Of a DNA stretch of 64,000 bases, positions 1 to 64,000 are shown one piece after another. The stretch is from positions 1 through 64,000 of the forward strand of contig JBBHKE010000696.1 in NCBI GenBank assembly GCA_037447655.1, read 5' to 3'. This DNA comes from Zygnema cylindricum. Its lineage: Eukaryota; Streptophyta; Zygnematophyceae; Zygnematales; Zygnemataceae. The position numbers were made by a program, and so were the translations under genes. The stretch's first letter is position 1, and each line of letters begins with the position of its first letter. Below the pieces are notes generated by a model. It searched no databases, was not told the origin of the DNA, and saw only the letters and a list, made by a program, of their open reading frames with translations.

Positions 1-716
1 GCCCCATTAGGCATACTTCAAAGAACTGCCTTTCTCAAATTTTATTTAGACAATAAATTCAGATTGGACAAAAGAAAACTTCAAGGCATGTTGCGTGTCA
101 ATCGAACATTACAAACATTTGTTTTTCTTAAAATTCTCTGATAATAGAATTGTAGAAAAGGTGTGTAACATCAACATGCATAATAGGAACAGGTTAGAGA
201 CAATAAGACGGAGTTTTATTCAACTCAACAAATAATCAAGATATGGGACAATCCCAACTCGCTAGCACCATATCGATAATCTCAAAAATGGGAAAATATA
301 ACAGGATTGCCACTTTTTTTTTGTGTTAATGTGGAATAACTACAAAATGAATCAATAATTAAATTGAAGTCGCAGTGTATGGTAGTTTTTGGTGATATTA
401 ATTAAAATTGAAATACTTTTTATTGTATTACACTCTTTTTTCCTACATTTAACAAAGATTCTATTTTAGGCTTGTAGGGGAGTAGCTTAATTGTCACAAA
501 TGTGATACTAAAAGGTAAGAAAAAATACAGAACTGCCCGCTGGAATCCATCACCTTCAACACACATAATTTTTACAACTATTTTTGAACCCTAAACTAAT
601 TCTGATTCTATATGTTTTTCCGTGTTCATGTGCTTGGAAACACTTTCTAAAAACTATTTTTCGAACCATATTTTGAATCATTTTTTAAATACCTTAAAAT
701 CGAAAGAAACGAATCT
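1..716. other. AT-rich intergenic DNA downstream of the GT61 gene
   Basis: No open frame, RNA gene or repeat structure is visible. The stretch is AT-rich with short poly-A and poly-T runs. The 3' untranslated region and polyadenylation site of the minus-strand GT61 gene should lie here, but I cannot place them. Confidence 0.5.
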
Positions 717-3700
717 TTACTGCAAAAATAATTCAGGTTGAACAACTCTTACATCACTAAGCATTTCACGAAATAATTTCCAAAATAGTTCCATACTTGC
801 ATTAAGTGAGGTCGTTTTTTTCCCCTTTCCTACCATTGAATAATAATTATGGCCGCAAAGTTTGGACAATTCTATATAAGTACTGGATCTATAGGAACGG
901 GGTCGAATTTCAAAAATAAACCCATTAGTAGGCATAAATAACATATTGGTTAATATCGCTCCATGAGGCGTTACAAAAACGAGAGCGCGGTTGAAGAGAT
1001 ATTTTGCTAAAACATTAAAAAAAAAAAAAAACAAGAAACAAAACGAAATAAAATGAGTAAACAAATGAGAAAAGAAAACCCAAGTTATGATTAAAAGTAG
1101 GGAGGGAATATGCTTTTCTGAGTCATGACAAGATATAAATCTGTCTCTATAATCTGTCTCTTTGGGACTGAAACAATTACTAAACCACGAAATTATTAAA
1201 AAGGCTAAATTTATACCAATTTTTCTACCATCCTGATTACATTATGAACATAACCAACAATATCTAAAACTTTAAAATACAGGTATCCTTATAATTGCAA
1301 GCAAAAATCGAACAACAAAAAATAAATCGTTCCCCAAAGCACAATCACTTCGCTAAAAACATAAAACGTAACATTTTACAAAATTTAAAAATTCCCTTAC
1401 ATCAATCACCTAATCACCTAACACACAAAAAATCATAAATAAAGAATATGACCCCATGGAAAAACCATTAAAACAATGACTTAGAAACAATACAGAGAGG
1501 TAGTTAGTTACCTTCGGATAGTGAAATATTTCCATCGAAAACCTTCACTCGTTCTCGACCAAAATGCTTAACCATTGCTTTTTCGACTTGGTTGGATTGG
1601 ACCAATGTTCTCGCACCGTATCGTTTTCCGAGAATCGCCACCCAATCACTCCCAACTTCGCTATCTTGTCGGGAAATCATTTTCGGTTCTCGAAAGTTCC
1701 AATCGGGTTTAAAGATCGGAAAGCCGTCTCGTGACACAAATGCCTTCCTCAAGTAATACCATTGGAACGGACTGGGTTCGTGACATGTGGCATAACAAGG
1801 CTGCCAACAAAAAAAAAAAAGTACACATTTTGAAGTATCTATGGTTAGCCTACATCCAAAAAACATTTTCCACTCTATTTATTGTTAGTTCTATCGTCAC
1901 GTATTTTAAACAAACATGCTTCAAATGTTAATCCACAGTATGTAATTCCCATAAAGTGGTTCTAATTTCCTTCAAAACAAAATAGTTGAATTACTAGATA
2001 TCTAGCGGTCCATTTTATCTTCCACACATGAAAATGTGGTGGACTAGAAACTACTATTTGAAGTTACACCTATATAATGTACATTATATTAATTATGTAC
2101 ATCTAACCCACACTAGTTATGGTGGATAATACTGTCACGTCATAAATAAAAGGCATACTAAGCTTTTGAGGTTTTACAACAGGAAGGAAAAAAAAGCAAG
2201 AAAGAAACAAAAACTCCTGAGCAAAGTGAAATTTCTGAAGAAAAAAAGGCTGAAAATCACCTGATAAACTTTTTGGCCAAAAACAAGTTCTACTTTGGAA
2301 ACTTCATAAATATTAAGTTGGTTTATATGATCTCCGATGATAGAAGATCCCCAAGAAAGTAATCCCTCTCTCTACAAAAAAACAACAAGAAAATACAATT
2401 AGGATTGTATAAAAAGGTATGAAAAAAGTAACTTGGAAACACGAATGGCATTTGTCACCACGAATCACTTATGCGTTTCCATCCCTTTCCGAAGTTGTTT
2501 TCGTTCTTTTGTCGTAAATTTGGTGAAGAAAGAGTCAGTGAAAAAATGTAGCCCCCAATTTTGTCCCATATTGCTGGGTCACATTTGAAACTTCCAGAGC
2601 TTTATAATGCTTTGAAAAAACATGCAAAATGTAGAATTACATATGTTTTAGTAACAGAATGTTGACGGAACTTATAGATATAGAATTTTTTTTTTTATGT
2701 ATGTGATTGCATCTCGTGTATATGCGATGTCGATGTCAAGTTTTTTTAATAAAAAGAATTTGGTGTAGTGAATGTCGCGAGGAAAATCCCTTCACATATG
2801 AGGAAAGAGAATTACCACAGAATTAAAAGTCAATAAGACTATTTCATGAATTACGATTAGTACAATTCCCACTAGCTCGATGAATACGTTCGATAAATAC
2901 TACGTACTACATTGAGTGATATAAAATGTTGATTTCCACACAATTCTTAATTTGAGAGAGATTTTACACCGCACTCGAATCTTAAAAAGAAAACAGAAAA
3001 AAAGAAGGCCCGCAAAAATCCACGTGCCCCAATGTCGATCAGAAAAATAGGTATTAATTGGAGTGTAAGAATAAAAGTGGAGATTAAACATTTACCTGAC
3101 CGCTTCGACAAATCACGGGAATGTCAGGGTTTTCTCGTAAAATATCGGCAAATTCGACAAATGCGGGAATCCATTCTGACATAAAATGGTAAAAATTTAG
3201 GCCATTCACATGGGCAAAATTTACAAATTCTTTGAAAAAAACGACCTTCATGTTCGGTGGATACGAGTATACCTGTTTTCAAAAAAAACACAAAAGACAT
3301 ACAAAATATAAGCGCATGATAAAGCAAAGTAAAAAGCTAAAAACAAAAAACCAAAAACAAAAGAAAAACAAGCAAACAAACTAAAGAGGAAAAAAAATAA
3401 AAGAGGGAGGGAGGGAGGGAGGGAGGGAAGGCGGGAAAAAAGTAGCAGTGTAGAAATTATACATCGATCCTTTTTCGTGCGTCCCCCGCGCATCCTCCTC
3501 TATGAAAATGATATTTTGGAGAAAATGGGAACCCAAAAATGTTGACATAAACACTATTTAAAATATAAACTTGCCCTCCCGCAGCCGCAATTTGTTTCGA
3601 TTTTTCTTCCAACATATTCGTACTCCAACAAGCTTCGATTTTTTCCTTAAATTTACCAGAACAGTTTTGAAAATTAGGACATATACCCCCATTGCACTCG

Positions 3701-4248
3701 GCAGTATGAAAAACTGTATCATCTCTATCACTATTTTTATCCAAATAAAAAATCTCTAAATCCATTCTATTTAGTGTAATACCCAACTTTTCATATCGAA
3801 TCGCACCCGCTATCCCTCCCTCCTCTATCGCCTTCTCCTCTCTCTCTTCAATAGCATTCTCTCTATTCATTATCAGTTGGGTCATTCTATCAACACCCTC
3901 TCTCTCCTCCCCTTTCAATCCTCTCCCTGATCTATCCCTCCCTATCCCTCCTCTCCCCCTCCGCTTTACTATTATTTTTTTCTTCCCTCGACCTAATTTC
4001 ACATTAACTTCACCTATACCCCCTTTTCCCCTCCCTCTCCTCTCCGATCTATTCAAATATATCGCCGATTTTCCCAAAATATTGACTTTCACCCTGCCCA
4101 GGTGCTGCCTGTGGTCGGTGATTTTGTCGGCTAGTGAAGGCCGGAGCTCCCCCAAAACCACACAGAAAGTTGCTACAAATCGTACGGTCAGGAGAAGAAA
4201 AATAAGATAGCGGGAAAAAAAAAGGGTACGGACGGAATCGAGCACCAT
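717..4248 (-). CDS. GT61-family (DUF563) glycosyltransferase, five exons
   Basis: Five minus-strand exons join in frame with GT-AG introns: 4248-3463, 3272-3096, 2371-2261, 1800-1512 and 1006-717 (stop TAA at 719-717), giving about 550 residues. The start is the ATG at 4248; the open frame runs on upstream, but only to a GTG. Residues about 9-33 are a hydrophobic signal anchor, as in type II Golgi enzymes. A basic Gly/Arg/Lys-rich low-complexity stretch follows. Exon 2 has NFYHFMSEWIPAFVEF, like the N-x-x-H-x-x-x-(D/E) start of the GT61 fold. Exons 4-5 have VFVTPHGAILTNMLFMP, the hallmark HGA-x-L-T-N motif near the C terminus. Known GT61 members transfer xylose, arabinose or GlcNAc to N-glycans, xylans or proteins in the secretory pathway; which sugar and acceptor apply here cannot be read from sequence. 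It is the only intact host gene I recognise in the window. Confidence 0.8.
3404..3429. repeat. (GGGA)n microsatellite in intron 1 of the GT61 gene
   Basis: About six to seven GGGA units lie in the intron between 3273 and 3462. On the coding strand this is a TCCC tract a little downstream of the donor site. Confidence 0.8.
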
Positions 4249-4498
4249 GATTGGGGGAAAAAAAGGAAGAATGGATCTGGATCCCGTCACTGAAGATCCA
4301 TGGCGGAAAATTAAAGCTTTCACTAGAGCAGGTTCATGCGCCTCCGTACGTTTCCGTACAATCGATTGCTCTTAGAATCTTAAAACTGGATCTCCAGAAT
4401 CGAGTAAGGCAGTACAAGATCGGGCGCTACAGGACAGTACAGTACTGTACTGTCACGATCGCATGTCTTAGGGTGAACTTCCATTAGAGGAAAAGTGG
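4249..4498 (-). promoter_or_regulatory. Presumed promoter region of the GT61 gene with a perfect 22-bp palindrome
   Basis: This is the sequence upstream of the ATG at 4248. A perfect inverted repeat lies at 4433-4454, made of GACAGTAC, AGTACTGTAC and TGTC read in order; it contains three GTAC tetramers. Several further GTAC sites occur between 4347 and 4450. No clear TATA box was found. The regulatory role is inferred from position only. Confidence 0.3.
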
Positions 4499-5045
4499 GG
4501 TTGTTTACTGGACGCCGTACGATTTCGTACAAATTCGTACCATTTTTTTTGTTGTTGTCAAACGAAACATGACGAAACATGCCTACTGGATGGCTCCAAT
4601 ATTATAGGCGTAAGTATCGACCGTTGGATTTTAACTTTTTTAGATTCGCGAAGCACTCACACACATCGTCCAGTTTGAAAAAACTCTCCTCGGCGAGGAG
4701 AGTTTCTTCACACTGGTCGCGTACAATTGGTACCCGTGAATGGTAAAAAAAAAATCACCACGAACTGGCGATGAGAATCGAACACGTCGCACACGCCATG
4801 TGCTTTCCGCCACGGTGTATGAAGGTCGACCGAAATATCTTTGCACGCTCCTTCTGACATCCGCTGACCTTAAAAATTTGAGGCGCTTTTTTGACATTCC
4901 GTTTCGAAATTTTGATTTTCAATTTCAAAATTAAAATCTGGTCGCAAAATTTTCGTACGAATCATTAACTTCCTCCGCCCGTACAAATATTATGCACAGA
5001 TTTTCAGCTTGAAGAATATTTACAGATTTTAAGATTCTGAAAATT
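4499..5045 (+). repeat. Dispersed repeat R1, copy 1
   Basis: This segment matches 20770-21324 in inverted orientation. Shared landmarks include the TTTACTGGA-like left end, TTCGCGAA, a GAGGAGAG block, AAATTTTGATTTTC and GGTCGCAAAAT. It has no clear terminal repeats or coding capacity. A tRNA B-box-like GTTCGATTC occurs on the minus strand near 4774-4782, but there is no convincing tRNA fold. The repeat class is unknown. Confidence 0.6.
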
Positions 5046-5159
5046 AACCTACGTGGCGCCAATCATAATTGAGAAACGATGTCTACTGGCACGACATAAT
5101 GGAAGGCCGTGCCAGTAAACACCAGAAATAGACGTATCAGAAAGCATTCCGGACAGAAA

Positions 5160-5262
5160 GTACAGAAAGTACAAATATATCGGGACCGCTGACCGTTCGA
5201 TAACGATAACTATCGGTATCGGTGTTATCGCGATAAGTTTTTTACCGATACACAACACTAAT
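5160..5262 (+). mobile_element. Right-end fragment of hAT-like MITE family 1
   Basis: The segment ends in ACCGATACACAACACTA, the terminus found at 8194, preceded by the same TATCGGTATCGGTGTTATC interior. The left end is missing. It is related to the copies at 6050-6836 and 7528-8194. Confidence 0.65.
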
Positions 5263-5568
5263 AATTTGGCGGCGAACTGGGTGACTCACGGTACGCTCAT
5301 TACAGTAAAGTACACCGTGTATGGCTATTACTAGTGTTGGGTATCGGGTAATTTCATATCGCGATAATTTCGATATTCAATATATCGAATATCGATCGAG
5401 CAAACTTCTCGATATATCGTACCGAGACCAACAAAAAATCATCGCGATATATATCGCGATATATAGTATTTTTTAAATTTAATATTTAATATAATATGTT
5501 ATTTTAGCGATGAAGACAAATTGTTTGATACGCGACGTACGACGTGATTTTCGTTCCGTGACTTAAAG

Positions 5569-6024
5569 CATAGTTCAAAAGTAGGCGTTTTTATTGTAGG
5601 TCTTTTGTCGGCGCCTTCATCGTAAGTTGTGTTATGGGCTTTTCATGTGATCGCCTTAAGTCAATACTTTGATCAGCGACCGTCCGATCGTCCAAATCTG
5701 ACGATAGTCCTATCGTAAGTTGTGTTATAGGCTTTTCATGTGATATTCCTAGATCGCTACTTTGATTAGTGACCGTCCGATCGTCTGAATCAGACAGTTT
5801 AAATAAAAAGTCGCTCAAAACTCACAGAAAAATATTTTTTTGTCCGTTTTTTTTTCAAATTTAGGCATGACGTTAAATTCTCTATGGATCCATGTGCAAC
5901 TCAAACCTGTTACTATTTTATTTCATTTTGCGGCCAATACAATATGGGTCTTAAGGGTAAATTGTATTTTTTGCGTACAATAGGCATATTGTATGGGTGT
6001 ACTTTCACCTACTTTTGAACTATG
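5569..6024. mobile_element. MITE family 3 with a perfect 8-bp target duplication
   Basis: Termini CATAGTTCAAAAGTAGG and its reverse complement (ending 6024) are flanked by identical ACTTAAAG at 5561-5568 and 6025-6032. The interior holds an imperfect ~84-bp tandem duplication (about 5626-5795) around GTGTTATGGGCTTTTCATG. A diverged copy lies at 62195-62690. The 8-bp duplication suggests hAT-type mobilisation; there is no coding capacity. Confidence 0.85.
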
Positions 6025-6049
6025 ACTTAAAGGTAGACGCCGCAAAATG

Positions 6050-6836
6050 TAGTGTTGTGTATCGGTAAAAAAATTATCGCGATAACACCGATACCGATAG
6101 TTATCGGTTATCGAACAGTTAAAGGTCCCGATATATCGGTCCGAGTCCAACAAATTCCATATCGGCGATAACTTATAAAAATATAGTATGCATACAATAG
6201 TACTTTATAATATACTATATTATATTATTCACTCTATATAGCGTGGTATGCCACGTGTAAAAATTTGTTTCGTACACTGTTTAACTGAAATTTATCACGG
6301 GTAACGCAGCACATAAACGTTGACAAATTTAAAATTATAATTTATAGTTCTAAAATTATAGTACCAAAACGAAAAAAAAAATTGTTGTAAATTTGTAAAA
6401 TCAACTTTTTCGAAACTCAAACGAACAGACACACAAACAAATTTGTCAGACTGCCGCCATTAACTGCCATTTATAAAAAAATAACAATCAAAAGGACATT
6501 CTAGAAGTGGTACCCAAGTAAAACCCCCTTAAATTAGAAATAATGATGGAAATATCGCCATTTTTTTATCGAATCGCGGGGAAGGGGATTCGCGGCGCAT
6601 CTCGGGAATAGCACTTACAGTTGAGTGTACTGGCCGTACATTTATCTGTACGGTCCGTACAAATATCGCCGATAGATATCGATATCGGCATTATCGTCGA
6701 TAATAATCGATAGATATCGGGTATTTGTCGGCGATAACACCGATAACGATATATCGTACCAATATATCAATTGTCGGCTACCCAAAAAAAAAACCCATAA
6801 CGGTTATCGGCAAATCCTTACCTATACACAACACTA
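6050..6836. mobile_element. hAT-like MITE family 1 with a perfect 8-bp target duplication
   Basis: It begins TAGTGTTGTGTATCGGTAA and ends with the near reverse complement TTACCTATACACAACACTA. Identical GCAAAATG flanks at 6042-6049 and 6837-6844 show an intact insertion. It lies inside the 5332-7325 element. Its interior matches the 7528-8194 copy in opposite orientation. It is non-coding. Confidence 0.88.
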
Positions 6837-7325
6837 GCAAAATGTAACCGACAAAAAAAATAATAATTCCGTAATTCATATTATTAATTATTTAGTACAT
6901 AGAGATTTCACATACGAAAAGGTCACACTAATTAAATCAAAGTATAATCTGAGAAAAAAAAATGCAGACTGTTCTTTTCATGCTTTCAGGCAGAAATACC
7001 TACCAATTTGCAGGCATCAACCAATCTGCAGATTGGTAGCCATTACAGCTTATCCATTTCCAACAACTAATATTATAGAAAGCTTACACTTTTAGTTTTT
7101 CTCCATAGATTCCCAAGGTCTGCAGCAGCATTAGTTCTAGCACCAGTAGCAAAAATAGTTATAATTTTTAGTTTTAAAAAGCCTCGATATATTGACGATA
7201 CGATATATTGACGATATATCGCGATATTTAGCTTTTCGATATATCGAAGCTATATATCGATTATCGGGTAACTGAAATTCGATATATATCGAATATCAGC
7301 AAATGGTCCTCGATACCCAACACTA

Positions 7326-7527
7326 GCTATTAGGGTTAATGTTATTTTTGTCACTTAAAACATCAATTTTCTTCGTACACACTTGTCAAATTTTCACATG
7401 GAGACAACCAATCGGAAGGTGAGTATCTTGGCTTTCAATTGCAGCCATCGGCTCTATAATCCGACAAATGTGTATGGAGAAAATATGTTTTATGTGGTGA
7501 AAAAAACATAAGCCCTAATAGCTACAG
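7326..7527. other. Spacer with short inverted ends between two MITEs
   Basis: The spacer is bounded by GCTATTAGGG at its start and CCCTAATAGC at 7513-7522, an inverted pair of at least 10 bp. It could be a further small MITE or pre-insertion host sequence. No coding capacity is seen. Confidence 0.35.
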
Positions 7528-8194
7528 TAGTGTTGTGTATCGGTAAGGATTTGTCGATAATCGTTATGGGCCTCAACTGTACGATTTATTTCCCAGACGC
7601 GCGACGGACCCCCTTCCCACCGATTTCGGTAAAAAATTGCGATATTTTCTTTATTATTTCTAATTTAAGGGGATTTTACTTAGGATCCACGGTCCCATAC
7701 CCGTCTTGAATGTCTTTTTGACAGTTTATTTTTTTGTGCAAGTTTAGTTACGCCCTCATATCACTTCCATGGTGGCAGTAAATGGCGGGAGTCTAATAGA
7801 TGTGTTCGTCTGTTCGTCTTTTTTTTCGAAAAAAGTTTGATTTATAAATTTACAATGTTATTTAATATTTTCGTTTCGGTACAATAGTTTTAGAACTAAA
7901 AGGTATTGTTTTAAATTTGTCAATTTTCATATGCTACGTTGTCTGTAATAAACGTCAATTAAACAAATACGGAACAGGTTCTTATACGTGGCATGCCACG
8001 CTATATAAATTCAATAATACATTACAGTATGCTATAAAATATTATTTTATGCATACTATATTTTTTTAAAGTTATCGCCGATATAGAATTTGTTGGTCTC
8101 AAACCGATATATCGGGGACCTTTGACAGTTCGATCACCGATAACTATCAGTATCGGTGTTATCACGATAATTTTTTTACCGATACACAACACTA
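7528..8194. mobile_element. hAT-like MITE family 1, inverted copy
   Basis: Termini are TAGTGTTGTGTATCGGTAA and its reverse complement ending at 8194. It is the inverted relative of 6050-6836. Flanks AGCTACAG and CTAATAAT do not match, so one end was probably rearranged after insertion. The right part (from about 8050) and its flank recur at 13119-13660. Confidence 0.75.
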
Positions 8195-8593
8195 CTAATA
8201 ATGATATAATGTGTACAAGTTGAACAGTACTGTAGTACGTCAAAACGATCGACTAGGCGGCGCGCTGTTAGATTTTTGGTGTAGATATCAAGAACGCGCG
8301 ACAGCACAGTTTACCGAACTACTTGTTGACAACGCTTTTCAGCCAGTCGCGTCAAATACGACGCTTTAAATCCGTCAGACCAAAATAAATCGCTACAAAT
8401 CCGTCCCCTCTAATACGAATCCATCCTTTCAAATACTTCGTTATTAAATACGTATCATTTAAGCTGTTCCAACCACTATGACATAGAAATGTTCCACGTA
8501 GGCGTTAGGAACTCCAAAACAATCCTCGAACTTTCAACTTAGACCAAGTACATGAACGTACATGCCCCCATTAGACGACTGCCTTGTCTAACC
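8050..8593 (+). repeat. Flank segment duplicated at 13119-13660
   Basis: MITE end plus about 400 bp of flank (GATATAATGTGTACAAG onward) recurs with few differences at 13119-13660. At 8593/8594 the flank is interrupted by the copia LTR. At 13660 the second copy runs on into unrelated DNA, so it represents the uninterrupted site. Confidence 0.8.
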
Positions 8594-9372
8594 TGTTGAT
8601 ATTTGGGTATTTTCTAGGTCTTTTTAGGATAGAAAAGTAGCAGAGGCAGTCTGCCTCTAACCTCCTTCTCCAAGCCCCCACACTTGTTGTAGTCACTGAA
8701 GGCTGGAGAGGGAGCTAGAGCCATGGCTGCCTAAGCTCTCCAGAGAGACAGGAATTGATAATAGGTATGTTTACCAAAAAGGTATTTGACGGACCCAAGA
8801 ATTGATCCTAGTACCTACCGTCCGTCAAACGTATCGTAGCCGTTAGCTTTGTCCATTTAGTATAGGACTAGTGCTAAGACGTATATGGTTTGATAAATAT
8901 TTAAATACTTATAGGTAGGCTTTTCCATTTAGCTGGGTTACGGTATATAGGGCATAGAAACAACTGTACTTTTAGTACCGGACGAAACAAATAGTACGGA
9001 CATTTGTTTCGACGGTCCGTATGAAATGCCGAAATAAATCGGACGGCCGTGATTAGCGCCGGCTACGCGAAAAGATAATCTGGCGGTTTGCGGACGTCAC
9101 CACTTTGGAGGACACGTGGCGACATCTTAAGGGATTACGGAATTTCCGGAACGGCAAAAAACAAATCCGTGAGTGACAAATGTCGCACTATGTCGACATC
9201 CTACAATGTACGTACAGAAAGTACTCCGGCACTTGTAATTTCTTGTACGGTACCATTTTTTCTGACGCGGCATGACCTGGCGCCACGTGGAGAGATAAGA
9301 TTTGGAGGCAGGAATTCCGGAGATTATAAGAGCGAATCCGGATAGGACATTTGTTGACTTTTTAGCCATGTC

Positions 9373-9454
9373 GTACGATGACCGTACAAAAGGTACACCA
9401 GCATCTGTACCTCTATGTACTATACAGTAATAAGATTGGTCCGTACCTCAGTAC
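9373..9454 (+). promoter_or_regulatory. GTAC-box array in LTR U3
   Basis: Seven GTAC tetramers start at 9373, 9384, 9393, 9407, 9417, 9443 and 9451. More lie at 9208, 9212, 9221, 9245 and 9249. A random sequence would have about one per 256 bp. GTAC is the core bound by SBP-domain factors (CRR1/SPL7 in green algae and plants). The array sits 70-150 bp upstream of the TATA box and is conserved in the other LTR copies. Confidence 0.45.
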
Positions 9455-9526
9455 TAGAGGGTTTAGAGAGGGGTTTAGGACTTAGAATATTTCGGGTAGG
9501 TAGATGACTCTTCAGAGAGCACCTTG

Positions 9527-9533
9527 TATAAAT
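9527..9533 (+). promoter_or_regulatory. TATA box of the C1 5' LTR
   Basis: TATAAAT within CTTGTATAAATGGC, about 130 bp before the LTR end. The same site is at 12752-12758 in the second LTR. Confidence 0.6.
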
Positions 9534-9918
9534 GGCAAACTTTGGCCAGCCATAACTATCAATTGAGTTGACCAAATTCAATGATTCTTGTTGCTGCGGA
9601 CTCAAGGGAGTTTCAATGATTCTTGTTGCTGCGGACTCAAGGGAGTCCAGGCTACACAGGGGTATAATTGGTCAGAGTCTTTGCCTGCCTGGGTGGCTGC
9701 ATTTTTCTTAGGGAAAGTCAAAGTGGGTGAATGTGTCCAAACTAATATTCTAACTTTGCATTATGTGGTGGACTTGAGCACACAGAAAGTGTTATTTCAC
9801 AAGGGTGAAGCTATATTGGGGTTCTGATTGTCAAGGGGTCAGTCATTTGGGTTTATATCAAGTTGGAGTCGGCACTATCTAGATTAGCTTTCTTTGGACC
9901 TGCAAATTCTGCGTGGCA

Positions 9919-10654
9919 ATGGAGCCCATAGAATTTCAAGTTATGGGCCCACCATCTAGGGTGCCTATGTTTGATGGAAAAGACTTCACTTACTGGGAGT
10001 TTACAATGGAGGGATTGCTTTTCGAAAAGCACTTATGGGGAATTGTTTCGGGACAAGTGAGGTGTCCGCCACCGGGCTTTGAAGGAGCTCACTATGGAGA
10101 ATCATCTGGGGTTGCCCAGAAAACCAACCGGAGTTCAAATGCAATGGAAGGTGAAGGGAAAATCATTACCGTGGAAGGGGAAATAGGGGAGAAAGATGAA
10201 GGGACACCTATGGTGAGGGGAGCTAGGCTCTCAGCCACGGTTCCACTTGTGGGGGTTATAACTAAACCAAAAAACTGAAGAAAATGATAGGAAAATTTGG
10301 GAATATGAAAACACTATAGCAAAACATCTCATACTTAGATATGTGTCTAAGTCCATAGCTATCACTCTTTTAAGTCTAACTAAGTCTTCGGAAATTTGGG
10401 AAACACTAATTCAGATTTATAAAAGTGAGACTATACAAAGGCAACAATTAGTAAACCAGGAAATAGAGGCCTATGTTTATAAAGGCGGTAACATGATAGA
10501 GTTTTGCAATGATATTGCTGCGTCATATGTTGAGCTAGCTAGTGCGGGATATGTAGAATCTGAGGAGAGGAAGATTAATACACTAATCATGAAGCTCCCA
10601 GATGAGTGCGAAGACATCATTTACCGTATGCAGGGAATGGATGTCTCCTCATGA
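9919..10654 (+). pseudogene. Copia gag N-terminal part (C1), frameshifted
   Basis: ATG at 9919 opens MEPIEFQVMGPPSRVPMFDG, then a Tyr-Trp-containing segment like the start of plant copia Gag. This frame stops at 10278. A UBN2-like Gag segment resumes in another frame (about 10271-10654) with SEIWETLIQIYKSETIQRQQ and a stop at 10652-10654. Homologous N termini occur at 19035 (minus) and 63725 (plus), which defines one copia family in the window. At least one frameshift separates the two parts. Confidence 0.7.
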
Positions 10655-10669
10655 ACTTGGAGCATTACC

Positions 10670-11782
10670 ATGGGGATAATTCTTGTGAGGGAAAGCACTC
10701 TAGAGCTTTGTAGGGGAAGTGAAAGGGTGATTGCATTTACAGGTGGTGGTGACTGGCGAAAGAGTGATGTGAGGAACGGAGGTGACGAGCGGAAGCGTGA
10801 TAAGGGGAAGAATGACAAAGGCAAACCTTATCGTAACTTCGGTGGAAAGAGAGGGAGAGGAAAAGAAAGGGGAACTTTGAAAAAGGGGGTTTGCTTCGCT
10901 TGTAGGAAACCGGGTCATTATATGGAGGAGTGTCCTTGCTTGGAAGAACTTAGAAGTTGGTATGTGAATGAGGAGGAAAGAGAGGAAGAGGAGAAAGAGG
11001 ATGAAGAAATATTGGAGCTTCTTCACATCGGTAGAATGGAGAAGAGAGAAAAGTACACAGAAATTCCACGAAGGCAACAGTGTGCTTTTGGTGGTATAAG
11101 GGAAGTAAAAAGAGAGGAGGTTCTTGAGGATGTCGAGGAGTGTAGAGTGAATGACGTAGAAATGAGAAAGTCAGATCTAGGATCCATAAGTGAAAATGGG
11201 AAAGATAAAATTAATGAGGATAATTTTATAGATATTTTGAAAACAGAAAACTGGTCGGAAAGGGAGACTTCAACGGATTCCGAGGAAATGGGAGAAGTGA
11301 AACTAGGAGTTTTAAAGGATAGGGGAGAAGAGGAATATTTATTTAAAGGTTTAAGGGAAGAGAAATATTTATTGGGAATAAATTTAGAAAGTGAGAGTGG
11401 AAAGATCTCCATGGGAGAGAGTGAGGAAAGTTCATTTTTTGGGGGTAATGGGTTTGACATCACTAAAGGAAGTGATGGTATTTATGAAGATGTGCCTGTA
11501 AAAGGGTTAGCATCTTGGTGTATGTTGCAGATTGGGGATGGGGCTGGTTGTTTGAATTGCAAGAGGGAAAGTGGATTTAGTGTGGATGGAAAAGAGATGA
11601 GGTGGATAAAATCTTTGCTCGGATTTATGATAAGTGGGATGCTAAATAAAATGTGCGATGCAATTATTATTTCATTTCATCTAATGCATTGTTTTAAATA
11701 CGAGAGCATTTTTCTTAAATTATATAAAAGGAAAAAGAAAAAGGAAAAATGGGAGGGAGTGTTTTGTTTATTTTGTTTGTAA
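10670..11782 (+). pseudogene. C1 gag C-terminal part with CCHC zinc knuckle and acidic tail
   Basis: A 370-residue open frame begins in a basic Gly/Arg/Lys region, then has the knuckle CFACRKPGHYMEEC (C-x2-C-x4-H-x4-C) at about residues 75-88. A long Glu-rich stretch follows. The first residues are probably outside the true frame, since Gag ends in another frame at 10654. Where a copia polyprotein would continue into protease and integrase, only a short motif resembling the C2 protease region remains. The C-terminal third matches no domain I recognise. Confidence 0.55.
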
Positions 11783-11805
11783 GAGTTGAAAGGAAGTAGA
11801 CTAGA

Positions 11806-11817
11806 AAATAAGGGGAG
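11806..11817 (+). other. Polypurine tract of C1
   Basis: AAAATAAGGGGAG lies directly before the second LTR (TGTTGATATT at 11818), the expected site of plus-strand priming. The copia LTR at 19365-20216 is preceded by AATAAAGGGAG on its own strand. Confidence 0.7.
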
Positions 11818-12848
11818 TGTTGATATTTGGGTATTTTCTAGGTCTTTTTAGGATAGAAAAGAAGCAGAGGCAGTCTGCCTCTAACCTCCTTCTCCAAGCC
11901 CCCACACTTGTTGTAGTCACTGAAGGCTGGAGAGGGAGCTAGAGCCATGGCTGCCTAAGCTCTCCAGAGAGACAGGAATAGATAATAGGTATGTTTACCA
12001 AAAAGGTATTTGACGGACCCAAGAATTGATCCTAGTACCTACCGTCCGTCAAACGTATCGTAGCCGTTAGCTTTGTCCATTTAGTATAGGACTAGTGCTA
12101 AGACGTATATGGTTTGATAAATATTTAAATACTTATAGGTAGGCTTTTCCATTTAGCTGGGTTACGGTATATAGGGCATAGAAACAGCTGTACTTTTAGT
12201 ACCGGACGAAACAAATAGTACGGACATTTGTTTCGACGGTCCGTATGAAATGCCGAAATAAATCGGACGGCCGTGATTAGCGCCGGCTACGCGAAAGGAT
12301 AATCTGGCGGTTTGCGGACGTCACCACTTTGGATGACACGTGGCGACATCTTAAGGGATTACGGAATTTCCGGAACGGCAAAAAACAAATCCGTGAGTGA
12401 CAAATGTCGCACTATGGCGACATCGTACAATGTACGTACAGAAAGTACTCCGGCACTTGTAATTTCTTGTACGGTACCATTTTTTCTTACGCGGCATGAC
12501 CGGGCGCCACGTGGAGAGATAAGATTTGGAGGTAGGAATTCCGGAGATTATAAAAGCGAATCCGGATAGGACATTTGTTGACTTTTTAGCCATGTCGTAC
12601 GATGACCGTACAAAAGGTACACCAGCATCTGTACCTTTATGTACTATACAGTAATGTGATTGGTCCGTACCTCAGTACTAGAGGGTTTAGAGAGGGGTTT
12701 AGGACTTAGAATATTTCGGGTAGGTAGATGACCCTCCTAGAGAGCACCTTGTATAAATGGCAAACTTTGGCCAGCCATAACTATCAATTGAGTTGACCAA
12801 ATTAAGTGATTCTTGTTGCTGCGGACTCAAGGGAGTCCAAGCTACACA
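11818..12848 (+). repeat. C1 second LTR
   Basis: It is nearly identical to 8594-9658, without the 35-bp internal duplication. It has TG...CA ends, the TATA box at 12752-12758 and the conserved GTAC array at about 12598-12680. Close similarity of the two LTRs suggests a fairly recent insertion. Confidence 0.82.
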
Positions 12849-13118
12849 GGGGTGTAGTGGGTCAGAGTCTTTGCCATCCTAGGTGGCTGCATTTCTTAGG
12901 GAAAGTCAAAGTGGGTGAATGTGTCCAAATCTAATATTCTAACTTTGCATTATGTGGTGGAACTGAGCACACAGAAAGTGTTATTTCACAAGGGTGAAGC
13001 TATATTGGGGTTTTGATTGTCAAGGGGTCAGTCATTTAGGTTTATATCAAGTTGGAGTCGGCACTATCTAGCTTAGCTTCCTTTGGACATGCGAATTCTG
13101 TGTGGCAATAGAGCCCAT
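12849..13118 (+). repeat. C1 leader repeated after the second LTR
   Basis: It matches the 5' leader 9659-9930 (GTGAATGTGTCCAA, TTCACAAGGGTGAAGC) up to the Gag start region, then breaks at GAGCCCATACTATATA into the duplicated flank. A leader after a 3' LTR means a second element copy once followed. Confidence 0.75.
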
Positions 13119-13660
13119 ACTATATATTTTTTTAAAGTTATCACCGATATGGAATTTGTTGATCTCGAACCAATATATCGGGACCTTTGACAGTTGGATA
13201 AGCGATAACTATGAGTATCGGTGTTATCACGATAATTTTTTTTAGCGATACACAACACTACTAATAATGATATAATGTGTACAAGTTGAATAGTACTGTA
13301 GTACGTGAAAACGATCGACTAGGCGGCGCGCCGTTAGATTTTGTTGTGTAGATATGAAGAACGGAGCGACAACAAAGTTTACCGAACTACTTGTTGACGA
13401 CGCTTTTCAGCCAGTCGCGTCAAATACGACGCTTTGAATGCGTCAGACCAAAATAAATTGCTTCAAATCCGTCCCCTCTAATACGAATCCATCCTTTCAA
13501 ATACGTCGTTATTAAATACGTATCATTTAAGCTGTTCCAACCACTATGACATAGAAATGTTGCACGCAGGCGTTAGGAACTCCAAAACAATCCTCGAACT
13601 TTCAACTTAGACCAAGTACATGAACGTACATGCCCCCATTAGACAATTGCCCTGTCTAAC
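13119..13660 (+). repeat. Second copy of the 8050-8593 flank
   Basis: It begins inside MITE family 1 (end ...CGATACACAACACTA at about 13259) and runs through the same flank to TGTCTAACC. There it continues as TTAATCCTCC, whereas the first copy is interrupted by the LTR. Confidence 0.8.
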
Positions 13661-13881
13661 CTTAATCCTCCAATACACTTAAACAAAAGAAAAGAAAATC
13701 ATACTCATCTACACTCTCTTTCTACTAAGGCCCTCTCCTTCTAGTGCTCACTCATGCTCTATTTTTTTTGGGTTTAAAAATTAAGAGAGAGAGAGGGAGA
13801 GGGATGAAGGGAGGAAGAGCGGGGGGGAGGTATGTTAGGTTTTGCAATATTTGAATCAATGTCAAATTTAATTGGATCTAA

Positions 13882-15136
13882 ATAAGAGAGAAAGGAAAGA
13901 GACAAAGAGAGAGAGGGAAAAATAGGGAGAGAGAGAAGGAGAGAGAGAGGGAGGGGGAGGGAAAAGGGAGAGGGAGGGGGAGGGGAAGGGATGGGGGAGG
14001 GGGGGAGGAGGGATGGAGAGGGATAGGGAGAGGGAGAGGGAGAGGGAGAGAGGGAGGGAAAGGGAGAGGCAGAGGGGGAGTGAGAGGGAGAGGGAGGGGG
14101 AGAGGGAGAGGGAGAGGGAGAGGGAGAGGGAGAGGGATAGGGAAAGGGAGAGGTGGAAATGGAGGGAGGGAGAGGGAGAGGGAGTGGGAGAGGGAGACGA
14201 GGAGGGAAAACGAGAAGGAGAGGGTGGTAGAGGAAGGGAAGGGATGAGAAGGGGGAGAGAAATAAAGGAGTGGGAGGAAGAGAGCGCGAGAGAGAGTGAG
14301 AGAGGGAGAGGGAGGGAGAGAGAGGGAGAAGGGGAGGGAGAGAGAGGAATGGGAAGATGGAATAGGAGAGGTATGAGGGTTGTGGGGAGAGGAAATGTGA
14401 GGGAGGGGGAGAGGGAAAGGGAGAAGGTGAGGGAGATGGAGAAATTGGGGAGAGGGGGAGGGAAGGTGGAGAGCGAGAGGTAGAGCAAGAGGAAAAGGTG
14501 GTGAAAACAGGAGAGAGGGGGAGGGGGGGGGTAAGTAGTGAGAGGGAAAAAGGGGAGGGGAAGGGGTGGTTGGAAAGAGGGGGAAGGAGAGGGGGAAAAT
14601 GGAGAAAGGGGAAGTGAGGGGGAGTGGAAGGAGGAGAGGAGGATGAGGGGAAGGGGAGGGAAAGAGGGGAAGCGAGGGGGGAGGGTGGGGGAGAGAGGTG
14701 GAGTTGGATAGATTGGGAGTGGGAGGGAGGGGGAGAGTGAGTGGGGAAGGGAGAGGAGAGGTGGATAAAGATAAGGAGGATAAGATGGAGTGAGAGAGGT
14801 TAAAGGATAGGGTGAGCGAAGAGAAGAGGGAGGGTGATAGACAAGAGGAGAGGGGAGAGGGGAGAGGTTTAGCGATTGTGGGAGGGAGAGGGAGAGGGAG
14901 GGGGACAGGTTAAAGGTGAGGGAGAGGGAGATGTAGAAGTTGAGGGAGAGAGGTGAGAGAGAGGGGGGAGGAAAGAGAAAAAAGGTTGGGAGGAGAGAAA
15001 AAGAGAGAGGGGAAAAGGGTAAGGGTGAGGGTAAATGAGAGGGAAAATTAGAAAAAAAATGGAGGGAGAGGGAGAGGGAGTGGAAGAGGAAGAGTTTTTG
15101 GGAGGGAGAAGGAGAAGAGGAGAAATAGCAAAGGTC
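13882..15136 (+). repeat. Long polypurine (GA-rich) tract
   Basis: About 1.25 kb of almost pure A/G with repeats of GGGAGA, GAGGGA and similar. It is preceded by a shorter GA stretch at 13782-13830. The open frames across it (Arg/Glu repeats on plus, Ser/Leu/Pro on minus) are by-products of base composition. Such mirror-like purine tracts can adopt triplex structures; that is general knowledge, not shown here. Confidence 0.9.
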
Positions 15137-15290
15137 CCTCTCCCTCTCCCTCTCCCTCTCACTCCCTCACACTTCCTCCACCTCCCTCACCCTCTCCCTC
15201 CCCCTCCCCCCCCTCCCTCCCGTTTTCCCTCTTCCTCTCCCTCTCCTTCTCCTCCTATCCCTTCCCCCCCTCCCTCCAGATCCCCGGCTT
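15137..15290 (+). repeat. Polypyrimidine (CT-rich) tract following the purine tract
   Basis: Strand composition flips at about 15136 from GGGAGA-type to CTCCCT-type repeats, so the two tracts together form a long imperfect inverted repeat. Confidence 0.85.
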
Positions 15291-15369
15291 CCTGCAGGCC
15301 ATGGTTCCTCTGGAGGTCGGCGTTCGCATTTGGGGCGACTCCGCCTTCTCCATCCACCACTGGACAGGT

Positions 15370-15750
15370 GCCACGTCAGCACTCACTAAAAGACAAACAT
15401 AAGAAAATGCCACATCAGCACAAAAACATGGGAATATGCCACCGAGGCACTCACTAGAAGACATAAAATATAGGAAGATGTCACATCAGCACTCACTAAA
15501 AGACAAAAACATCAGAATATGTCACGTCACCGCTCACTAGAAGACAAAAACTTAGGAAGATGCCTCGTCACCAGTCACTATAAGACAAAAAACGTAGGAA
15601 TATGCCATGTGGGCACTCACTAGAAGACAAAAATATAGGAATATGCCACGTCAGCACTCACTAGAAGACAAAAAACACAGGAAGGTACCACGCCAGCACT
15701 CGTTAAAAGAGAAACATGGAAAGATGTCACGTCTTTAATCACTGAAAGTC
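15370..15750 (+). repeat. Minisatellite, about nine ~42-bp units
   Basis: Degenerate units of the form GCCACGTCAGCACTCACTAG, then AAGACAAAAACATAGGAATAT, vary in length and sequence. The array is flanked by two copies of one ~70-bp GA-rich segment (about 15066-15135 and 15817-15886). Confidence 0.85.
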
Positions 15751-15816
15751 AAAGAACGTGTGAGAGAGGCCAGTGGACAGGAAAGAGGGGAGAGGGGAGT
15801 CTGTGATAGAGAGAGG

Positions 15817-15886
15817 GAGAGGGAGAGGGAGTGGAAGAGGAAGAGTTTTTGGGAGGGAGAAGGAGAAGAGGAGAAATAGCAAAGGT
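15817..15886 (+). repeat. Exact duplicate of 15066-15135
   Basis: The GA-rich segment containing GAAGAGTTTTTGGGAGGGAG and GAAATAGCAAAGGT is repeated without visible differences on the other side of the minisatellite. Identity this high points to a recent duplication or gene conversion. Confidence 0.8.
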
Positions 15887-16070
15887 TGCTATCTTGCTCT
15901 TTCTCCCTCCGTTTGGTTCTTCCTAGCTCTTTCGGTCCCTCTCTCCTTGCTTGTCTCCTCTCCCTCTTTGGCTTCCCTTTTCCAATCCCCATCCCTATCT
16001 ATTTCGAATCTCACGGTAGTTCCCCTTAATCAAGAATTGCATTATCGACGAGAGCGAAAATCATACTGAT

Positions 16071-16228
16071 GTCTTTGTTCCATATTCTCATTCACTATAA
16101 AAAAGAGAAACATATTAACGTCCAATGTGAATGCTCGAGGGAGCTTCATGTCTTTGTTCCACATTCTAATTCACTAAAAAAAAAGAGAAACATATTAACG
16201 TCCAATGTGAATGCTTTAGGGAGCTTGC
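16071..16228 (+). repeat. 79-bp tandem duplication
   Basis: Two units (16071-16149 and 16150-16228) begin GTCTTTGTTCC and share AAGAGAAACATATTAACGTC; they differ at a handful of positions. No function is apparent. Confidence 0.9.
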
Positions 16229-16429
16229 GGAATACGACACTCTCGACTTTCTTTTCATGTAACGTACGAGTCAAATGGCGGATTTTTCTCACCAAAGCTC
16301 TCCACGGACCTTTTTTAACCAATAGCAGTTCTCTTGTGGTCTTTTGTTTTTTTCTCTTAATATGCTAAATTGTGCTCATTTAATCATCGATATCAAATTT
16401 CTAATTTTAGATTGTGGGGGCGTGTTAAA

Positions 16430-19035
16430 GTTCATATATTTTCTAATGACCCTCTTTTCCCACTTCATTTTTTGATCCTTGAACTGTTTTTGATCTCGAA
16501 AGTTATGATTCTTTTTTTGAACTGTCATTCCGAACCATCAAGATGTTCATTACCTTGTTGCACTTGAATGAATCAGCTGATTTTCCTTCATTCATTACAA
16601 CTAAGTGTTTCACTAGAATCACATCTTTCCTTTTTAAATAAAGAACTCTATATCCTTTTACATCATTTGAATATCCCACTCGATATGTGGGACTTTCTTT
16701 ATTTTCCATTTTCTACTTAGATTTGTAATTAATTACAATATAAACTTGACTTCCAAAGAATTTAAAGTGTGAGAAAAATCTGGCTTTTTGCCAATCCATT
16801 TTTCATACGGAGTTACATTTTTCACTACTGATGTAAGAACTCTATTCTTGAGATAGTTGAAACAATTCAAAGCCTCGGCCCAAAAGTAATAACCAATTTT
16901 CATATCACTTAGCATGCACCTAGCACTATCTCCAAGTGTCTTTTTTAGTATTTCCAATACTCCATTCAGCTATGGATTATAAGGGGTAGTTAATTGGTGT
17001 TTGATACCCTCGTGCTTAAAAAACTCCTTAAACTTCTTTGGAGTATATTCCTCCCCACTATCTGCCCTTATTCTCTTAATATATGTCTCATGGAGCTTCT
17101 CACTCTATGTTTTTTGTTCTTTAAAAACTGGGAATGCTTTTGATTTAGTGTTATAAAGTAGAATACCGAGACTAATCATGAAGGATAGTTAGTATAAACC
17201 ATTCTTTTCCCCTTAGAAGATATGACTCTAGTTGGTCCCCAAACATTACTGTTTACCAAATCTAGTATTTTTCCTTTGTAAACTTGACAATTTTGGGAAA
17301 TGGCAACTTCTGTATCTTCCCTTATGCACATCCACTACAATCATCCATTTTTATTTCACCTCGAAGCTTAATCCCTTTTAGAATTCCCTTAAAACTCATT
17401 TCTCTTAGTCTATCTACATGAACATGCCCCAATCTCTTATGCCACAATGATAGATCATTGACACAAATATACAAAACTCCTATTTCCCATTATTCAAAAC
17501 AATGCGAAACATCTTTGCTTACCATATTCATATTTGAAATATATCTCATCTTTAAAAAAAATGTCATAATTTCCTTGTTAGTATTAGTGTCAAAATCGTT
17601 GTCTTCCAACACAAAAGCTCTCAACCGTGAGATATACAATAGTTCAGAGAAGGTTACAAATGATGTTTTCCCATCTACTAACATTGTGAGATCAACTACC
17701 CAACTAGGCTAGTTGTTACTATCCTCCCATCCCTTAGCTCTATCTCAACCGAAGTGATTTTTCTTGAGTTTTGCAAACAACTTTTTATCTCGACACATGT
17801 GCATTGATGCTTCAAAGTTAATGATCCATCCTTCTTTAGATTTCTCTTGGACTCCTCCCAAGGCGCATCTTTGCTCTCCTGGAATCCCAACATATTTTCC
17901 ATGCGACTTGTCATTCAAAAGAAGTTCCTCCGTCTCCTTGTTCTCCGTGGATGACTCTTTATCCTCACCTTTATGAAACTGTGTAAAATTAGCCTTCACA
18001 TCTTTTCTTGGCTCACATTAGCTTGACCATCATTCATCCTTAGAGTTGAAAACCGGTTGCAATCTGCCATGTAGTGCCTTGATTTCTTGCAAATATGACA
18101 CTCTCTTTTAAGAGGTCCCCTTCCTTTTCTATCAGAACCCCCCTCCATTCTTTTTTCCCACTAAATTTTTTGTAATTATTTACAAGGGGGTGATCACCAC
18201 GTTTCCTCCAATCAGTTTTAGCTGCGAATGCTTGTACATTATGACTATATTTCCTTAGCTCTAAAGTGTTTTTCATCACAATGATCACCCTTTCTGTTGA
18301 TCCCACTTTGAAGTGGCATCTTTTAGTTCGTGTAACGGAGAAACAATGTTTTCCTGCTCTATAGGAGGCTTGAAGATTAATATATTAACTTTTTTTTTTC
18401 AAAGTGAGGGCTACCCCTACTTGCAAATTCAATAAACACCATTGCTAAGTAATTATAGTAGTCTTTCATACTTCCCTATTTATATGGATAAACACTCATT
18501 TTGTGATCAATCAGTTGCTACTCGTGAAATGAGCCACTCTTTTACGTGCTTTTTAAAGAACTCTAAATGTTGGTTGTAAATTCTTGTTTAATGAGAGGAA
18601 AGAGTGATTGCCTTGTCTATACTCCAAAGAATGAAACCACCTCATTTTTGTACCTCCACAGATGAGTGTCGTTTTCCCCACTTATTTTCCCGGTTGGAGC
18701 TTCTAATGTTTTAATTATAATAAAAGTCGCCTTTGTTCACCCATTTCTTTTAGTAACCTCCTCTAACCCCAAAGTGGTTGCCTATTCTTCCGTCTCTTGT
18801 TCCTCTTTCTTTGGATCTACAAACTTCTTTGAGGATCGTGGTGCCCATAGAAGTCAACTCCACCAAAACCTGGTGGCAACCGAGGAAGACATGAAACATC
18901 CCGGAACAATACACCTCAAGGGTGTTTCTCAAAATGTGCCCCTACCATTATTGCTTTTTAGTAAATATATCTTGTTTTTTCAAACATGGGTACCTTACAG
19001 GGTGGGCCTATAACCTGAAATTTTGTGGACTCCAT
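16430..19035 (-). pseudogene. Copia C2 gag-protease-integrase-RT start, degraded
   Basis: In minus-strand order: ATG at 19035 opens a Gag N terminus related to C1, with early stops. A CCHC knuckle CHICKKSRHYMADC lies at 18100-18059. A protease-like segment at about 17990-17700 includes ASMHMCRDKKLF. Integrase remnants follow, including FWAEALNCFNYLKNR and TPYEKWIGKKPDFSH (16957-16733). The start of RT has KGYRVLYLKRKDVILVKH (16709-16503). Many stops and frame changes are present. Homology ends at about 16430, so RT and RNase H are missing from this piece. Its 5' LTR would be the one at 19365-20216. Confidence 0.75.
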
Positions 19036-19364
19036 AGTCCTACAGAATAAGCAGCTCAAAGAAAGTCTATAAGATAACATTTACCCGCTTAAGTTCATCA
19101 AGAAACATGTACGGTCCAGGCAAGCAAAAACTTTAACTTTCCTCACCCTTGTGAGGACAAGACTCCTCTGAGTTGAATGCAAAAAAAATCTCTAAATTTG
19201 CTCCTTTGAAAAGCTAGTAATGGTTGTTCATGTAATTCTGGGACCTCTATTTGTCCACAAAATGTCCAGCATTTATGGAACCTCTACGATAATATTTTCA
19301 CTTTTGACTTTGGCAATGAATAAGTTTCACCCTGGCACGCAAAAGCTTTGACCGACTACACCCT

Positions 19365-20216
19365 TGTGTAGCTAAGACTCCCTTGAGTTCGCAAAGAGAA
19401 GAATCACTGAAATCGCTCACTTGAGCATTTAGTTATGGCTAGCCAAAGATGGCCATTAAATATAGATGCACTGTGGGAGAGAGGCGAAAATCTAAATTTT
19501 TCTAAGTCCTAATCCCTCTCTTTGGACTTACTACTAGTGTACCTTAGCCAATAAAAAGACTGTAAAGTACAAAAAGGTACGAGTAACGTTGCAATTTTTG
19601 TACGGCCATAGTACGAGATGACCGCTCCATTGACGCGTGTCAGTTTTTGAGCTATAATTGCTCCCTCCGTAATATCCGCTATCTAATCTTAGCTTGCCAC
19701 GTGTTGTCCACTGAAATTTTCTTATAAACCGCCAAATGTTTTCTCCGTAATTTCGGCGCCTCTGCAAATCGTCGATTGCGAACAACATTTAATTTCTTCC
19801 GCTGAAATTCGAGGTTGTTTCGTTTATTTCATGCGATGCTCTATTTCGTGGGGTCCAGTAGGTATTATGTTCACTTCGTCCCGTAATATGTTAAATGAAG
19901 TATGTCGCCGCATCAAACTTTAAATGTTTATCAAACCCACTACGTGCATTGATTTACCAAGACCGAATGGATAAGGACAACGACTACGCCGACAGTTATC
20001 CGAGAGGTCATAGGTTCAATTTCTATCCTTGACACCTGGATTTTTCAAAGGGTTATGTCTCCTACTTCCTATGCATGTCTTCTTCTCTGCTTGAGACAGC
20101 CATGGTTCTGTGCTTGAGACAACCATGGCTGCTTGCCAATCTTCAGTGACTATGACTAATATGAGAGTAAGCTCATAAACCATAAGAAATAGAATATAAA
20201 ATTCGATTTTTCAACA
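19365..20216 (-). repeat. Copia LTR on the minus strand
   Basis: On the minus strand it starts TGTTGAAAAATCG at 20216 and ends GCTACACA at 19365, matching the C1 LTR ends. A polypurine tract (AATAAAGGGAG) precedes it and a C1-like leader follows. It therefore served both as 3' LTR of an upstream element (RNase H at 20230-20445) and as 5' LTR of C2. Four GTAC sites at about 19567-19613 correspond to the C1 array. A second LTR-end-like block (ACTCAGAGGAGTCTTGTCC) lies downstream at about 19175-19140. Confidence 0.75.
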
Positions 20217-20229
20217 CTCCCTTTATTTT

Positions 20230-20445
20230 CAAGTTTATCTTTAGCTTTAGTCCACACTTCTCCCTATAAAATATCAATTTGGGAGAAGGAACTGGCTTAA
20301 TCATCATATCTGCTACCATTTCTCCATCAAGTCTATATTATAAACTAATTATTTTATTCTCAACTCTTTCTCTAAAAAAGCTCCAAGGAATATCCATATG
20401 CTCTGCTTTAAAGCGATGTTTGGGGTTTGCTGCAATTGCAACCTC
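20230..20445 (-). pseudogene. Copia RNase H C-terminal end
   Basis: The minus strand reads ANPKHRFKAEHMDIPWSFF, then, after one stop, DGEMVADMMIKPVPSPK. This is the usual C terminus of copia RNase H (NPKHR...HIDI...ADxxTKP), right before the polypurine tract and LTR at 20216. The rest of that element is not found directly upstream. Confidence 0.7.
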
Positions 20446-20612
20446 TTATTCCCACTAGATTTCTTAGGCCTCTATTCCATAAAATAGTCCTAATAAACAT
20501 ATAGACACGTCAAACTCTCTCTCTCCCTTTTGTTCTAATGCAGTTAGAGCCTCTTTTTCCAATTAGATTTCTTAGGCCTCTATTCTATAAGGCAGCCATA
20601 GTAAATATACAG

Positions 20613-20728
20613 ACATGTTTTTTGATAAGGTTTTTTAGCAAAGTCCATTGTGTCGTGCCCGTAAACAACCACATGTTTTTTGATAAGGTTTTTTAGCAAA
20701 GTCCATTGTGTCGTGCCCGTAAACAACC
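20613..20728 (+). repeat. 58-bp perfect tandem duplication
   Basis: Two identical units start ACATGTTTTTTGATAAGG at 20613 and 20671. The absence of differences indicates a recent event. Confidence 0.92.
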
Positions 20729-20769
20729 TCTCAGTTACGTTGGCTTATTTTGGTACGTACTGTATTGGT

Positions 20770-21324
20770 AAGTATTTAGATTTTAAAAATCTAAAAATAT
20801 CGCTCAAATGGAAATTTTGAACGTAATATTTGTACTTACGCATGTAGTCAAATATTCGTACAATATTTTGCGACCAAATTTTAATTTTGAAATTAGAAAT
20901 CAAAATTTCGAAACGGAATGGCAAAAAAGTTTGGCAAACTTCAAAGGTTAGTAGATGTCCGAAGATGCGTGCAAAATTACAGTTGGTGGACCTTCTTCCA
21001 AGGTAGTTGAGGCAAATGGTCTGTACAATGTGTAGACATCTTATACTATGTTCGAGGTCAATATTTCTTTTTTTTCACATGTTACAATGGTACACGACCA
21101 TTGTGGAGACTCTCTCCTCACAAGAAAAGTTTCCTCAGACTAAATGATTTGCGCGATTGCTTCGCGAATTTGAAAAAATAAATCATTCAACAGTCAAAAA
21201 TTATGCCTTTCATATTAAAGCATATTTAGAACTAGCTAGTAAACATGTTTTGTTTGAAAAAAACAAAAAATGGTAGAAATATATAAAAAAACGTACAAAT
21301 ATATACGAAGTCTAGTAAACTACC
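20770..21324 (-). repeat. Dispersed repeat R1, copy 2 (inverted)
   Basis: It is the reverse-complement relative of 4499-5045 and considerably diverged. Landmarks are TTTTGCGACCAAATTTTAAT, GATTGCTTCGCGAATTTG and TCTAGTAAACTACCC. It separates the copia RNase H end from the C3 element. Confidence 0.6.
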
Positions 21325-22324
21325 CAGTTTTTCTCTGATAGACGATCAGCGTTATATTGAAAAAAAGCTATCGATGGGCGTTGACCCATTTCTAGCGTTT
21401 ATTTTGGTACCAGAAGCAATAAAGTGGTTGTATACCGAAAAACACAAATATTGATACTAAAAAAGACGCGTCTGAATAGCCATTGGTTTATTTTATAACC
21501 CACACCATTAGAGTTAAGGATGTATTAGTGTTTATGTGATAGGAGGATATATAATACAAATTTACTGCAAGAAGACATTGCAAATTGTAGATCATTTTAA
21601 TGGGTAGTCCTTTTAACTATATTTTATAAATTTGACCAAAAAAAAACAAAAGAATTAAAGCTCATTTTGAGTGTTGCATGATTTTAAAGGGTGCGTCGAA
21701 GAATTTTTTTTTTTCGAAGTCAATATCTAAGATTACTTGTAGTGATTTTATAGATTGATTTTTGTTTTTCTATAATTTTTATGTTTTCAATTTCTAACTT
21801 TTAGTATAGCTAAATAAAACGTCAGCTAAATTATTGTAGTGCTCGTTGGTTCTTTTTCGTTTTCCATTTTTTACCTTTAATGATAGTTAACAATGTAACA
21901 TTTCAATGTGTTTGGTACTTTTAGATAAGACTACTTTTGAATATAGAGGTCCAAGAAGTCTATTGCCGAAAAATCTGGAAGACATTTGTTCACTTTTCAC
22001 GTGAACGTGTACATCTAGTTATTATGTTGGCTGTGTCCCTGCAGACATTGTACTAATTGCATTATATGATTGGCATACAAATAGGCATCTTAGCAAAACA
22101 CAAATAACTTCAATCAATCTAGTCATTTAGAGAGCATTCATCAAATAACGACATTAAAAGAATACAGTTTAAAGATCAACTTTATTGTTAGAGTCTTCTC
22201 AAATTGTACTAATTAACAATTATCTATTCAAAGCGACGGGTAAGTACCAACCTCTTCCGCCTCTTGTCTACATGTGAATGTTATCCTCCTGTTGTGTTTT
22301 CTATTTTTAAATTTTGTATTCTTA
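21325..22324. other. AT-rich DNA without recognised features
   Basis: No homology, coding signal or repeat could be identified. It probably contains decayed element sequence, since copia remnants lie on both sides. Confidence 0.4.
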
Positions 22325-23600
22325 TCATTCACCTGAATTTCTATCATTGATACACTCGTTAAAGTCTAAAGGTTTGTTGCACTTGAGCTTGCTCCGATCG
22401 CCCAAATGGTTTACCTGAATTTCTATCATTGATACACTCGTTAAAGTCTGAAGGTTTGTTGCACCTGAGCTTGCTCCGATCGCCCGAATGGTTCTCCAGA
22501 GTTTTTTTGTAATGTGCCCACCACGCTTCAGCCGCGCGTGTATCGCGAACAAAGTGGAAACGCATTGGAATATTCTTGGCTTTTAGATCATTAATTGAAT
22601 TTTTCATGAGGGCGATGCAACTTTGATCGTCAATGAAAAAGCATGTTTTGAGATCTTGCATGAAGTGAAACTCTTGCAAAAAATATCTTAACCATAGAAA
22701 TTCTTTGTCTACTACCGTAGCGGCCATGTATTACGCCTCTATCGTAGAGAGGGCGACGATATTTTGGAGCTCGTTGCTCTATCATGTGCTTTTTACGCCA
22801 AAGTTGCATAGATAACCATTTGCGTAATTTCTTGGTTTAATGTCACCTCCCCAATCATAATCTATGAAGGCATAGATCTAAACACTAATTTGATCTCTTC
22901 ATAATATAATGTGTGGTTAATGGTTTCTTTCAGATTTTTCAGAACGCGTTTGACCGCATTCCAATGTAGATTCCCCAGTTTTTGAAAGAATTGCTTGAAG
23001 ACCCTCGCTACAGGTACAATGTGAAAGCGTGTCCAATTGATCGTATAGGTGAGTCCTCTAACCACTTTAAGGTATGGCGCGTAAATTGGCTCGGTGAGAG
23101 CCCCGAAATCCTCGATAAATTTCTCCCCAAGCTCTAATGTTGTTGAGCTTGCTTTCGCGTCTTTTATTTTGAACTTGGTAAAGAACTCACCAATGTATTT
23201 TCCTTGGGTTAAATGATTTAATTTGTTAAATGCATCGTTGTTTACCCCAAACCCAAACATGTACTTGAGGTCCCTTAGATCTTTCATTTCAAACTTTGTT
23301 GAATACATGTCTTTGACTATTGATGTTGTGTCTATAGTTTTCCAAATGATTTTCTCGACTATACTTCCTAACTAATGGGCTCTGAGTTATGGCCGTTTTT
23401 TTTTGGCTATAGTCAATCTCAAACTTTCTTTGGGCCCCTAAAAGTAATGATTTCTTTTTAAATGTCATGTGAGTCAAAGCCTTTGAGTCAATAATCCAAT
23501 CTGCGTAATGATAATTTGAGGGAATCTTATTTGTTGCACCCACCGTGACCTCTAACTCCTAAGCATTCGTGAAAATTATTTTTATGTGAAAATAATTTCT
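22325..23600 (-). pseudogene. Copia C3 protease-RT-RNase H remnant with internal deletion
   Basis: A protease segment YADWIIDSKALTHMT (about 23480; the family norm is DSGA) is followed closely by late RT, TKFEMKDLRDLKYMFGFGV (23308-22862). RNase H then includes DDQSCIALMKNSINDLK and IPMRFHFVRD (22727-22480). Integrase and the first part of RT are missing, so about half of pol was deleted. The end holds an 82-bp tandem duplication. The RNase H differs from the one at 20230-20445, so this is a separate element. Confidence 0.72.
22331..22494 (+). repeat. 82-bp tandem duplication
   Basis: Units 22331-22412 and 22413-22494 both begin ACCTGAATTTCTATCATTG and differ at only a few bases. It lies at the end of the C3 RNase H. 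Confidence 0.9.
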
Positions 23601-24109
23601 CCTCCATGGTAGAGTGCCATATCTCGCTTGTGCTTCTTACAGTAAATGATTCTTTTGTGAAAAAACATTTTTTTTTTGTGTTTCTCTAACTTGTCACCTT
23701 GATCTCAACCAAATTGTTGACCGTCTTCAAGCTCTTTGATCTCAAGTTTTGACTTGGAGACTTTGGATAGCACTATCACGTTGGTGAAGTCTTCTCGTCA
23801 CTGCAAGTCTTCCACAATTTTTTCCTATTTCTACTCGATTGATTTTTTATTTTCTAGCAAGTTAAAGGTGGATGAAACCTTTCTATATAAGGATGAAAAT
23901 ATAAGCAAAATCTTTATTATTATTAGGAGTGTGATGTTTGCTTTCTCGATGTTGATTAACAAAATTGTGAAATGGGGAATACATGTTCTTATCCGCATCT
24001 TTTTTGGTCATGAGGCTACTATGATTGCTTGCAGATACTCGATCTTTTCAACAAGCCACCCTCGTGAAGTTTTTGATCTTTCCATGTTCTCCTTTGATCC
24101 TTGAGGAAC

Positions 24110-24923
24110 TTTTTTTAGAATATTTTCTACAATTATTTCAAAATTAATTTATACTTGCCTACTATTACTTATACATGTATTTCTTCTCGCTATACTACTT
24201 AGTTTGAAAGAGATTTCAATGCCAAAATGATAATTCTCCAAGATGGTTTTAATCGCTCCGGACCAAGATTAGTCAAAATTTCCACAAACTTTTCTAAAGA
24301 AAAAAATGTTTACTCTCCTCTTATACTTCACTATTTATCCATCATCGCCTTAGACAAGCTAGGCTAGAGTCAACGCTCCGTTGAACAGGTTTTACGTGGG
24401 CCAATCATTGTTCAACAAAGACTTAGATTGACCAATGCAAAAACGTGCAAAATCTCTTACTAACTACGTAGCATTTACCAACCAATCAAACGCTACGTTT
24501 CACTACATAACATTTAGGAGCAAAAGTGCGCGCCAAACGAAACGCTACTTTGCACGAACGTGCGTCGCAAATTTCGCACGCGAAACTATTTATAAAATTT
24601 TATTAAGTGAAAGTGACGTTTAGTACTAAAAATTGTACGAAACGAACCATCGTGCGCAATAAACGACTAAATGTTTCATTAGTACTTTATGAAACGTACA
24701 CGTAAAATTTCCGACTAATTTGACCTTTGACACGTTTCAATGATTCCCATTTGTTAGTTTGACCTCGCTCTGTCACCTAAATACACCTATCGCTATTTCT
24801 TTTAAATTAAAACTCCAAATAACGCGATTCTTTCGCGGACATCTACCAAATTTATAACTTTATATTCCTAACTTTTAAATAGCTTTTTAAAACCGATTTC
24901 GATCCACCATTACTGTTATATCA
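24110..24923 (-). repeat. G1 3' LTR, truncated
   Basis: It starts TGATATAACAGTAA on the minus strand at 24923 and aligns with 55870-56660 over landmarks such as ACTACTTAGTTTG and GTTGAACAGGTTTTAC. The part equivalent to 55685-55870 is diverged or missing, so the distal end and target duplication are lost. A polypurine tract AAAAAAAGGA (24933-24924) precedes it. Confidence 0.72.
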
Positions 24924-24963
24924 TCCTTTTTTTAACTAACCTCAATTACAACACATTTCATTC

Positions 24964-25281
24964 TCAAGATGGGACTTCTATATTATTATCACTCCAATAC
25001 CTGTGTAAAAACTTCGAACTCTTATCTTCTAAAGTTAGCTCATCTTTTGGTCTTCCTAGATAATGCACTTGCCAAAAAGTAGTATTGCCAACCTTAAACC
25101 GTTGACCAACCCTGTTTATTACTCGTCTGTGGACCTCAGGTTGTATAATTATAGAAGGATTCAATTCCAATTCTCTATCAGTTGGCCGAAGATTTGCAAG
25201 CTTCAGCTGACTTATGTGAAATACTGGATGATTTTTTGTTGAAGGCGCAAAGTCTATTTTGGTAGCAATTGACGATATCAT
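24964..25281 (-). pseudogene. G1 integrase C terminus with chromodomain-like tail
   Basis: It contains HPVFHISQLKLANLRP, the conserved end of gypsy integrases, then RFKVGNTTFWQVHYLGRPKD, which resembles the core of a chromodomain (VxWxGxPxxExTWE). This places G1 with the chromoviruses. E1/E2 have a PHD finger in the equivalent position. Confidence 0.7.
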
Positions 25282-25743
25282 CTCGATTACAGTAAATGGT
25301 CCTATATATATAGTACCAAATTTCCCCGTAGGATCCGATTGTCCCTTGATCTTACACTTGTAAAGAGTTGTAGAAAGCTAAACCTTGTCACTTGTGCTTA
25401 CCTCCCAATCAACCCGTTTGCGATTAGCATTTAACACTTGCCTTTTTTGTGCCTCCACTAATGCATCCCGTACTGTTTTCTAAACTGTTTGAATGTATTC
25501 CTAAAACTCTATTCCAAAACCTCTATTCTCTTGAATTACCCCTGTTATTAAATCTAATGCTTCTCTAGGTTGGTATCCGTATGTAACTTCAAACGAAGAG
25601 AATTATGTACTAACATGTTTACATGAATTGTATGCAAATTCCATTAATGGCAGTTTAGATTCCCATGGGTTCTGAATTCAACTGCAAACAATCCTAAACA
25701 TTTCCTCCTGTGTACGGTTCATCTTTTCTGTTTGTCCATCAGT

Positions 25744-26022
25744 CTAAGGATTATAAGAGGTACTCATTTTTAATTCAGTGCCTAAATTTTGCTGTAATTC
25801 TTTCCAAAATGCACACGTGAATTTAGAATCCCTATCACTGAGTATAGACAAAGGGACTCCATAATGTGTGACCAAGTTGTCAAAATATAACTTTGCATTA
25901 TCCACAACTGAATGAGTAGTTTTATAAGGGATAAAGATTGCCATTTTACTGAATCTATTGACTACGACCAAGATACTATCATTTCTTTTAGACGTAGCTC
26001 TCAACTTGACAATAAAATCCAT
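25744..26022 (-). pseudogene. G1 integrase catalytic core
   Basis: MDFIVKLRATSKRNDSILVV holds the first Asp of the DDE triad; SILSDRDSKFTCAFWKEL holds the second. The frame ends near the third acidic residue. Further integrase sequence in other frames lies between 25744 and 25281. Confidence 0.75.
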
Positions 26023-26555
26023 ACAGACAGATTCCTATGGTCTTTCGAGGATATCTAAAGGTTTTATGAGACCTTTAGGTTTCTAGTTACTAGGTTTACT
26101 CTTTTGGCAAGAGACACGACTTTCCACATGTTTCGACACCTCTTTTGCCATTCTGGGCCAAAACTATCAACTCTGCAACCGACCAAGAGTGTAATCTCGA
26201 CCAAGATGTCCTAAATGCTCATGGGCTTCTTATAAAAGACACATTTTTTGCCATCCTGGCCAAAACAATCTACTCTGTAACAAACGAAGAGTTTAATCTC
26301 GACCTAGATGTCTTAAATGCTCATGGGATTCCTATAAAAATTGTTTTCTTAAGTCTTCCATTTCAGGAATACATAATCTATCCCCTGTTCGCTAATATAG
26401 TAAACCACATTTTATTCTAAAGTTTTTCACATGCCTTTCATTCAATGGGTAAGAATTCCATTCCAAAATATTCTTGCAAATCACAACAAAATAAGGATGT
26501 TGATCATAACCATTTCTAACACCTTTTAAAAAAAATTCCTCTAAAACCATCACGT

Positions 26556-27930
26556 TTATCTGAAAAAACATCTATTTAAAGGATCTGCGACTACATTTGT
26601 CATTTCATTAATATATTTGACGTTAAATTTGAAATATGTCAATTTTTGCATCCACCTAACCTGTCTACCTCTCATAATTTGTGCATCACTTAATCTTTGT
26701 AGATAGGAGAGTGACTTATTATCACAATGAATTGTAAACTTTTTATCATGCAAATAACAACGTTATGTCACTAGTGCATGAACTATTGCAAGTTATTCAT
26801 TTTCCAGTGCCACATAGTTTTTTTTCAACATCCTTGAATTTTTCGGATAAAAAGCAATAGGATGAAAATGTTTTCCGACTTTTTGACTTATGACTGCACC
26901 TACAACTTTATCAGATGCATCAATAGTGATCAGAACTTGAAATTCCTCACCAGGATCAGAAAACACCAGTGTAGGGGAAAAAATGTTAAATTATTTTTTT
27001 AGTTTCTCGAAAGCTTTCTCCTTATCGACTCCCCACACAAACGTCTATTTTTCACCAAAGTAAATCTGTCAAAGGTTCGGCGATCATACTGAAGTTCCTG
27101 ATAAATTTCCTATAATAAGTGGCCAATCCCAAAAATGATCTAACTTCTGTGACATTAGAGGGTTGCTCCTAATTTTGGATTGTAGTAATTTTGGATGGTT
27201 GTGTTTTATCACTCTCCCTACTAACTATATGTCCCAAAAATGATTGTTCACTCTTAAGAAAATTGGATTTTGACAATTTTCCATGAAGTTATTTTTCCCT
27301 TAACCTTTTCAACACTTTCTTTAAATGAATTAGATGATGTTCTCTAGATTCGCTGTAAAATAAAATATCATCTATAAACACCTGAACAAACTCATCTATA
27401 TAATCTGAAAATATTTGGTTCATTAGTCTTTGATAAGTAGGTGGTGTATTCGTCAAACCAAATGGCATCACTATCTATTAAGAATGACCGACTCTAGTTC
27501 TAAAAGCAGTTTTATCAACATCTTTTGTTCTAATTGGCACTTAATTAGAGCCACTACGTAGATCAATTAAAGAAAAGAATTTAACACCTTTCAAACGATA
27601 TATCAAATCAAAAATTAAAGGTAACGGATAATTATCTCTCACCATAATCTTGCTCAGACTACGATAGTCGACACATATCCTCAACGTTGCGTCTTTCATT
27701 TTGATGAAGAGAACTGGTGCTCCGTACGGTGATTTGTTGGGCTGAATAGGTATTTTCTCTAGAAGCTCCTAAATTTTTTTCTTTAACTCTTCTTGCTCAT
27801 AGAAACTGTGCTTATAAATTTTTGTGACTCGAGGATTACATCCACATTCAAGGTTAATAACATGTTCCACATCTCGGGAAAGTGGCCCCCATGAGGGTTA
27901 GTCACTTGGAAAAACATCTTTAAATTCAAA
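26556..27930 (-). pseudogene. G1 reverse transcriptase and RNase H
   Basis: The RT N-terminal part on the minus strand (about 27780-27480) includes [20 protein letters not shown]. The palm follows at 27471-27289 with MPFGLTNTPPTYQRLM and the active-site box FIDDILFYS (normally YIDD). RNase H at 26753-26556 includes FTIHCDNKSLSYLQRL and an ADPLNR end (usual ADxLSR). Several stops and frameshifts are present. Confidence 0.75.
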
Positions 27931-28440
27931 AAAATCAAATCTTGGCGAAAAAATTATCGCCACTAATAGAGATCCATAGTGTAATCTATTGCAAGCAATA
28001 TGGGTGTGAACATAATGGACATGTTGATATATTGATGACAACAAAAAAGATTACAACCAATTTGCTATACAAACCAAATTTGTTGTGGATCCTAACCTCT
28101 AGACTGTTGGTGTTATTTTTTGACGGTCACCGAACGGACACACCATTTACCGCTGCAAACAAACATCGAAACAAAAACTCAGCCTTTTCAAAGTTTTTCA
28201 CACAAAGACGAAAGGTTAATAATTTGTATAAAGATTATTTTAAGGTACTTTCCTATGTGATAAAGTAAGGGTTTTTTTTTGTCTTTTTCCTCCAAAACTT
28301 AGCGCGCGACGAGAAAATTCGCAGCCGCACCAAAAAATAAATTTAGTAGAGGACAATTTGCGTCACTTTGAAATTTAAAATGTACTGCGTTTCTACCCAC
28401 TTTTGCGTCCTTCAAGCTCATCTTCAAACTTATACTCAAA
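27931..28440. other. Unassigned segment inside G1
   Basis: This lies between pol and the second gag copy, where a zinc knuckle and protease would be expected. Neither is recognisable. A 108-residue plus-strand open frame (27942-28268) and a 74-residue minus-strand one (28523-28299) match nothing I know. It may be a small insertion that replaced the protease. Confidence 0.3.
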
Positions 28441-29440
28441 TCACTTGTCGAGGTGATTTTTATGACTCTTAATGTATCCCCTTCTATTGTGAAATTTGTT
28501 TCCCTCATTAACTCTTTGTCCACCTGTCAAATTTCCCTTGAAGATATTTTGCCTATTCACCAGACCTGCATTTAGACCCTCTTCCTCAAACTCTTCCACA
28601 CCCTATTTTGATACTTCGTTAAAATTTCCCTTGAGTGGTCCGGTTTAACGATTATACCCCTACTAATCCTCTTATTCAAATGCCTTATTTTGTAATTATT
28701 TCAATTTGATAAATTTCTGATGTTTCAGTTTTGATTTCAGTATAGGATTTAAATCATTCAAGAAATGCAACTTAGCCATTTCATTAGAAAAACCTATGAT
28801 ATGAATGCCAGATGAGTCAAATTCCACAATGTAATCTTTCGTACGTCCAGTTGCTTACAGTTAAACCACTTTTCTTCCTTTCTGGATTTATAAGTGAGAA
28901 ACAAGAAACGCGAGTTGATCGCGGTCTTAAAAGCTTCCCAATCAGCATTTTCAAGAATCAAATTAGACCTCCTCTGAATGTTATTCCAAATTTGAGTATC
29001 ACCTTTGAAACAACTAATAACAAAAGAAGTGTAATCATCACCATCATAGTTTCTAGATTCCAAATAATACTCTATATGAAAAATCGAAGCATCTAACTCA
29101 TCAATATTCTTATCATCAAATGATGGTGCTTTACTGATAGACAATTTCAGATTCTTTATCTTCTTAGGTCTATCGTCATTATTATCTATAAAACTGTTAT
29201 TTCTCTTACTACTCTCACCCTTTTTATCAATAACATTATTTCAGGTGTGAATTAAATTAATTAGCTCATCCTATTTTTGATTTAAAACATATCCATTTTC
29301 CTTAACTTCTTTTAATTCCCTTTTCAACTCAGAAATTGTTTCATCCACAGCTACAGCATGATTATTAAATCTTTTGACCAATTTCACAGTACGTTTTTTC
29401 AACACATTCAAGGCATTTTCTATTTCATGTTTCCATGCAC
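28440..29440 (-). pseudogene. G1 gag, second (duplicated) copy
   Basis: The minus strand encodes a coiled-coil-like N-terminal part, then LSISKAPSFDDKNIDELDAS and TYKSRKEEKWFNCKQ, then a basic region that fades at 28440. The same order is seen in the first gag copy (54888-54498 plus 30157-29857). Both lie in the same orientation, so gag was tandemly duplicated within the element. A ~60-bp repeat around TATTTCATGTTTCCAT (about 29418-29530) marks the duplication joint. Confidence 0.65.
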
Positions 29441-29476
29441 ACACTCAGATGCCCTATGACCTCTTTCCAAAATTTT

Positions 29477-30157
29477 CTATTTCATGTTTCCATACACACA
29501 CTCAGATGCCCTATGACCTCTTTCTTGACAAATAGTGCATGTGGGAATGCTTAAATTGGGTTTTTGAGCATTAATAATTGGTCTGTGACTCTTAATGTAT
29601 CTCTCTCTATTGTGAAATTTGTTTCCTACAATAATATTCTGTCCACCTCTTTGATTTTCCCGAAGATATTTTGCCTTTTCACTAGACCTGCATTTAGACA
29701 TTTTTCCTCAAACTCCTCCTCACCCTACTCTGATACTTTATTAAAATTTCCCTTGAGTGGTCGAGTTTCACGATTTTAACCTAACTGATCATGTAATTCC
29801 AATGTCTTATCTTGTAATTCCTTCAAATTAATAAATTTTTGATGTTTTAGTTCAAATTACAGTATAGGATTTAGATAATTCAAGAATTGCAACTTAGCCA
29901 TTTCATTAGTCAAACTTATAATATAAATGTTAGATGAGTCAAATTCCACAATACAATCTTTCACAGATCTAGTCTGCTTAGAGTTAAGCCACTTTTCTTC
30001 CATTCTGGATTTATAAGTGACAAACAAGAAACGCGATTTGATCGCAATCTTAAGGTTCCTAATCAGCATTATCAGGAATCAAATTAGACCTCTTGTAAGT
30101 GTAATACCAAATCTGAGCATTACCTTTCAAAGAGCTAATATCAAAAGAAGTGTAATA
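29477..30157 (-). pseudogene. G1 gag, first copy, C-terminal part with zinc knuckle
   Basis: It continues the gag interrupted by E1. ATKSRFLFVTYKSRMEEKW-like sequence at 30069-29857 is followed by a basic region and the knuckle CTICQERGHRASEC (C-x2-C-x4-H-x4-C) within 29701-29477. The left target flank of E1 (AATA, 30154-30157) is its upstream limit. Confidence 0.72.
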
Positions 30158-31351
30158 TGTCAAGGTCATGTGCTTTTCAGGCATGCCTTTATATCACCAA
30201 GGATTTCCGGGCCCCTTTTTCCCTGTAGGGTCCTCAGAGTACGCATGAGTGAGTGCACTAAGCCGGACGAGATCCTTGTATTTCCTAAACTGAGCGGAAC
30301 GCACTTTATTTGGCGCCAAACAGAGGCTAAATGATAAAGTTCTACCGTCTCTAAAATTGTAATTCTGTTACAAGAAGCCATTTGCCACCAGCCCCCGTGG
30401 GGGGTACATTGTGGATGGCCACGTAACTTTTCGGATTTGCATTTAGATTATGCTGGTAGGCGTCAGTAGAAATTTAGTTCAGTCTCAGCTGAATTTTCGT
30501 CCATTTATTACGTTAGGTCAAAGTCGGTCAAGTTAGTGTCATTTTTAGGATTTTGTCTATAATTGTGGACCGAATAAATACTTCCGGCCGCGGATCTAGC
30601 CGCAGTCTGGAGCAGAAATTTTTGCCCTGAGTGTAGTACAGATTAATTTGCCTTGTGTCAGTTCAATTAAACTTGCTTGCCGCTCATTAGTTAATAGCGT
30701 AGCTTTGACTTTTGGACTCGCAATTTCACAAACTTTGATGTATAAGGCACTTGGGGTCGAATAAGATAGGTTGCTTTTCAGTACTGTCTCTTGTGAAAAC
30801 CCTCAGAAATTCCATCAAACCTTCTTTTGGAGAATCTTTGTGTTGTTTCGACTCTATTGTCATCTTGGTTTTGGATCTGTCTTTTGTGGAAATCACAGTC
30901 CGGGTGGGTAGTTGGCACTATCTTCCTTTTTCGGTGATTTTGGACTTTTTGTTGTTTGGAACCGAAAAGAGTCTGGTCGGTTTCGAGCTGCAAACACCAA
31001 AGGTTGTTGGAGTACCATACCTTTTGACGATACTCTCAGGAGACGGGTCGCATTTTTCTCATTTTCATCGTTAATTGCTGGGGTATGTTGAGCTTGTTTC
31101 GCTACATTTCACATTTTATATCTTTTATTCTCTTTTCTGGGGCAAGGTGATATTGTTAAATCTGGAAAGCCAATCATATTTATCTATATATATATATATA
31201 TATATATATATCTACGTGGTAGTGCATTTGTGTCTACATCTGGAGTTCTCTTTGCTTTGGAGTTACTTTTCTGGAGTAAGCTGAAAACCCCCTGGATCAG
31301 GACAGTGGGTTTTGAGGGAACAAATGCGTTAGACTTCCGTCGACAAAGCAC
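30158..31351 (+). repeat. E1 terminal repeat A1
   Basis: It starts TGTCAAGGTCATGTGC and ends GACAAAGCAC. It is a close match to A2 (53024-54209). It carries the TATA box and predicted RNA start but lacks the B segment that precedes A2 downstream. A (TA)n microsatellite lies at about 31182-31211. Confidence 0.85.
30741..30746 (+). promoter_or_regulatory. TATA box of E1
   Basis: TATAAG in GATGTATAAGGCACTTGG, 24 bp upstream of the segment complementary to the primer-binding site. The same arrangement is found in E2 (48772-48767, minus strand). Confidence 0.6.
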
Positions 31352-31372
31352 AGTACTGAAAAGCCACCTGTC
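31351..31372 (+). promoter_or_regulatory. E1 primer-binding site, complementary to the element's own 5' RNA
   Basis: The 22 nt starting CAGTACTGAAAAGCCACC directly after the A1 end pair with 30765-30786 (GGTTGCTTTTCAGTACTG at its 3' part), 20 of 22 positions. No tRNA-type TGG start is present. This is the arrangement of self-primed elements such as Tf1. Confidence 0.6.
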
Positions 31373-31474
31373 TTCTCGGATTAGAGGGGATAGGAGCTTT
31401 CACTTTGGAAGCCTTCTTTTTGGAAGGGAGCTTTAATTCTATTCACCACTCTTTCCCCCTACACCTTTGTCATC

Positions 31475-34400
31475 ATAGGGGGAGGCGAGACTCCGGATAA
31501 CGGATCCGGAGAGCAAGGTCGACCGGAGAGGCCCATGCCGGAAGGGGAATCTTTGAGGTCCGAGGAGTCAGAGCCCATGGAGACTGTTTTTAGATCGTCA
31601 GCCAAAGAACCGTCTGGTGGTTCTTCTCCTCCTCCACCTCCTAGTCTGACTCACGAACATTACCCTTCTATGGCAAAAGCCGCCAGGGTCCATGCTGAAG
31701 AGAGCAATAGGGAGTTTCCCAAGGCTCGGCCAAAGAGGCAAGCGCAGAGGGAGCCCCATGTGGGCCCCCTTCCCGAGGTAGAGCTACATACCCGATCCAA
31801 GATTCCCCAGGTCGAGGTCCAGATTGACCCCGCGTTTTTGACGGACACCCGTCGACCAAGGAGTAAGGAACTCCTTGCCCTTCACGACCTCCATGAGCTC
31901 AAGGTGAACAAGGAGTTGGTACAAAGAGTGGCGTGGACAGATTGAGTCAGAGTGGTTAGACCCGTCGGAGGGGTGGTGGAGATTTTGAGCAGTTCTTCGG
32001 AGAGCAGCTCTTCACAGACGCTGCCAGATCGGTCCGAGAGGGCTCCCTATTCTCGCCCTCCCCCATCTTCCTCTCAGGACACCGCAGCCAGCCGACCCAC
32101 GCGGAAGGTACCTCTTCTCAGCCTCGTAGAGGAGAAAGGGGTATCAAGAGGGACGCACATGCTCTAGTGAGGGGAAAGAGGTTTGACCACCGTGACAGCA
32201 TGGGGAGATTTACACCTTTCCCCATTGAGGAGAAGTCCCTGACTCCTATTCCACCCTCCACCGAGAGACCCGCTCCCAACACAACTCGTGTCTGCTTTGC
32301 CGAAGGGCTCTGGGGATCCAAGCCTAAGGTTTTGGATACAGGACTATCAGATTTGTCCGAGCGATGGTGGCGGACCAGACCTAATGATCCTGAATTTCCG
32401 AGCACCGAGATAGCAGATCTTACCAATGTAGTGGAAAAAGCCAAGCAACTAGTGGAGGTTCTGAAATCCCAGGGACAGGCTATGGCGGGAGCCAAACCCG
32501 TCACGGAAGATTGGGAGGCCTTAGAGGAAGAGAGGCGAAAGGCATGGGAACAGGAATTGACGCTTATAGGGAAGCTCGGCGTAGGACAACTGGGATTCTT
32601 AGCGGGAAGATTCCTCTTACCTCACAGATAGGGCTGCATTCAGAAGCTCCAGCAGTGGGGACTTCTCCTCCCGCCAGTTCCCAGCCTGAAAGGCCTTCTT
32701 CAGAGCCAAGCGAAGAGCTTCCCCTTCCGCGGAAAGGGGAGGAAAACAGAGGACCTAATGTGGAGGGTTTAGGTGCAGATCTACCTTATGGAAACACTTC
32801 GGCTCATCGAGAAGAGACCACCTTTGTCACGGTGGAGGTGTCTACTGTTGTGGAGGCTTTAGTGGAGTTACAACCTGACGAGAGGATTCACATCCCCTTG
32901 AGGGCTCCGACACCCCCTCTCACCTCTCCCAGAAAATCCTCGGAGCCCCTATCTTCTGCTCCCCCACCTTATTCCTCTCACTTTTGGAACACGCCACAGG
33001 TCCTCGCGATTGTCGAGATCCCTCTCCTTCGCCATCCGTTTCTCCCGGTGCAGCTGTCCGTGGGTCGCTTGGTCCGTCTGTGTTGCCCTACGAACACGAC
33101 GTACCTGCCTATTCACCTCCTCATCGACGCTCTCCTTCCTCCAGCTCCGGAACTTCCCCTCTTGAGACCTCTAGGAGGCGCACCAGAGACAGACACCTTT
33201 ACCCGCAAGGGCTCCGCTCTCTCCTTCTAAATCCCCTTCTCCGTCTCCGCCACCAGCCATTCCTCAAAGGCCTGGGAACAAGCCGCGCCTCCACATCCCA
33301 TCGGTGGCAACCGTCCTCCAGGATCCACAATATTCTGCTGGATATAGAGGAGTAGTGGGGGACATCCTACCTCCAACCATCTTCTCCAGCGCTGGTACTT
33401 CCTCATTGGGAGGGGGATCCACACCACAGGGGGCCGCACCTTCTAGCAGGCAAGGACCCGGTTTCGATCGCGAGGAAGAGGATACGAGAGTCATCTCACC
33501 CGCTTAGTTTGTCAGTCCCATCGGGCCTTCCTCTTCCCATTTCACCAACTTTGCAGAGGAGGAAAAGGAAATGGGGATATTCGGATCTTTACCGGAGATA
33601 GCTCGGGGATTGCATTCTCATATTTCTAGTTGTTGTGGAAATCTTTTACCCAATCTGAGATAAACAAGTACCGGACGGGAACCATTCCGGATGACTTCGA
33701 AACCACCCTTTTCCACATGATGGTCAACTACCGGTTTGGAGGGGCGTTGGCTGATTATAAGGAGCGTCAACCTCTTTTGATGGCTCGTAGCATTAAAATC
33801 TCGGATCCAGCCGTTGATGACGCTGTTTTGCAAGCGGAGGCTGACTTGGCCGCGGCTACGGCGACCCTTGTGACTGCTACCTTTACATAGGGCATGAAAT
33901 TACAGGCGCAAGGAAGTGCCTATGTTAACCAGCTGCAGGCGATCCAGGAAGCCTAAGCAGCAACTCGCATGGTGGCCAACCCAAACCCTTGTACCACCCT
34001 GCTGAATATCTGGAGACTCCTCTACACAGAGAGGAACGAGTCCGCGATCAAGGAATTCACGGAATTCCGATGTTTGAAGAACGAGACTCCCTAGACTCTT
34101 TTTAACCGACTCTCCAGTCTTTGTCAAAAGACAAAGCTGTCCACGATTGATCTTCCGGCCATGGCCACAAAATATTTCATCGCCGTCCGTAATTCTTTCA
34201 GGCCGACAGGGCAGACTGCACCGGACAATTGGATTGCCGACAGGCAATTCAAGACATTAATCCCTTCGCCAAGGACATTTCTCTGGTGGCCATGAAGTTG
34301 TATGACCACTTCGTCCATAGTGAGGCAAGGGAGAAGCCCGTGACTGGCAAGGCCCGAGCAAATTTGGAAGGATTCGCCGGGGAAACCTCTTTGAAATGAG

Positions 34401-35657
34401 GAGGAACAGGCTGAACTCCAAGCTCTTCGAAAGCTTAAAGGGAAGCAAGTGGCTGACAGCGGGTTAGAGCAAGCTATGGGAGCAGATGAGCGGGTATTTC
34501 TCTTTAATTTCCTGAATTGTCAGCAACCGGGTCATGGGTGGAAACATTGCACCAGAAAACTTAAACCGGAGCTGGCTTTGAAACTTAAAGAATGGGAGAA
34601 AGAACGCGCAGAAAGAACCTTGAAACAGCAAGAAAGGCTCGAGGGGGGGAGGGGAGAGGACAAGACCCCGGTAACCAAAGAAACTTACCGTCCAACTCCA
34701 CGGAGAAAAACCTCTAAGATGTCCCAATCCAGTTGCGGCAGATCAAACTTCCCAAGTTTGATGACGCCCAAATCTCCAACGAAATCCGGAGTAAATATAC
34801 TACCGAGGGCGCCAAGTGCGAAGCTTGTGGATTTCTGGGGCATAAGGAAGGGCAATGTTTCCGGAAAAATGGAATACCCAAGAAATGATGCAGTTTGCTT
34901 TGTTTACTAGGGAAGGGGAAACCGCCGTTAACCCTCTAAACCTCCAACTCTTTTTCCCGTGGGGGCGCCAACTTATGCCAACACCGGAACGACCTAAGCG
35001 AGTTCCGGCTGCTCTGGCAAAGTTTACGCCGGAGATCATTATACAGCAACAAAGTCAGCAGTTGGCCGCGATGGTTGCAAAGTTGGCTGCCCTCCGCTTG
35101 GGACCTTCTCCCCGGCCTGCACCTTTTACAGCACCCAACGACTCCAAAGGCAAAGACAAGAGTTGCTATAGAAGCTCGCGGAGCTTGATCTTCAAAGCAC
35201 AGAGGCTGCCAATGATGACGACTTATTGGGCTGGGATTTGGAACTTCTAAATGCCCACCATGCCCGAAGCTTCCCGTCTGGAGCTTGGAATGTTAGGGTA
35301 GGAGATAGTCGTCGCCAACTCCGCAACTCCACCACAATGCAAAGACAGGACCGGCAAAAAATGGGTCAGAGGGATCACAACCGGAAAGCTACGGGGCCTT
35401 TGTCATTCATTCCCTGAGCCGTTATGCTGAACAGCGACATCGGCTTAGGAATCAAGCCCACTCACCGGCCGTCTCTTCCTCCCAAACCTAAATTGCCTTC
35501 CGGTTTCGAAAATTACAAGAACGAGAAACAGCAGCGAGAGAAGGAGGCACTGGAACAAGAGAAAAAAGACAATCAGGACTGGTTTGAGAAATATATGGCC
35601 GAACGCCCGGAGAATGATGCTCCCCAAACACCTCTTGTTCCTGATTCTGGCTCATAG
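31475..35657 (+). pseudogene. E1 gag
   Basis: The frame begins at ATA (31475), where E2 has ATG. A Pro/Ser/Glu-rich N-terminal half contains ELLALHDLHELKVNKELVQR, then a stop (TGA, 31943-31945). Capsid-like sequence follows, including WKSFTQSEINKYRTGTIPDD (from about 33634). Two zinc knuckles come next: the first has lost its first Cys (FLNCQQPGHGWKHC, about 34510-34550), the second is complete (CEACGFLGHKEGQC, 34817-34858). Gag packages the RNA in the cytoplasmic particle. Several stops and indels are present. Amino acid identity to E2 Gag looks like roughly three quarters over the capsid part. Confidence 0.75.
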
Positions 35658-35750
35658 AGTGAGAAAGAGGGACCAGATAAGGATCAACAGGAACCGAACT
35701 CATCTCCATCTTCACCAAAAGCAACACTTCCCTCCTCCAAGCCGGCTGTC

Positions 35751-36639
35751 ATGCTAGTCTGGCACCTCATGCCCTATGCTCTCACACACGTGAAGACTCG
35801 AGCCTCGTCCCACAACCTGCCCGAAGAAATCCTCATTCAGGCATTGGGAGAGGAGATCCACTCTGGAAAGGGGGGGGTAGACAAGACCACTCCGCCAATC
35901 ACATTATTTTTGTCCACCGATCGTAAAACCCCTATAGTGGATAGGGACTACAAAGCCTTATCCGTGGCTCTCATACTGAACAGAACCGGGAACTTCAAGC
36001 TCAACGGATACGGGGGATACCAGGACGCTGTGGTCGCCAACCGCATTATTTTTGTCCACAGATCCTAAAACCCTTATAGTGGATAGGTACTACAAAGCCT
36101 TATCCGTGGCTCTCATACTGAACAGAACCGGGAAATTTAAGCTCAACGGATACGGGGGATACCAAGACGTTGTGGTCGACATCGGAGCTCTCCCCAACCT
36201 CATTACCACCTCCGCTTTGCAGAAGATGCCCGAGGAACTTCGGCCCGAAATCTGCCCAAGCAACATCTACTTAAGCACCGTAAGTTGCGGCAATCAACCA
36301 GTCCATGGGATAATCAAGGCCATGGATATTGAGATTTTGGATGATAGAGGCCAAAGGGTGAAAATTGAGCTCCCCTTCTTGGTGGTGGAAGGGACTCAAT
36401 TCGAAATTCTGTTGGGAATGGCCACCTGGACCCGGCTCAATATGAGTTTGAGCGTGTGGAAAGAACAGTGTACCGTCCGGGACCCCAAAAATCCGGAAGG
36501 AACCTAAGTGGTGGTTCCTCTGGATTTATAGAACCGGGGAAAGACAAATTTCCCACTGTCTAGATGCTACCTGGTGTACACAACACCATCTCCGACGGAA
36601 CTGTTTGGCAGTTCCACAGAAATCGCCAAAGAAATCTAG
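35751..36639 (+). pseudogene. E1 retropepsin, with internal duplication
   Basis: The active-site region reads VVVDIGALPNLITTSALQ (36171 onward), where E2 has DSG, so the catalytic Ser position is Ile. The C-terminal part has FEILLGMATWTRLNMSL, like the flap and ILLG block of gypsy proteases. A 142-bp direct duplication (35902-36043 and 36044-36185) breaks the frame. It ends at an in-frame TAG (36637-36639) that E2 also has. Confidence 0.75.
35902..36185 (+). repeat. 142-bp tandem duplication in the E1 protease
   Basis: Units 35902-36043 and 36044-36185 begin CATTATTTTTGTCCAC. The unit length is not a multiple of three, so it disables the protein. E2 has a single copy. Confidence 0.9.
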
Positions 36640-36779
36640 CAATTCCCAATTTCCAGGCGGGAATAGATTATTACAGGTAGCAAAACTCCGGTGGGGAGTG
36701 GATCAGGCATTTACAGCCTTGATGTTGAAGGAAGTTACCTCACCGTCTAATGCTTCCAAACCCAAGAAGAGTAACAAAG

Positions 36780-37775
36780 AATTCAATCGACAAGTGGTGT
36801 CATTGGCAGTTCCCGATTTCGGACTGCGTATTTTATCTCTATTTTCAGGAATTAGTTCTAATTTAGAAGCGGTCTTGAAAACATGATATCTAGTGGAGTC
36901 ATACATAGCCGTGAAAGTATCTCCCGAGGCTAGGTAGGTCAGCGAACATCGCCTCCACCAACTTCATCACCTATATCCTCAACAGCTTCCAGTATCAGCT
37001 TTCTCCAAAGCTCACCGTAGTCTTCTCCACAATGTAGAAAACATCATGGCGACCCACATGGCCTGTTTGGGAAGAGTGGATTTGGTGTTGGCACGCTGGC
37101 CTTGTTAGGGATACTCCCTAGCAGGACAAGGAAAAGGGCACCAAGACCGCAGAAGTGGAACCTTTTTTCGGTTGATCGAGTTAATCTCCTGGCTTCAACT
37201 GCTCTAGGAAACGCCGGTAAGGTATGTTTTGGAAAATGTCCACCCGGCAGATGATAAACGAAAACAAGTTGCGAACAGCTAGAATCACATAACCCGGATT
37301 TTAGGGGCTCCATTAGTTTTCGAGGCGGCACAGCTGGGATCCCTGGCACACCGAGTCAGGGCATATTGGACCAACATGATCCAGATTCTAGTCCTCCGAC
37401 AACTGTTGGAGAAGGAAATCCCCGACCCGAAAAATTCCGTCCAGCAAATACTTGGGGAAGGTAGAATAGCCACACCAGTGACTCGACCCGACCGCCCACC
37501 TTTCTTCCGGTGCAACAGACCAAGATTCCCAAGGAAAGCCCTCCCGACATTGGTCTCTTTCCCTCATAGTCACGCATATCGGTATGGAGCGGCGGGAATG
37601 ATTTTTTACAGCAAAGCTGGACTCTGGACAACACCAACGATTGCCGAACGAGAAAAAGCAATAGTATTTCAAAAAGGAACAACGGCAGCACCAGGTATGT
37701 CAGACCTTCAGCGGTGAAGCTTTATAAGGCAAAGTATGGAATTGAATTCGCTCACCTGGGTACTCCAGCATGCAC
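36780..37775 (+). pseudogene. E1 C5 cytosine methyltransferase (DNMT3-like)
   Basis: Motif I: LRILSLFSGISSNLEAVL (about 36826-36880). Motif IV keeps the catalytic Cys, WPC (about 37101), but is followed at once by TAG. Motif VI is YVLENVHPADD; motif VIII is LAHRVRAYWTNM. Near the end come LPTLVSFPHSHAYRYGA and AEREKAIVFQKGTTAAPG. A TGA (37715-37717) shared with E2 sits before a motif X-like MELNSLTWVLQ. The motif order is canonical (I before IV), as in DNMT3 and unlike plant DRM. At least five stops make it inactive. E2 is inserted at its very end. Confidence 0.82.
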
Positions 37776-37925
37776 TGTCGAGCGTGCCTGGTAACCGGGA
37801 GGTCCAGGTTATATGTCGAAGGAGGTGTGCATGAGAAACCTGCAATCCACCCCAAATGCTGATGCTCCCTTGGATCCGTGATAATGCCCATCTCTATTCA
37901 TTACCCGCCCCCAGGGATATGCATA
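37776..37925 (-). repeat. E2 terminal segment B2 (shortened)
   Basis: It matches 38359-38508 (in B1) with about four differences in 150 bp. It ends GCTCGACA on the minus strand. The first ~60 bp of B are missing, removed by a deletion that also took the end of A2. Confidence 0.85.
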
Positions 37926-38356
37926 GCCGAAGGTCCTTCTATAATACACAAAATGGAAACAAAGTTATGACTCGACGTGAAAACCGCCTAACTTTGTCCC
38001 TACGTCATAAATGCTTTGCCCGGTGGTTGGGCCTGAAATAACATCATACTGACAGTTAACAGTAAGATTTACGGGATAATTCCAAATGTGACGTGTCGTT
38101 CTCTAAGGTATCCCTCTACTAGAGCTACATAGAACACACACTATAATGGATCAGACACTTTGCACCGGACTAACTCCTCAGGTCGACCTCCGTTTAAGGT
38201 GAACTAAAGTGCGTAGTGTTCCAGGATGAAAATAGAAAGATCTGATCCGGCTGATTGTCCTCTTCCTTCTCAGTACGCTAAAGTCCGTCCCAAGTGGAAT
38301 GAAGCCCCGGAACTCCTAGGAGTGCAAATGTGCCGAAGATGCACACGCGCTTGACA
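37926..38356 (-). repeat. E2 terminal segment A2 (shortened)
   Basis: It matches the first 431 bp of A1 (48926-49356) with about 11 differences by eye, from TGTCAAGCGCG to GGACCTTCGGC. The downstream ~750 bp of A are deleted. Confidence 0.88.
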
Positions 38357-38358
38357 GC

Positions 38359-38568
38359 TGTCGAGCGTGCCTGGTAACCGGGAGGTCCATGTTATATGTC
38401 CAAGGAGGTGTGCATGAGAAACCTGCAATCCACCCCAAATGCTGATGCTCCCTTGGATCCGTGATAATGCCCATCTCTGTTCATTACCCCCCCCCAGGGA
38501 TATGCATAGAGAGTAAGGAGGAATGGAGTGGAAAAGAAAAGTACCCTGTTCCCCCCTTCCCATATTTC
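38359..38568 (-). repeat. E2 internal segment B1
   Basis: It lies between the polypurine tract (38580-38565) and A2. It starts GAAATATGGGAAGG and ends GGCACGCTCGACA, separated from A2 by the dinucleotide GC. Confidence 0.8.
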
Positions 38569-38580
38569 CCCCCCCTCTTA
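38565..38580 (-). other. E2 polypurine tract
   Basis: TAAGAGGGGGGGGAAA on the minus strand, directly after a short inverted repeat around CTAATCCTCTTAGTCACGTG. E1 has the same tract at 52722-52737. Confidence 0.75.
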
Positions 38581-38609
38581 GTCCCACGTGACTAAGAGGA
38601 TTAGACAGA

Positions 38610-38954
38610 TTAGCCGCCAAACTCGCAGTCCCCACAGAACCACGGATTTGCGGGTTGAGAGCGGGGCTCCCAATTCAGAGGTAGGCAGCAGTCATGCCAC
38701 CCCTGGTGACAGCATTCACACACCAACAGGAGGTAGGGTACAGAGGACACATGGCAGGCAGAGGAACAGGCTGGAGGGTCTGCAAAATAAGTGAGGTGGA
38801 AAATGGGTTCATCCTCTAACCCTCGCAGATGGCAAGGTGCCACATTGATCTGATTTTCTTTAATTTTGCGGCTATCCTTTCCTTCCAAGGTAAGAACCCT
38901 TTTGTTCGAGACCTCCACCACTTTCAGAATCATTCGTCCGGCCGAAATGTCCAA
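38610..38954 (-). pseudogene. E2 integrase tail with C-terminal PHD finger
   Basis: A β-rich segment (GRMILKVVEVSNKRVLTLEG) ends the integrase. It is followed by CSSAC, then VCECCHQGWHDCC, then FCGDCE and stop (TAA 38612-38610). This fits C4HC3 PHD spacing (C-x2-C-x4-H-x2-C and final C-x2-C), with an unusual C-x3-C first pair and Trp before the His. PHD fingers often read histone H3 tails. In chromoviruses a chromodomain at this place guides integration, so a targeting role is inferred. All eight ligands are present in this copy. Confidence 0.78.
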
Positions 38955-38966
38955 AGTATCCTTCTT

Positions 38967-40010
38967 CTATTGCATGCGATACACAAAATCCCCAGGCACA
39001 AATCCACGTTGCCGGGGGACATAATTGCCGCTCCGTCGTTGGGAATTCCAGAGTTGATCTCTGTGCTGAGCAGCCTGTAAATTGCCCATGGCCAGAGGTA
39101 TTTCACGCTGAAATACCTTAGCCCGGTCGGCAATCAGTTTCTCTACAGTACCCCGGTTGTCCATCTCCGGAAGAACAACCGCCTGAGCTGACGCAGCCCC
39201 TGGTAGGATGGGATGTCGGCCGAAGGAATGAAGTAAGGGCTATTGGAGTGGAGAGATGCCTGCCTGCTGAACCTGTACCCCATAGCAATCCAAGGCACCC
39301 GTGTGTCCCACTCCCCCAAATCCTCTTCAACCGCATATTTCCGTAGTGACCGCTTCACTGTCTGTACGCACCTCTCGGCCAAGCCGTCGGCTTGGGGGTG
39401 GTCTCGGCTGGTTAACCTGTGGTCAATGTGGCACTTCTCCAAAAGGTTAGAGAATTCTCCGGCAAACTCGGACCCCTGATCCGTCAGAACTTCGGCCGGT
39501 GCTCCAAATTGAGACAACACTCTCTGCAAGAATGCGTCCGCGATTGCTTTGGACTCCTTTCGGGGAAGAACCACCAATTCAATTCACTTAGAGAAGTGTT
39601 CAATCATGACCAGAACAAAACGGTTCCCCCTCTGGCTCGTAGGAAGTGGTCTTAGCACATCTAGTGACCATCTGTAAAACATCCCCCGGATGGGGAGGGA
39701 GTGAAGCTCAGTCCCACCCTTTTTGTCAAAAGCTGCTTTTACCCGGTCACAGGAAGGGCACGTCTGCACCACAAGATTGACCAGGGCCCGCAACCCATGC
39801 CACCAATACGACCCTGTGACTAGCGAGGTGGTTCGTTTTTGTCCGAAGTGCCCGCATTGCTGGTGAAGCCGAACAATGAGCGTTTCTCGATCTGCCGGAG
39901 GGGGAACCTCTTTCCTCGTCCCATTGGCCCATTTCCAGAGAAGGATGCCTCGGTCCCATTCATAAGGCGCCATTCGGTTCTGAGCACAGGACAAATGACT
40001 TCGGAAAGGT
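38967..40010 (-). pseudogene. E2 integrase
   Basis: The N-terminal HHCC zinc domain has LHQQCGHFGQKRTTS and QTCPSCDRVKAAF (about 39900-39735). The core follows with YRWSLDVLRPLPTS (first Asp), EVLTDQGSEFAGEF (second Asp) and HPQADGLAERCVQTVKR (Glu), D to E spacing of 34 residues. Between 39584 and 39577 a stop splits the core; a frameshift near 39150 precedes LIADRAKVFQREIPLAMGNL. It is a DDE-type retroviral-like integrase, not a tyrosine recombinase, despite the split repeats. Confidence 0.8.
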
Positions 40011-40189
40011 GGGATAGAGGAGAGCCTTTCTGGATAGATTGGAAGGAATCGCTGTCATTCGATATATCCTTCCGGCCGACTCCAATGGGGGCCTGCCCCT
40101 CTACATCTGCAGCAAAAGTTGACACTACTCCTTCGGCCCGAGGCAGCCAAATAAAAGCAGAGGAAGCCCGGATGAGTCCCAGGCTGAGC

Positions 40190-41864
40190 TCAAGGTCTTC
40201 GTCATGTCGTGCCCCAGTAGAGTCTCTGGTGGAAGGGTCCGGATTCCTGCTGAGTCCGTCGGCATTTCCATGAATCTCCCCGGCTCAATGGATAATGCTG
40301 AAATCATATTCTTGCAAGATGAGAACCCATCTGGCTAGCTTTCCAGTCAGCTTACTGTTCTCCATAATCCATTTGAGTGGTTGGTGATCCGTAATGAGGG
40401 TGAAGTGTACTCCATAGAGGTAAGGCTGGAAGTGCTGGATGGCCCAAACCGCGGCGAGTAATTCCCCATGGTAATTGCTGTAATTCCCCTCTGCTCTGTT
40501 ATTACTCCGGCTTGCGTAGGCCACTACGTACTCAGCCCCTGCATCGTCCAATTGAGCCAAAACTGATTCTAATCCGAACCTGCTCTAATCTGTATAAAGG
40601 AGAAAAGGCCGCTGGTGATCGGGCATCCGGAGCACAGGATGCTGTTTGAGGGAATCCTTCAAGAATTGGAACGCTATCTGCTGTTCTTCCTTCCACTGCC
40701 ACTCCTAGTCCTTTCGCAACAATTAGTTCAATGGGTGAGCGTGGCTACTGAATTCAAGAATAAACCGCCGGTAATAGTTGGCCAGGCCCAGGAAAGTACG
40801 AAGAGCAGAGATGTCGTGCGGGGGTGGAAGAGCATCTAGGGCTGCCACCTTAACCATGTGGGACCCACTGTCTCGGGAGTCACCTCATGACCCAGATAAA
40901 TAATTTTCTGCACCCCATAGATGCCCTTCCCCGGGTGACACTTCAAACCTGCTGCTTGGAGTGCCCGGAGAACGATCTGTATGTGCTCCAAGTGTTCTTC
41001 GAAGGTCTTGGAGAAAATGATAACATCGTCGATATAACACCGTGCGAAATCAATTCCCCGGAGAGCCTCGTCCATGGCCCGTTGGAATTTGGCAGGTGCA
41101 TTCTTGAGGCCAAATGGCATGTACAGCCATTCATATAGCCTGGATCCGGCCCAAAAACCAGTCCTCTCTCGGTGTTTCGGCTCCATTGCAATCTCGTGGA
41201 ATCCATTTTTCATATCCAAAGTAGAGTAAATGGTGGCCCCACCAAGAGAGTCAAAGATCTCTTCCGGGGTAGGCATAGGATAACGGTCGGAGACAGTTGC
41301 CGCGTTGAGCATCCGATAGTCCCCACACATCCGGAAATCTACAGTTTTTCCGGAGGAGTCTTTCTTTGGCAGGAGCACGGTTGGTGAGGCAAACCCATGT
41401 AGTCCTGTACTCATCTAAACCAGCCCAGCTTCCACCAAAGTCTGCACCTTTGAAGTGATGAACTCCTTCTCCTTGAAACTGAGAGGGTACTGTTTCTGCC
41501 AAACAGTAGCCGTCTCGTCGATCAAGTTAATCCGAAAAGGAGTCCCTTTATAGATCCCTACATCGGTGTCAGACCACGCGAACACCTGCCAAATATCTTC
41601 TAACGGCTTGGAGAGCCGGGCCTTCTGCTGTGGGTCTAGCTGTTCACCTAAAGTCCAGTCCATCTTCCCGGGTTCCACTGCCACTAAGGCTTCCGGTGGT
41701 CTACCCAAGAGAGAGATGTCCAAGGTCAGCTCTACCTGTGGGTCGGTCCCTTGTTCGGCTGTTAAAACGCTGCTGCTGACAACTTCCTCTAAGTTGTCTT
41801 GTTCTGGGACTCTGCCCCCCCCCCACTAAGGGAACTCTTGGGTCCAGTGTGGCATTGCTCCGCC
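40190..41864 (-). pseudogene. E2 reverse transcriptase and RNase H
   Basis: RT starts with a linker and WTLGEQLDPQQKARLSKPLE, then SPTVLLPKKDSSGKTVDFRM, MPFGLKNAPAKFQRAMDEAL and the active site CYIDDVIIFSKTF. RNase H has YVVAYASRSNNRAEGNYSNY (Glu present) and FTLITDHQPLKWIMENSKLT. An in-frame TAG (41414-41412) replaces Gln relative to E1. A run of ten G (41824-41815) upstream shifts the frame by +1 relative to a nine-G ancestor; E1 has eight. Other indels occur near 40836 and 40285. Confidence 0.8.
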
Positions 41865-41999
41865 CCACTGAGGAAGTTCCTGGGAATTTGGTGAATGTGA
41901 ATTTTTCCCTCCTTGTCTCTCACCCCCCCTCTAGCTTTAGAGTTGCTTGCATGGCCAACAACTGTGGAGCTTGAAGGTATGTTGTCCGTGATTTTGGAG

Positions 42000-43131
42000 A
42001 CTGAAGGCTTGAGAATGCAAGAGAATGTTTCAGCACCCAGGAAATTGCATTTAAATCCATGCTTTGTCCGATTAAACTTCACCTTTTTGAAGCCGATACC
42101 CCTGGCGCAGCTGTGGTTCCCTGTTGAAACCCCATTTCTTGTTCCCGTTCTGTAATATTCGGCGCTGTCCACGTGGCGGTTGTACTGTCAAAGATCATTC
42201 CTGGTGCGCCCTTCCGGTAAGCGTGGCTATTAGGAAAAGATACCAGTGTTGGGAGGGCCCTCCGTGGATACCCAGGCTTATTACAACAGAAGAAGGGTGA
42301 TTTGTCGGCTGTGATCACCGGTGTGGCCATTCGCCCCGGACCGAGGATCTGTTGGACCGTTATGTTGGGATCTGTAACCTGTGTTCTCAACAGCTGTTGG
42401 AGGATTGGAAGAGGAACCAAGTTGGTCCAATATGCTCGAACTTTGTGGGCTCTTGATCCGATCTGAGCTGCATCAAAAACTATGGGAGTCCCTAGAACCT
42501 TGGTCACTTGGTTCCAGCTGCTAACCACCTGTTTTCTCTTATCATCTGTGGGGTGAACGTTTTCCAAGATGTACCCCACTGGTGTGTCCTGGCGTTCCTG
42601 TAACCCTGTTATTAGTCTGGTTATTTGAAAGAAAGTTCTGCTTCGGACGTCCTGGTGTCCTCGGCCCTGTCCTGCTAACGAATACCTATGGCATGGCCAT
42701 CCAGCGACCACCAGGTCTACCCTTCCAAGCTTTTCCAGATGAGACTCTGTGATATTACCCACATTCTGGGGAAGCGTGCGATGAGAGTTAGACATGGCGG
42801 TCACCGGGACTTGCTATGGGTAAAGTTGGTGCAGCTGTTGCAGGCGGTACTCACTGACTGCACGGGCGTCCGGGTCTATGTCGACTGCCGAGTAAGTTTC
42901 TATTTGGTTTCCAGCTTTCAGGACGGCTTCCAGATCGGAACTAATGCCATAAAATAGGGATAGAATCCTAAGTCCTGAAAGCGGGATTTGTAGTGACACC
43001 ACTTGTCGATTAAAGTCTTTCCTTTTGTTAAGAACCGTTGGTAGTTCCGACCGGGGGACTTTTGCTGCTCCGGGTGATATTGCAGCCAAGCTCCTGTCCA
43101 CTTCCCGCCGATGTGTGGCCATCTGTACCAA
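42000..43131 (-). pseudogene. E2 C5 cytosine methyltransferase (DNMT3-like), nearly complete
   Basis: Motif I LRILSLFYGISSDLEAVLKA (from 42969) is followed by ETYSAVDIDPDARAVSEYRL. Motif IV DLVVAGWPCHRYSLAGQG has the catalytic Cys at 42693-42691. Motif VI YILENVHPTDD has Glu at 42564-42562. Motif VIII is SRAHKVRAYWTNLVPLP. The target-recognition region has FFCCNKPGYPRRALPTLVSF. Motif IX is ITEREQEMGFQQGTTAAPG, and motif X-like SMDLNAISWVL follows an in-frame TGA (42081-42079). One further stop (TAG, 42816-42814) lies between motifs I and IV. Cytosine-C5 methylation of DNA is the family activity. It is placed between protease and RT, unlike any standard gypsy element, and separated from the protease by the shared TAG at 43179-43177. 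Confidence 0.85.
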
Positions 43132-43176
43132 TCGGTTCTGATACTCCTTTTCCCAGCGTTTGGAAATAGGGAATTG

Positions 43177-43905
43177 CTAGATAGAATCAGCGATATCGTT
43201 GGAGTATTTGAACAGCTCCGAGGGGGTTGAGGCAGAGTAGACGGGATAGCATCCAGACACCGGAACAGTCGTTTTTCCCCGGTTCCACAAATCTAAGGGG
43301 ACCACCACTTTTGTTCTTTTCGGATCCTCAAGGTCTGAGACTGTAACTTGTTCCTTCCATACGCTCAACTCCATGTTCAACCTTGTCCAGGTAGCCATAC
43401 CCAGCAAAATCTCAAATTGCTTACCTTCCACCACTAGGAAGGGAAGCCGAATCTGCACGTGTTGGCCTGCGTCGTCAGCAAATTCGATTTCCATGGCTTA
43501 TATGATCCCATATACGGGTTGGCTGCCAGTGCTGACTGTGCTCTAGCATATGTCACTTGGACTGATTTTTGGTCGGAGTTCCTCGGGCATTTGTTATAAC
43601 GCTGATGTAGTTATTAAGTTTGGAAGAGCTCCGCTATCCACCACTGCATCCTGGTACCCGGCGTATCCATTAAGTTTAAAATTTCCCGTCCTGTTGAGAA
43701 TAAGAGCCACCGAAAGGGCCTTATAATCCCTATCTGCCATAGAGGTTTTTGGTTCTGCCGACATGAAAACTGTCTTGGGCGGTTCTGCCAACGCGACCCT
43801 TTTCCTCCTAGTGTGAATTTCTTCCCCTAATGCCTGAATGAGGGTTTCTTCGGGCAGATTGTGGGAGGAAGCCAACGTTTTGAAATGCGTCAAGGCGTAG
43901 GGCAT
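43177..43905 (-). pseudogene. E2 retropepsin
   Basis: The active site AVVDSGALPNLITTSAL (DSG) is intact. The C-terminal block FEILLGMATWTRLNMELSV is present. Three stops interrupt the middle (about 43590-43498), at positions that are sense codons in E1. It ends at TAG 43179-43177, conserved in E1. Confidence 0.8.
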
Positions 43906-44076
43906 TAAGTGTCGTACTAGCTTAACTGCCGGTTTGGAGGAAGGAGGGAGAGCTTTGGGCGATGAAATGGGTGAGTCCTCGTCTTCAGATTTCTCCTGTT
44001 CTCCCCCTTTTTCTTCCTCACTTTCTGCGTCAGAATTCCCCGTAGGAGGTGTAATTGGCGGATCTGCGGACGGTCT

Positions 44077-47000
44077 CTATGCCATGTATCTGTCAAAGCA
44101 TGCGGACGGTCTCTCTGCCATGTATCTGTCGAACCACTCTTGATCTGTTTCAGTGGTTGAAGTATTTTCTTTCGGCTGTGTCTTCTTGTAATCTTCAAAA
44201 CCGGGAGGAAGTTTCTTCGGAGCAAGAGGAGGCGGGTTAGTCGGCTTGAGTCCCAGTCCAACGTCACTGTTTAGAAGTACTGCTCGCGGGGTAAAGGATA
44301 AGGGGCCGATGGTTTTGCGACTGTGGTCCTTTTGTTCCATCGGTTGTTTGTCTTTTCTTTGGGAGGACGTTGTAGAGCGCAGTTGTCTGCGACTGTCCCC
44401 TACACCAACGTTCCATGCTCCGGACAGAAATGTCCTGGCATGCTGAGCCTTTGGAGGCTCCATATCCCAACCCATCGGGTCATCATCGTCTCCACCCAAC
44501 GTGGTCTGCTGCTCCAGCTCCGCTAGCTTTTGTAGCAGTTCTTGTTTTTGTTTCTGTAGTTTCTGAGCCGGCGTAAGAGGTGGAGGAGTGTGGACAAAGG
44601 ATCGCAGTCGGAGAGCGGCCAGTTCTGTTGCCAAAGCGGCCAACTGAATGCTCTGTTGCTGAATGATATGTTCCGGTGTCAGTCTGCTGGGCCCCGGTTC
44701 ATTAGGAGATCGTCCCCAGGGATACAAAAGTTGCAGTGGCAGAGGATTAACGGCAGTTTCCCCTTCGCCTGTAAACAATGCATACTGCATCATCTCCTTC
44801 GGAACCCCATTTTTCCGAAAGCATTGCCCTTCTTTGTGGCCCATGAACCCACAAGCTTCATATTTTGACCCTTCAGTAGTATACTTCCCCCTTAGCTCAT
44901 TAGAGATTTGAGCGTCATCGAATTTCGGAAGTCGGATTTGTCTCAACTGGGATTGAGACATTTTGGAGGTTTCAGAGCGTGGAGTAGGTTTATAGGTTTC
45001 CTTAGTGACCGGGGTTCGGTCTCCTCTTCCGCCTCCTTGCTTGCGTTCTTGCTGTTTCCTTGTTCTTTCCGCACGCTCCCTTTCAAACTCCTTCTGTTTG
45101 ATGGCGAGTTCTGGTTTGAGCTTTCGGGGGCACCTTTTCCATCCGTGACCCGGCTAGTTACAGTTCAGGCAGTCGTAAAGAAAAACTTTTTCATCTCCCC
45201 CCATTGCAGGTTCTGGTCGGGCATCCGCTTCCTGTTTCCCTTTAAGCTTCCGCAAAGCTTGCAGTTCTGTCTGTTCGTCGTGGCTTAGCGATGTTTCCTC
45301 GGCGAAACGTGCAAAGTTGGCTCTGGATTTCCCGGTCACAGCCTTTTCTCGTGCCTCGCTATTAACAAAATGATCATACAATTTCATAGCAGCCAATGAA
45401 ATTTCTTGAGCTGTGGGATTCCGATCGTGTATAGCCTGACTGGCGCTCCAATTGTCCAGGGCTGCTTGTCCTGTTGGCCCGAAGGAATTTCGAACAGCGA
45501 CATAATATTTGGTGGCCATAGCTGGTGTTTCGATGGTGGACAGTTTGGTCTTCTGGCAGAGGCAGGAGAGGCGGTTGAACAACGTCTGGGGAGTTTCATT
45601 CTTCAAACAGCGGAAGTCTGTGAACTCCTTGATTGCAGTTTCGTTCCTTTCGGTGTAAAGGAGTCTCCAAGCGTCCAGAAGAGTGGTACAGTGATTCGGA
45701 TTGGCAACCATCCTGGTGGCTGCTTCGGCTTCCTCTACCGCCTGCAGGTGGTTGACATAGGCCCTGCCTTGGGCTTGAAGTTTCATATCCATGGTGAAAG
45801 TGGCGGTGAGAGGAGCTGCGGCTGCGGCAGCCAAGTCGGCTGCTGCCTGAAGAACCTCGGTGTCCAGAACCGGATCCGATATTTTGATAATGGGGCCCAT
45901 TAACAAAGGTTGATGCTCCTTATAATCGGCCAAAGCTCCTCCGGCTAGATAATTTACCATCATCGGAAACAGGGTTGTTTCAAAATCTGCTGGAATGGCC
46001 CTTCCCCTGTATTGTATAATTTCAGACTGCGTGAAGGATTTCCACAGCAGCTCAAAATCAGAGAAGACAATTCCCGAGTTGTCCCTGGTGAAGATCCGGA
46101 CGTCTCCCATTTCTTTTTCCTCCTCTGCAAGGTTGGTGAACTGTGAAGAGGATGGTCCGGTTGGGCTAACAAACTGGACCGGTGAAATTACCCCTGGATC
46201 TGCGTTGTCTGGCTCGGGCTCGCCTCCTTCTCCGGTAGAGGGAGCGGTCTTGGGAAAAGCTGCTCCAAGTCCTGCTCCTCTATACCCAAGAGAGGCCCAT
46301 TCCTCCCGTTGAAGTGTTTCCACCGAGGGAATGTGGAGAATGGGTTTAGTCACCGGTGGTCATTGAGGGATTGGTGGAGAAGGGGATGGAGATGACGGAG
46401 GGCTACGAGGGAAAGGTGTCTGTCTCCGTGTACGCCTTGTGGAGGTTTCTGGTGGATGAGTTCCTTCGCTGGAACCGGGAGAACGTCGGTGAAGAGGAGA
46501 GTAAGCAGGAGCGTTGTACTTGTAGGGTAAGACTGGTGGTCCCGGTGACCCATGGACTGCAACGGCCGGAGAAACAGAAGGCGAAGGGGAGGATGCCTGA
46601 GGTGGCGATGGAGGAGGAGTAGTAAGTCCGAGGGAAATGTGTAGTCTCCGGTCTAGTTGTAGCTGCACCACGGCCTCCACGGTAGAAAATCCCTCGACCG
46701 AGACAAATGTAGGGAGATCTGTAGCCGCGGCTACCGGATCACTCGGCAAATCTACACCCAACCCCTTTTTGTTAGGCCCTGTTGTTTCCTCCCCTTCCCG
46801 CTGAAGAGGAGATTCTGGTCTAAGTTCTGTGGAAGTCCGGGGATCTCGCGTGACAGGGGGAGTTGCATGATCCAGAGGTTGTAATTCCGCCGTGGGACCT
46901 GTTCTACGGGGAGGTGCTACCTGTCCACTAAGGATTCCCCTAGATCTCCGTCTAGCCTCCCGTATCAGGATCAGCTCCTGTTCCAATGCTTTCTTCCTTT

Positions 47001-48071
47001 CCTCTTCAAGGGCATCCCAATCTATTGCGACGGGTTCGGCCCCCGCCGTAGCTTTATCCTGCGATCGCAGATCTCAACCAATTTCTGGGTGCTGCTCACC
47101 ACACCCGAGAGATCCGCAATCCCCAAACCGGGTACCTCAGGATCCGTAGGCCTTGAACGCCATAGTCCTTCGGATGGTCGGACAACTGGTGCGGAAGGAG
47201 ACATAGAGCTTGGGGAAACTGAGGCAGAAGGAAAGAACGTCTCTTCTTTGACTAAGGGAGCAAATCGACCTTTGCTGTCCCGATGGTTGAACCGGAAATC
47301 TCTCTTAGGCTCAGGTATCTTCCGCTTGCTACTCCCTTCCCTGGTCCGGCCCCGGGAAGTTGCTATGCCCCTAGAAGGTCTACTGGTAGCAGTTTCCTGA
47401 GATATGGTGGGCTGTTGTCGTGAAGTGGACGGCATCTCCGGTTGCTCTCGGGCTGAGATGGGAGAGCCACTCTCGGACGAGCTACTCAGGATCTCCACTA
47501 CTCCTCCCACGGGGCGTATGATCCGGGCTCGGTCACTTCTGGCAACCCGCTGCACCAGCTCCTTCTTAACCTTCAACTCATGGATATTGTGAAGGGCTAG
47601 AATCTCCTTACGACCGGGTCGGTTAGGGTCCGACAAGAGTTCAGGATCCATATATGTCTCCACTATTGGAGCCTTAGATCTGGTATAACGTACCACCTCG
47701 GGAGGGTGGCCTGGGACCGCTTCCTTGTGAGCCAAACCCTTTCTACGAGATCGGGGAGATAAAGGTTGTTTTTCTTCCTTCCCCGTGGCCCTAGCCCTAG
47801 CGGCCTCGGACAACGTCGGAAAGTTTTCAGGGGAAAAGACTGGAGGAGGTGGAGGTGAGGGTTGCCTCTCTGTCGGCCTCGGAGGAGTCTCGACGACAAC
47901 CGGCTGGGGCATCATCCCCTTAAGAAACTGTTCAATGTTCAAAGCAGAGGTGAAAGGGACCGATTCCTCAGGCACCTGGGACTCTTCCTCTTGTGCCACC
48001 CCTTCTTGTCTTTCCTGTTCTTCCGGACTAACACCGGAAGGATCCCTATCCGGAGATTCTCCTCCGCCCAT
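44077..48071 (-). pseudogene. E2 gag
   Basis: ATG at 48071 opens a 349-residue Pro/Ser-rich N-terminal frame (MGGGESPDRDPSG). A frameshift near 47055 leads to 46986-45154 with a stop at 46362-46360, and capsid-like ELLWKSFTQSEIIQYRG. Two zinc knuckles follow: the first (CLNCN, stop, PGHGWKRC) has a TAG where E1 has Gln; the second has Tyr for the first Cys (YEACGFMGHKEGQC). A 33-bp duplication of FDRYMAERPSA lies at the end (about 44060-44125). The Gag of this family is unusually long because of its disordered N-terminal half. Confidence 0.8.
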
Positions 48072-48148
48072 GACTTACACGAGCAGATGAGCTAGATCTC
48101 TCGGATAAAATACACCACCCTAAGCAGCTATCCTCTTAAACAAAAGGG

Positions 48149-48170
48149 GACAGGTGGCTTTTCAGTACTG
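48149..48170 (-). promoter_or_regulatory. E2 primer-binding site, complementary to own 5' RNA
   Basis: On the minus strand CAGTACTGAAAAGCCACC directly follows the A1 end (GTAGCAC). It pairs with 48748-48727 (GGTTGCTTTTCAGTACTG at its 3' part) at 21 of 22 positions. A TATA box (TATAAG, 48772-48767) lies 19-24 bp upstream of that segment. Confidence 0.65.
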
Positions 48171-49356
48171 TGCTACTCCACTGGGAGCCCACTAAATGCC
48201 ACACTCCCAGCTACTCTCCAAAGAATAGGAAGGAAATGAGAGTCGTCCGATCCTTTCCGCGAAAACTCCGGACAAACCCAAGGATGACCACAAGAGTGTG
48301 CAAATAACTCCCATGCAGAAATATAGAAATAATATTTATCGGCTTTTCAGATTAAACAATATCACCTTGCCCTAGAGAATGAAATTAAAGATAGTAATGA
48401 ATGATAATGGTGAAGCGAATTCACATACCCCGGAGTGCAACGATGGCCAAACTCAGTAGAAGAAACCTCTCCCAATGGCCTCGAAGACCGGTGTGAGTCT
48501 CCCTCAACCCTCCCGGTTCCACCGCAAGGACCCGACAAGACTCTTCTTAGTTTCAAACAGCGAAAGTCCAAGCCGCCCAAAGAGGAGATAGTGCCAACTA
48601 CCCACCTGTGCTACGGTCTCCACAAAAGACAATCCAAAACAAAGATGGCAATAGAGTCCACGACACAATGCAACCGTTCTCCAACAGAAAGATTGATTTT
48701 AATTCTCTGGGGGTTTTCTCAGGAGACAGTACTGAAAAGCAACCTGTCTCCTTCGGCCCCAAGTGCCTTATACAATTTGAGTTTGTCCTACTGCAAGTTC
48801 CAAAGTCAAAGCAATTTAACAAGCCAATCAGCGGCCAGCAATTGTTATCGTCCTGACATAAGACAAAACAGACTATACTACACTCAGGGCTAAAAGATAG
48901 ACGACTGGTTTCGGCTGAATTGGCGGCCGAAGGTCCTTCTATAATACACAAAATGGAAACAAAGTTCTGACTCGACGTGAAAACCGCCTAACTTTGTCCC
49001 TACGTCATAAATGCTTTGCCCGGTGGTTGGGCCTGAACTAACATCATACTGACAGCTAACAGTAAGATCTACGGGATAATCCCAAATGTGACGTGTCGTT
49101 CTCTAAGGTATCCCTCTACTACAGCTACATAGAACACACACTATAATGGATCAGACACTTTGCACCAGACTAACTCTTCAGGTCGACCTCCGTTTAAGGT
49201 GAACTAAAGTGCGTAGTGTTCCAGGATGAAAATAGAAAGATCTGATCCGGCTGATTGTCCTCTTCCTTCTCAGTACGCTAGAGTCCGTCCCAAGTGGAAT
49301 GAAGCCCCAGAACTCCTAGGAGTGCAAATGTGCCGAAGATCCACACGCGCTTGACA
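48170..49356 (-). repeat. E2 terminal repeat A1
   Basis: It starts TGTCAAGCGCGTG at 49356 and ends GTAGCAC at 48170. The promoter-downstream half is related to E1 A1 (CCCTGAGTGTAGTA, TATAAGGCACTTGGGG), while the first 430 bp differ from E1, so the two elements are distinct subfamilies. Confidence 0.85.
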
Positions 49357-49360
49357 ACAC

Positions 49361-51320
49361 TCTCCTTTTCCAATTTCACGTCCCCGGAATCGAGAGCTAT
49401 TTACCTTCAAGCTCCTCAGTTATTAGCGGTGCAGGTAACTTTGCGCTTGAGGGGGGGAGAGAAAGGAGAAGAAAAACCAAACTTCACATTTTACCCTCGC
49501 AGGTTTTCCTACTGGGGGGGGACAGCGGCTCCGATGGTGAAAGCTTAGCGGAAGTTGTCAGCAGCAGTGTACTAGCCAGAGAGATAGGGGCAGATCCACC
49601 GGTAGGGTTGGAATTTGACATTAACCTCTGGGTAGACCGCCGGAAGCTTGGGCTGCCGTTGAGCTAGGGAAAATGGATAGGACCCTGGGGGAGCAATTGG
49701 ACCCTCAACAGAAGGCGCGACTCTCGGAGCTGTTGGCCGAAAACAAACAGGTGTTCTCATGGTCAAAAACAGACGTCAGTATCTACAAAGGAACACCCTT
49801 CCGAATTGATTTGATCGACGAGATGGTTACTGTTTGGCAGAAGCAGTATCTTCTCAGTTTCAAGGAAAAGAAATTCATCACGGCTAAAGTCTTGACCTTG
49901 GTGGAAGCCGGATTGGTTCAAGAAAGTACCGGACTTTAGGGGTTCGCTTTCGGACAATCCTCCCTCCCAAAAAAGTCTCGTCCGGGAAAACTGTACATTT
50001 CCGGACGTGTGGAGACTATCGCATGCAGAACACGGCCCCCATCTCTGACCGGTATCCGATGCCGACTCCGCAAGAGATATTCGACTCTCTTGTAGGCGCC
50101 ACTATATATTCCACTGTAGACATGAAGAATGGTTTCCACCAGATTGCAATAAAACCAAAGCACCGGGAGAGAACTGCATTTTGGGCGGGTTCCAGACTAT
50201 ATGAATGGATTTACATGCCCTTCGGGCTTAAGAATGCACCAGTAAAATTCCAAGAGGCCAAGGACGAAGCACTCCGAGGAATCGAGTGTGCCCGGTGCTA
50301 TATTGATGATGTTATTATATTCTCAAAGACTTTTGATGAAACCTGGAGCATATCCAGATCGTTCTCCGGGCACTCCGAGCAGCGAGCTTGAAATGTCACC
50401 CGGGCAAAGGCATTTTTGGGGTGCAGAAAATCATTTACCTCGGACATGAGGTGACACCTGGGACTGTGGGTCACCACATGGTCAAGGTGGCAGCCCTTGA
50501 CGCTCTTCCCCCACCACAGGACATCTCCGCTCTTCGCACTTTTCTGGGTTTGGCCAATTACTATCGGCGGTTTATCTCAGAGTTAAGTAGTCACGCCCAA
50601 CCCCTTAACCAGCTACTGCGGAAGGACCAAGAGTGGCAGTGGGCCAAGGATCAACAGATCTCCTTCCAGTTCTTGAAAGATGCTCTGAAGGAGCACCCCG
50701 TGCTCCGGATGCCTGATCACCAAAGACCTTTGCTCATATATACTGATTGGAGCAGGTTTAGATTGGGAGCTGTTTTGGCTCAAATCGATGATGCCGGAGC
50801 TCAATATGTGGTGGCTTACGCCAGCGGGCTGAGTGGAATTATAGCAGTTACCACGGAGAGTTACTCGCAGCTGTTTGGGCCATCCAGCATTTCCGACCAT
50901 ATTTGTACGAAGTCCATTTCACACTGATTACGGATCACCAACAATTGAAATGGATCGTGGAAAATAGTAAGTTGACCGGCAAACTCGCCAGATGGGTTCT
51001 TATTCTACAGAAATATGATTTCGACATTGTTCATAGGGCAGGGGAGATCCATGGGAATGCCGACGGACTTAGACGGAATCCTGATCCCTCCACCATGGAT
51101 TCTACCGGGGCTCGACATGATGAGGACCCTGAGATCCGCTTGAGAATCATTCGAGCCTCCTCTGTTTTCATCTGGCTTCCCCAATCTGGAGGGGAACTGT
51201 CAACTTTCTCTGTCGATGTGGAGGGGCATGCGCCAATAGGGGCCGGACGAAGGTCATCTAGAACGACCCCGATGCTCTCCAATCTATCCAGCAAGGGTCC
51301 CCTCTTCCCCACTTGACTGG
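49361..51320 (+). pseudogene. E1 linker, reverse transcriptase and RNase H
   Basis: It continues E1 after the E2 insertion. The linker has YLQAPQLLAVQVTLRLRGG. An eight-G run (49514-49521) shifts the frame before WVDRRKLGLPLS. RT contains RTLGEQLDPQQKARLSELLA, then after a stop SDRYPMPTPQEIFDSL, MPFGLKNAPVKFQEAKDEAL and CYIDDVIIFSKTF. A frameshift follows, then HPGKGIFGVQKIIYLGHEV. RNase H (50750-51050) has RPLLIYTDWSRFRLGAVLAQ and FTLITDHQQLKWIVENSKLT. Multiple breaks make it non-functional. Confidence 0.8.
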
Positions 51321-51449
51321 AGTTCCCTTATCCCGGGTACAGACCTGGATGGCTGCTTATGATTGGGACAGAGGCGTTCTCCTTCAGAAATGGTTAAACG
51401 GTACGACGAAAGTGGTTCCTCCCCCCTCTGACCGATAAACTCTGATTTC

Positions 51450-52470
51450 TAATCTCCATCGGCAATGTGGACCACTTCCCTGGTTACGGGCTCTTATTGG
51501 TGGCATGGGTTGCGGACCCAAGTCAACCAAATTGTGCAAACTTGCTCTTCATGCGATCGCGTTAAGGCAGCTTTTGACAAAAAAGGCGGGACTGAGCTTC
51601 ACTCACTACCTATCCGAGGGATGTTTTATCGGTGGTCGTTGGATCTGTTGGGACCCCTTCCGACCAGCAGGCGGGGGAACCGCTTTGTGCTGGTTATGAT
51701 ATAACATTTTTCCAAGTGCATCGAGTTGGTGGTTTTGCACTGGAAGGAGTCCAAGGCAATTGCCGATGCCTTTTTGCAACGGGTGCTGCCCCAATTCAGA
51801 GCGCCGGCGGAAGTTTAGACCGACCAAGGCTCCGAATTTGCCGGAAAATTTTCCAACCTCTTCAAAAAATGCTTGGTCGACCATCGCCTAACCAGCCGTG
51901 ACCACCATCAAGCCGACGGTTTAGCCGAAAGGTGCGTACAGACAGTGAAGCAGTCACTACAAAAATATGCCGTAGAAGAAGATTTGGGGGAGTGGGACAG
52001 AAAAGTACCTTCGATTGCTATCGGTTACAGATTTTGCAGGCAAGCTTCTCTCCACTCCTATAGCCCTTATTTCATTCTATTTGGACAATATCACATCTTG
52101 CCCAGAGCTGCATCGGCCCAATCGGTGGTCTTATCGCAGATGGATGACAAGGGGACAGTCGAAAAAACTGATCGCGGACAGGGCCAAGGTATTCAACCGA
52201 GAGATGCCTCTCGCCATGGGCAATTTGCAGGCGGCTCAACACCGAGATCAATTGTGGTATTCTCAGCGCCGGAGTGGGAATTATATGCCCCAGCAGCGAC
52301 AATTTACGTCAGGAAACTTTGTATATCGAATGCAACAGAAGAAAGACACGCTGGATATTTCTGTCGGGAGGGTAATATTGAAAGTGGTCGAGGTGTCCAA
52401 CAAGGTGTTCTTACATTGGAGGGGAAAGATGGTCGTCGAATTAAAGAAAATCAGATCAATGTGGCCCCTG
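51450..52470 (+). pseudogene. E1 integrase
   Basis: The zinc domain is partly present (CGPLPWLRAL-like frame, then QTCSSCDRVKAAFDKKG). The core has YRWSLDLLGPLPTSRRG, then TDQGSEFAGKFSNLFKKC after a TAG, and HQADGLAERCVQTVKQSLQ with the third acidic residue. A tail homologous to E2 (MPLAMGNLQAAQHRDQLWY) leads to the PHD finger in another frame. Confidence 0.78.
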
Positions 52471-52504
52471 CCATCTTCGGGGATTGGAAGACAAACCAAC
52501 TTTC

Positions 52505-52684
52505 TACTTAACTTACTGTGCCGATCCTCCCTCTTGTTCCTCAGCGTGCAACCAGTCTTCCCAGCTGCACCACCTATTGGTCTGCAATCAGTGTGGTCAG
52601 TGTTGGCATTCAGCCTGTCTCCCCCCCTATTGGGAGCAACACCATATACCCTCGAGCATCTGAATCTGTGAGAACTGCGAATGA
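52505..52684 (+). pseudogene. E1 C-terminal PHD finger
   Basis: Frame 52505-52684 reads CSSAC, then LLVCNQCGQCWHSACLPPYW, then ICENCE and TGA (52682-52684). The C4HC3 spacing equals that in E2, including the C-x3-C first pair. A TGA before ICENCE corresponds to the Trp codon of E2 (PWFCGDCE), a G-to-A change. Conservation of all ligands between the two diverged copies argues for a selected function in the ancestor. Confidence 0.78.
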
Positions 52685-52721
52685 AGTTGGTAATTGTTTT
52701 CATATCTTAGTCACGGTTGAC

Positions 52722-52737
52722 TAAGAGGGGGGGGAAA
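52722..52737 (+). other. E1 polypurine tract
   Basis: TAAGAGGGGGGGGAAA, same as in E2. It borders B1, not A, which shows that reverse transcription treats B+A as the LTR. Confidence 0.75.
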
Positions 52738-53021
52738 TTGGGGATATCGGCCCGATTGCTGAGACCGTAATCCCTTCCCCCAATCAAAGGGGGGAGGAAG
52801 GAGGAGGGGATAACTTTCGCCTTCCCCTTTGCCCTCATCCCCATTCACTGCTCGTGCCTCTCTCCTATTTTTGCATGTATATCCATGGGAGGGATGCAGG
52901 CAGCAATGGGCATGATCATTATTTTGGGAAGCCCTTGCATTTGGGGTTTATTTGCAAGACTCCAATGCCAACGACTCTGGGCTGTGGGCCCTTCCCTCAC
53001 GTTAATCAGGCACGCTCGACA
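52734..53021 (+). repeat. E1 segment B1
   Basis: It starts GAAATTGGGGATATCGG and ends CAGGCACGCTCGACA. It is repeated as B2 at 54210-54497 with scattered differences. It is separated from A2 by the dinucleotide AC. Confidence 0.85.
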
Positions 53022-53023
53022 AC

Positions 53024-54209
53024 TGTCAAGCTCATGTGCTTTTTAGGCATGCTTTTATATCACCTAGGATTTCCAAGCCCCTTATTCCCTGTAAGGTCCT
53101 CAGAGTACGGATGAGTGAGTGCACCAAGCCGGACGAGATCCTTGTATTTCCTAAACTGAGCGGAACGCACTTTGAATGGCGCCAAACGGAGGCCGGATGA
53201 CAAAGTTCTATCGTCTCCAAATTGCAATTCCGTTACAAGGAGCCATTTGCCACCAGCCCCCGTGGGGGGTACATTGTGGATGGCCACGTAACTTTTCAGA
53301 TTTGAATTTAGATTATGCTGGTAGCCGTCAGTAGAAATTTAGTTTAGTCTCAGCTGACTTTTCTTCCATTTATTACGTTAGGTCAAAGTCTGGCAAGTAA
53401 GTGTCATTTCAGGATTTTGTCTTATAATTGTGGACCGGATAAATACTTCCGGCTGCGGATCTAGCCGCAGTCCGGAGCAGAATATTTTTCCCCGAGTGTA
53501 GTACAGATTAATTTGTCTTGTGTCAGTTCAATTACACTTGCTTGCCGCTCATTGGTTAATAACGTAGCTTTGACTTTTGGACTCGCAATTTGACAAACTT
53601 TGATGTATAAGGCACTTTGGGCCGAATAAGATAGGTTGCTTTTCAGTATTGTCTCCTGTGAAAACCCTCAGAAATTCCATCAAACCTTCTTTTGGAGAAT
53701 CTTTGTGTTGTTTCGACTCTATTGTCATCTTGGTTTTGGATCTGTCTTTTGTGGAAATCACAGTCCGGGCGGGTAGTTGGCACTATCTTCTTTTTTGGGT
53801 GATTTTGGACTTTTTGTTGTTTGCAACCAAGAAGAGACAAGTCGGTTCTGAGCTGCGAACACCGAAGGTTGCTGGAGTACCATACCTTTTGACAATACTC
53901 TCGGAAAGGGGTCGTTTTTTTCTCATTTTCATCGTTGATGGCTGGAGTATGTTGAGCTCGTTTCGCTACATTTCACATTTTATATCTTTTATTCTTTTTT
54001 CTGAGGCAAGGTATTATTGTTAAATCTGGAAAGCCAATCATATTTATCTATATATATATATATATTTATGTACGTGGTAGTGCATTTGTGTCTACATCTG
54101 GAGTTCTCTTTGCTTAGGACTTACTTTTCTGGAGTAAGCTGAAAACCCCCTAGATCGAACAGTGGGTTTTGAGGGAACAAATGCGTTACACTTCTCGTCG
54201 ACAAAGCAC
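53024..54209 (+). repeat. E1 segment A2
   Basis: It is a close match to A1 (30158-31351), from TGTCAAGCTCATGTGC to GACAAAGCAC. It is followed directly by B2, whereas A1 is followed by the primer-binding site. A short (TA)n tract is at about 54049-54066. Confidence 0.87.
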
Positions 54210-54497
54210 GAAATTGGGGATATCGGCCCGATTGCCGAGACCCTAATCCCTTCCCCCGATGAGGGGGGGGAGGAAGGAAGAGGGGATACCTTTCGCCTTC
54301 CCCTTTGCCCTCATCCTCATTCCGTGCTCATGCCTCTCTCCTATTTTTGCATGCATATCCATGGGAGGGACGCGGGCAGCAGTGGGCATGATCATTATTT
54401 TGGGAAGCCCTCGCATTCGGGGTTTATTTGCAGGACTCCAATGTCGACGACTTTGGGCTGTGGGCCCTTCTCTCACGTTAATCAGGCACGCTCGACA
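54210..54497 (+). repeat. E1 segment B2
   Basis: It starts GAAATTGGGGATATCGG immediately after A2 and ends GCTCGACA at the host junction with G1 gag (AATCATCACG). Confidence 0.87.
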
Positions 54498-54888
54498 AAT
54501 CATCACGATCACACATTATAGATTCCAAATAAAACTCTATATAAAAAATCGAAGCATCCAACTCATCAATCTTCTTACCATCTAATGATGGTGCTTCACT
54601 GATAGACAATTTAAGATCCCTTATCTTCTTAGGTCTATCGTCATTATCATTTCTTAAACTGACATTTCTTCTACTACTTTCTCTCTTTTGGTCATTAACA
54701 TTATTTTTGGTGTGAATTAAATCAATAAGCTCATCCAATTTCAGATTTGAAACATTTCCATTTTCTTTAACTTCCTTTAATTCACTTTTCATCTCAAAAA
54801 TTGTTTCATCCACAGCAGCAGCATGATTATTAAATCTTTTGACCAATTTCACACTACGTTTTTTCAACACATTCACGGTATTTTCCAT
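54498..54888 (-). pseudogene. G1 gag, first copy, N-terminal part
   Basis: An ATG at 54888 opens MENTVNVLKKRSVKLVKRF, a heptad-like basic N terminus, then ISEAPSLDGKKIDELDASIF. The frame is cut by E1 at 54497 and resumes at 30157. Its counterpart in the second gag copy lies at 29440-28794. Confidence 0.72.
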
Positions 54889-55665
54889 TTCACGTTTCCA
54901 TGCAAAATTTGCTATTATCACACAATGAAATCAAGCAATAAAAGACAGTTTTATTATCCAAAAGAGCTTGTAGCAGATTTGAAGTCCTCATATTTCTCCA
55001 ATCTAAGCTTTCATTTCCTAACAAATCTTTTGAAATGTATGAAAATCTAAAAATCAAATAAATACTAAAAGTAAGTTACTGAAAATTCAATTTTCCCAAA
55101 AATTGAAATAGAAAGGTAAAAATTTTCCCCACAAATTTTGCAACAGCAAAATTCAAAGCTCTCAAAGGTAAAATTCAACCACAAATTTTGCAAAAACAAA
55201 ATAAAAAGCAATCAAAGGTAACAATTTAGGGTTTGAAAAGTTTTAAGTCATTTTTAGACTCTTATGCTCTTGAAAGAGTAAAATGTTTCACTTTCTTTCT
55301 CCACCATTAGCAAATTTCCCATTTCCCACTACATCAAGATTTTTTGTTCTCTAATCTTCACATCTTCACCCTTCATGGCTTCAATCCCTCCTTTTACACA
55401 TGAATCATTGGTGGGAGAAGGCAAGTTTATTTGGCCTCTAGGTAATTAGAGTGAGTTTCAGCGATGGCTATATTGCCTACTTTGCTTTAGTCTTTAAGAC
55501 TTGAGCAAGCCCCACATCTTCCCAGCGGTTGCTGGCAGTGTGATCACCCAATTTCCCTCCAATCCTCTACCACTTTACATAGTGGTTCTACCGATACTGG
55601 TTAGAGCACCCTAAATGGTCACGGCAGTCAATATGCGAGTGAGCAAACTTCTCCTTGGTTTCTAA
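54889..55665 (-). other. G1 5' untranslated leader
   Basis: A non-coding AT-rich stretch between the primer-binding site and gag. No structure beyond short repeats of AAATTTTGCAA-type sequence at about 55130-55200. Confidence 0.5.
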
Positions 55666-55682
55666 CCGAAACTTTGATACCA
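55666..55682 (-). promoter_or_regulatory. G1 primer-binding site
   Basis: TGGTATCAAAGTTTCGG on the minus strand, two bases after the LTR end (TTATTACA at 55685). It resembles the initiator-Met tRNA 3' complement (TGGTATCAGAG). So G1 is tRNA-primed, in contrast to E1/E2. Confidence 0.65.
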
Positions 55683-55684
55683 AA

Positions 55685-56660
55685 TGTAATAAGATCTCCT
55701 AACTCTCAGAAAATCTTATTACTACAACCAATTTCATCCACACATTTCACACATTGGAAAATACACATTCACATTAGACATCACTTAGATAAGGATAAAC
55801 TTTAAATTAGAAGAAGCTTTTGTCCACATAACATTAGTTTGGTTTTTTGCCCCCGTGGCTCAACCTTTTTTATTAAAGTATTTTCCACTGCTTTTAACTC
55901 TTAATAATTATATCTCTTATTTACTAATACACTACTTAGTTTGTAAGAGATTTCAGTGCCGAAATGATAATGCTCCAATTTGGTTTTAATCGCTCAAGAC
56001 CAACATCAGTCAGAATTTCCACAAACTTTTCCAAAGAAAAAGATGTTTACTCTCTTTTTAGATTTCAGTATTTATCAATTATCGCCTTGGACCAGCCAGG
56101 CCAAAGTCAGCGCTCCGTTGAACAGGTTTTACCTGGGCCAATCATTGATTAACAATCACTCACACTGACCAATGCAAAAATGTGCAAAATCTCTCACTAA
56201 CTACGTAGCATTTACCAACCAATCAAACGCTATGTTTCACTACATAACATTTACGCGCAAAAGTGCACGCCAAATGAAACGCAACTTCGCACAACGTGCG
56301 TCACAAATTTTGAACGTGAAACTACCTACGAAATTCTATTAAGTGAAAGTGACATTTTGTGATAAAAATTGTATGAAATGAACCATCGTGCGCACTAAAC
56401 GACTAAATGTTTTATTAGTACTTTATAAAACTTACACGGGAAATTTCGATACTAATATGACCCTTAACCCGTTTTAATGATACTTATTTGTTAGTTTGAC
56501 CCCGCATTGTCACCTAAATACACCTATCGCTATTTTTTTTGAATTAAAACTCCTAATCGTGCAATTTTTTCGCGAACGTCTACCACATTCATAACTTTAT
56601 ATTCCTAACCTTTAATTACCCATTTACGACCAAGTTCTATCCACTATTACTGTTACACCA
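55685..56660 (-). repeat. G1 5' LTR
   Basis: It starts TGGTGTAACAGTAA at 56660 and ends TTATTACA at 55685 (TG...CA, 976 bp). It aligns with the 3' LTR at 24110-24923 with many substitutions, which marks an old insertion. Confidence 0.75.
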
Positions 56661-59400
56661 TCCATGGCAAGAAGGCAAGAAACACTATCATAGACGTGCT
56701 TTAGATTCCGATCTCAAAATGAGTCTCTACTCATTTTCCTAAACACAACATAGAGGCATCGTGTCCACGTGGCACAAAGATGGGGGAATTGAACTCACCA
56801 AATGATGAGAGCTATTTGCCGGAGGAGAACGCACAGTGGACCGCAAATACCGCCTCATTTTAGATCCGAATGTGCATCCCCATACCAAACCATTGACAAA
56901 CGAGAGAGGTGAACACTAACCCTAAAAACAACAACAACAAAATAGATGTCAATACATATCTTCACACAACTATCAGATAATCCAACATCATCGACATTAT
57001 AAAACAATGACCAACATCAAGAGTTTGGTGACCAAGAAAGGATAGAAAACTCAAATGATTCACATGCCTATTAGGAAAAAAAACGCAAACAAACACAAGC
57101 ATATTGGAGAGAGGTCATTGAGAAAGTAACAACAACAACAAATAACGATGGACAAACATAAAACTGCAAAGACGTCTTTGAGAAAGTAACAAAAACAACA
57201 AATAACGAGGGACAAACAGAAAACTGCCTCTAATAGTGCATAGAAATCGGTAGCAAAGACGCCAACCAGAAGGTAACGGCAAAGGCAGACTTCGAGGGAC
57301 ACAAAGAAAATTACCTTAGGCAGTGCATAGAAAAAGATTTCAAGGAAATTGTGCATAGCATATAAACACACAGTAGTAAGACAAGATTTCTACTCAAAGA
57401 GTTCAAAAAAAAATGCAATAAAAAAGGTTTCCTAGTCAATGGAGTCTTATTGAATTTGAGGAGCAACATAGAGGCTTCACGTCGTCCACGACAATACAGT
57501 GGACACCGACTTTGTCGAGGCTAAAAACAAGGGAATTATCATAGCTGATGATAATACCATAGTAACTCAAGCCATGTCGTACATCACAATAAAAGAAGTG
57601 TTAATGTTAGCATATACGTATAGAAAAAATTAAAACGAGAGGATAGAAAGGAAACAATAGAGGACAGTCATGGCAAGACAATAAATGTATGCTCAAGAGA
57701 AGGTCTAATTCTAATTTTACTCAAAACTGACATTGAGCTTAAAACGACTCTCCAACGAATAAAAAAAAAAAAAAGGTTACAAAAGGCTTAAAGTCTTACG
57801 TTAAAAACAACACAGGTGGTATAGATATCAACAATATCAACTGTCATGGCGGTCGTGGCAAGACTTAATTAAGTTACAGAAAATCTGAGAGGGGCAAATT
57901 TGCACAAGAAGAGAGGCAACGAAGGGCAAATTTGCACAAAAAAAGAGGCAACGAAGATCAAACAATAGATAAGCTGCAGCAAACATAGATAGAGAAAGGG
58001 AAACTTATCAAACCTATCACAAAAAAACTTACAGGGAGTAAACCTAAAGACTCTATTTACCAATCATCATGCAATGGAAACGATGATGAGCAAACAACAA
58101 CTCAAGCCAACAATGACTTTATAGAAATTAAAGGGAAATTAGGAACTAGTGGGATAACCAGTGGCGATAGAGAAGAGTGAATATTATTTTTACCGAAAAA
58201 CACAAAGAGGCAAAGAAACGTCGCAGTAAGCAAAAGAAAGACGGCCAACCACACCTCGAATCATCTTCGTGCCGCACATCGTTGTAGTAAGCACAAGAAC
58301 GACGGCCAACCACAACTCGAATCATCTTCGTGTCGCACATGTAGACCTAGTTGAGGAAACACTTAAAGTTACCACATTTCCAAAAGCATTGAATTTGGCA
58401 GAAGTCGAGAAAACAATAGCAAGGCGAGCAAAAAATGGCACTGAGTGAATCAACCAAAAAGCCTTCAAACATAGAGGTGCAATATAGAAAATGACAAATG
58501 ATTCTTGTTGAGACCAAAGGGCAAACTGAATATATAGTATAGAAATACTAGTTTCCCCAAAACCAAATTGAACCCTAACAGTATTTAAAAACGTTCAGTG
58601 CATGGAAGTCTTACTAGGGCGACTGATTGGTAACTCCACAAGGGAGAAGCTCTAAGAAGGTCAAACTTCATAAAAAGATTTGTAAGACAAAATTTAGGGC
58701 GAAATTTGAGATACTCGGATATTCACGAGGATGAAGTTTTCAATCAAAAAAATCTGCATAATAAAGAACCCATGGGAAAAGTAAGATTCCAACATGTCCC
58801 GAATAATGCAGATATACAAAAGAGATTGACAATCCTAAGTGGAAAATGGAAGGCAACTCAATAAACAAGGGGAGGGGCAGACAGAATCTCACCATATTCA
58901 GTTAGAGGGCAACAAGATCGTGGGAGAATCAACGATCGATCCTTAGAGATCCGTAGGGCCACACTCAATCGGTCTGAATTGTAAGTTAAAGAGTAAGTCG
59001 AGGCAATTAAAGACCAAGCAATAGTCAACCGGGAGTATGAAAAATTCAAAGATGCTTTCCTAGGAATTTGTAGAAAAGAAACAATAGAGCAAGCACCGTA
59101 GGAGGAGGAAGTGAACACTCAACTTTTGATTTCACACCTCCAAAAATTTGTAGAAAACAAACAATAGAGCAGGCACCCTAAGAGGAAGAAGCCAAAACTC
59201 ATCTTGAAGAAGGTAACATTTTTTATTTCACTCTTCCAAGCCACATCTGCGACAAGCGAAACAGTTAGTAAGAAGCTAAGCAGTGTCAGTGCGAAGCTAA
59301 CAGAGAGGAAGAAGCCAACACTCACCTTGAAGAAAGTCACACTTTCGATTTCACACCTCGAAGCCACATCTGCGACAAACGAAGCGGTTATGCTAAAAGA
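56661..59400. other. AT-rich region with many small tandem duplications, no recognised gene
   Basis: No convincing gene or element was found. Short direct duplications lie at about 57119-57230 (60-bp unit), 57892-57956 (32 bp), 58219-58340 (60 bp) and 59181-59392 (about 90 bp repeated 122 bp apart). A 103-residue minus-strand open frame (57371-57060, Cys/Leu/Phe-rich) is an antisense reading of one duplication and looks non-coding. Confidence 0.5.
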
Positions 59401-59424
59401 GGTAGCTAGCAATTCGATTCTCTA

Positions 59425-59710
59425 ATTTTCTCAAAAATTTGACATTTTTTTTTCCTCTCTCAAAAATTAGACCTTTTCTTTTCTTTATCTCAAAAATCTA
59501 CCCTGTTTTTCTTCCTCTCTCAACAATTTGACATATTTTTCTCCTCTCTCAAAATTATGCCACCTTGTCACTCTATCAAAAACTTGCCCTCTCCCTCTCC
59601 TTATCTCAAATTTTTGCCCTATCGCTCTCTTTATCTTGAAAATTTAAACTTTCCCTCTCCCTCTCTCAATAATTGCTCTCCCCCTCTCTTTATATCAGTA
59701 TTCACCCTCT
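59425..59710 (+). repeat. Degenerate CT-rich minisatellite
   Basis: About eight units of roughly 35-40 bp in the form TTTTCCTCTCTCAAAAATTT, then GACC and a poly-T stretch. The composition gives spurious open frames. Confidence 0.8.
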
Positions 59711-60069
59711 TCAATTCGATAAGGATTGCACAGCGGAAGACGTGGATGGACAGCCGAAAATACTAACCCTAATTCCCACTTCACCTCCCATGATTCCCAC
59801 CTCACCTCCCGTAACTACAGATTTCAAAAAAGTTGTCTACAGATAAGGAGAAACCAGAAAAGCAGGTTTTGGAAAGGCTGCTGACGGCAGAAAAACTCAA
59901 TTGCAGGAGGCTGAAAAGAAAGGCAGAAATCTGATCAGCAAAGGGGAAGAAGGAAGGCCGAGAGGCGACGAGAGAGAAAAAAACTAAAGGAGCAGAGAAG
60001 CCACGGAGGAAATGCCAAGGTTAGAAGTGAAAAGACGGGAAAATTCTACTTCTGTCTTTTGAGGCTTTA

Positions 60070-60537
60070 GTGAAAGGACTTTGTACTGAACGAAAGTACG
60101 CTCCTCGAAACGCGGTGAAGGCGCGAATCAAAAAGTACGATTGGACAGCACTTTGCACGAAAATCCAACAAAATGAAATTTTAGTTTGTGCAAAATCACC
60201 ACCATCAATTTACGCCACGCGTCTTAGTTTTACCGAAAACAAATTTGTAAATGATCTTGAACCAATGAAATCGGTTCAAAAAAATTTATCACATACCAAA
60301 AAGAGCGTAAAATGCGCTACCGACAATTTTGGTTCCATGTACGGCCAAAGGATGCGCTGTGACACACAGGTGAACATGATCCGTTCGATTGAGGAGAAAC
60401 AGATCGCACGCTTGACAACAATCGATTCAACGGTCAGAGATCTGACTCACATTTATGGTGTTGGTCTTGCCAATGGAACGTTCAAAGCTACATACAAGTC
60501 CGCCGCCGTCAAAGTTCGAAGAATTGGAACCGGATGA
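60070..60537 (+). CDS. Unrecognised open frame, possibly chance
   Basis: A 155-codon frame without a family I can name. It opens at GTG; the first in-frame ATG (about 60265) would give about 90 residues. It has mixed, non-repetitive composition (for example FGSMYGQRMRCDTQVNMI), unlike the repeat-derived frames nearby. No promoter, intron or homologue is visible in the window. It could be a host exon or chance. Confidence 0.15.
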   Translation: MKGLCTERKYAPRNAVKARIKKYDWTALCTKIQQNEILVCAKSPPSIYATRLSFTENKFVNDLEPMKSVQKNLSHTKKSVKCATDNFGSMYGQRMRCDTQVNMIRSIEEKQIARLTTIDSTVRDLTHIYGVGLANGTFKATYKSAAVKVRRIGTG

Positions 60538-60662
60538 GTCCACGTCAAATCATCGTCGAATCGTACGATCCGACATGGCAGATTACGAACAAAGGACGCT
60601 TATTGGTTCACCGAAAGGATCATTCAAAGTACAGGATTTTGTACAAGACAGCATGGTCCAGA

Positions 60663-60835
60663 GGTCGGAAACGGTCAACCGAAACCGTGACCGACCGTTA
60701 ACCGACCGCCCGCGCCGGATCCGGAACGGATTCGGTTGCCAAATTTTGAGGGCCGGGCGGTTGCGGTCGGTTGATTCACCAGGAAAAAGAAAACGGTCGG
60801 TTACGGTCGGTCAACCAAAAAACCAAAAAAAAAGA
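60663..60835. repeat. Repeats of ACCGACCGTTAACCG type in both orientations
   Basis: GGTCGGTTACGGTCGGT on the right and ACCGTGACCGACCGTTAACC on the left form an imperfect inverted repeat. It may be an end-damaged MITE; termini and target duplication were not found. Confidence 0.4.
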
Positions 60836-60918
60836 AAAATTTGTACTGTCCATACAATCCTACATTATTGTACTTTGTACTCTTTGGTATCGTGGAAGTA
60901 CGTGACATCATGATTAGC

Positions 60919-61063
60919 GTCGCAAATCTGACATGGTAGTAACACTATTCATTTCGCAAATCTTAGGGAACGCGACAAAGCGTCGCAAATATGACACGGT
61001 AGTAACACTATTTATTTCGCAAATCTTAGGGAACGCGACAATGCGTCGCAAATCTGACACGGT
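60919..61063 (+). repeat. 62-63-bp tandem repeat, 2.3 units
   Basis: Units begin CGTCGCAAATCTGACA at 60919, 60981 and 61044. The third is cut short by the MITE at 61064. Confidence 0.85.
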
Positions 61064-61616
61064 ACACCGCCAATCGCTATTAGCGTAGTGTACGCTAATT
61101 CCGTCCCGCCTTTTTTCTCCATTAGCGTAGTTCATTCTATTTTTTTCTTTACTCTATTTAGGGTTAATTTTTTAGTACCGTACAAAACGGAAGTATGTCA
61201 TCATTTAATTAGTGTGGTGTACGGACAGTGTCAGACCGTACAAAATTGTACCTTTTTAAGTGAAAAAGTATAATTAATGAGTTTTAGTAACCGCGGACGC
61301 ATGAGAATGTGCGCTCTAAAAAGGAGATTTAATCAGGTTGTCAAATATCACGTTCGCACATATTCGTCCAACAACCACGTTTCGACTGTGTGAACGTACG
61401 ATTTGTGTACGATTTGTCAGATTTTGTACCAATACCTATATTAGTGTAAGCATGTTTGCGACCAACATTTATTTTTTTTAAAGACCCAAATTATAATTAT
61501 TAAAGAATTAGAATGTATGTTTTTTTTCAAAATTTTCAAATTCTTAATTAACGTAAACCACGATAATTATTCATATACGCTAAAGAAACTTCTACGCTAA
61601 TAGCGATTGGCGGTGT
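61064..61616. mobile_element. MITE with perfect 25-bp terminal inverted repeats
   Basis: The left terminus (61064-61088) begins ACACCGCCAATCGCTATTAG and is matched base for base by the reverse complement at 61592-61616. A hairpin (ATTAGCGTA, GTG loop, TACGCTAAT) sits at 61078-61098. There is no transposase and no clear target duplication. It belongs to none of the other MITE families in the window. Confidence 0.85.
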
Positions 61617-62194
61617 TGGTTTTCCTCCGTCGTGCCGATTCTTAAAATCGTGGTCTTAAACTGTTCCGCACATGGACACACGTCGACAGTACTGTACTCT
61701 ACTTTTCAAACGAATTGACAGGTGTTTCACGCGGGGACGTACGACTTCACTGTTTTTATTTTTCTATCAAGCTTTGCTAATAGTCGTGGATACGACAGAA
61801 AATCCGATTTTTTTGCGGCGAAGTAACACCTTTAAAGACCGTTTTACATTAAAGTCAGAGACTTCTTGTGGCGTCCTTTGCAAGGCGTATGTGAGAGCGT
61901 GTAGCGTCGGCAGCGCGCCTGTGGAAGAATCTGGAATCAGCCAATCCGAATTCGGTCTTATTTGTTTCACTTTGACTTTTTGGAAGGCATATCTGCCGCC
62001 GTAGACATCAAAATCCCGAGTTCGGGAGCGACGTATCGCGTTGACCTTTCTGGTTGGGCCGAAAGTCCGCAACAGACTCGTCAGACAAACTCACGCTGGT
62101 GAGGTTCTGTAACCGTATCTACCGTACGGTACTGTGCTATACCGTCATAGGGAGGGCGGTTGTCCAACTGTGAAAGAATGCAGATCGTTTAATT

Positions 62195-62690
62195 CATAGT
62201 TCAAAAGTAGGCGTTTTTATGGTAGGCCTTTGGTAGGCGACAAAACTTGGAACAAAACTCGCGCAGAGTAGGGCATACTGTATATGTGTGCGTTTGTGCA
62301 CACTTTTGTACCAACGTATGAATCTGACGTATGATCATAGTAAGCGCACACCGCTGGACGAAATTTTCAGCGAACTAACACAGCGTAGGATGAGTTTTGT
62401 TATGGGCTTTTCATGTGATCTTCTTAGATCGCTAGTTTGATTAGCGACCGTCCGATCGTCTAAATCTGACGGTTTTAATACAAAATACCTCAAAACTCAA
62501 TGATTTTTTTTTTGTCCTAATGTTTTTCAAAATTTAAACATGACGTTGAATTCTCTATCGATCAATGTGCAACTCAACCCTGTTACCTTTTTTTTCATTT
62601 TGTGACCAATACAATATGGGTTTTAAGGCCATATTGTATGTTTTGCATACAATATGCATATTGTATGCGCCTACTTTCACCTACTTTTTG
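62195..62690. mobile_element. MITE family 3, diverged copy lacking its right end
   Basis: It starts CATAGTTCAAAAGTAGGCG like the element at 5569 and shares GTTATGGGCTTTTCATGTG and CAATACAATATGGG. The right terminus should read CCTACTTTTGAACTATG but changes after CCTACTTTT. An extra ~150-bp segment is present near 62240-62390. Confidence 0.75.
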
Positions 62691-62700
62691 TAGAAATTAA

Positions 62701-63610
62701 TGGTCCATTTTAAGTATTTTCTAGGTCTAAATAGAAATATAGAAAGAAGCCGAGGCAGTCTACCTCTAACTTCTCTCTCCAACTCTCAAACTTGTCGCAG
62801 TCACTGAGAAATTGGAGAGGGAGCTAGAGCCATGGCTACCTAGGCTATCCAGAGGTTTACGGGAAATATATATTAGTTAGGGGTTTATTTACTAAAAGGT
62901 ATGTGCCGGCCACAAGATTTGATACTGGTACCTACCGGCCGGCAGACAGCCGGTAGTCGGTAGCCTTAGCCGTTAAGTTTAGAACCAGTGTTACGTACTA
63001 TATGGTTTGATATTTAATTAAACATTATCAGGTAGGATAATTCATTTAACTAACACTGTTTACAGGATACATAGATCCAGTAATGTAAAAATACAGATTA
63101 CGGTACAAAGAAGAAACGAATACCGCGCAGTTATTTCTTTAACGAAACAAATAACCCCCCTTGTATTTATTACAGCTACGATTTAATATGAATGTAATCC
63201 GACGGCCGGAATTAACGCCGAGATCGCGGGAGGGAATTTCGGCGGTTTGTGGTCATCGCCACATCCGATGACAAGTGGCAGAATTACATTGGATCGCAGC
63301 ATCTTCGAGTATTAAGGGAGCGAATCCGAACATACCACGTGTCGACATTTAGGCCATGTCGTACAGTGTCCGTACAGAAAGTACATCGGCAGCTGTACTT
63401 TTGTGTATGAAGCTGTAATCTGATTAACTCCACACATCAGTAGATACAGTCTGTGAGAGAGATAGGACTTAGAAAAATTAGGAGATAGGACCCTCTCTCC
63501 CAGAGAGCTTCTGTACAAAACGTCAACTTTGACCCTCCATAACTTACTGCTCAGGGGAGCAAATTCAAAGATTCTTTTTGCCATCGACTCAAGGGAGTCT
63601 TGCGTTCACA
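62701..63610 (+). repeat. C4 5' LTR
   Basis: It aligns with the C1 LTR from TATTTTCTAGGTCT to ACTCAAGGGAGTC and ends CGTTCACA. It conserves the CATGTCGTACAGTGTCCGTA block of the GTAC array (63356 onward). The TATA position reads TGTACAAAA, so the promoter may be weakened. Confidence 0.75.
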
Positions 63611-63724
63611 GGGGTGAAGTTGGTCAGAGTTATTGTCTGCTAGGGTGGCAGTTGTTTTTGCTGGAACACAAAGGGGTCAGGGTTATCATAGAGGCTTCTT
63701 GGAAGCTGTCCACTCTAAGGACTT

Positions 63725-64000
63725 ATGGAGGTCTCAGAGTTTCAGGTTATGGGCCCACCCACTAGGGTACCAATCTTTAATGGAACTGATTTCATATACA
63801 GGGAAAGTATGATGATAGGAGCTCTATGCGAAAAAAGGTTTTGGGGGATAGTAAGTGGACGGTTGGGGCGTCCATCAAGTCTTGGAATTCCTCCAGGGTT
63901 TGGAGGAAGCAGATTCACCAGGAAAGAGGATCCACCTTCAACGGAGGAAACAAAAGGAGGAGAGGTGGTGGACAAAGGAAAGGAGAAGGAGGCGACCACA
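63725..64000 (+). CDS. C4 copia Gag, N-terminal part
   Basis: ATG at 63725 opens MEVSEFQVMGPPTRVPIFNG, then CEKRFWGIVSGRLGRPSS and PPGFGGSRFTRKEDPPSTEE, open to the window end (92 codons). It matches the C1 Gag start (MEPIEFQVMGPPSRVPMFDG) and keeps the frame where C1 is shifted. It is the only copia gag here with no break in the visible part. Gag forms the particle that carries the element RNA. Confidence 0.72.
   Translation, partial: MEVSEFQVMGPPTRVPIFNGTDFIYRESMMIGALCEKRFWGIVSGRLGRPSSLGIPPGFGGSRFTRKEDPPSTEETKGGEVVDKGKEKEATT

What the first reader, a model, noticed from the sequence alone, without database searches (positions are those of the whole stretch)
30158..54497. A DDE-integrase gypsy element with split terminal repeats (A1-body-B1-A2-B2)
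E1 is ordered A1 (30158-31351), body, B1 (52734-53021), A2 (53024-54209), B2 (54210-54497). E2 has the same order, with a deletion across its A2/B2 joint. The polypurine tract borders B and the primer site borders A, so reverse transcription should make an ordinary B+A LTR. Yet both genomic copies start at A and end at B. That is what a two-LTR circle would give if opened inside one LTR. Split repeats of this form are known from PAT and kangaroo elements, which use tyrosine recombinases; here the enzyme is a DDE integrase and a 3-4 bp target duplication is made. Two independent insertions with the same ends exclude a one-off rearrangement.
Basis: partly seen in the sequence, partly recalled or inferred. 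Interest (0 to 1): 0.92.

Follow-up and report, generated by a model that had tools for sequence, protein, structure and literature searches.

The report
Retrotransposon that inserts mid-repeat
A common jumping gene in a roughly 350-million-base genome, probably that of a green alga, copies itself like a retrovirus but seems to enter the chromosome through a site inside its end repeat rather than at the DNA ends, as if the copy were first joined end to end, an idea proposed for retroviruses in the 1980s and then largely dropped.

Summary
E1 (30158-54497, +) and nested E2 (37776-49349, -) are Ty3/gypsy elements with reverse transcriptase, RNase H, DDE integrase and (in E2) a DNMT3-like domain, ordered A1-body-B1-NN-A2-B2. 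An empty-site copy in the window fixes E1's ends. The 352.8-Mb genome holds 231 exact B-NN-A junctions. Of 50 A copies classified, none lies in an ordinary B-A LTR next to flank. Nine of 15 target sites tested carry an exact 4-bp duplication; four more match at 3 of 4 bases. The primer site behind A is complementary to the predicted 5' end of the element's own mRNA (Tf1-like self-priming), and the polypurine tract borders B, so reverse transcription should make B-A LTRs with GACA-NN-TGTC inside. The A2|B2 joint varies between copies like an end-joining scar, while B1 and B2 are mostly each other's closest relatives. One copy fits both internal sites entering the chromosome 3.2 kb apart. Best reading: integrase cuts an internal attachment site and the free cDNA ends are joined, probably in a two-LTR circle. 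Open: circle or linear donor, and why only the left site is normally used.

The parts
30158..31351 (+). E1 repeat A1, starts TGTCAAG; holds TATA box and self-primer region
30741..30747 (+). TATAAGG box of A1; its start is 24 nt upstream of the self-primer
   Evidence: L003 is this copy
30765..30785 (+). E1 self-primer sequence, complementary to the primer binding site at 19 of 21 positions (E2: 20 of 21; best of 300 shuffles 16 and 15)
31352..31372 (+). E1 primer binding site AGTACTGAAAAGCCACCTGTC, directly behind A1
49888..51313 (+). E1 reverse transcriptase and RNase H (frame-broken pieces)
51453..52508 (+). E1 integrase: H2C2 zinc finger (Pfam hit) and core region with acidic motifs seen by eye (no Pfam hit to the core piece)
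52445..52660 (+). E1 integrase C-terminus with weak PHD-finger match (below Pfam cut-off)
52723..52733 (+). E1 polypurine tract AAGAGGGGGGG
52734..53021 (+). E1 repeat B1, ends CTCGACA
53022..53023 (+). NN (AC) between GACA and TGTC: the proposed internal integrase site
53024..54209 (+). E1 repeat A2
54210..54497 (+). E1 repeat B2; joint A2|B2 GCAC|GAAATT at 54209/54210
28463..29439 (+). Paralogous empty copy of E1's target; E1's flanks are 29586-30156 and 54498-54904
48170..49349 (-). E2 repeat A1
48149..48169 (-). E2 primer binding site, same sequence as E1's
42082..42813 (-). E2 DNMT3-like C5 cytosine methyltransferase piece
40288..41414 (-). E2 reverse transcriptase and RNase H
39149..40054 (-). 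E2 DDE integrase: H2C2 zinc finger and rve core (just under Pfam cut-off); core matches Ty3 integrase
38359..38567 (-). E2 repeat B1, preceded by its G-rich polypurine tract
38357..38358 (-). E2 NN (GC) between GACA and TGTC
37926..38356 (-). E2 repeat A2, 3' part missing
37776..37926 (-). E2 repeat B2, 5' part missing; joint deletion at about 37926

Best explanation
This is a self-primed Ty3/gypsy retrotransposon lineage whose integrase attachment site has moved from the LTR ends to the inside of the LTR. Shown: genomic copies run TGTC-A-body-B-NN-A-B-GACA, with 4-bp target duplications where both ends could be compared. Inferred from anatomy: the mRNA starts in A, its 5' end pairs with the primer site behind A, and reverse transcription yields linear DNA B-NN-A-body-B-NN-A. 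The integrase cuts GACA-NN-TGTC in the left LTR and inserts the A end and the B end thus created. The outer cDNA ends (A end and B start) are joined to each other by cellular end joining, most simply beforehand in a two-LTR circle. The product is A-body-B-NN-A|B, which restores a transcribable element with A at both ends.
For: (1) Family-wide form: of 50 A loci, 29 are flank|A-body, 16 B-NN-A-B, 4 flank-A-B, 1 an internal tandem joint, and none an ordinary B-A LTR bordered by flank. (2) Of 29 exact A-end|primer-site places compared with 92 listed junctions, 9 have a B-NN-A junction 9.7-22.7 kb downstream (two of these are E1 and E2), one (C308) has one 1.18 kb upstream and one 6.5 kb downstream, and 19 have none within 30 kb; ordinary LTRs would give equal numbers up- and downstream. 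(3) The primer site matches the predicted mRNA 5' end, with matched T5/A5 lengths in L009, L055, L056 and L067 (L069, T4 with A5, does not match). (4) Nine of 15 target sites have exact 4-mers; in the 13 entered in a shuffle test 48 of 52 bases match, against a mean of 16.3 and maximum of 34. (5) Joints vary: 8 of 23 readable E2-like joints share the modal form, 15 differ by small indels, larger deletions or extra sequence, often from the joint of the nearest relative. (6) 31 of 34 B copies are closest to their own partner. (7) Contig C544: A1 and B2 share GAAC, B1 and A2 share AGCT, and the two A copies are 99.3% alike. This fits one molecule that inserted through both internal sites 3.2 kb apart and inverted the segment between (the 11 kb between A1 and B1 were not read). 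(8) Foamy-virus integrase can cut a palindromic LTR-LTR junction, and HIV-1 complexes can use two-LTR circles (PMC1180852, PMC4372172).
Against: No circle has been seen. Cutting the right-hand site should give A-B-NN-A-body-B, yet 0 of 50 A loci show it, and the model does not predict this bias. 9 of 39 body-B ends run straight into other sequence: C544 is explained by double insertion, C2496 is A-body-B with an exact duplication, and seven are unexplained (two of them, C1965 and C2073, share one flank). C308, C1374, L029 and L047 are odd. C1374 and C2183 gave no duplication. Eight identical joints would also fit inheritance. All sequence comes from one assembly.
Confidence: 0.75

Rival explanations
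1. PAT-like templated scheme: the RNA runs through A2 and B2, and the A2|B2 joint is copied from the parent as a bridge, as split repeats are thought to serve in tyrosine-recombinase elements (recalled); a DDE integrase then inserts the product.
For: Same A1-body-B1-A2-B2 order as PAT elements (PMC4157794, passages). Eight of 23 E2-like joints share one form, as inheritance would give.
Against: 15 of 23 joints differ, often from a close relative's joint. Some copies inserted with the joint widely deleted (E2, L077) or with primer-site or body sequence between A and B (L056, L081). The TATA/self-primer layout puts the mRNA start, and so probably R, inside A, so B2 need not be transcribed.
Confidence: 0.12
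2. Sub-case of the best explanation without a circle (its odds lie inside the 0.75): the integrase cuts the left LTR of an ordinary linear cDNA; the cut A and B ends are inserted and the two remaining free ends are healed by end joining only afterwards.
For: Gives the same product and the same variable joint. The left internal site should become double-stranded earlier than the right one after the second strand transfer, which could explain the one-sided use (inference).
Against: It needs a loose 0.2-0.3 kb B fragment to be kept in the complex in nearly every event. In C544 the A2-B2 piece (L068) carries the modal joint.
Confidence: 0.3
3. Rearranged or misassembled copies of an ordinary LTR element whose LTR is A-B.
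For: A-B alone is TG...CA, and A-B copies without a body occur (L016, L027, L065).
Against: The same structure lies on dozens of contigs and in subfamilies about 70% alike, with primer site behind A and PPT before B, and 4-bp duplications. B1 and B2 are renewed together in each insertion.
Confidence: 0.03

Closest known systems
PAT / Kangaroo / Toc elements (DIRS order) and Ngaro
   Same: A1-body-B1-A2-B2 split direct repeats (PMC4157794, passages; a DNMT3-bearing DIRS with A-coding region-B-A-B in Symbiodinium, PMC5890265, passages)
   Different: Those use a tyrosine recombinase; here a DDE integrase, TG...CA-type ends and 4-bp duplications, and no recombinase domain in the 43 pieces scanned
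Tf1/sushi-type self-primed Ty3/gypsy elements (Tf1, Tj1)
   Same: Primer site complementary to the 5' end of the element's own mRNA; Ty3/gypsy enzymes (PMC4600332, passages)
   Different: Tf1 and Tj1 have ordinary LTRs at both ends (recalled); here the LTR that reverse transcription should make (B-A) is cut open by the insertion
KnitGypsy-Dnmt3 of Klebsormidium nitens
   Same: LTR gypsy element with a DNMT3-related methyltransferase in Pol, from a streptophyte alga (PMC5890265, passages)
   Different: The passages read describe no split repeats; whether its repeats are split was not tested
Two-LTR circle integration and integrase cleavage of LTR-LTR palindromes (foamy virus, HIV-1)
   Same: Integrase cuts a near-palindromic CA...TG junction to yield both processed ends (PMC1180852, passages; PMC4372172, abstract and one section)
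   Different: There the junction is the circle joint and circles are a side or disputed path; here the junction sits inside each LTR and gives the usual genomic ends

Membership tests
Ty3/gypsy (Metaviridae) LTR retrotransposons | RT - RNase H - H2C2/DDE integrase in that order | tested here: met
   (rve 29.5 bits, cut-off 32.6; integrase core best match Ty3 Gag-Pol, 8.7e-09)
Ty3/gypsy (Metaviridae) LTR retrotransposons | Direct LTRs at both ends of the integrated copy | tested here: not met
   Ends are A and B of a split repeat; 0 of 50 A loci show a plain LTR bordered by flank; C308 unresolved
Ty3/gypsy (Metaviridae) LTR retrotransposons | Short fixed-length target duplication | tested here: met
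   9 of 15 exact 4 bp, 4 more at 3 of 4, 2 none; C1870 dropped as not one insertion
PAT/Kangaroo (DIRS) | Split direct repeats A1-B1-A2-B2 | tested here: met
PAT/Kangaroo (DIRS) | Tyrosine recombinase | tested here: not met
   No Pfam tyrosine-recombinase match in 43 distinct ORF pieces (42 of the 58 pieces of at least 75 aa listed, plus one of 72 aa); a badly broken frame could hide one
PAT/Kangaroo (DIRS) | No target duplication (recalled) | tested here: not met
   4-bp duplications
Tf1-type self-primed elements | Primer site complementary to the mRNA 5' end | tested here: met
   19/21 (E1) and 20/21 (E2) bases, shuffles at most 16; about 24 nt after a TATA box; the mRNA start itself is predicted, not mapped
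Tf1-type self-primed elements | RNase H cleavage of the mRNA to make the primer | not testable with these tools
   needs RNA or protein experiments

The most novel reading that the evidence does not exclude
A whole retroelement lineage integrates through two-LTR circles opened by a DDE integrase at an internal attachment site, so the circle is the normal precursor, as proposed for retroviruses in 1984, and end joining by the host is part of every successful life cycle.
Probability: 0.45. Interest if true: 0.93.

Novelty: new variant of a known kind. Interest (0 to 1): 0.86.

Why it matters
Retroviral and LTR-element integration is taught as a reaction of linear cDNA ends, with circles as dead ends (recalled, and so stated in PMC1180852 and PMC4372172). 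An abundant lineage whose chromosomal copies can hardly arise that way would show a working alternative and make the old circle question testable in living cells. It also shows that split direct repeats, which the papers seen here describe with tyrosine recombinases (PMC4157794, PMC5890265), can go with a DDE integrase too, and suggests that standard LTR finders would misread such elements.

Tried and rejected
Altered genetic code (stops within the E2 frames): rejected, stops of all three kinds end the pieces, so the copies look simply decayed. A base of the NN overhang kept at the left end, to explain E1 and E2 (3 of 4 bases): rejected, the odd base does not match NN, and most other sites have exact 4-mers. 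Troyka elements (3-bp duplications, CG...CG ends; PMC12440569, abstract): rejected, ends and duplications differ. C1870 as a 3-bp duplication: dropped, because E2's sequence at that point continues differently and its two A copies are not nearest relatives. A first guess of E2's A end was wrong and made the 'post' marker overlap A; corrected from the primer-site position. IMG/VR viral contigs hold no confirmed relative of the E2 RT piece and no exact match to a self-primer pattern. Host identification failed: no rbcL in the assembly, and a heat-shock gene piece was located but not granted. RT relatives with names of their hosts include Closterium, Klebsormidium, Calypogeia and, weakly, Gregarina; a streptophyte alga is my inference.

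Paper searches whose listings show no report of split repeats with a DDE integrase: (open-licence library; titles and abstract starts seen, full texts of the listed papers mostly not read).

Full report
What is there. The window lies on a 315.6-kb contig (C518) of a 352.8-Mb assembly. A begins TGTCAAG, B ends CTCGACA, and B1 and A2 are separated by two bases, so the centre of the 3' end reads GACA-NN-TGTC. A paralogous copy of the target at 28463-29439 runs without interruption through E1's site, so E1's ends are not guesses. E2 lies inside E1 on the other strand and has the same order, with its A2|B2 joint deleted.

What it encodes. Pieces match reverse transcriptase (E2 3.2e-28), RNase H (E2 6.1e-31), the H2C2 zinc finger (E2 9.8e-15) and the integrase core (E2 8.9e-07, just under the Pfam cut-off; best solved relative Ty3 Gag-Pol, 8.7e-09). 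A DNMT3-like methyltransferase lies upstream of RT in E2 (2.7e-11 to DNMT3A). The integrase C-terminus looks like a PHD finger, below cut-off. No tyrosine recombinase appears in the 43 distinct pieces scanned, which include 42 of the 58 sense-strand pieces of at least 75 aa. The frames are broken in both copies.

How reverse transcription should run. Directly behind A lies AGTACTGAAAAGCCACCTGTC in both E1 and E2. Its complement occurs inside A at 19 of 21 (E1) and 20 of 21 (E2) positions, against at most 16 for 300 shuffles each, about 24 bases after the start of a TATA box, where an mRNA should start. L009, L055, L056 and L067 have five T in the primer and five A in the site, a matched change; L069 has four T with five A, which does not match. 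This is the Tf1/Tj1 self-priming layout (PMC4600332, passages). A G-rich polypurine tract sits directly before B. The expected linear cDNA is therefore B-NN-A-body-B-NN-A. That the mRNA starts there is a prediction, not a mapping.

What the genome shows. I classified 50 A copies: 30 loci from the E1-type search (41 places listed, 30 fetched) and 20 from the E2-type search (40 places listed, 20 fetched, chosen with same-contig pairs first). 29 are flank|A followed by body, 16 are B-NN-A-B, 4 are flank-A-B, and 1 (L029) is body-B-NN-A-body. None is an ordinary 5' LTR (flank-B-NN-A-body) or 3' LTR (B-NN-A-flank). L056 counts as B-NN-A-B although its GACA has a changed base and the script called it flank. 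In L026 a diverged A-B piece (69-70% alike) lies ahead of B-NN-A-B. Of the first 20 hits of the junction pattern, 4 are unrelated to the family, 11 are B-NN-A-B and 5 have A cut short with no B2 found. Starting from B instead (40 places, 39 examined), 30 run into NN-A and 9 run into other sequence; one of the 9 (C1965) is itself the last B of copy L081. An independent test used exact A-end|primer-site places: 29 on contigs up to C1204 (59 in all), compared with 92 of the 231 junctions (100 listed). Nine have a junction 9.7-22.7 kb downstream, C308 has one 1.18 kb upstream and one 6.5 kb downstream, and 19 have none within 30 kb. Plain B-A LTRs would give equal numbers up- and downstream.

Target duplications. 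Exact 4-mers flank C2666, C10, C507, C1508, C2344 (A-rich), both sites of C544, C2496 and solo L065. E1, E2 and solos L016 and L027 match at 3 of 4 bases. C1374 and C2183 do not match (pairing of the latter not verified), and C1870 was dropped as not one insertion. For the 13 sites entered in the test, 48 of 52 bases match against a shuffle mean of 16.3 and maximum of 34; counting the two failures, 9 of 15 are exact. This is a DDE-type product.

The joint A2|B2. Of 25 E2-like A-B copies, 23 joints could be read. Eight share GTAG(C/T)ACAAAAT, which can be read as the A end plus one base, then B from the end of the G run; the other 15 differ by small indels, deletions of about 10-25 bases of B, or a short duplication. 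L056 carries the primer site and about 300 bp more between A and B. In L081 A stops at base 815 and, after about 130 bp, body sequence ahead of B follows. E2 and L077 have large deletions. Copies with similar A often have different joints. Yet B1 and B2 are nearest to each other in 31 of 34 cases. A1 and A2 are mutual nearest relatives in E1, C507, C1374, C544 and C2666; in C10 an A of a third insertion is slightly closer, and C1508 and C2344 are not clear-cut. So both repeats appear to be renewed at each insertion while the joint is made afresh, as end joining would do. Reading several deletions as microhomology joins is my inference.

A telling copy. On C544, A1 (L067) has GAAC at its left and B1 (L074) has AGCT at its right. 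About 3.2 kb away and inverted, an A-B piece (L068) has AGCT before A and GAAC after B; the two A copies are 99.3% alike. One molecule with two internal sites, each inserted at its own target with its own 4-bp duplication and with the segment between inverted, accounts for all four ends. I did not read the 11 kb between A1 and B1, and no empty site was seen. If right, the right-hand site can be used too.

Interpretation. The integrase ends lie inside the LTR. Insertion through the left one, with the two outer cDNA ends joined, gives exactly A-body-B-NN-A-B. A two-LTR circle is the simplest donor; cutting the linear cDNA first and healing the ends later gives the same product. The opposite opening, A-B-NN-A-body-B, is absent from the 50 A copies. 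A possible reason is that the left LTR becomes double-stranded first; this is untested. A-body-B forms may come from B1/B2 recombination, from one-LTR circles, or from double insertions.

Known context. Split repeats are described for PAT, Kangaroo, Toc and Ngaro elements with tyrosine recombinases (PMC4157794, passages). Foamy-virus integrase cuts the LTR-LTR palindrome in vitro (PMC1180852, passages), and HIV complexes can use two-LTR circles after drug removal (PMC4372172, abstract and one section). The older circle debate (Panganiban and Temin 1984; Ellis and Bernstein 1989; Lobel 1989) was seen only as titles in a reference list; that the circle idea was largely dropped is recalled. Seven library searches listed no report of this combination. 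KnitGypsy-Dnmt3 of Klebsormidium is the nearest named element by content that I know of (PMC5890265, passages).

Host. Not identified. RT relatives whose hosts are named are in Closterium, Klebsormidium, the liverwort Calypogeia and, weakly, Gregarina; a streptophyte alga is inferred.

Noticed in passing
C308:7223-14884 of the genome: The only one of 29 primer-site places with a B-NN-A junction 1.18 kb upstream, and a second junction 6.5 kb downstream, both with GG as NN: a tandem, an opposite opening or a plain LTR copy; could not be fetched.
   Followed up: partly
L056 and L081: A-B stretches with sequence from beyond the primer site (about 300 bp) or from ahead of the polypurine tract in between, as if the cDNA ends had been primed at other sites.
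   Followed up: partly
L073, L059, L060, L103 (C1374:20469-37451): A-body-B|other, 3.7 kb of other sequence, then a truncated body end with B-NN-A-B; A copies 97.8% alike but no shared target duplication.
   Followed up: partly
L029 and L020 (C2333): Body-B-NN-A-body joint about 14.5 kb from another A1: perhaps a head-to-tail tandem.
   Followed up: no
L047: B-NN-A-B followed by a partial second A and a further B: extra repeat units at one 3' end.
   Followed up: no
L081 and L098 (C1965, C2073): Two B ends on different contigs with the same flank (ACCATCGTCGATTATC), suggesting a duplicated segment or uncollapsed haplotype.
   Followed up: no
L038 and L042: Junction-pattern hits outside the family whose surroundings resemble each other, so probably another repeat family.
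   Followed up: no
window 42082-42813: DNMT3-like methyltransferase inside a gypsy element, as reported for Klebsormidium but possibly a different lineage.
   Followed up: partly
window 8052-13662: A 1.3-kb segment in two direct copies (94.5% alike) with further matches around it; another repeat family with a weak zinc-knuckle match in the ORF at 10655-11779.
   Followed up: no
window 13888-15124: Dense degenerate tandem repeats with long overlapping ORFs.
   Followed up: no
window 22865-23371: Weak copia-type reverse transcriptase remnant (RVT_2, 8.4e-04, below cut-off).
   Followed up: no
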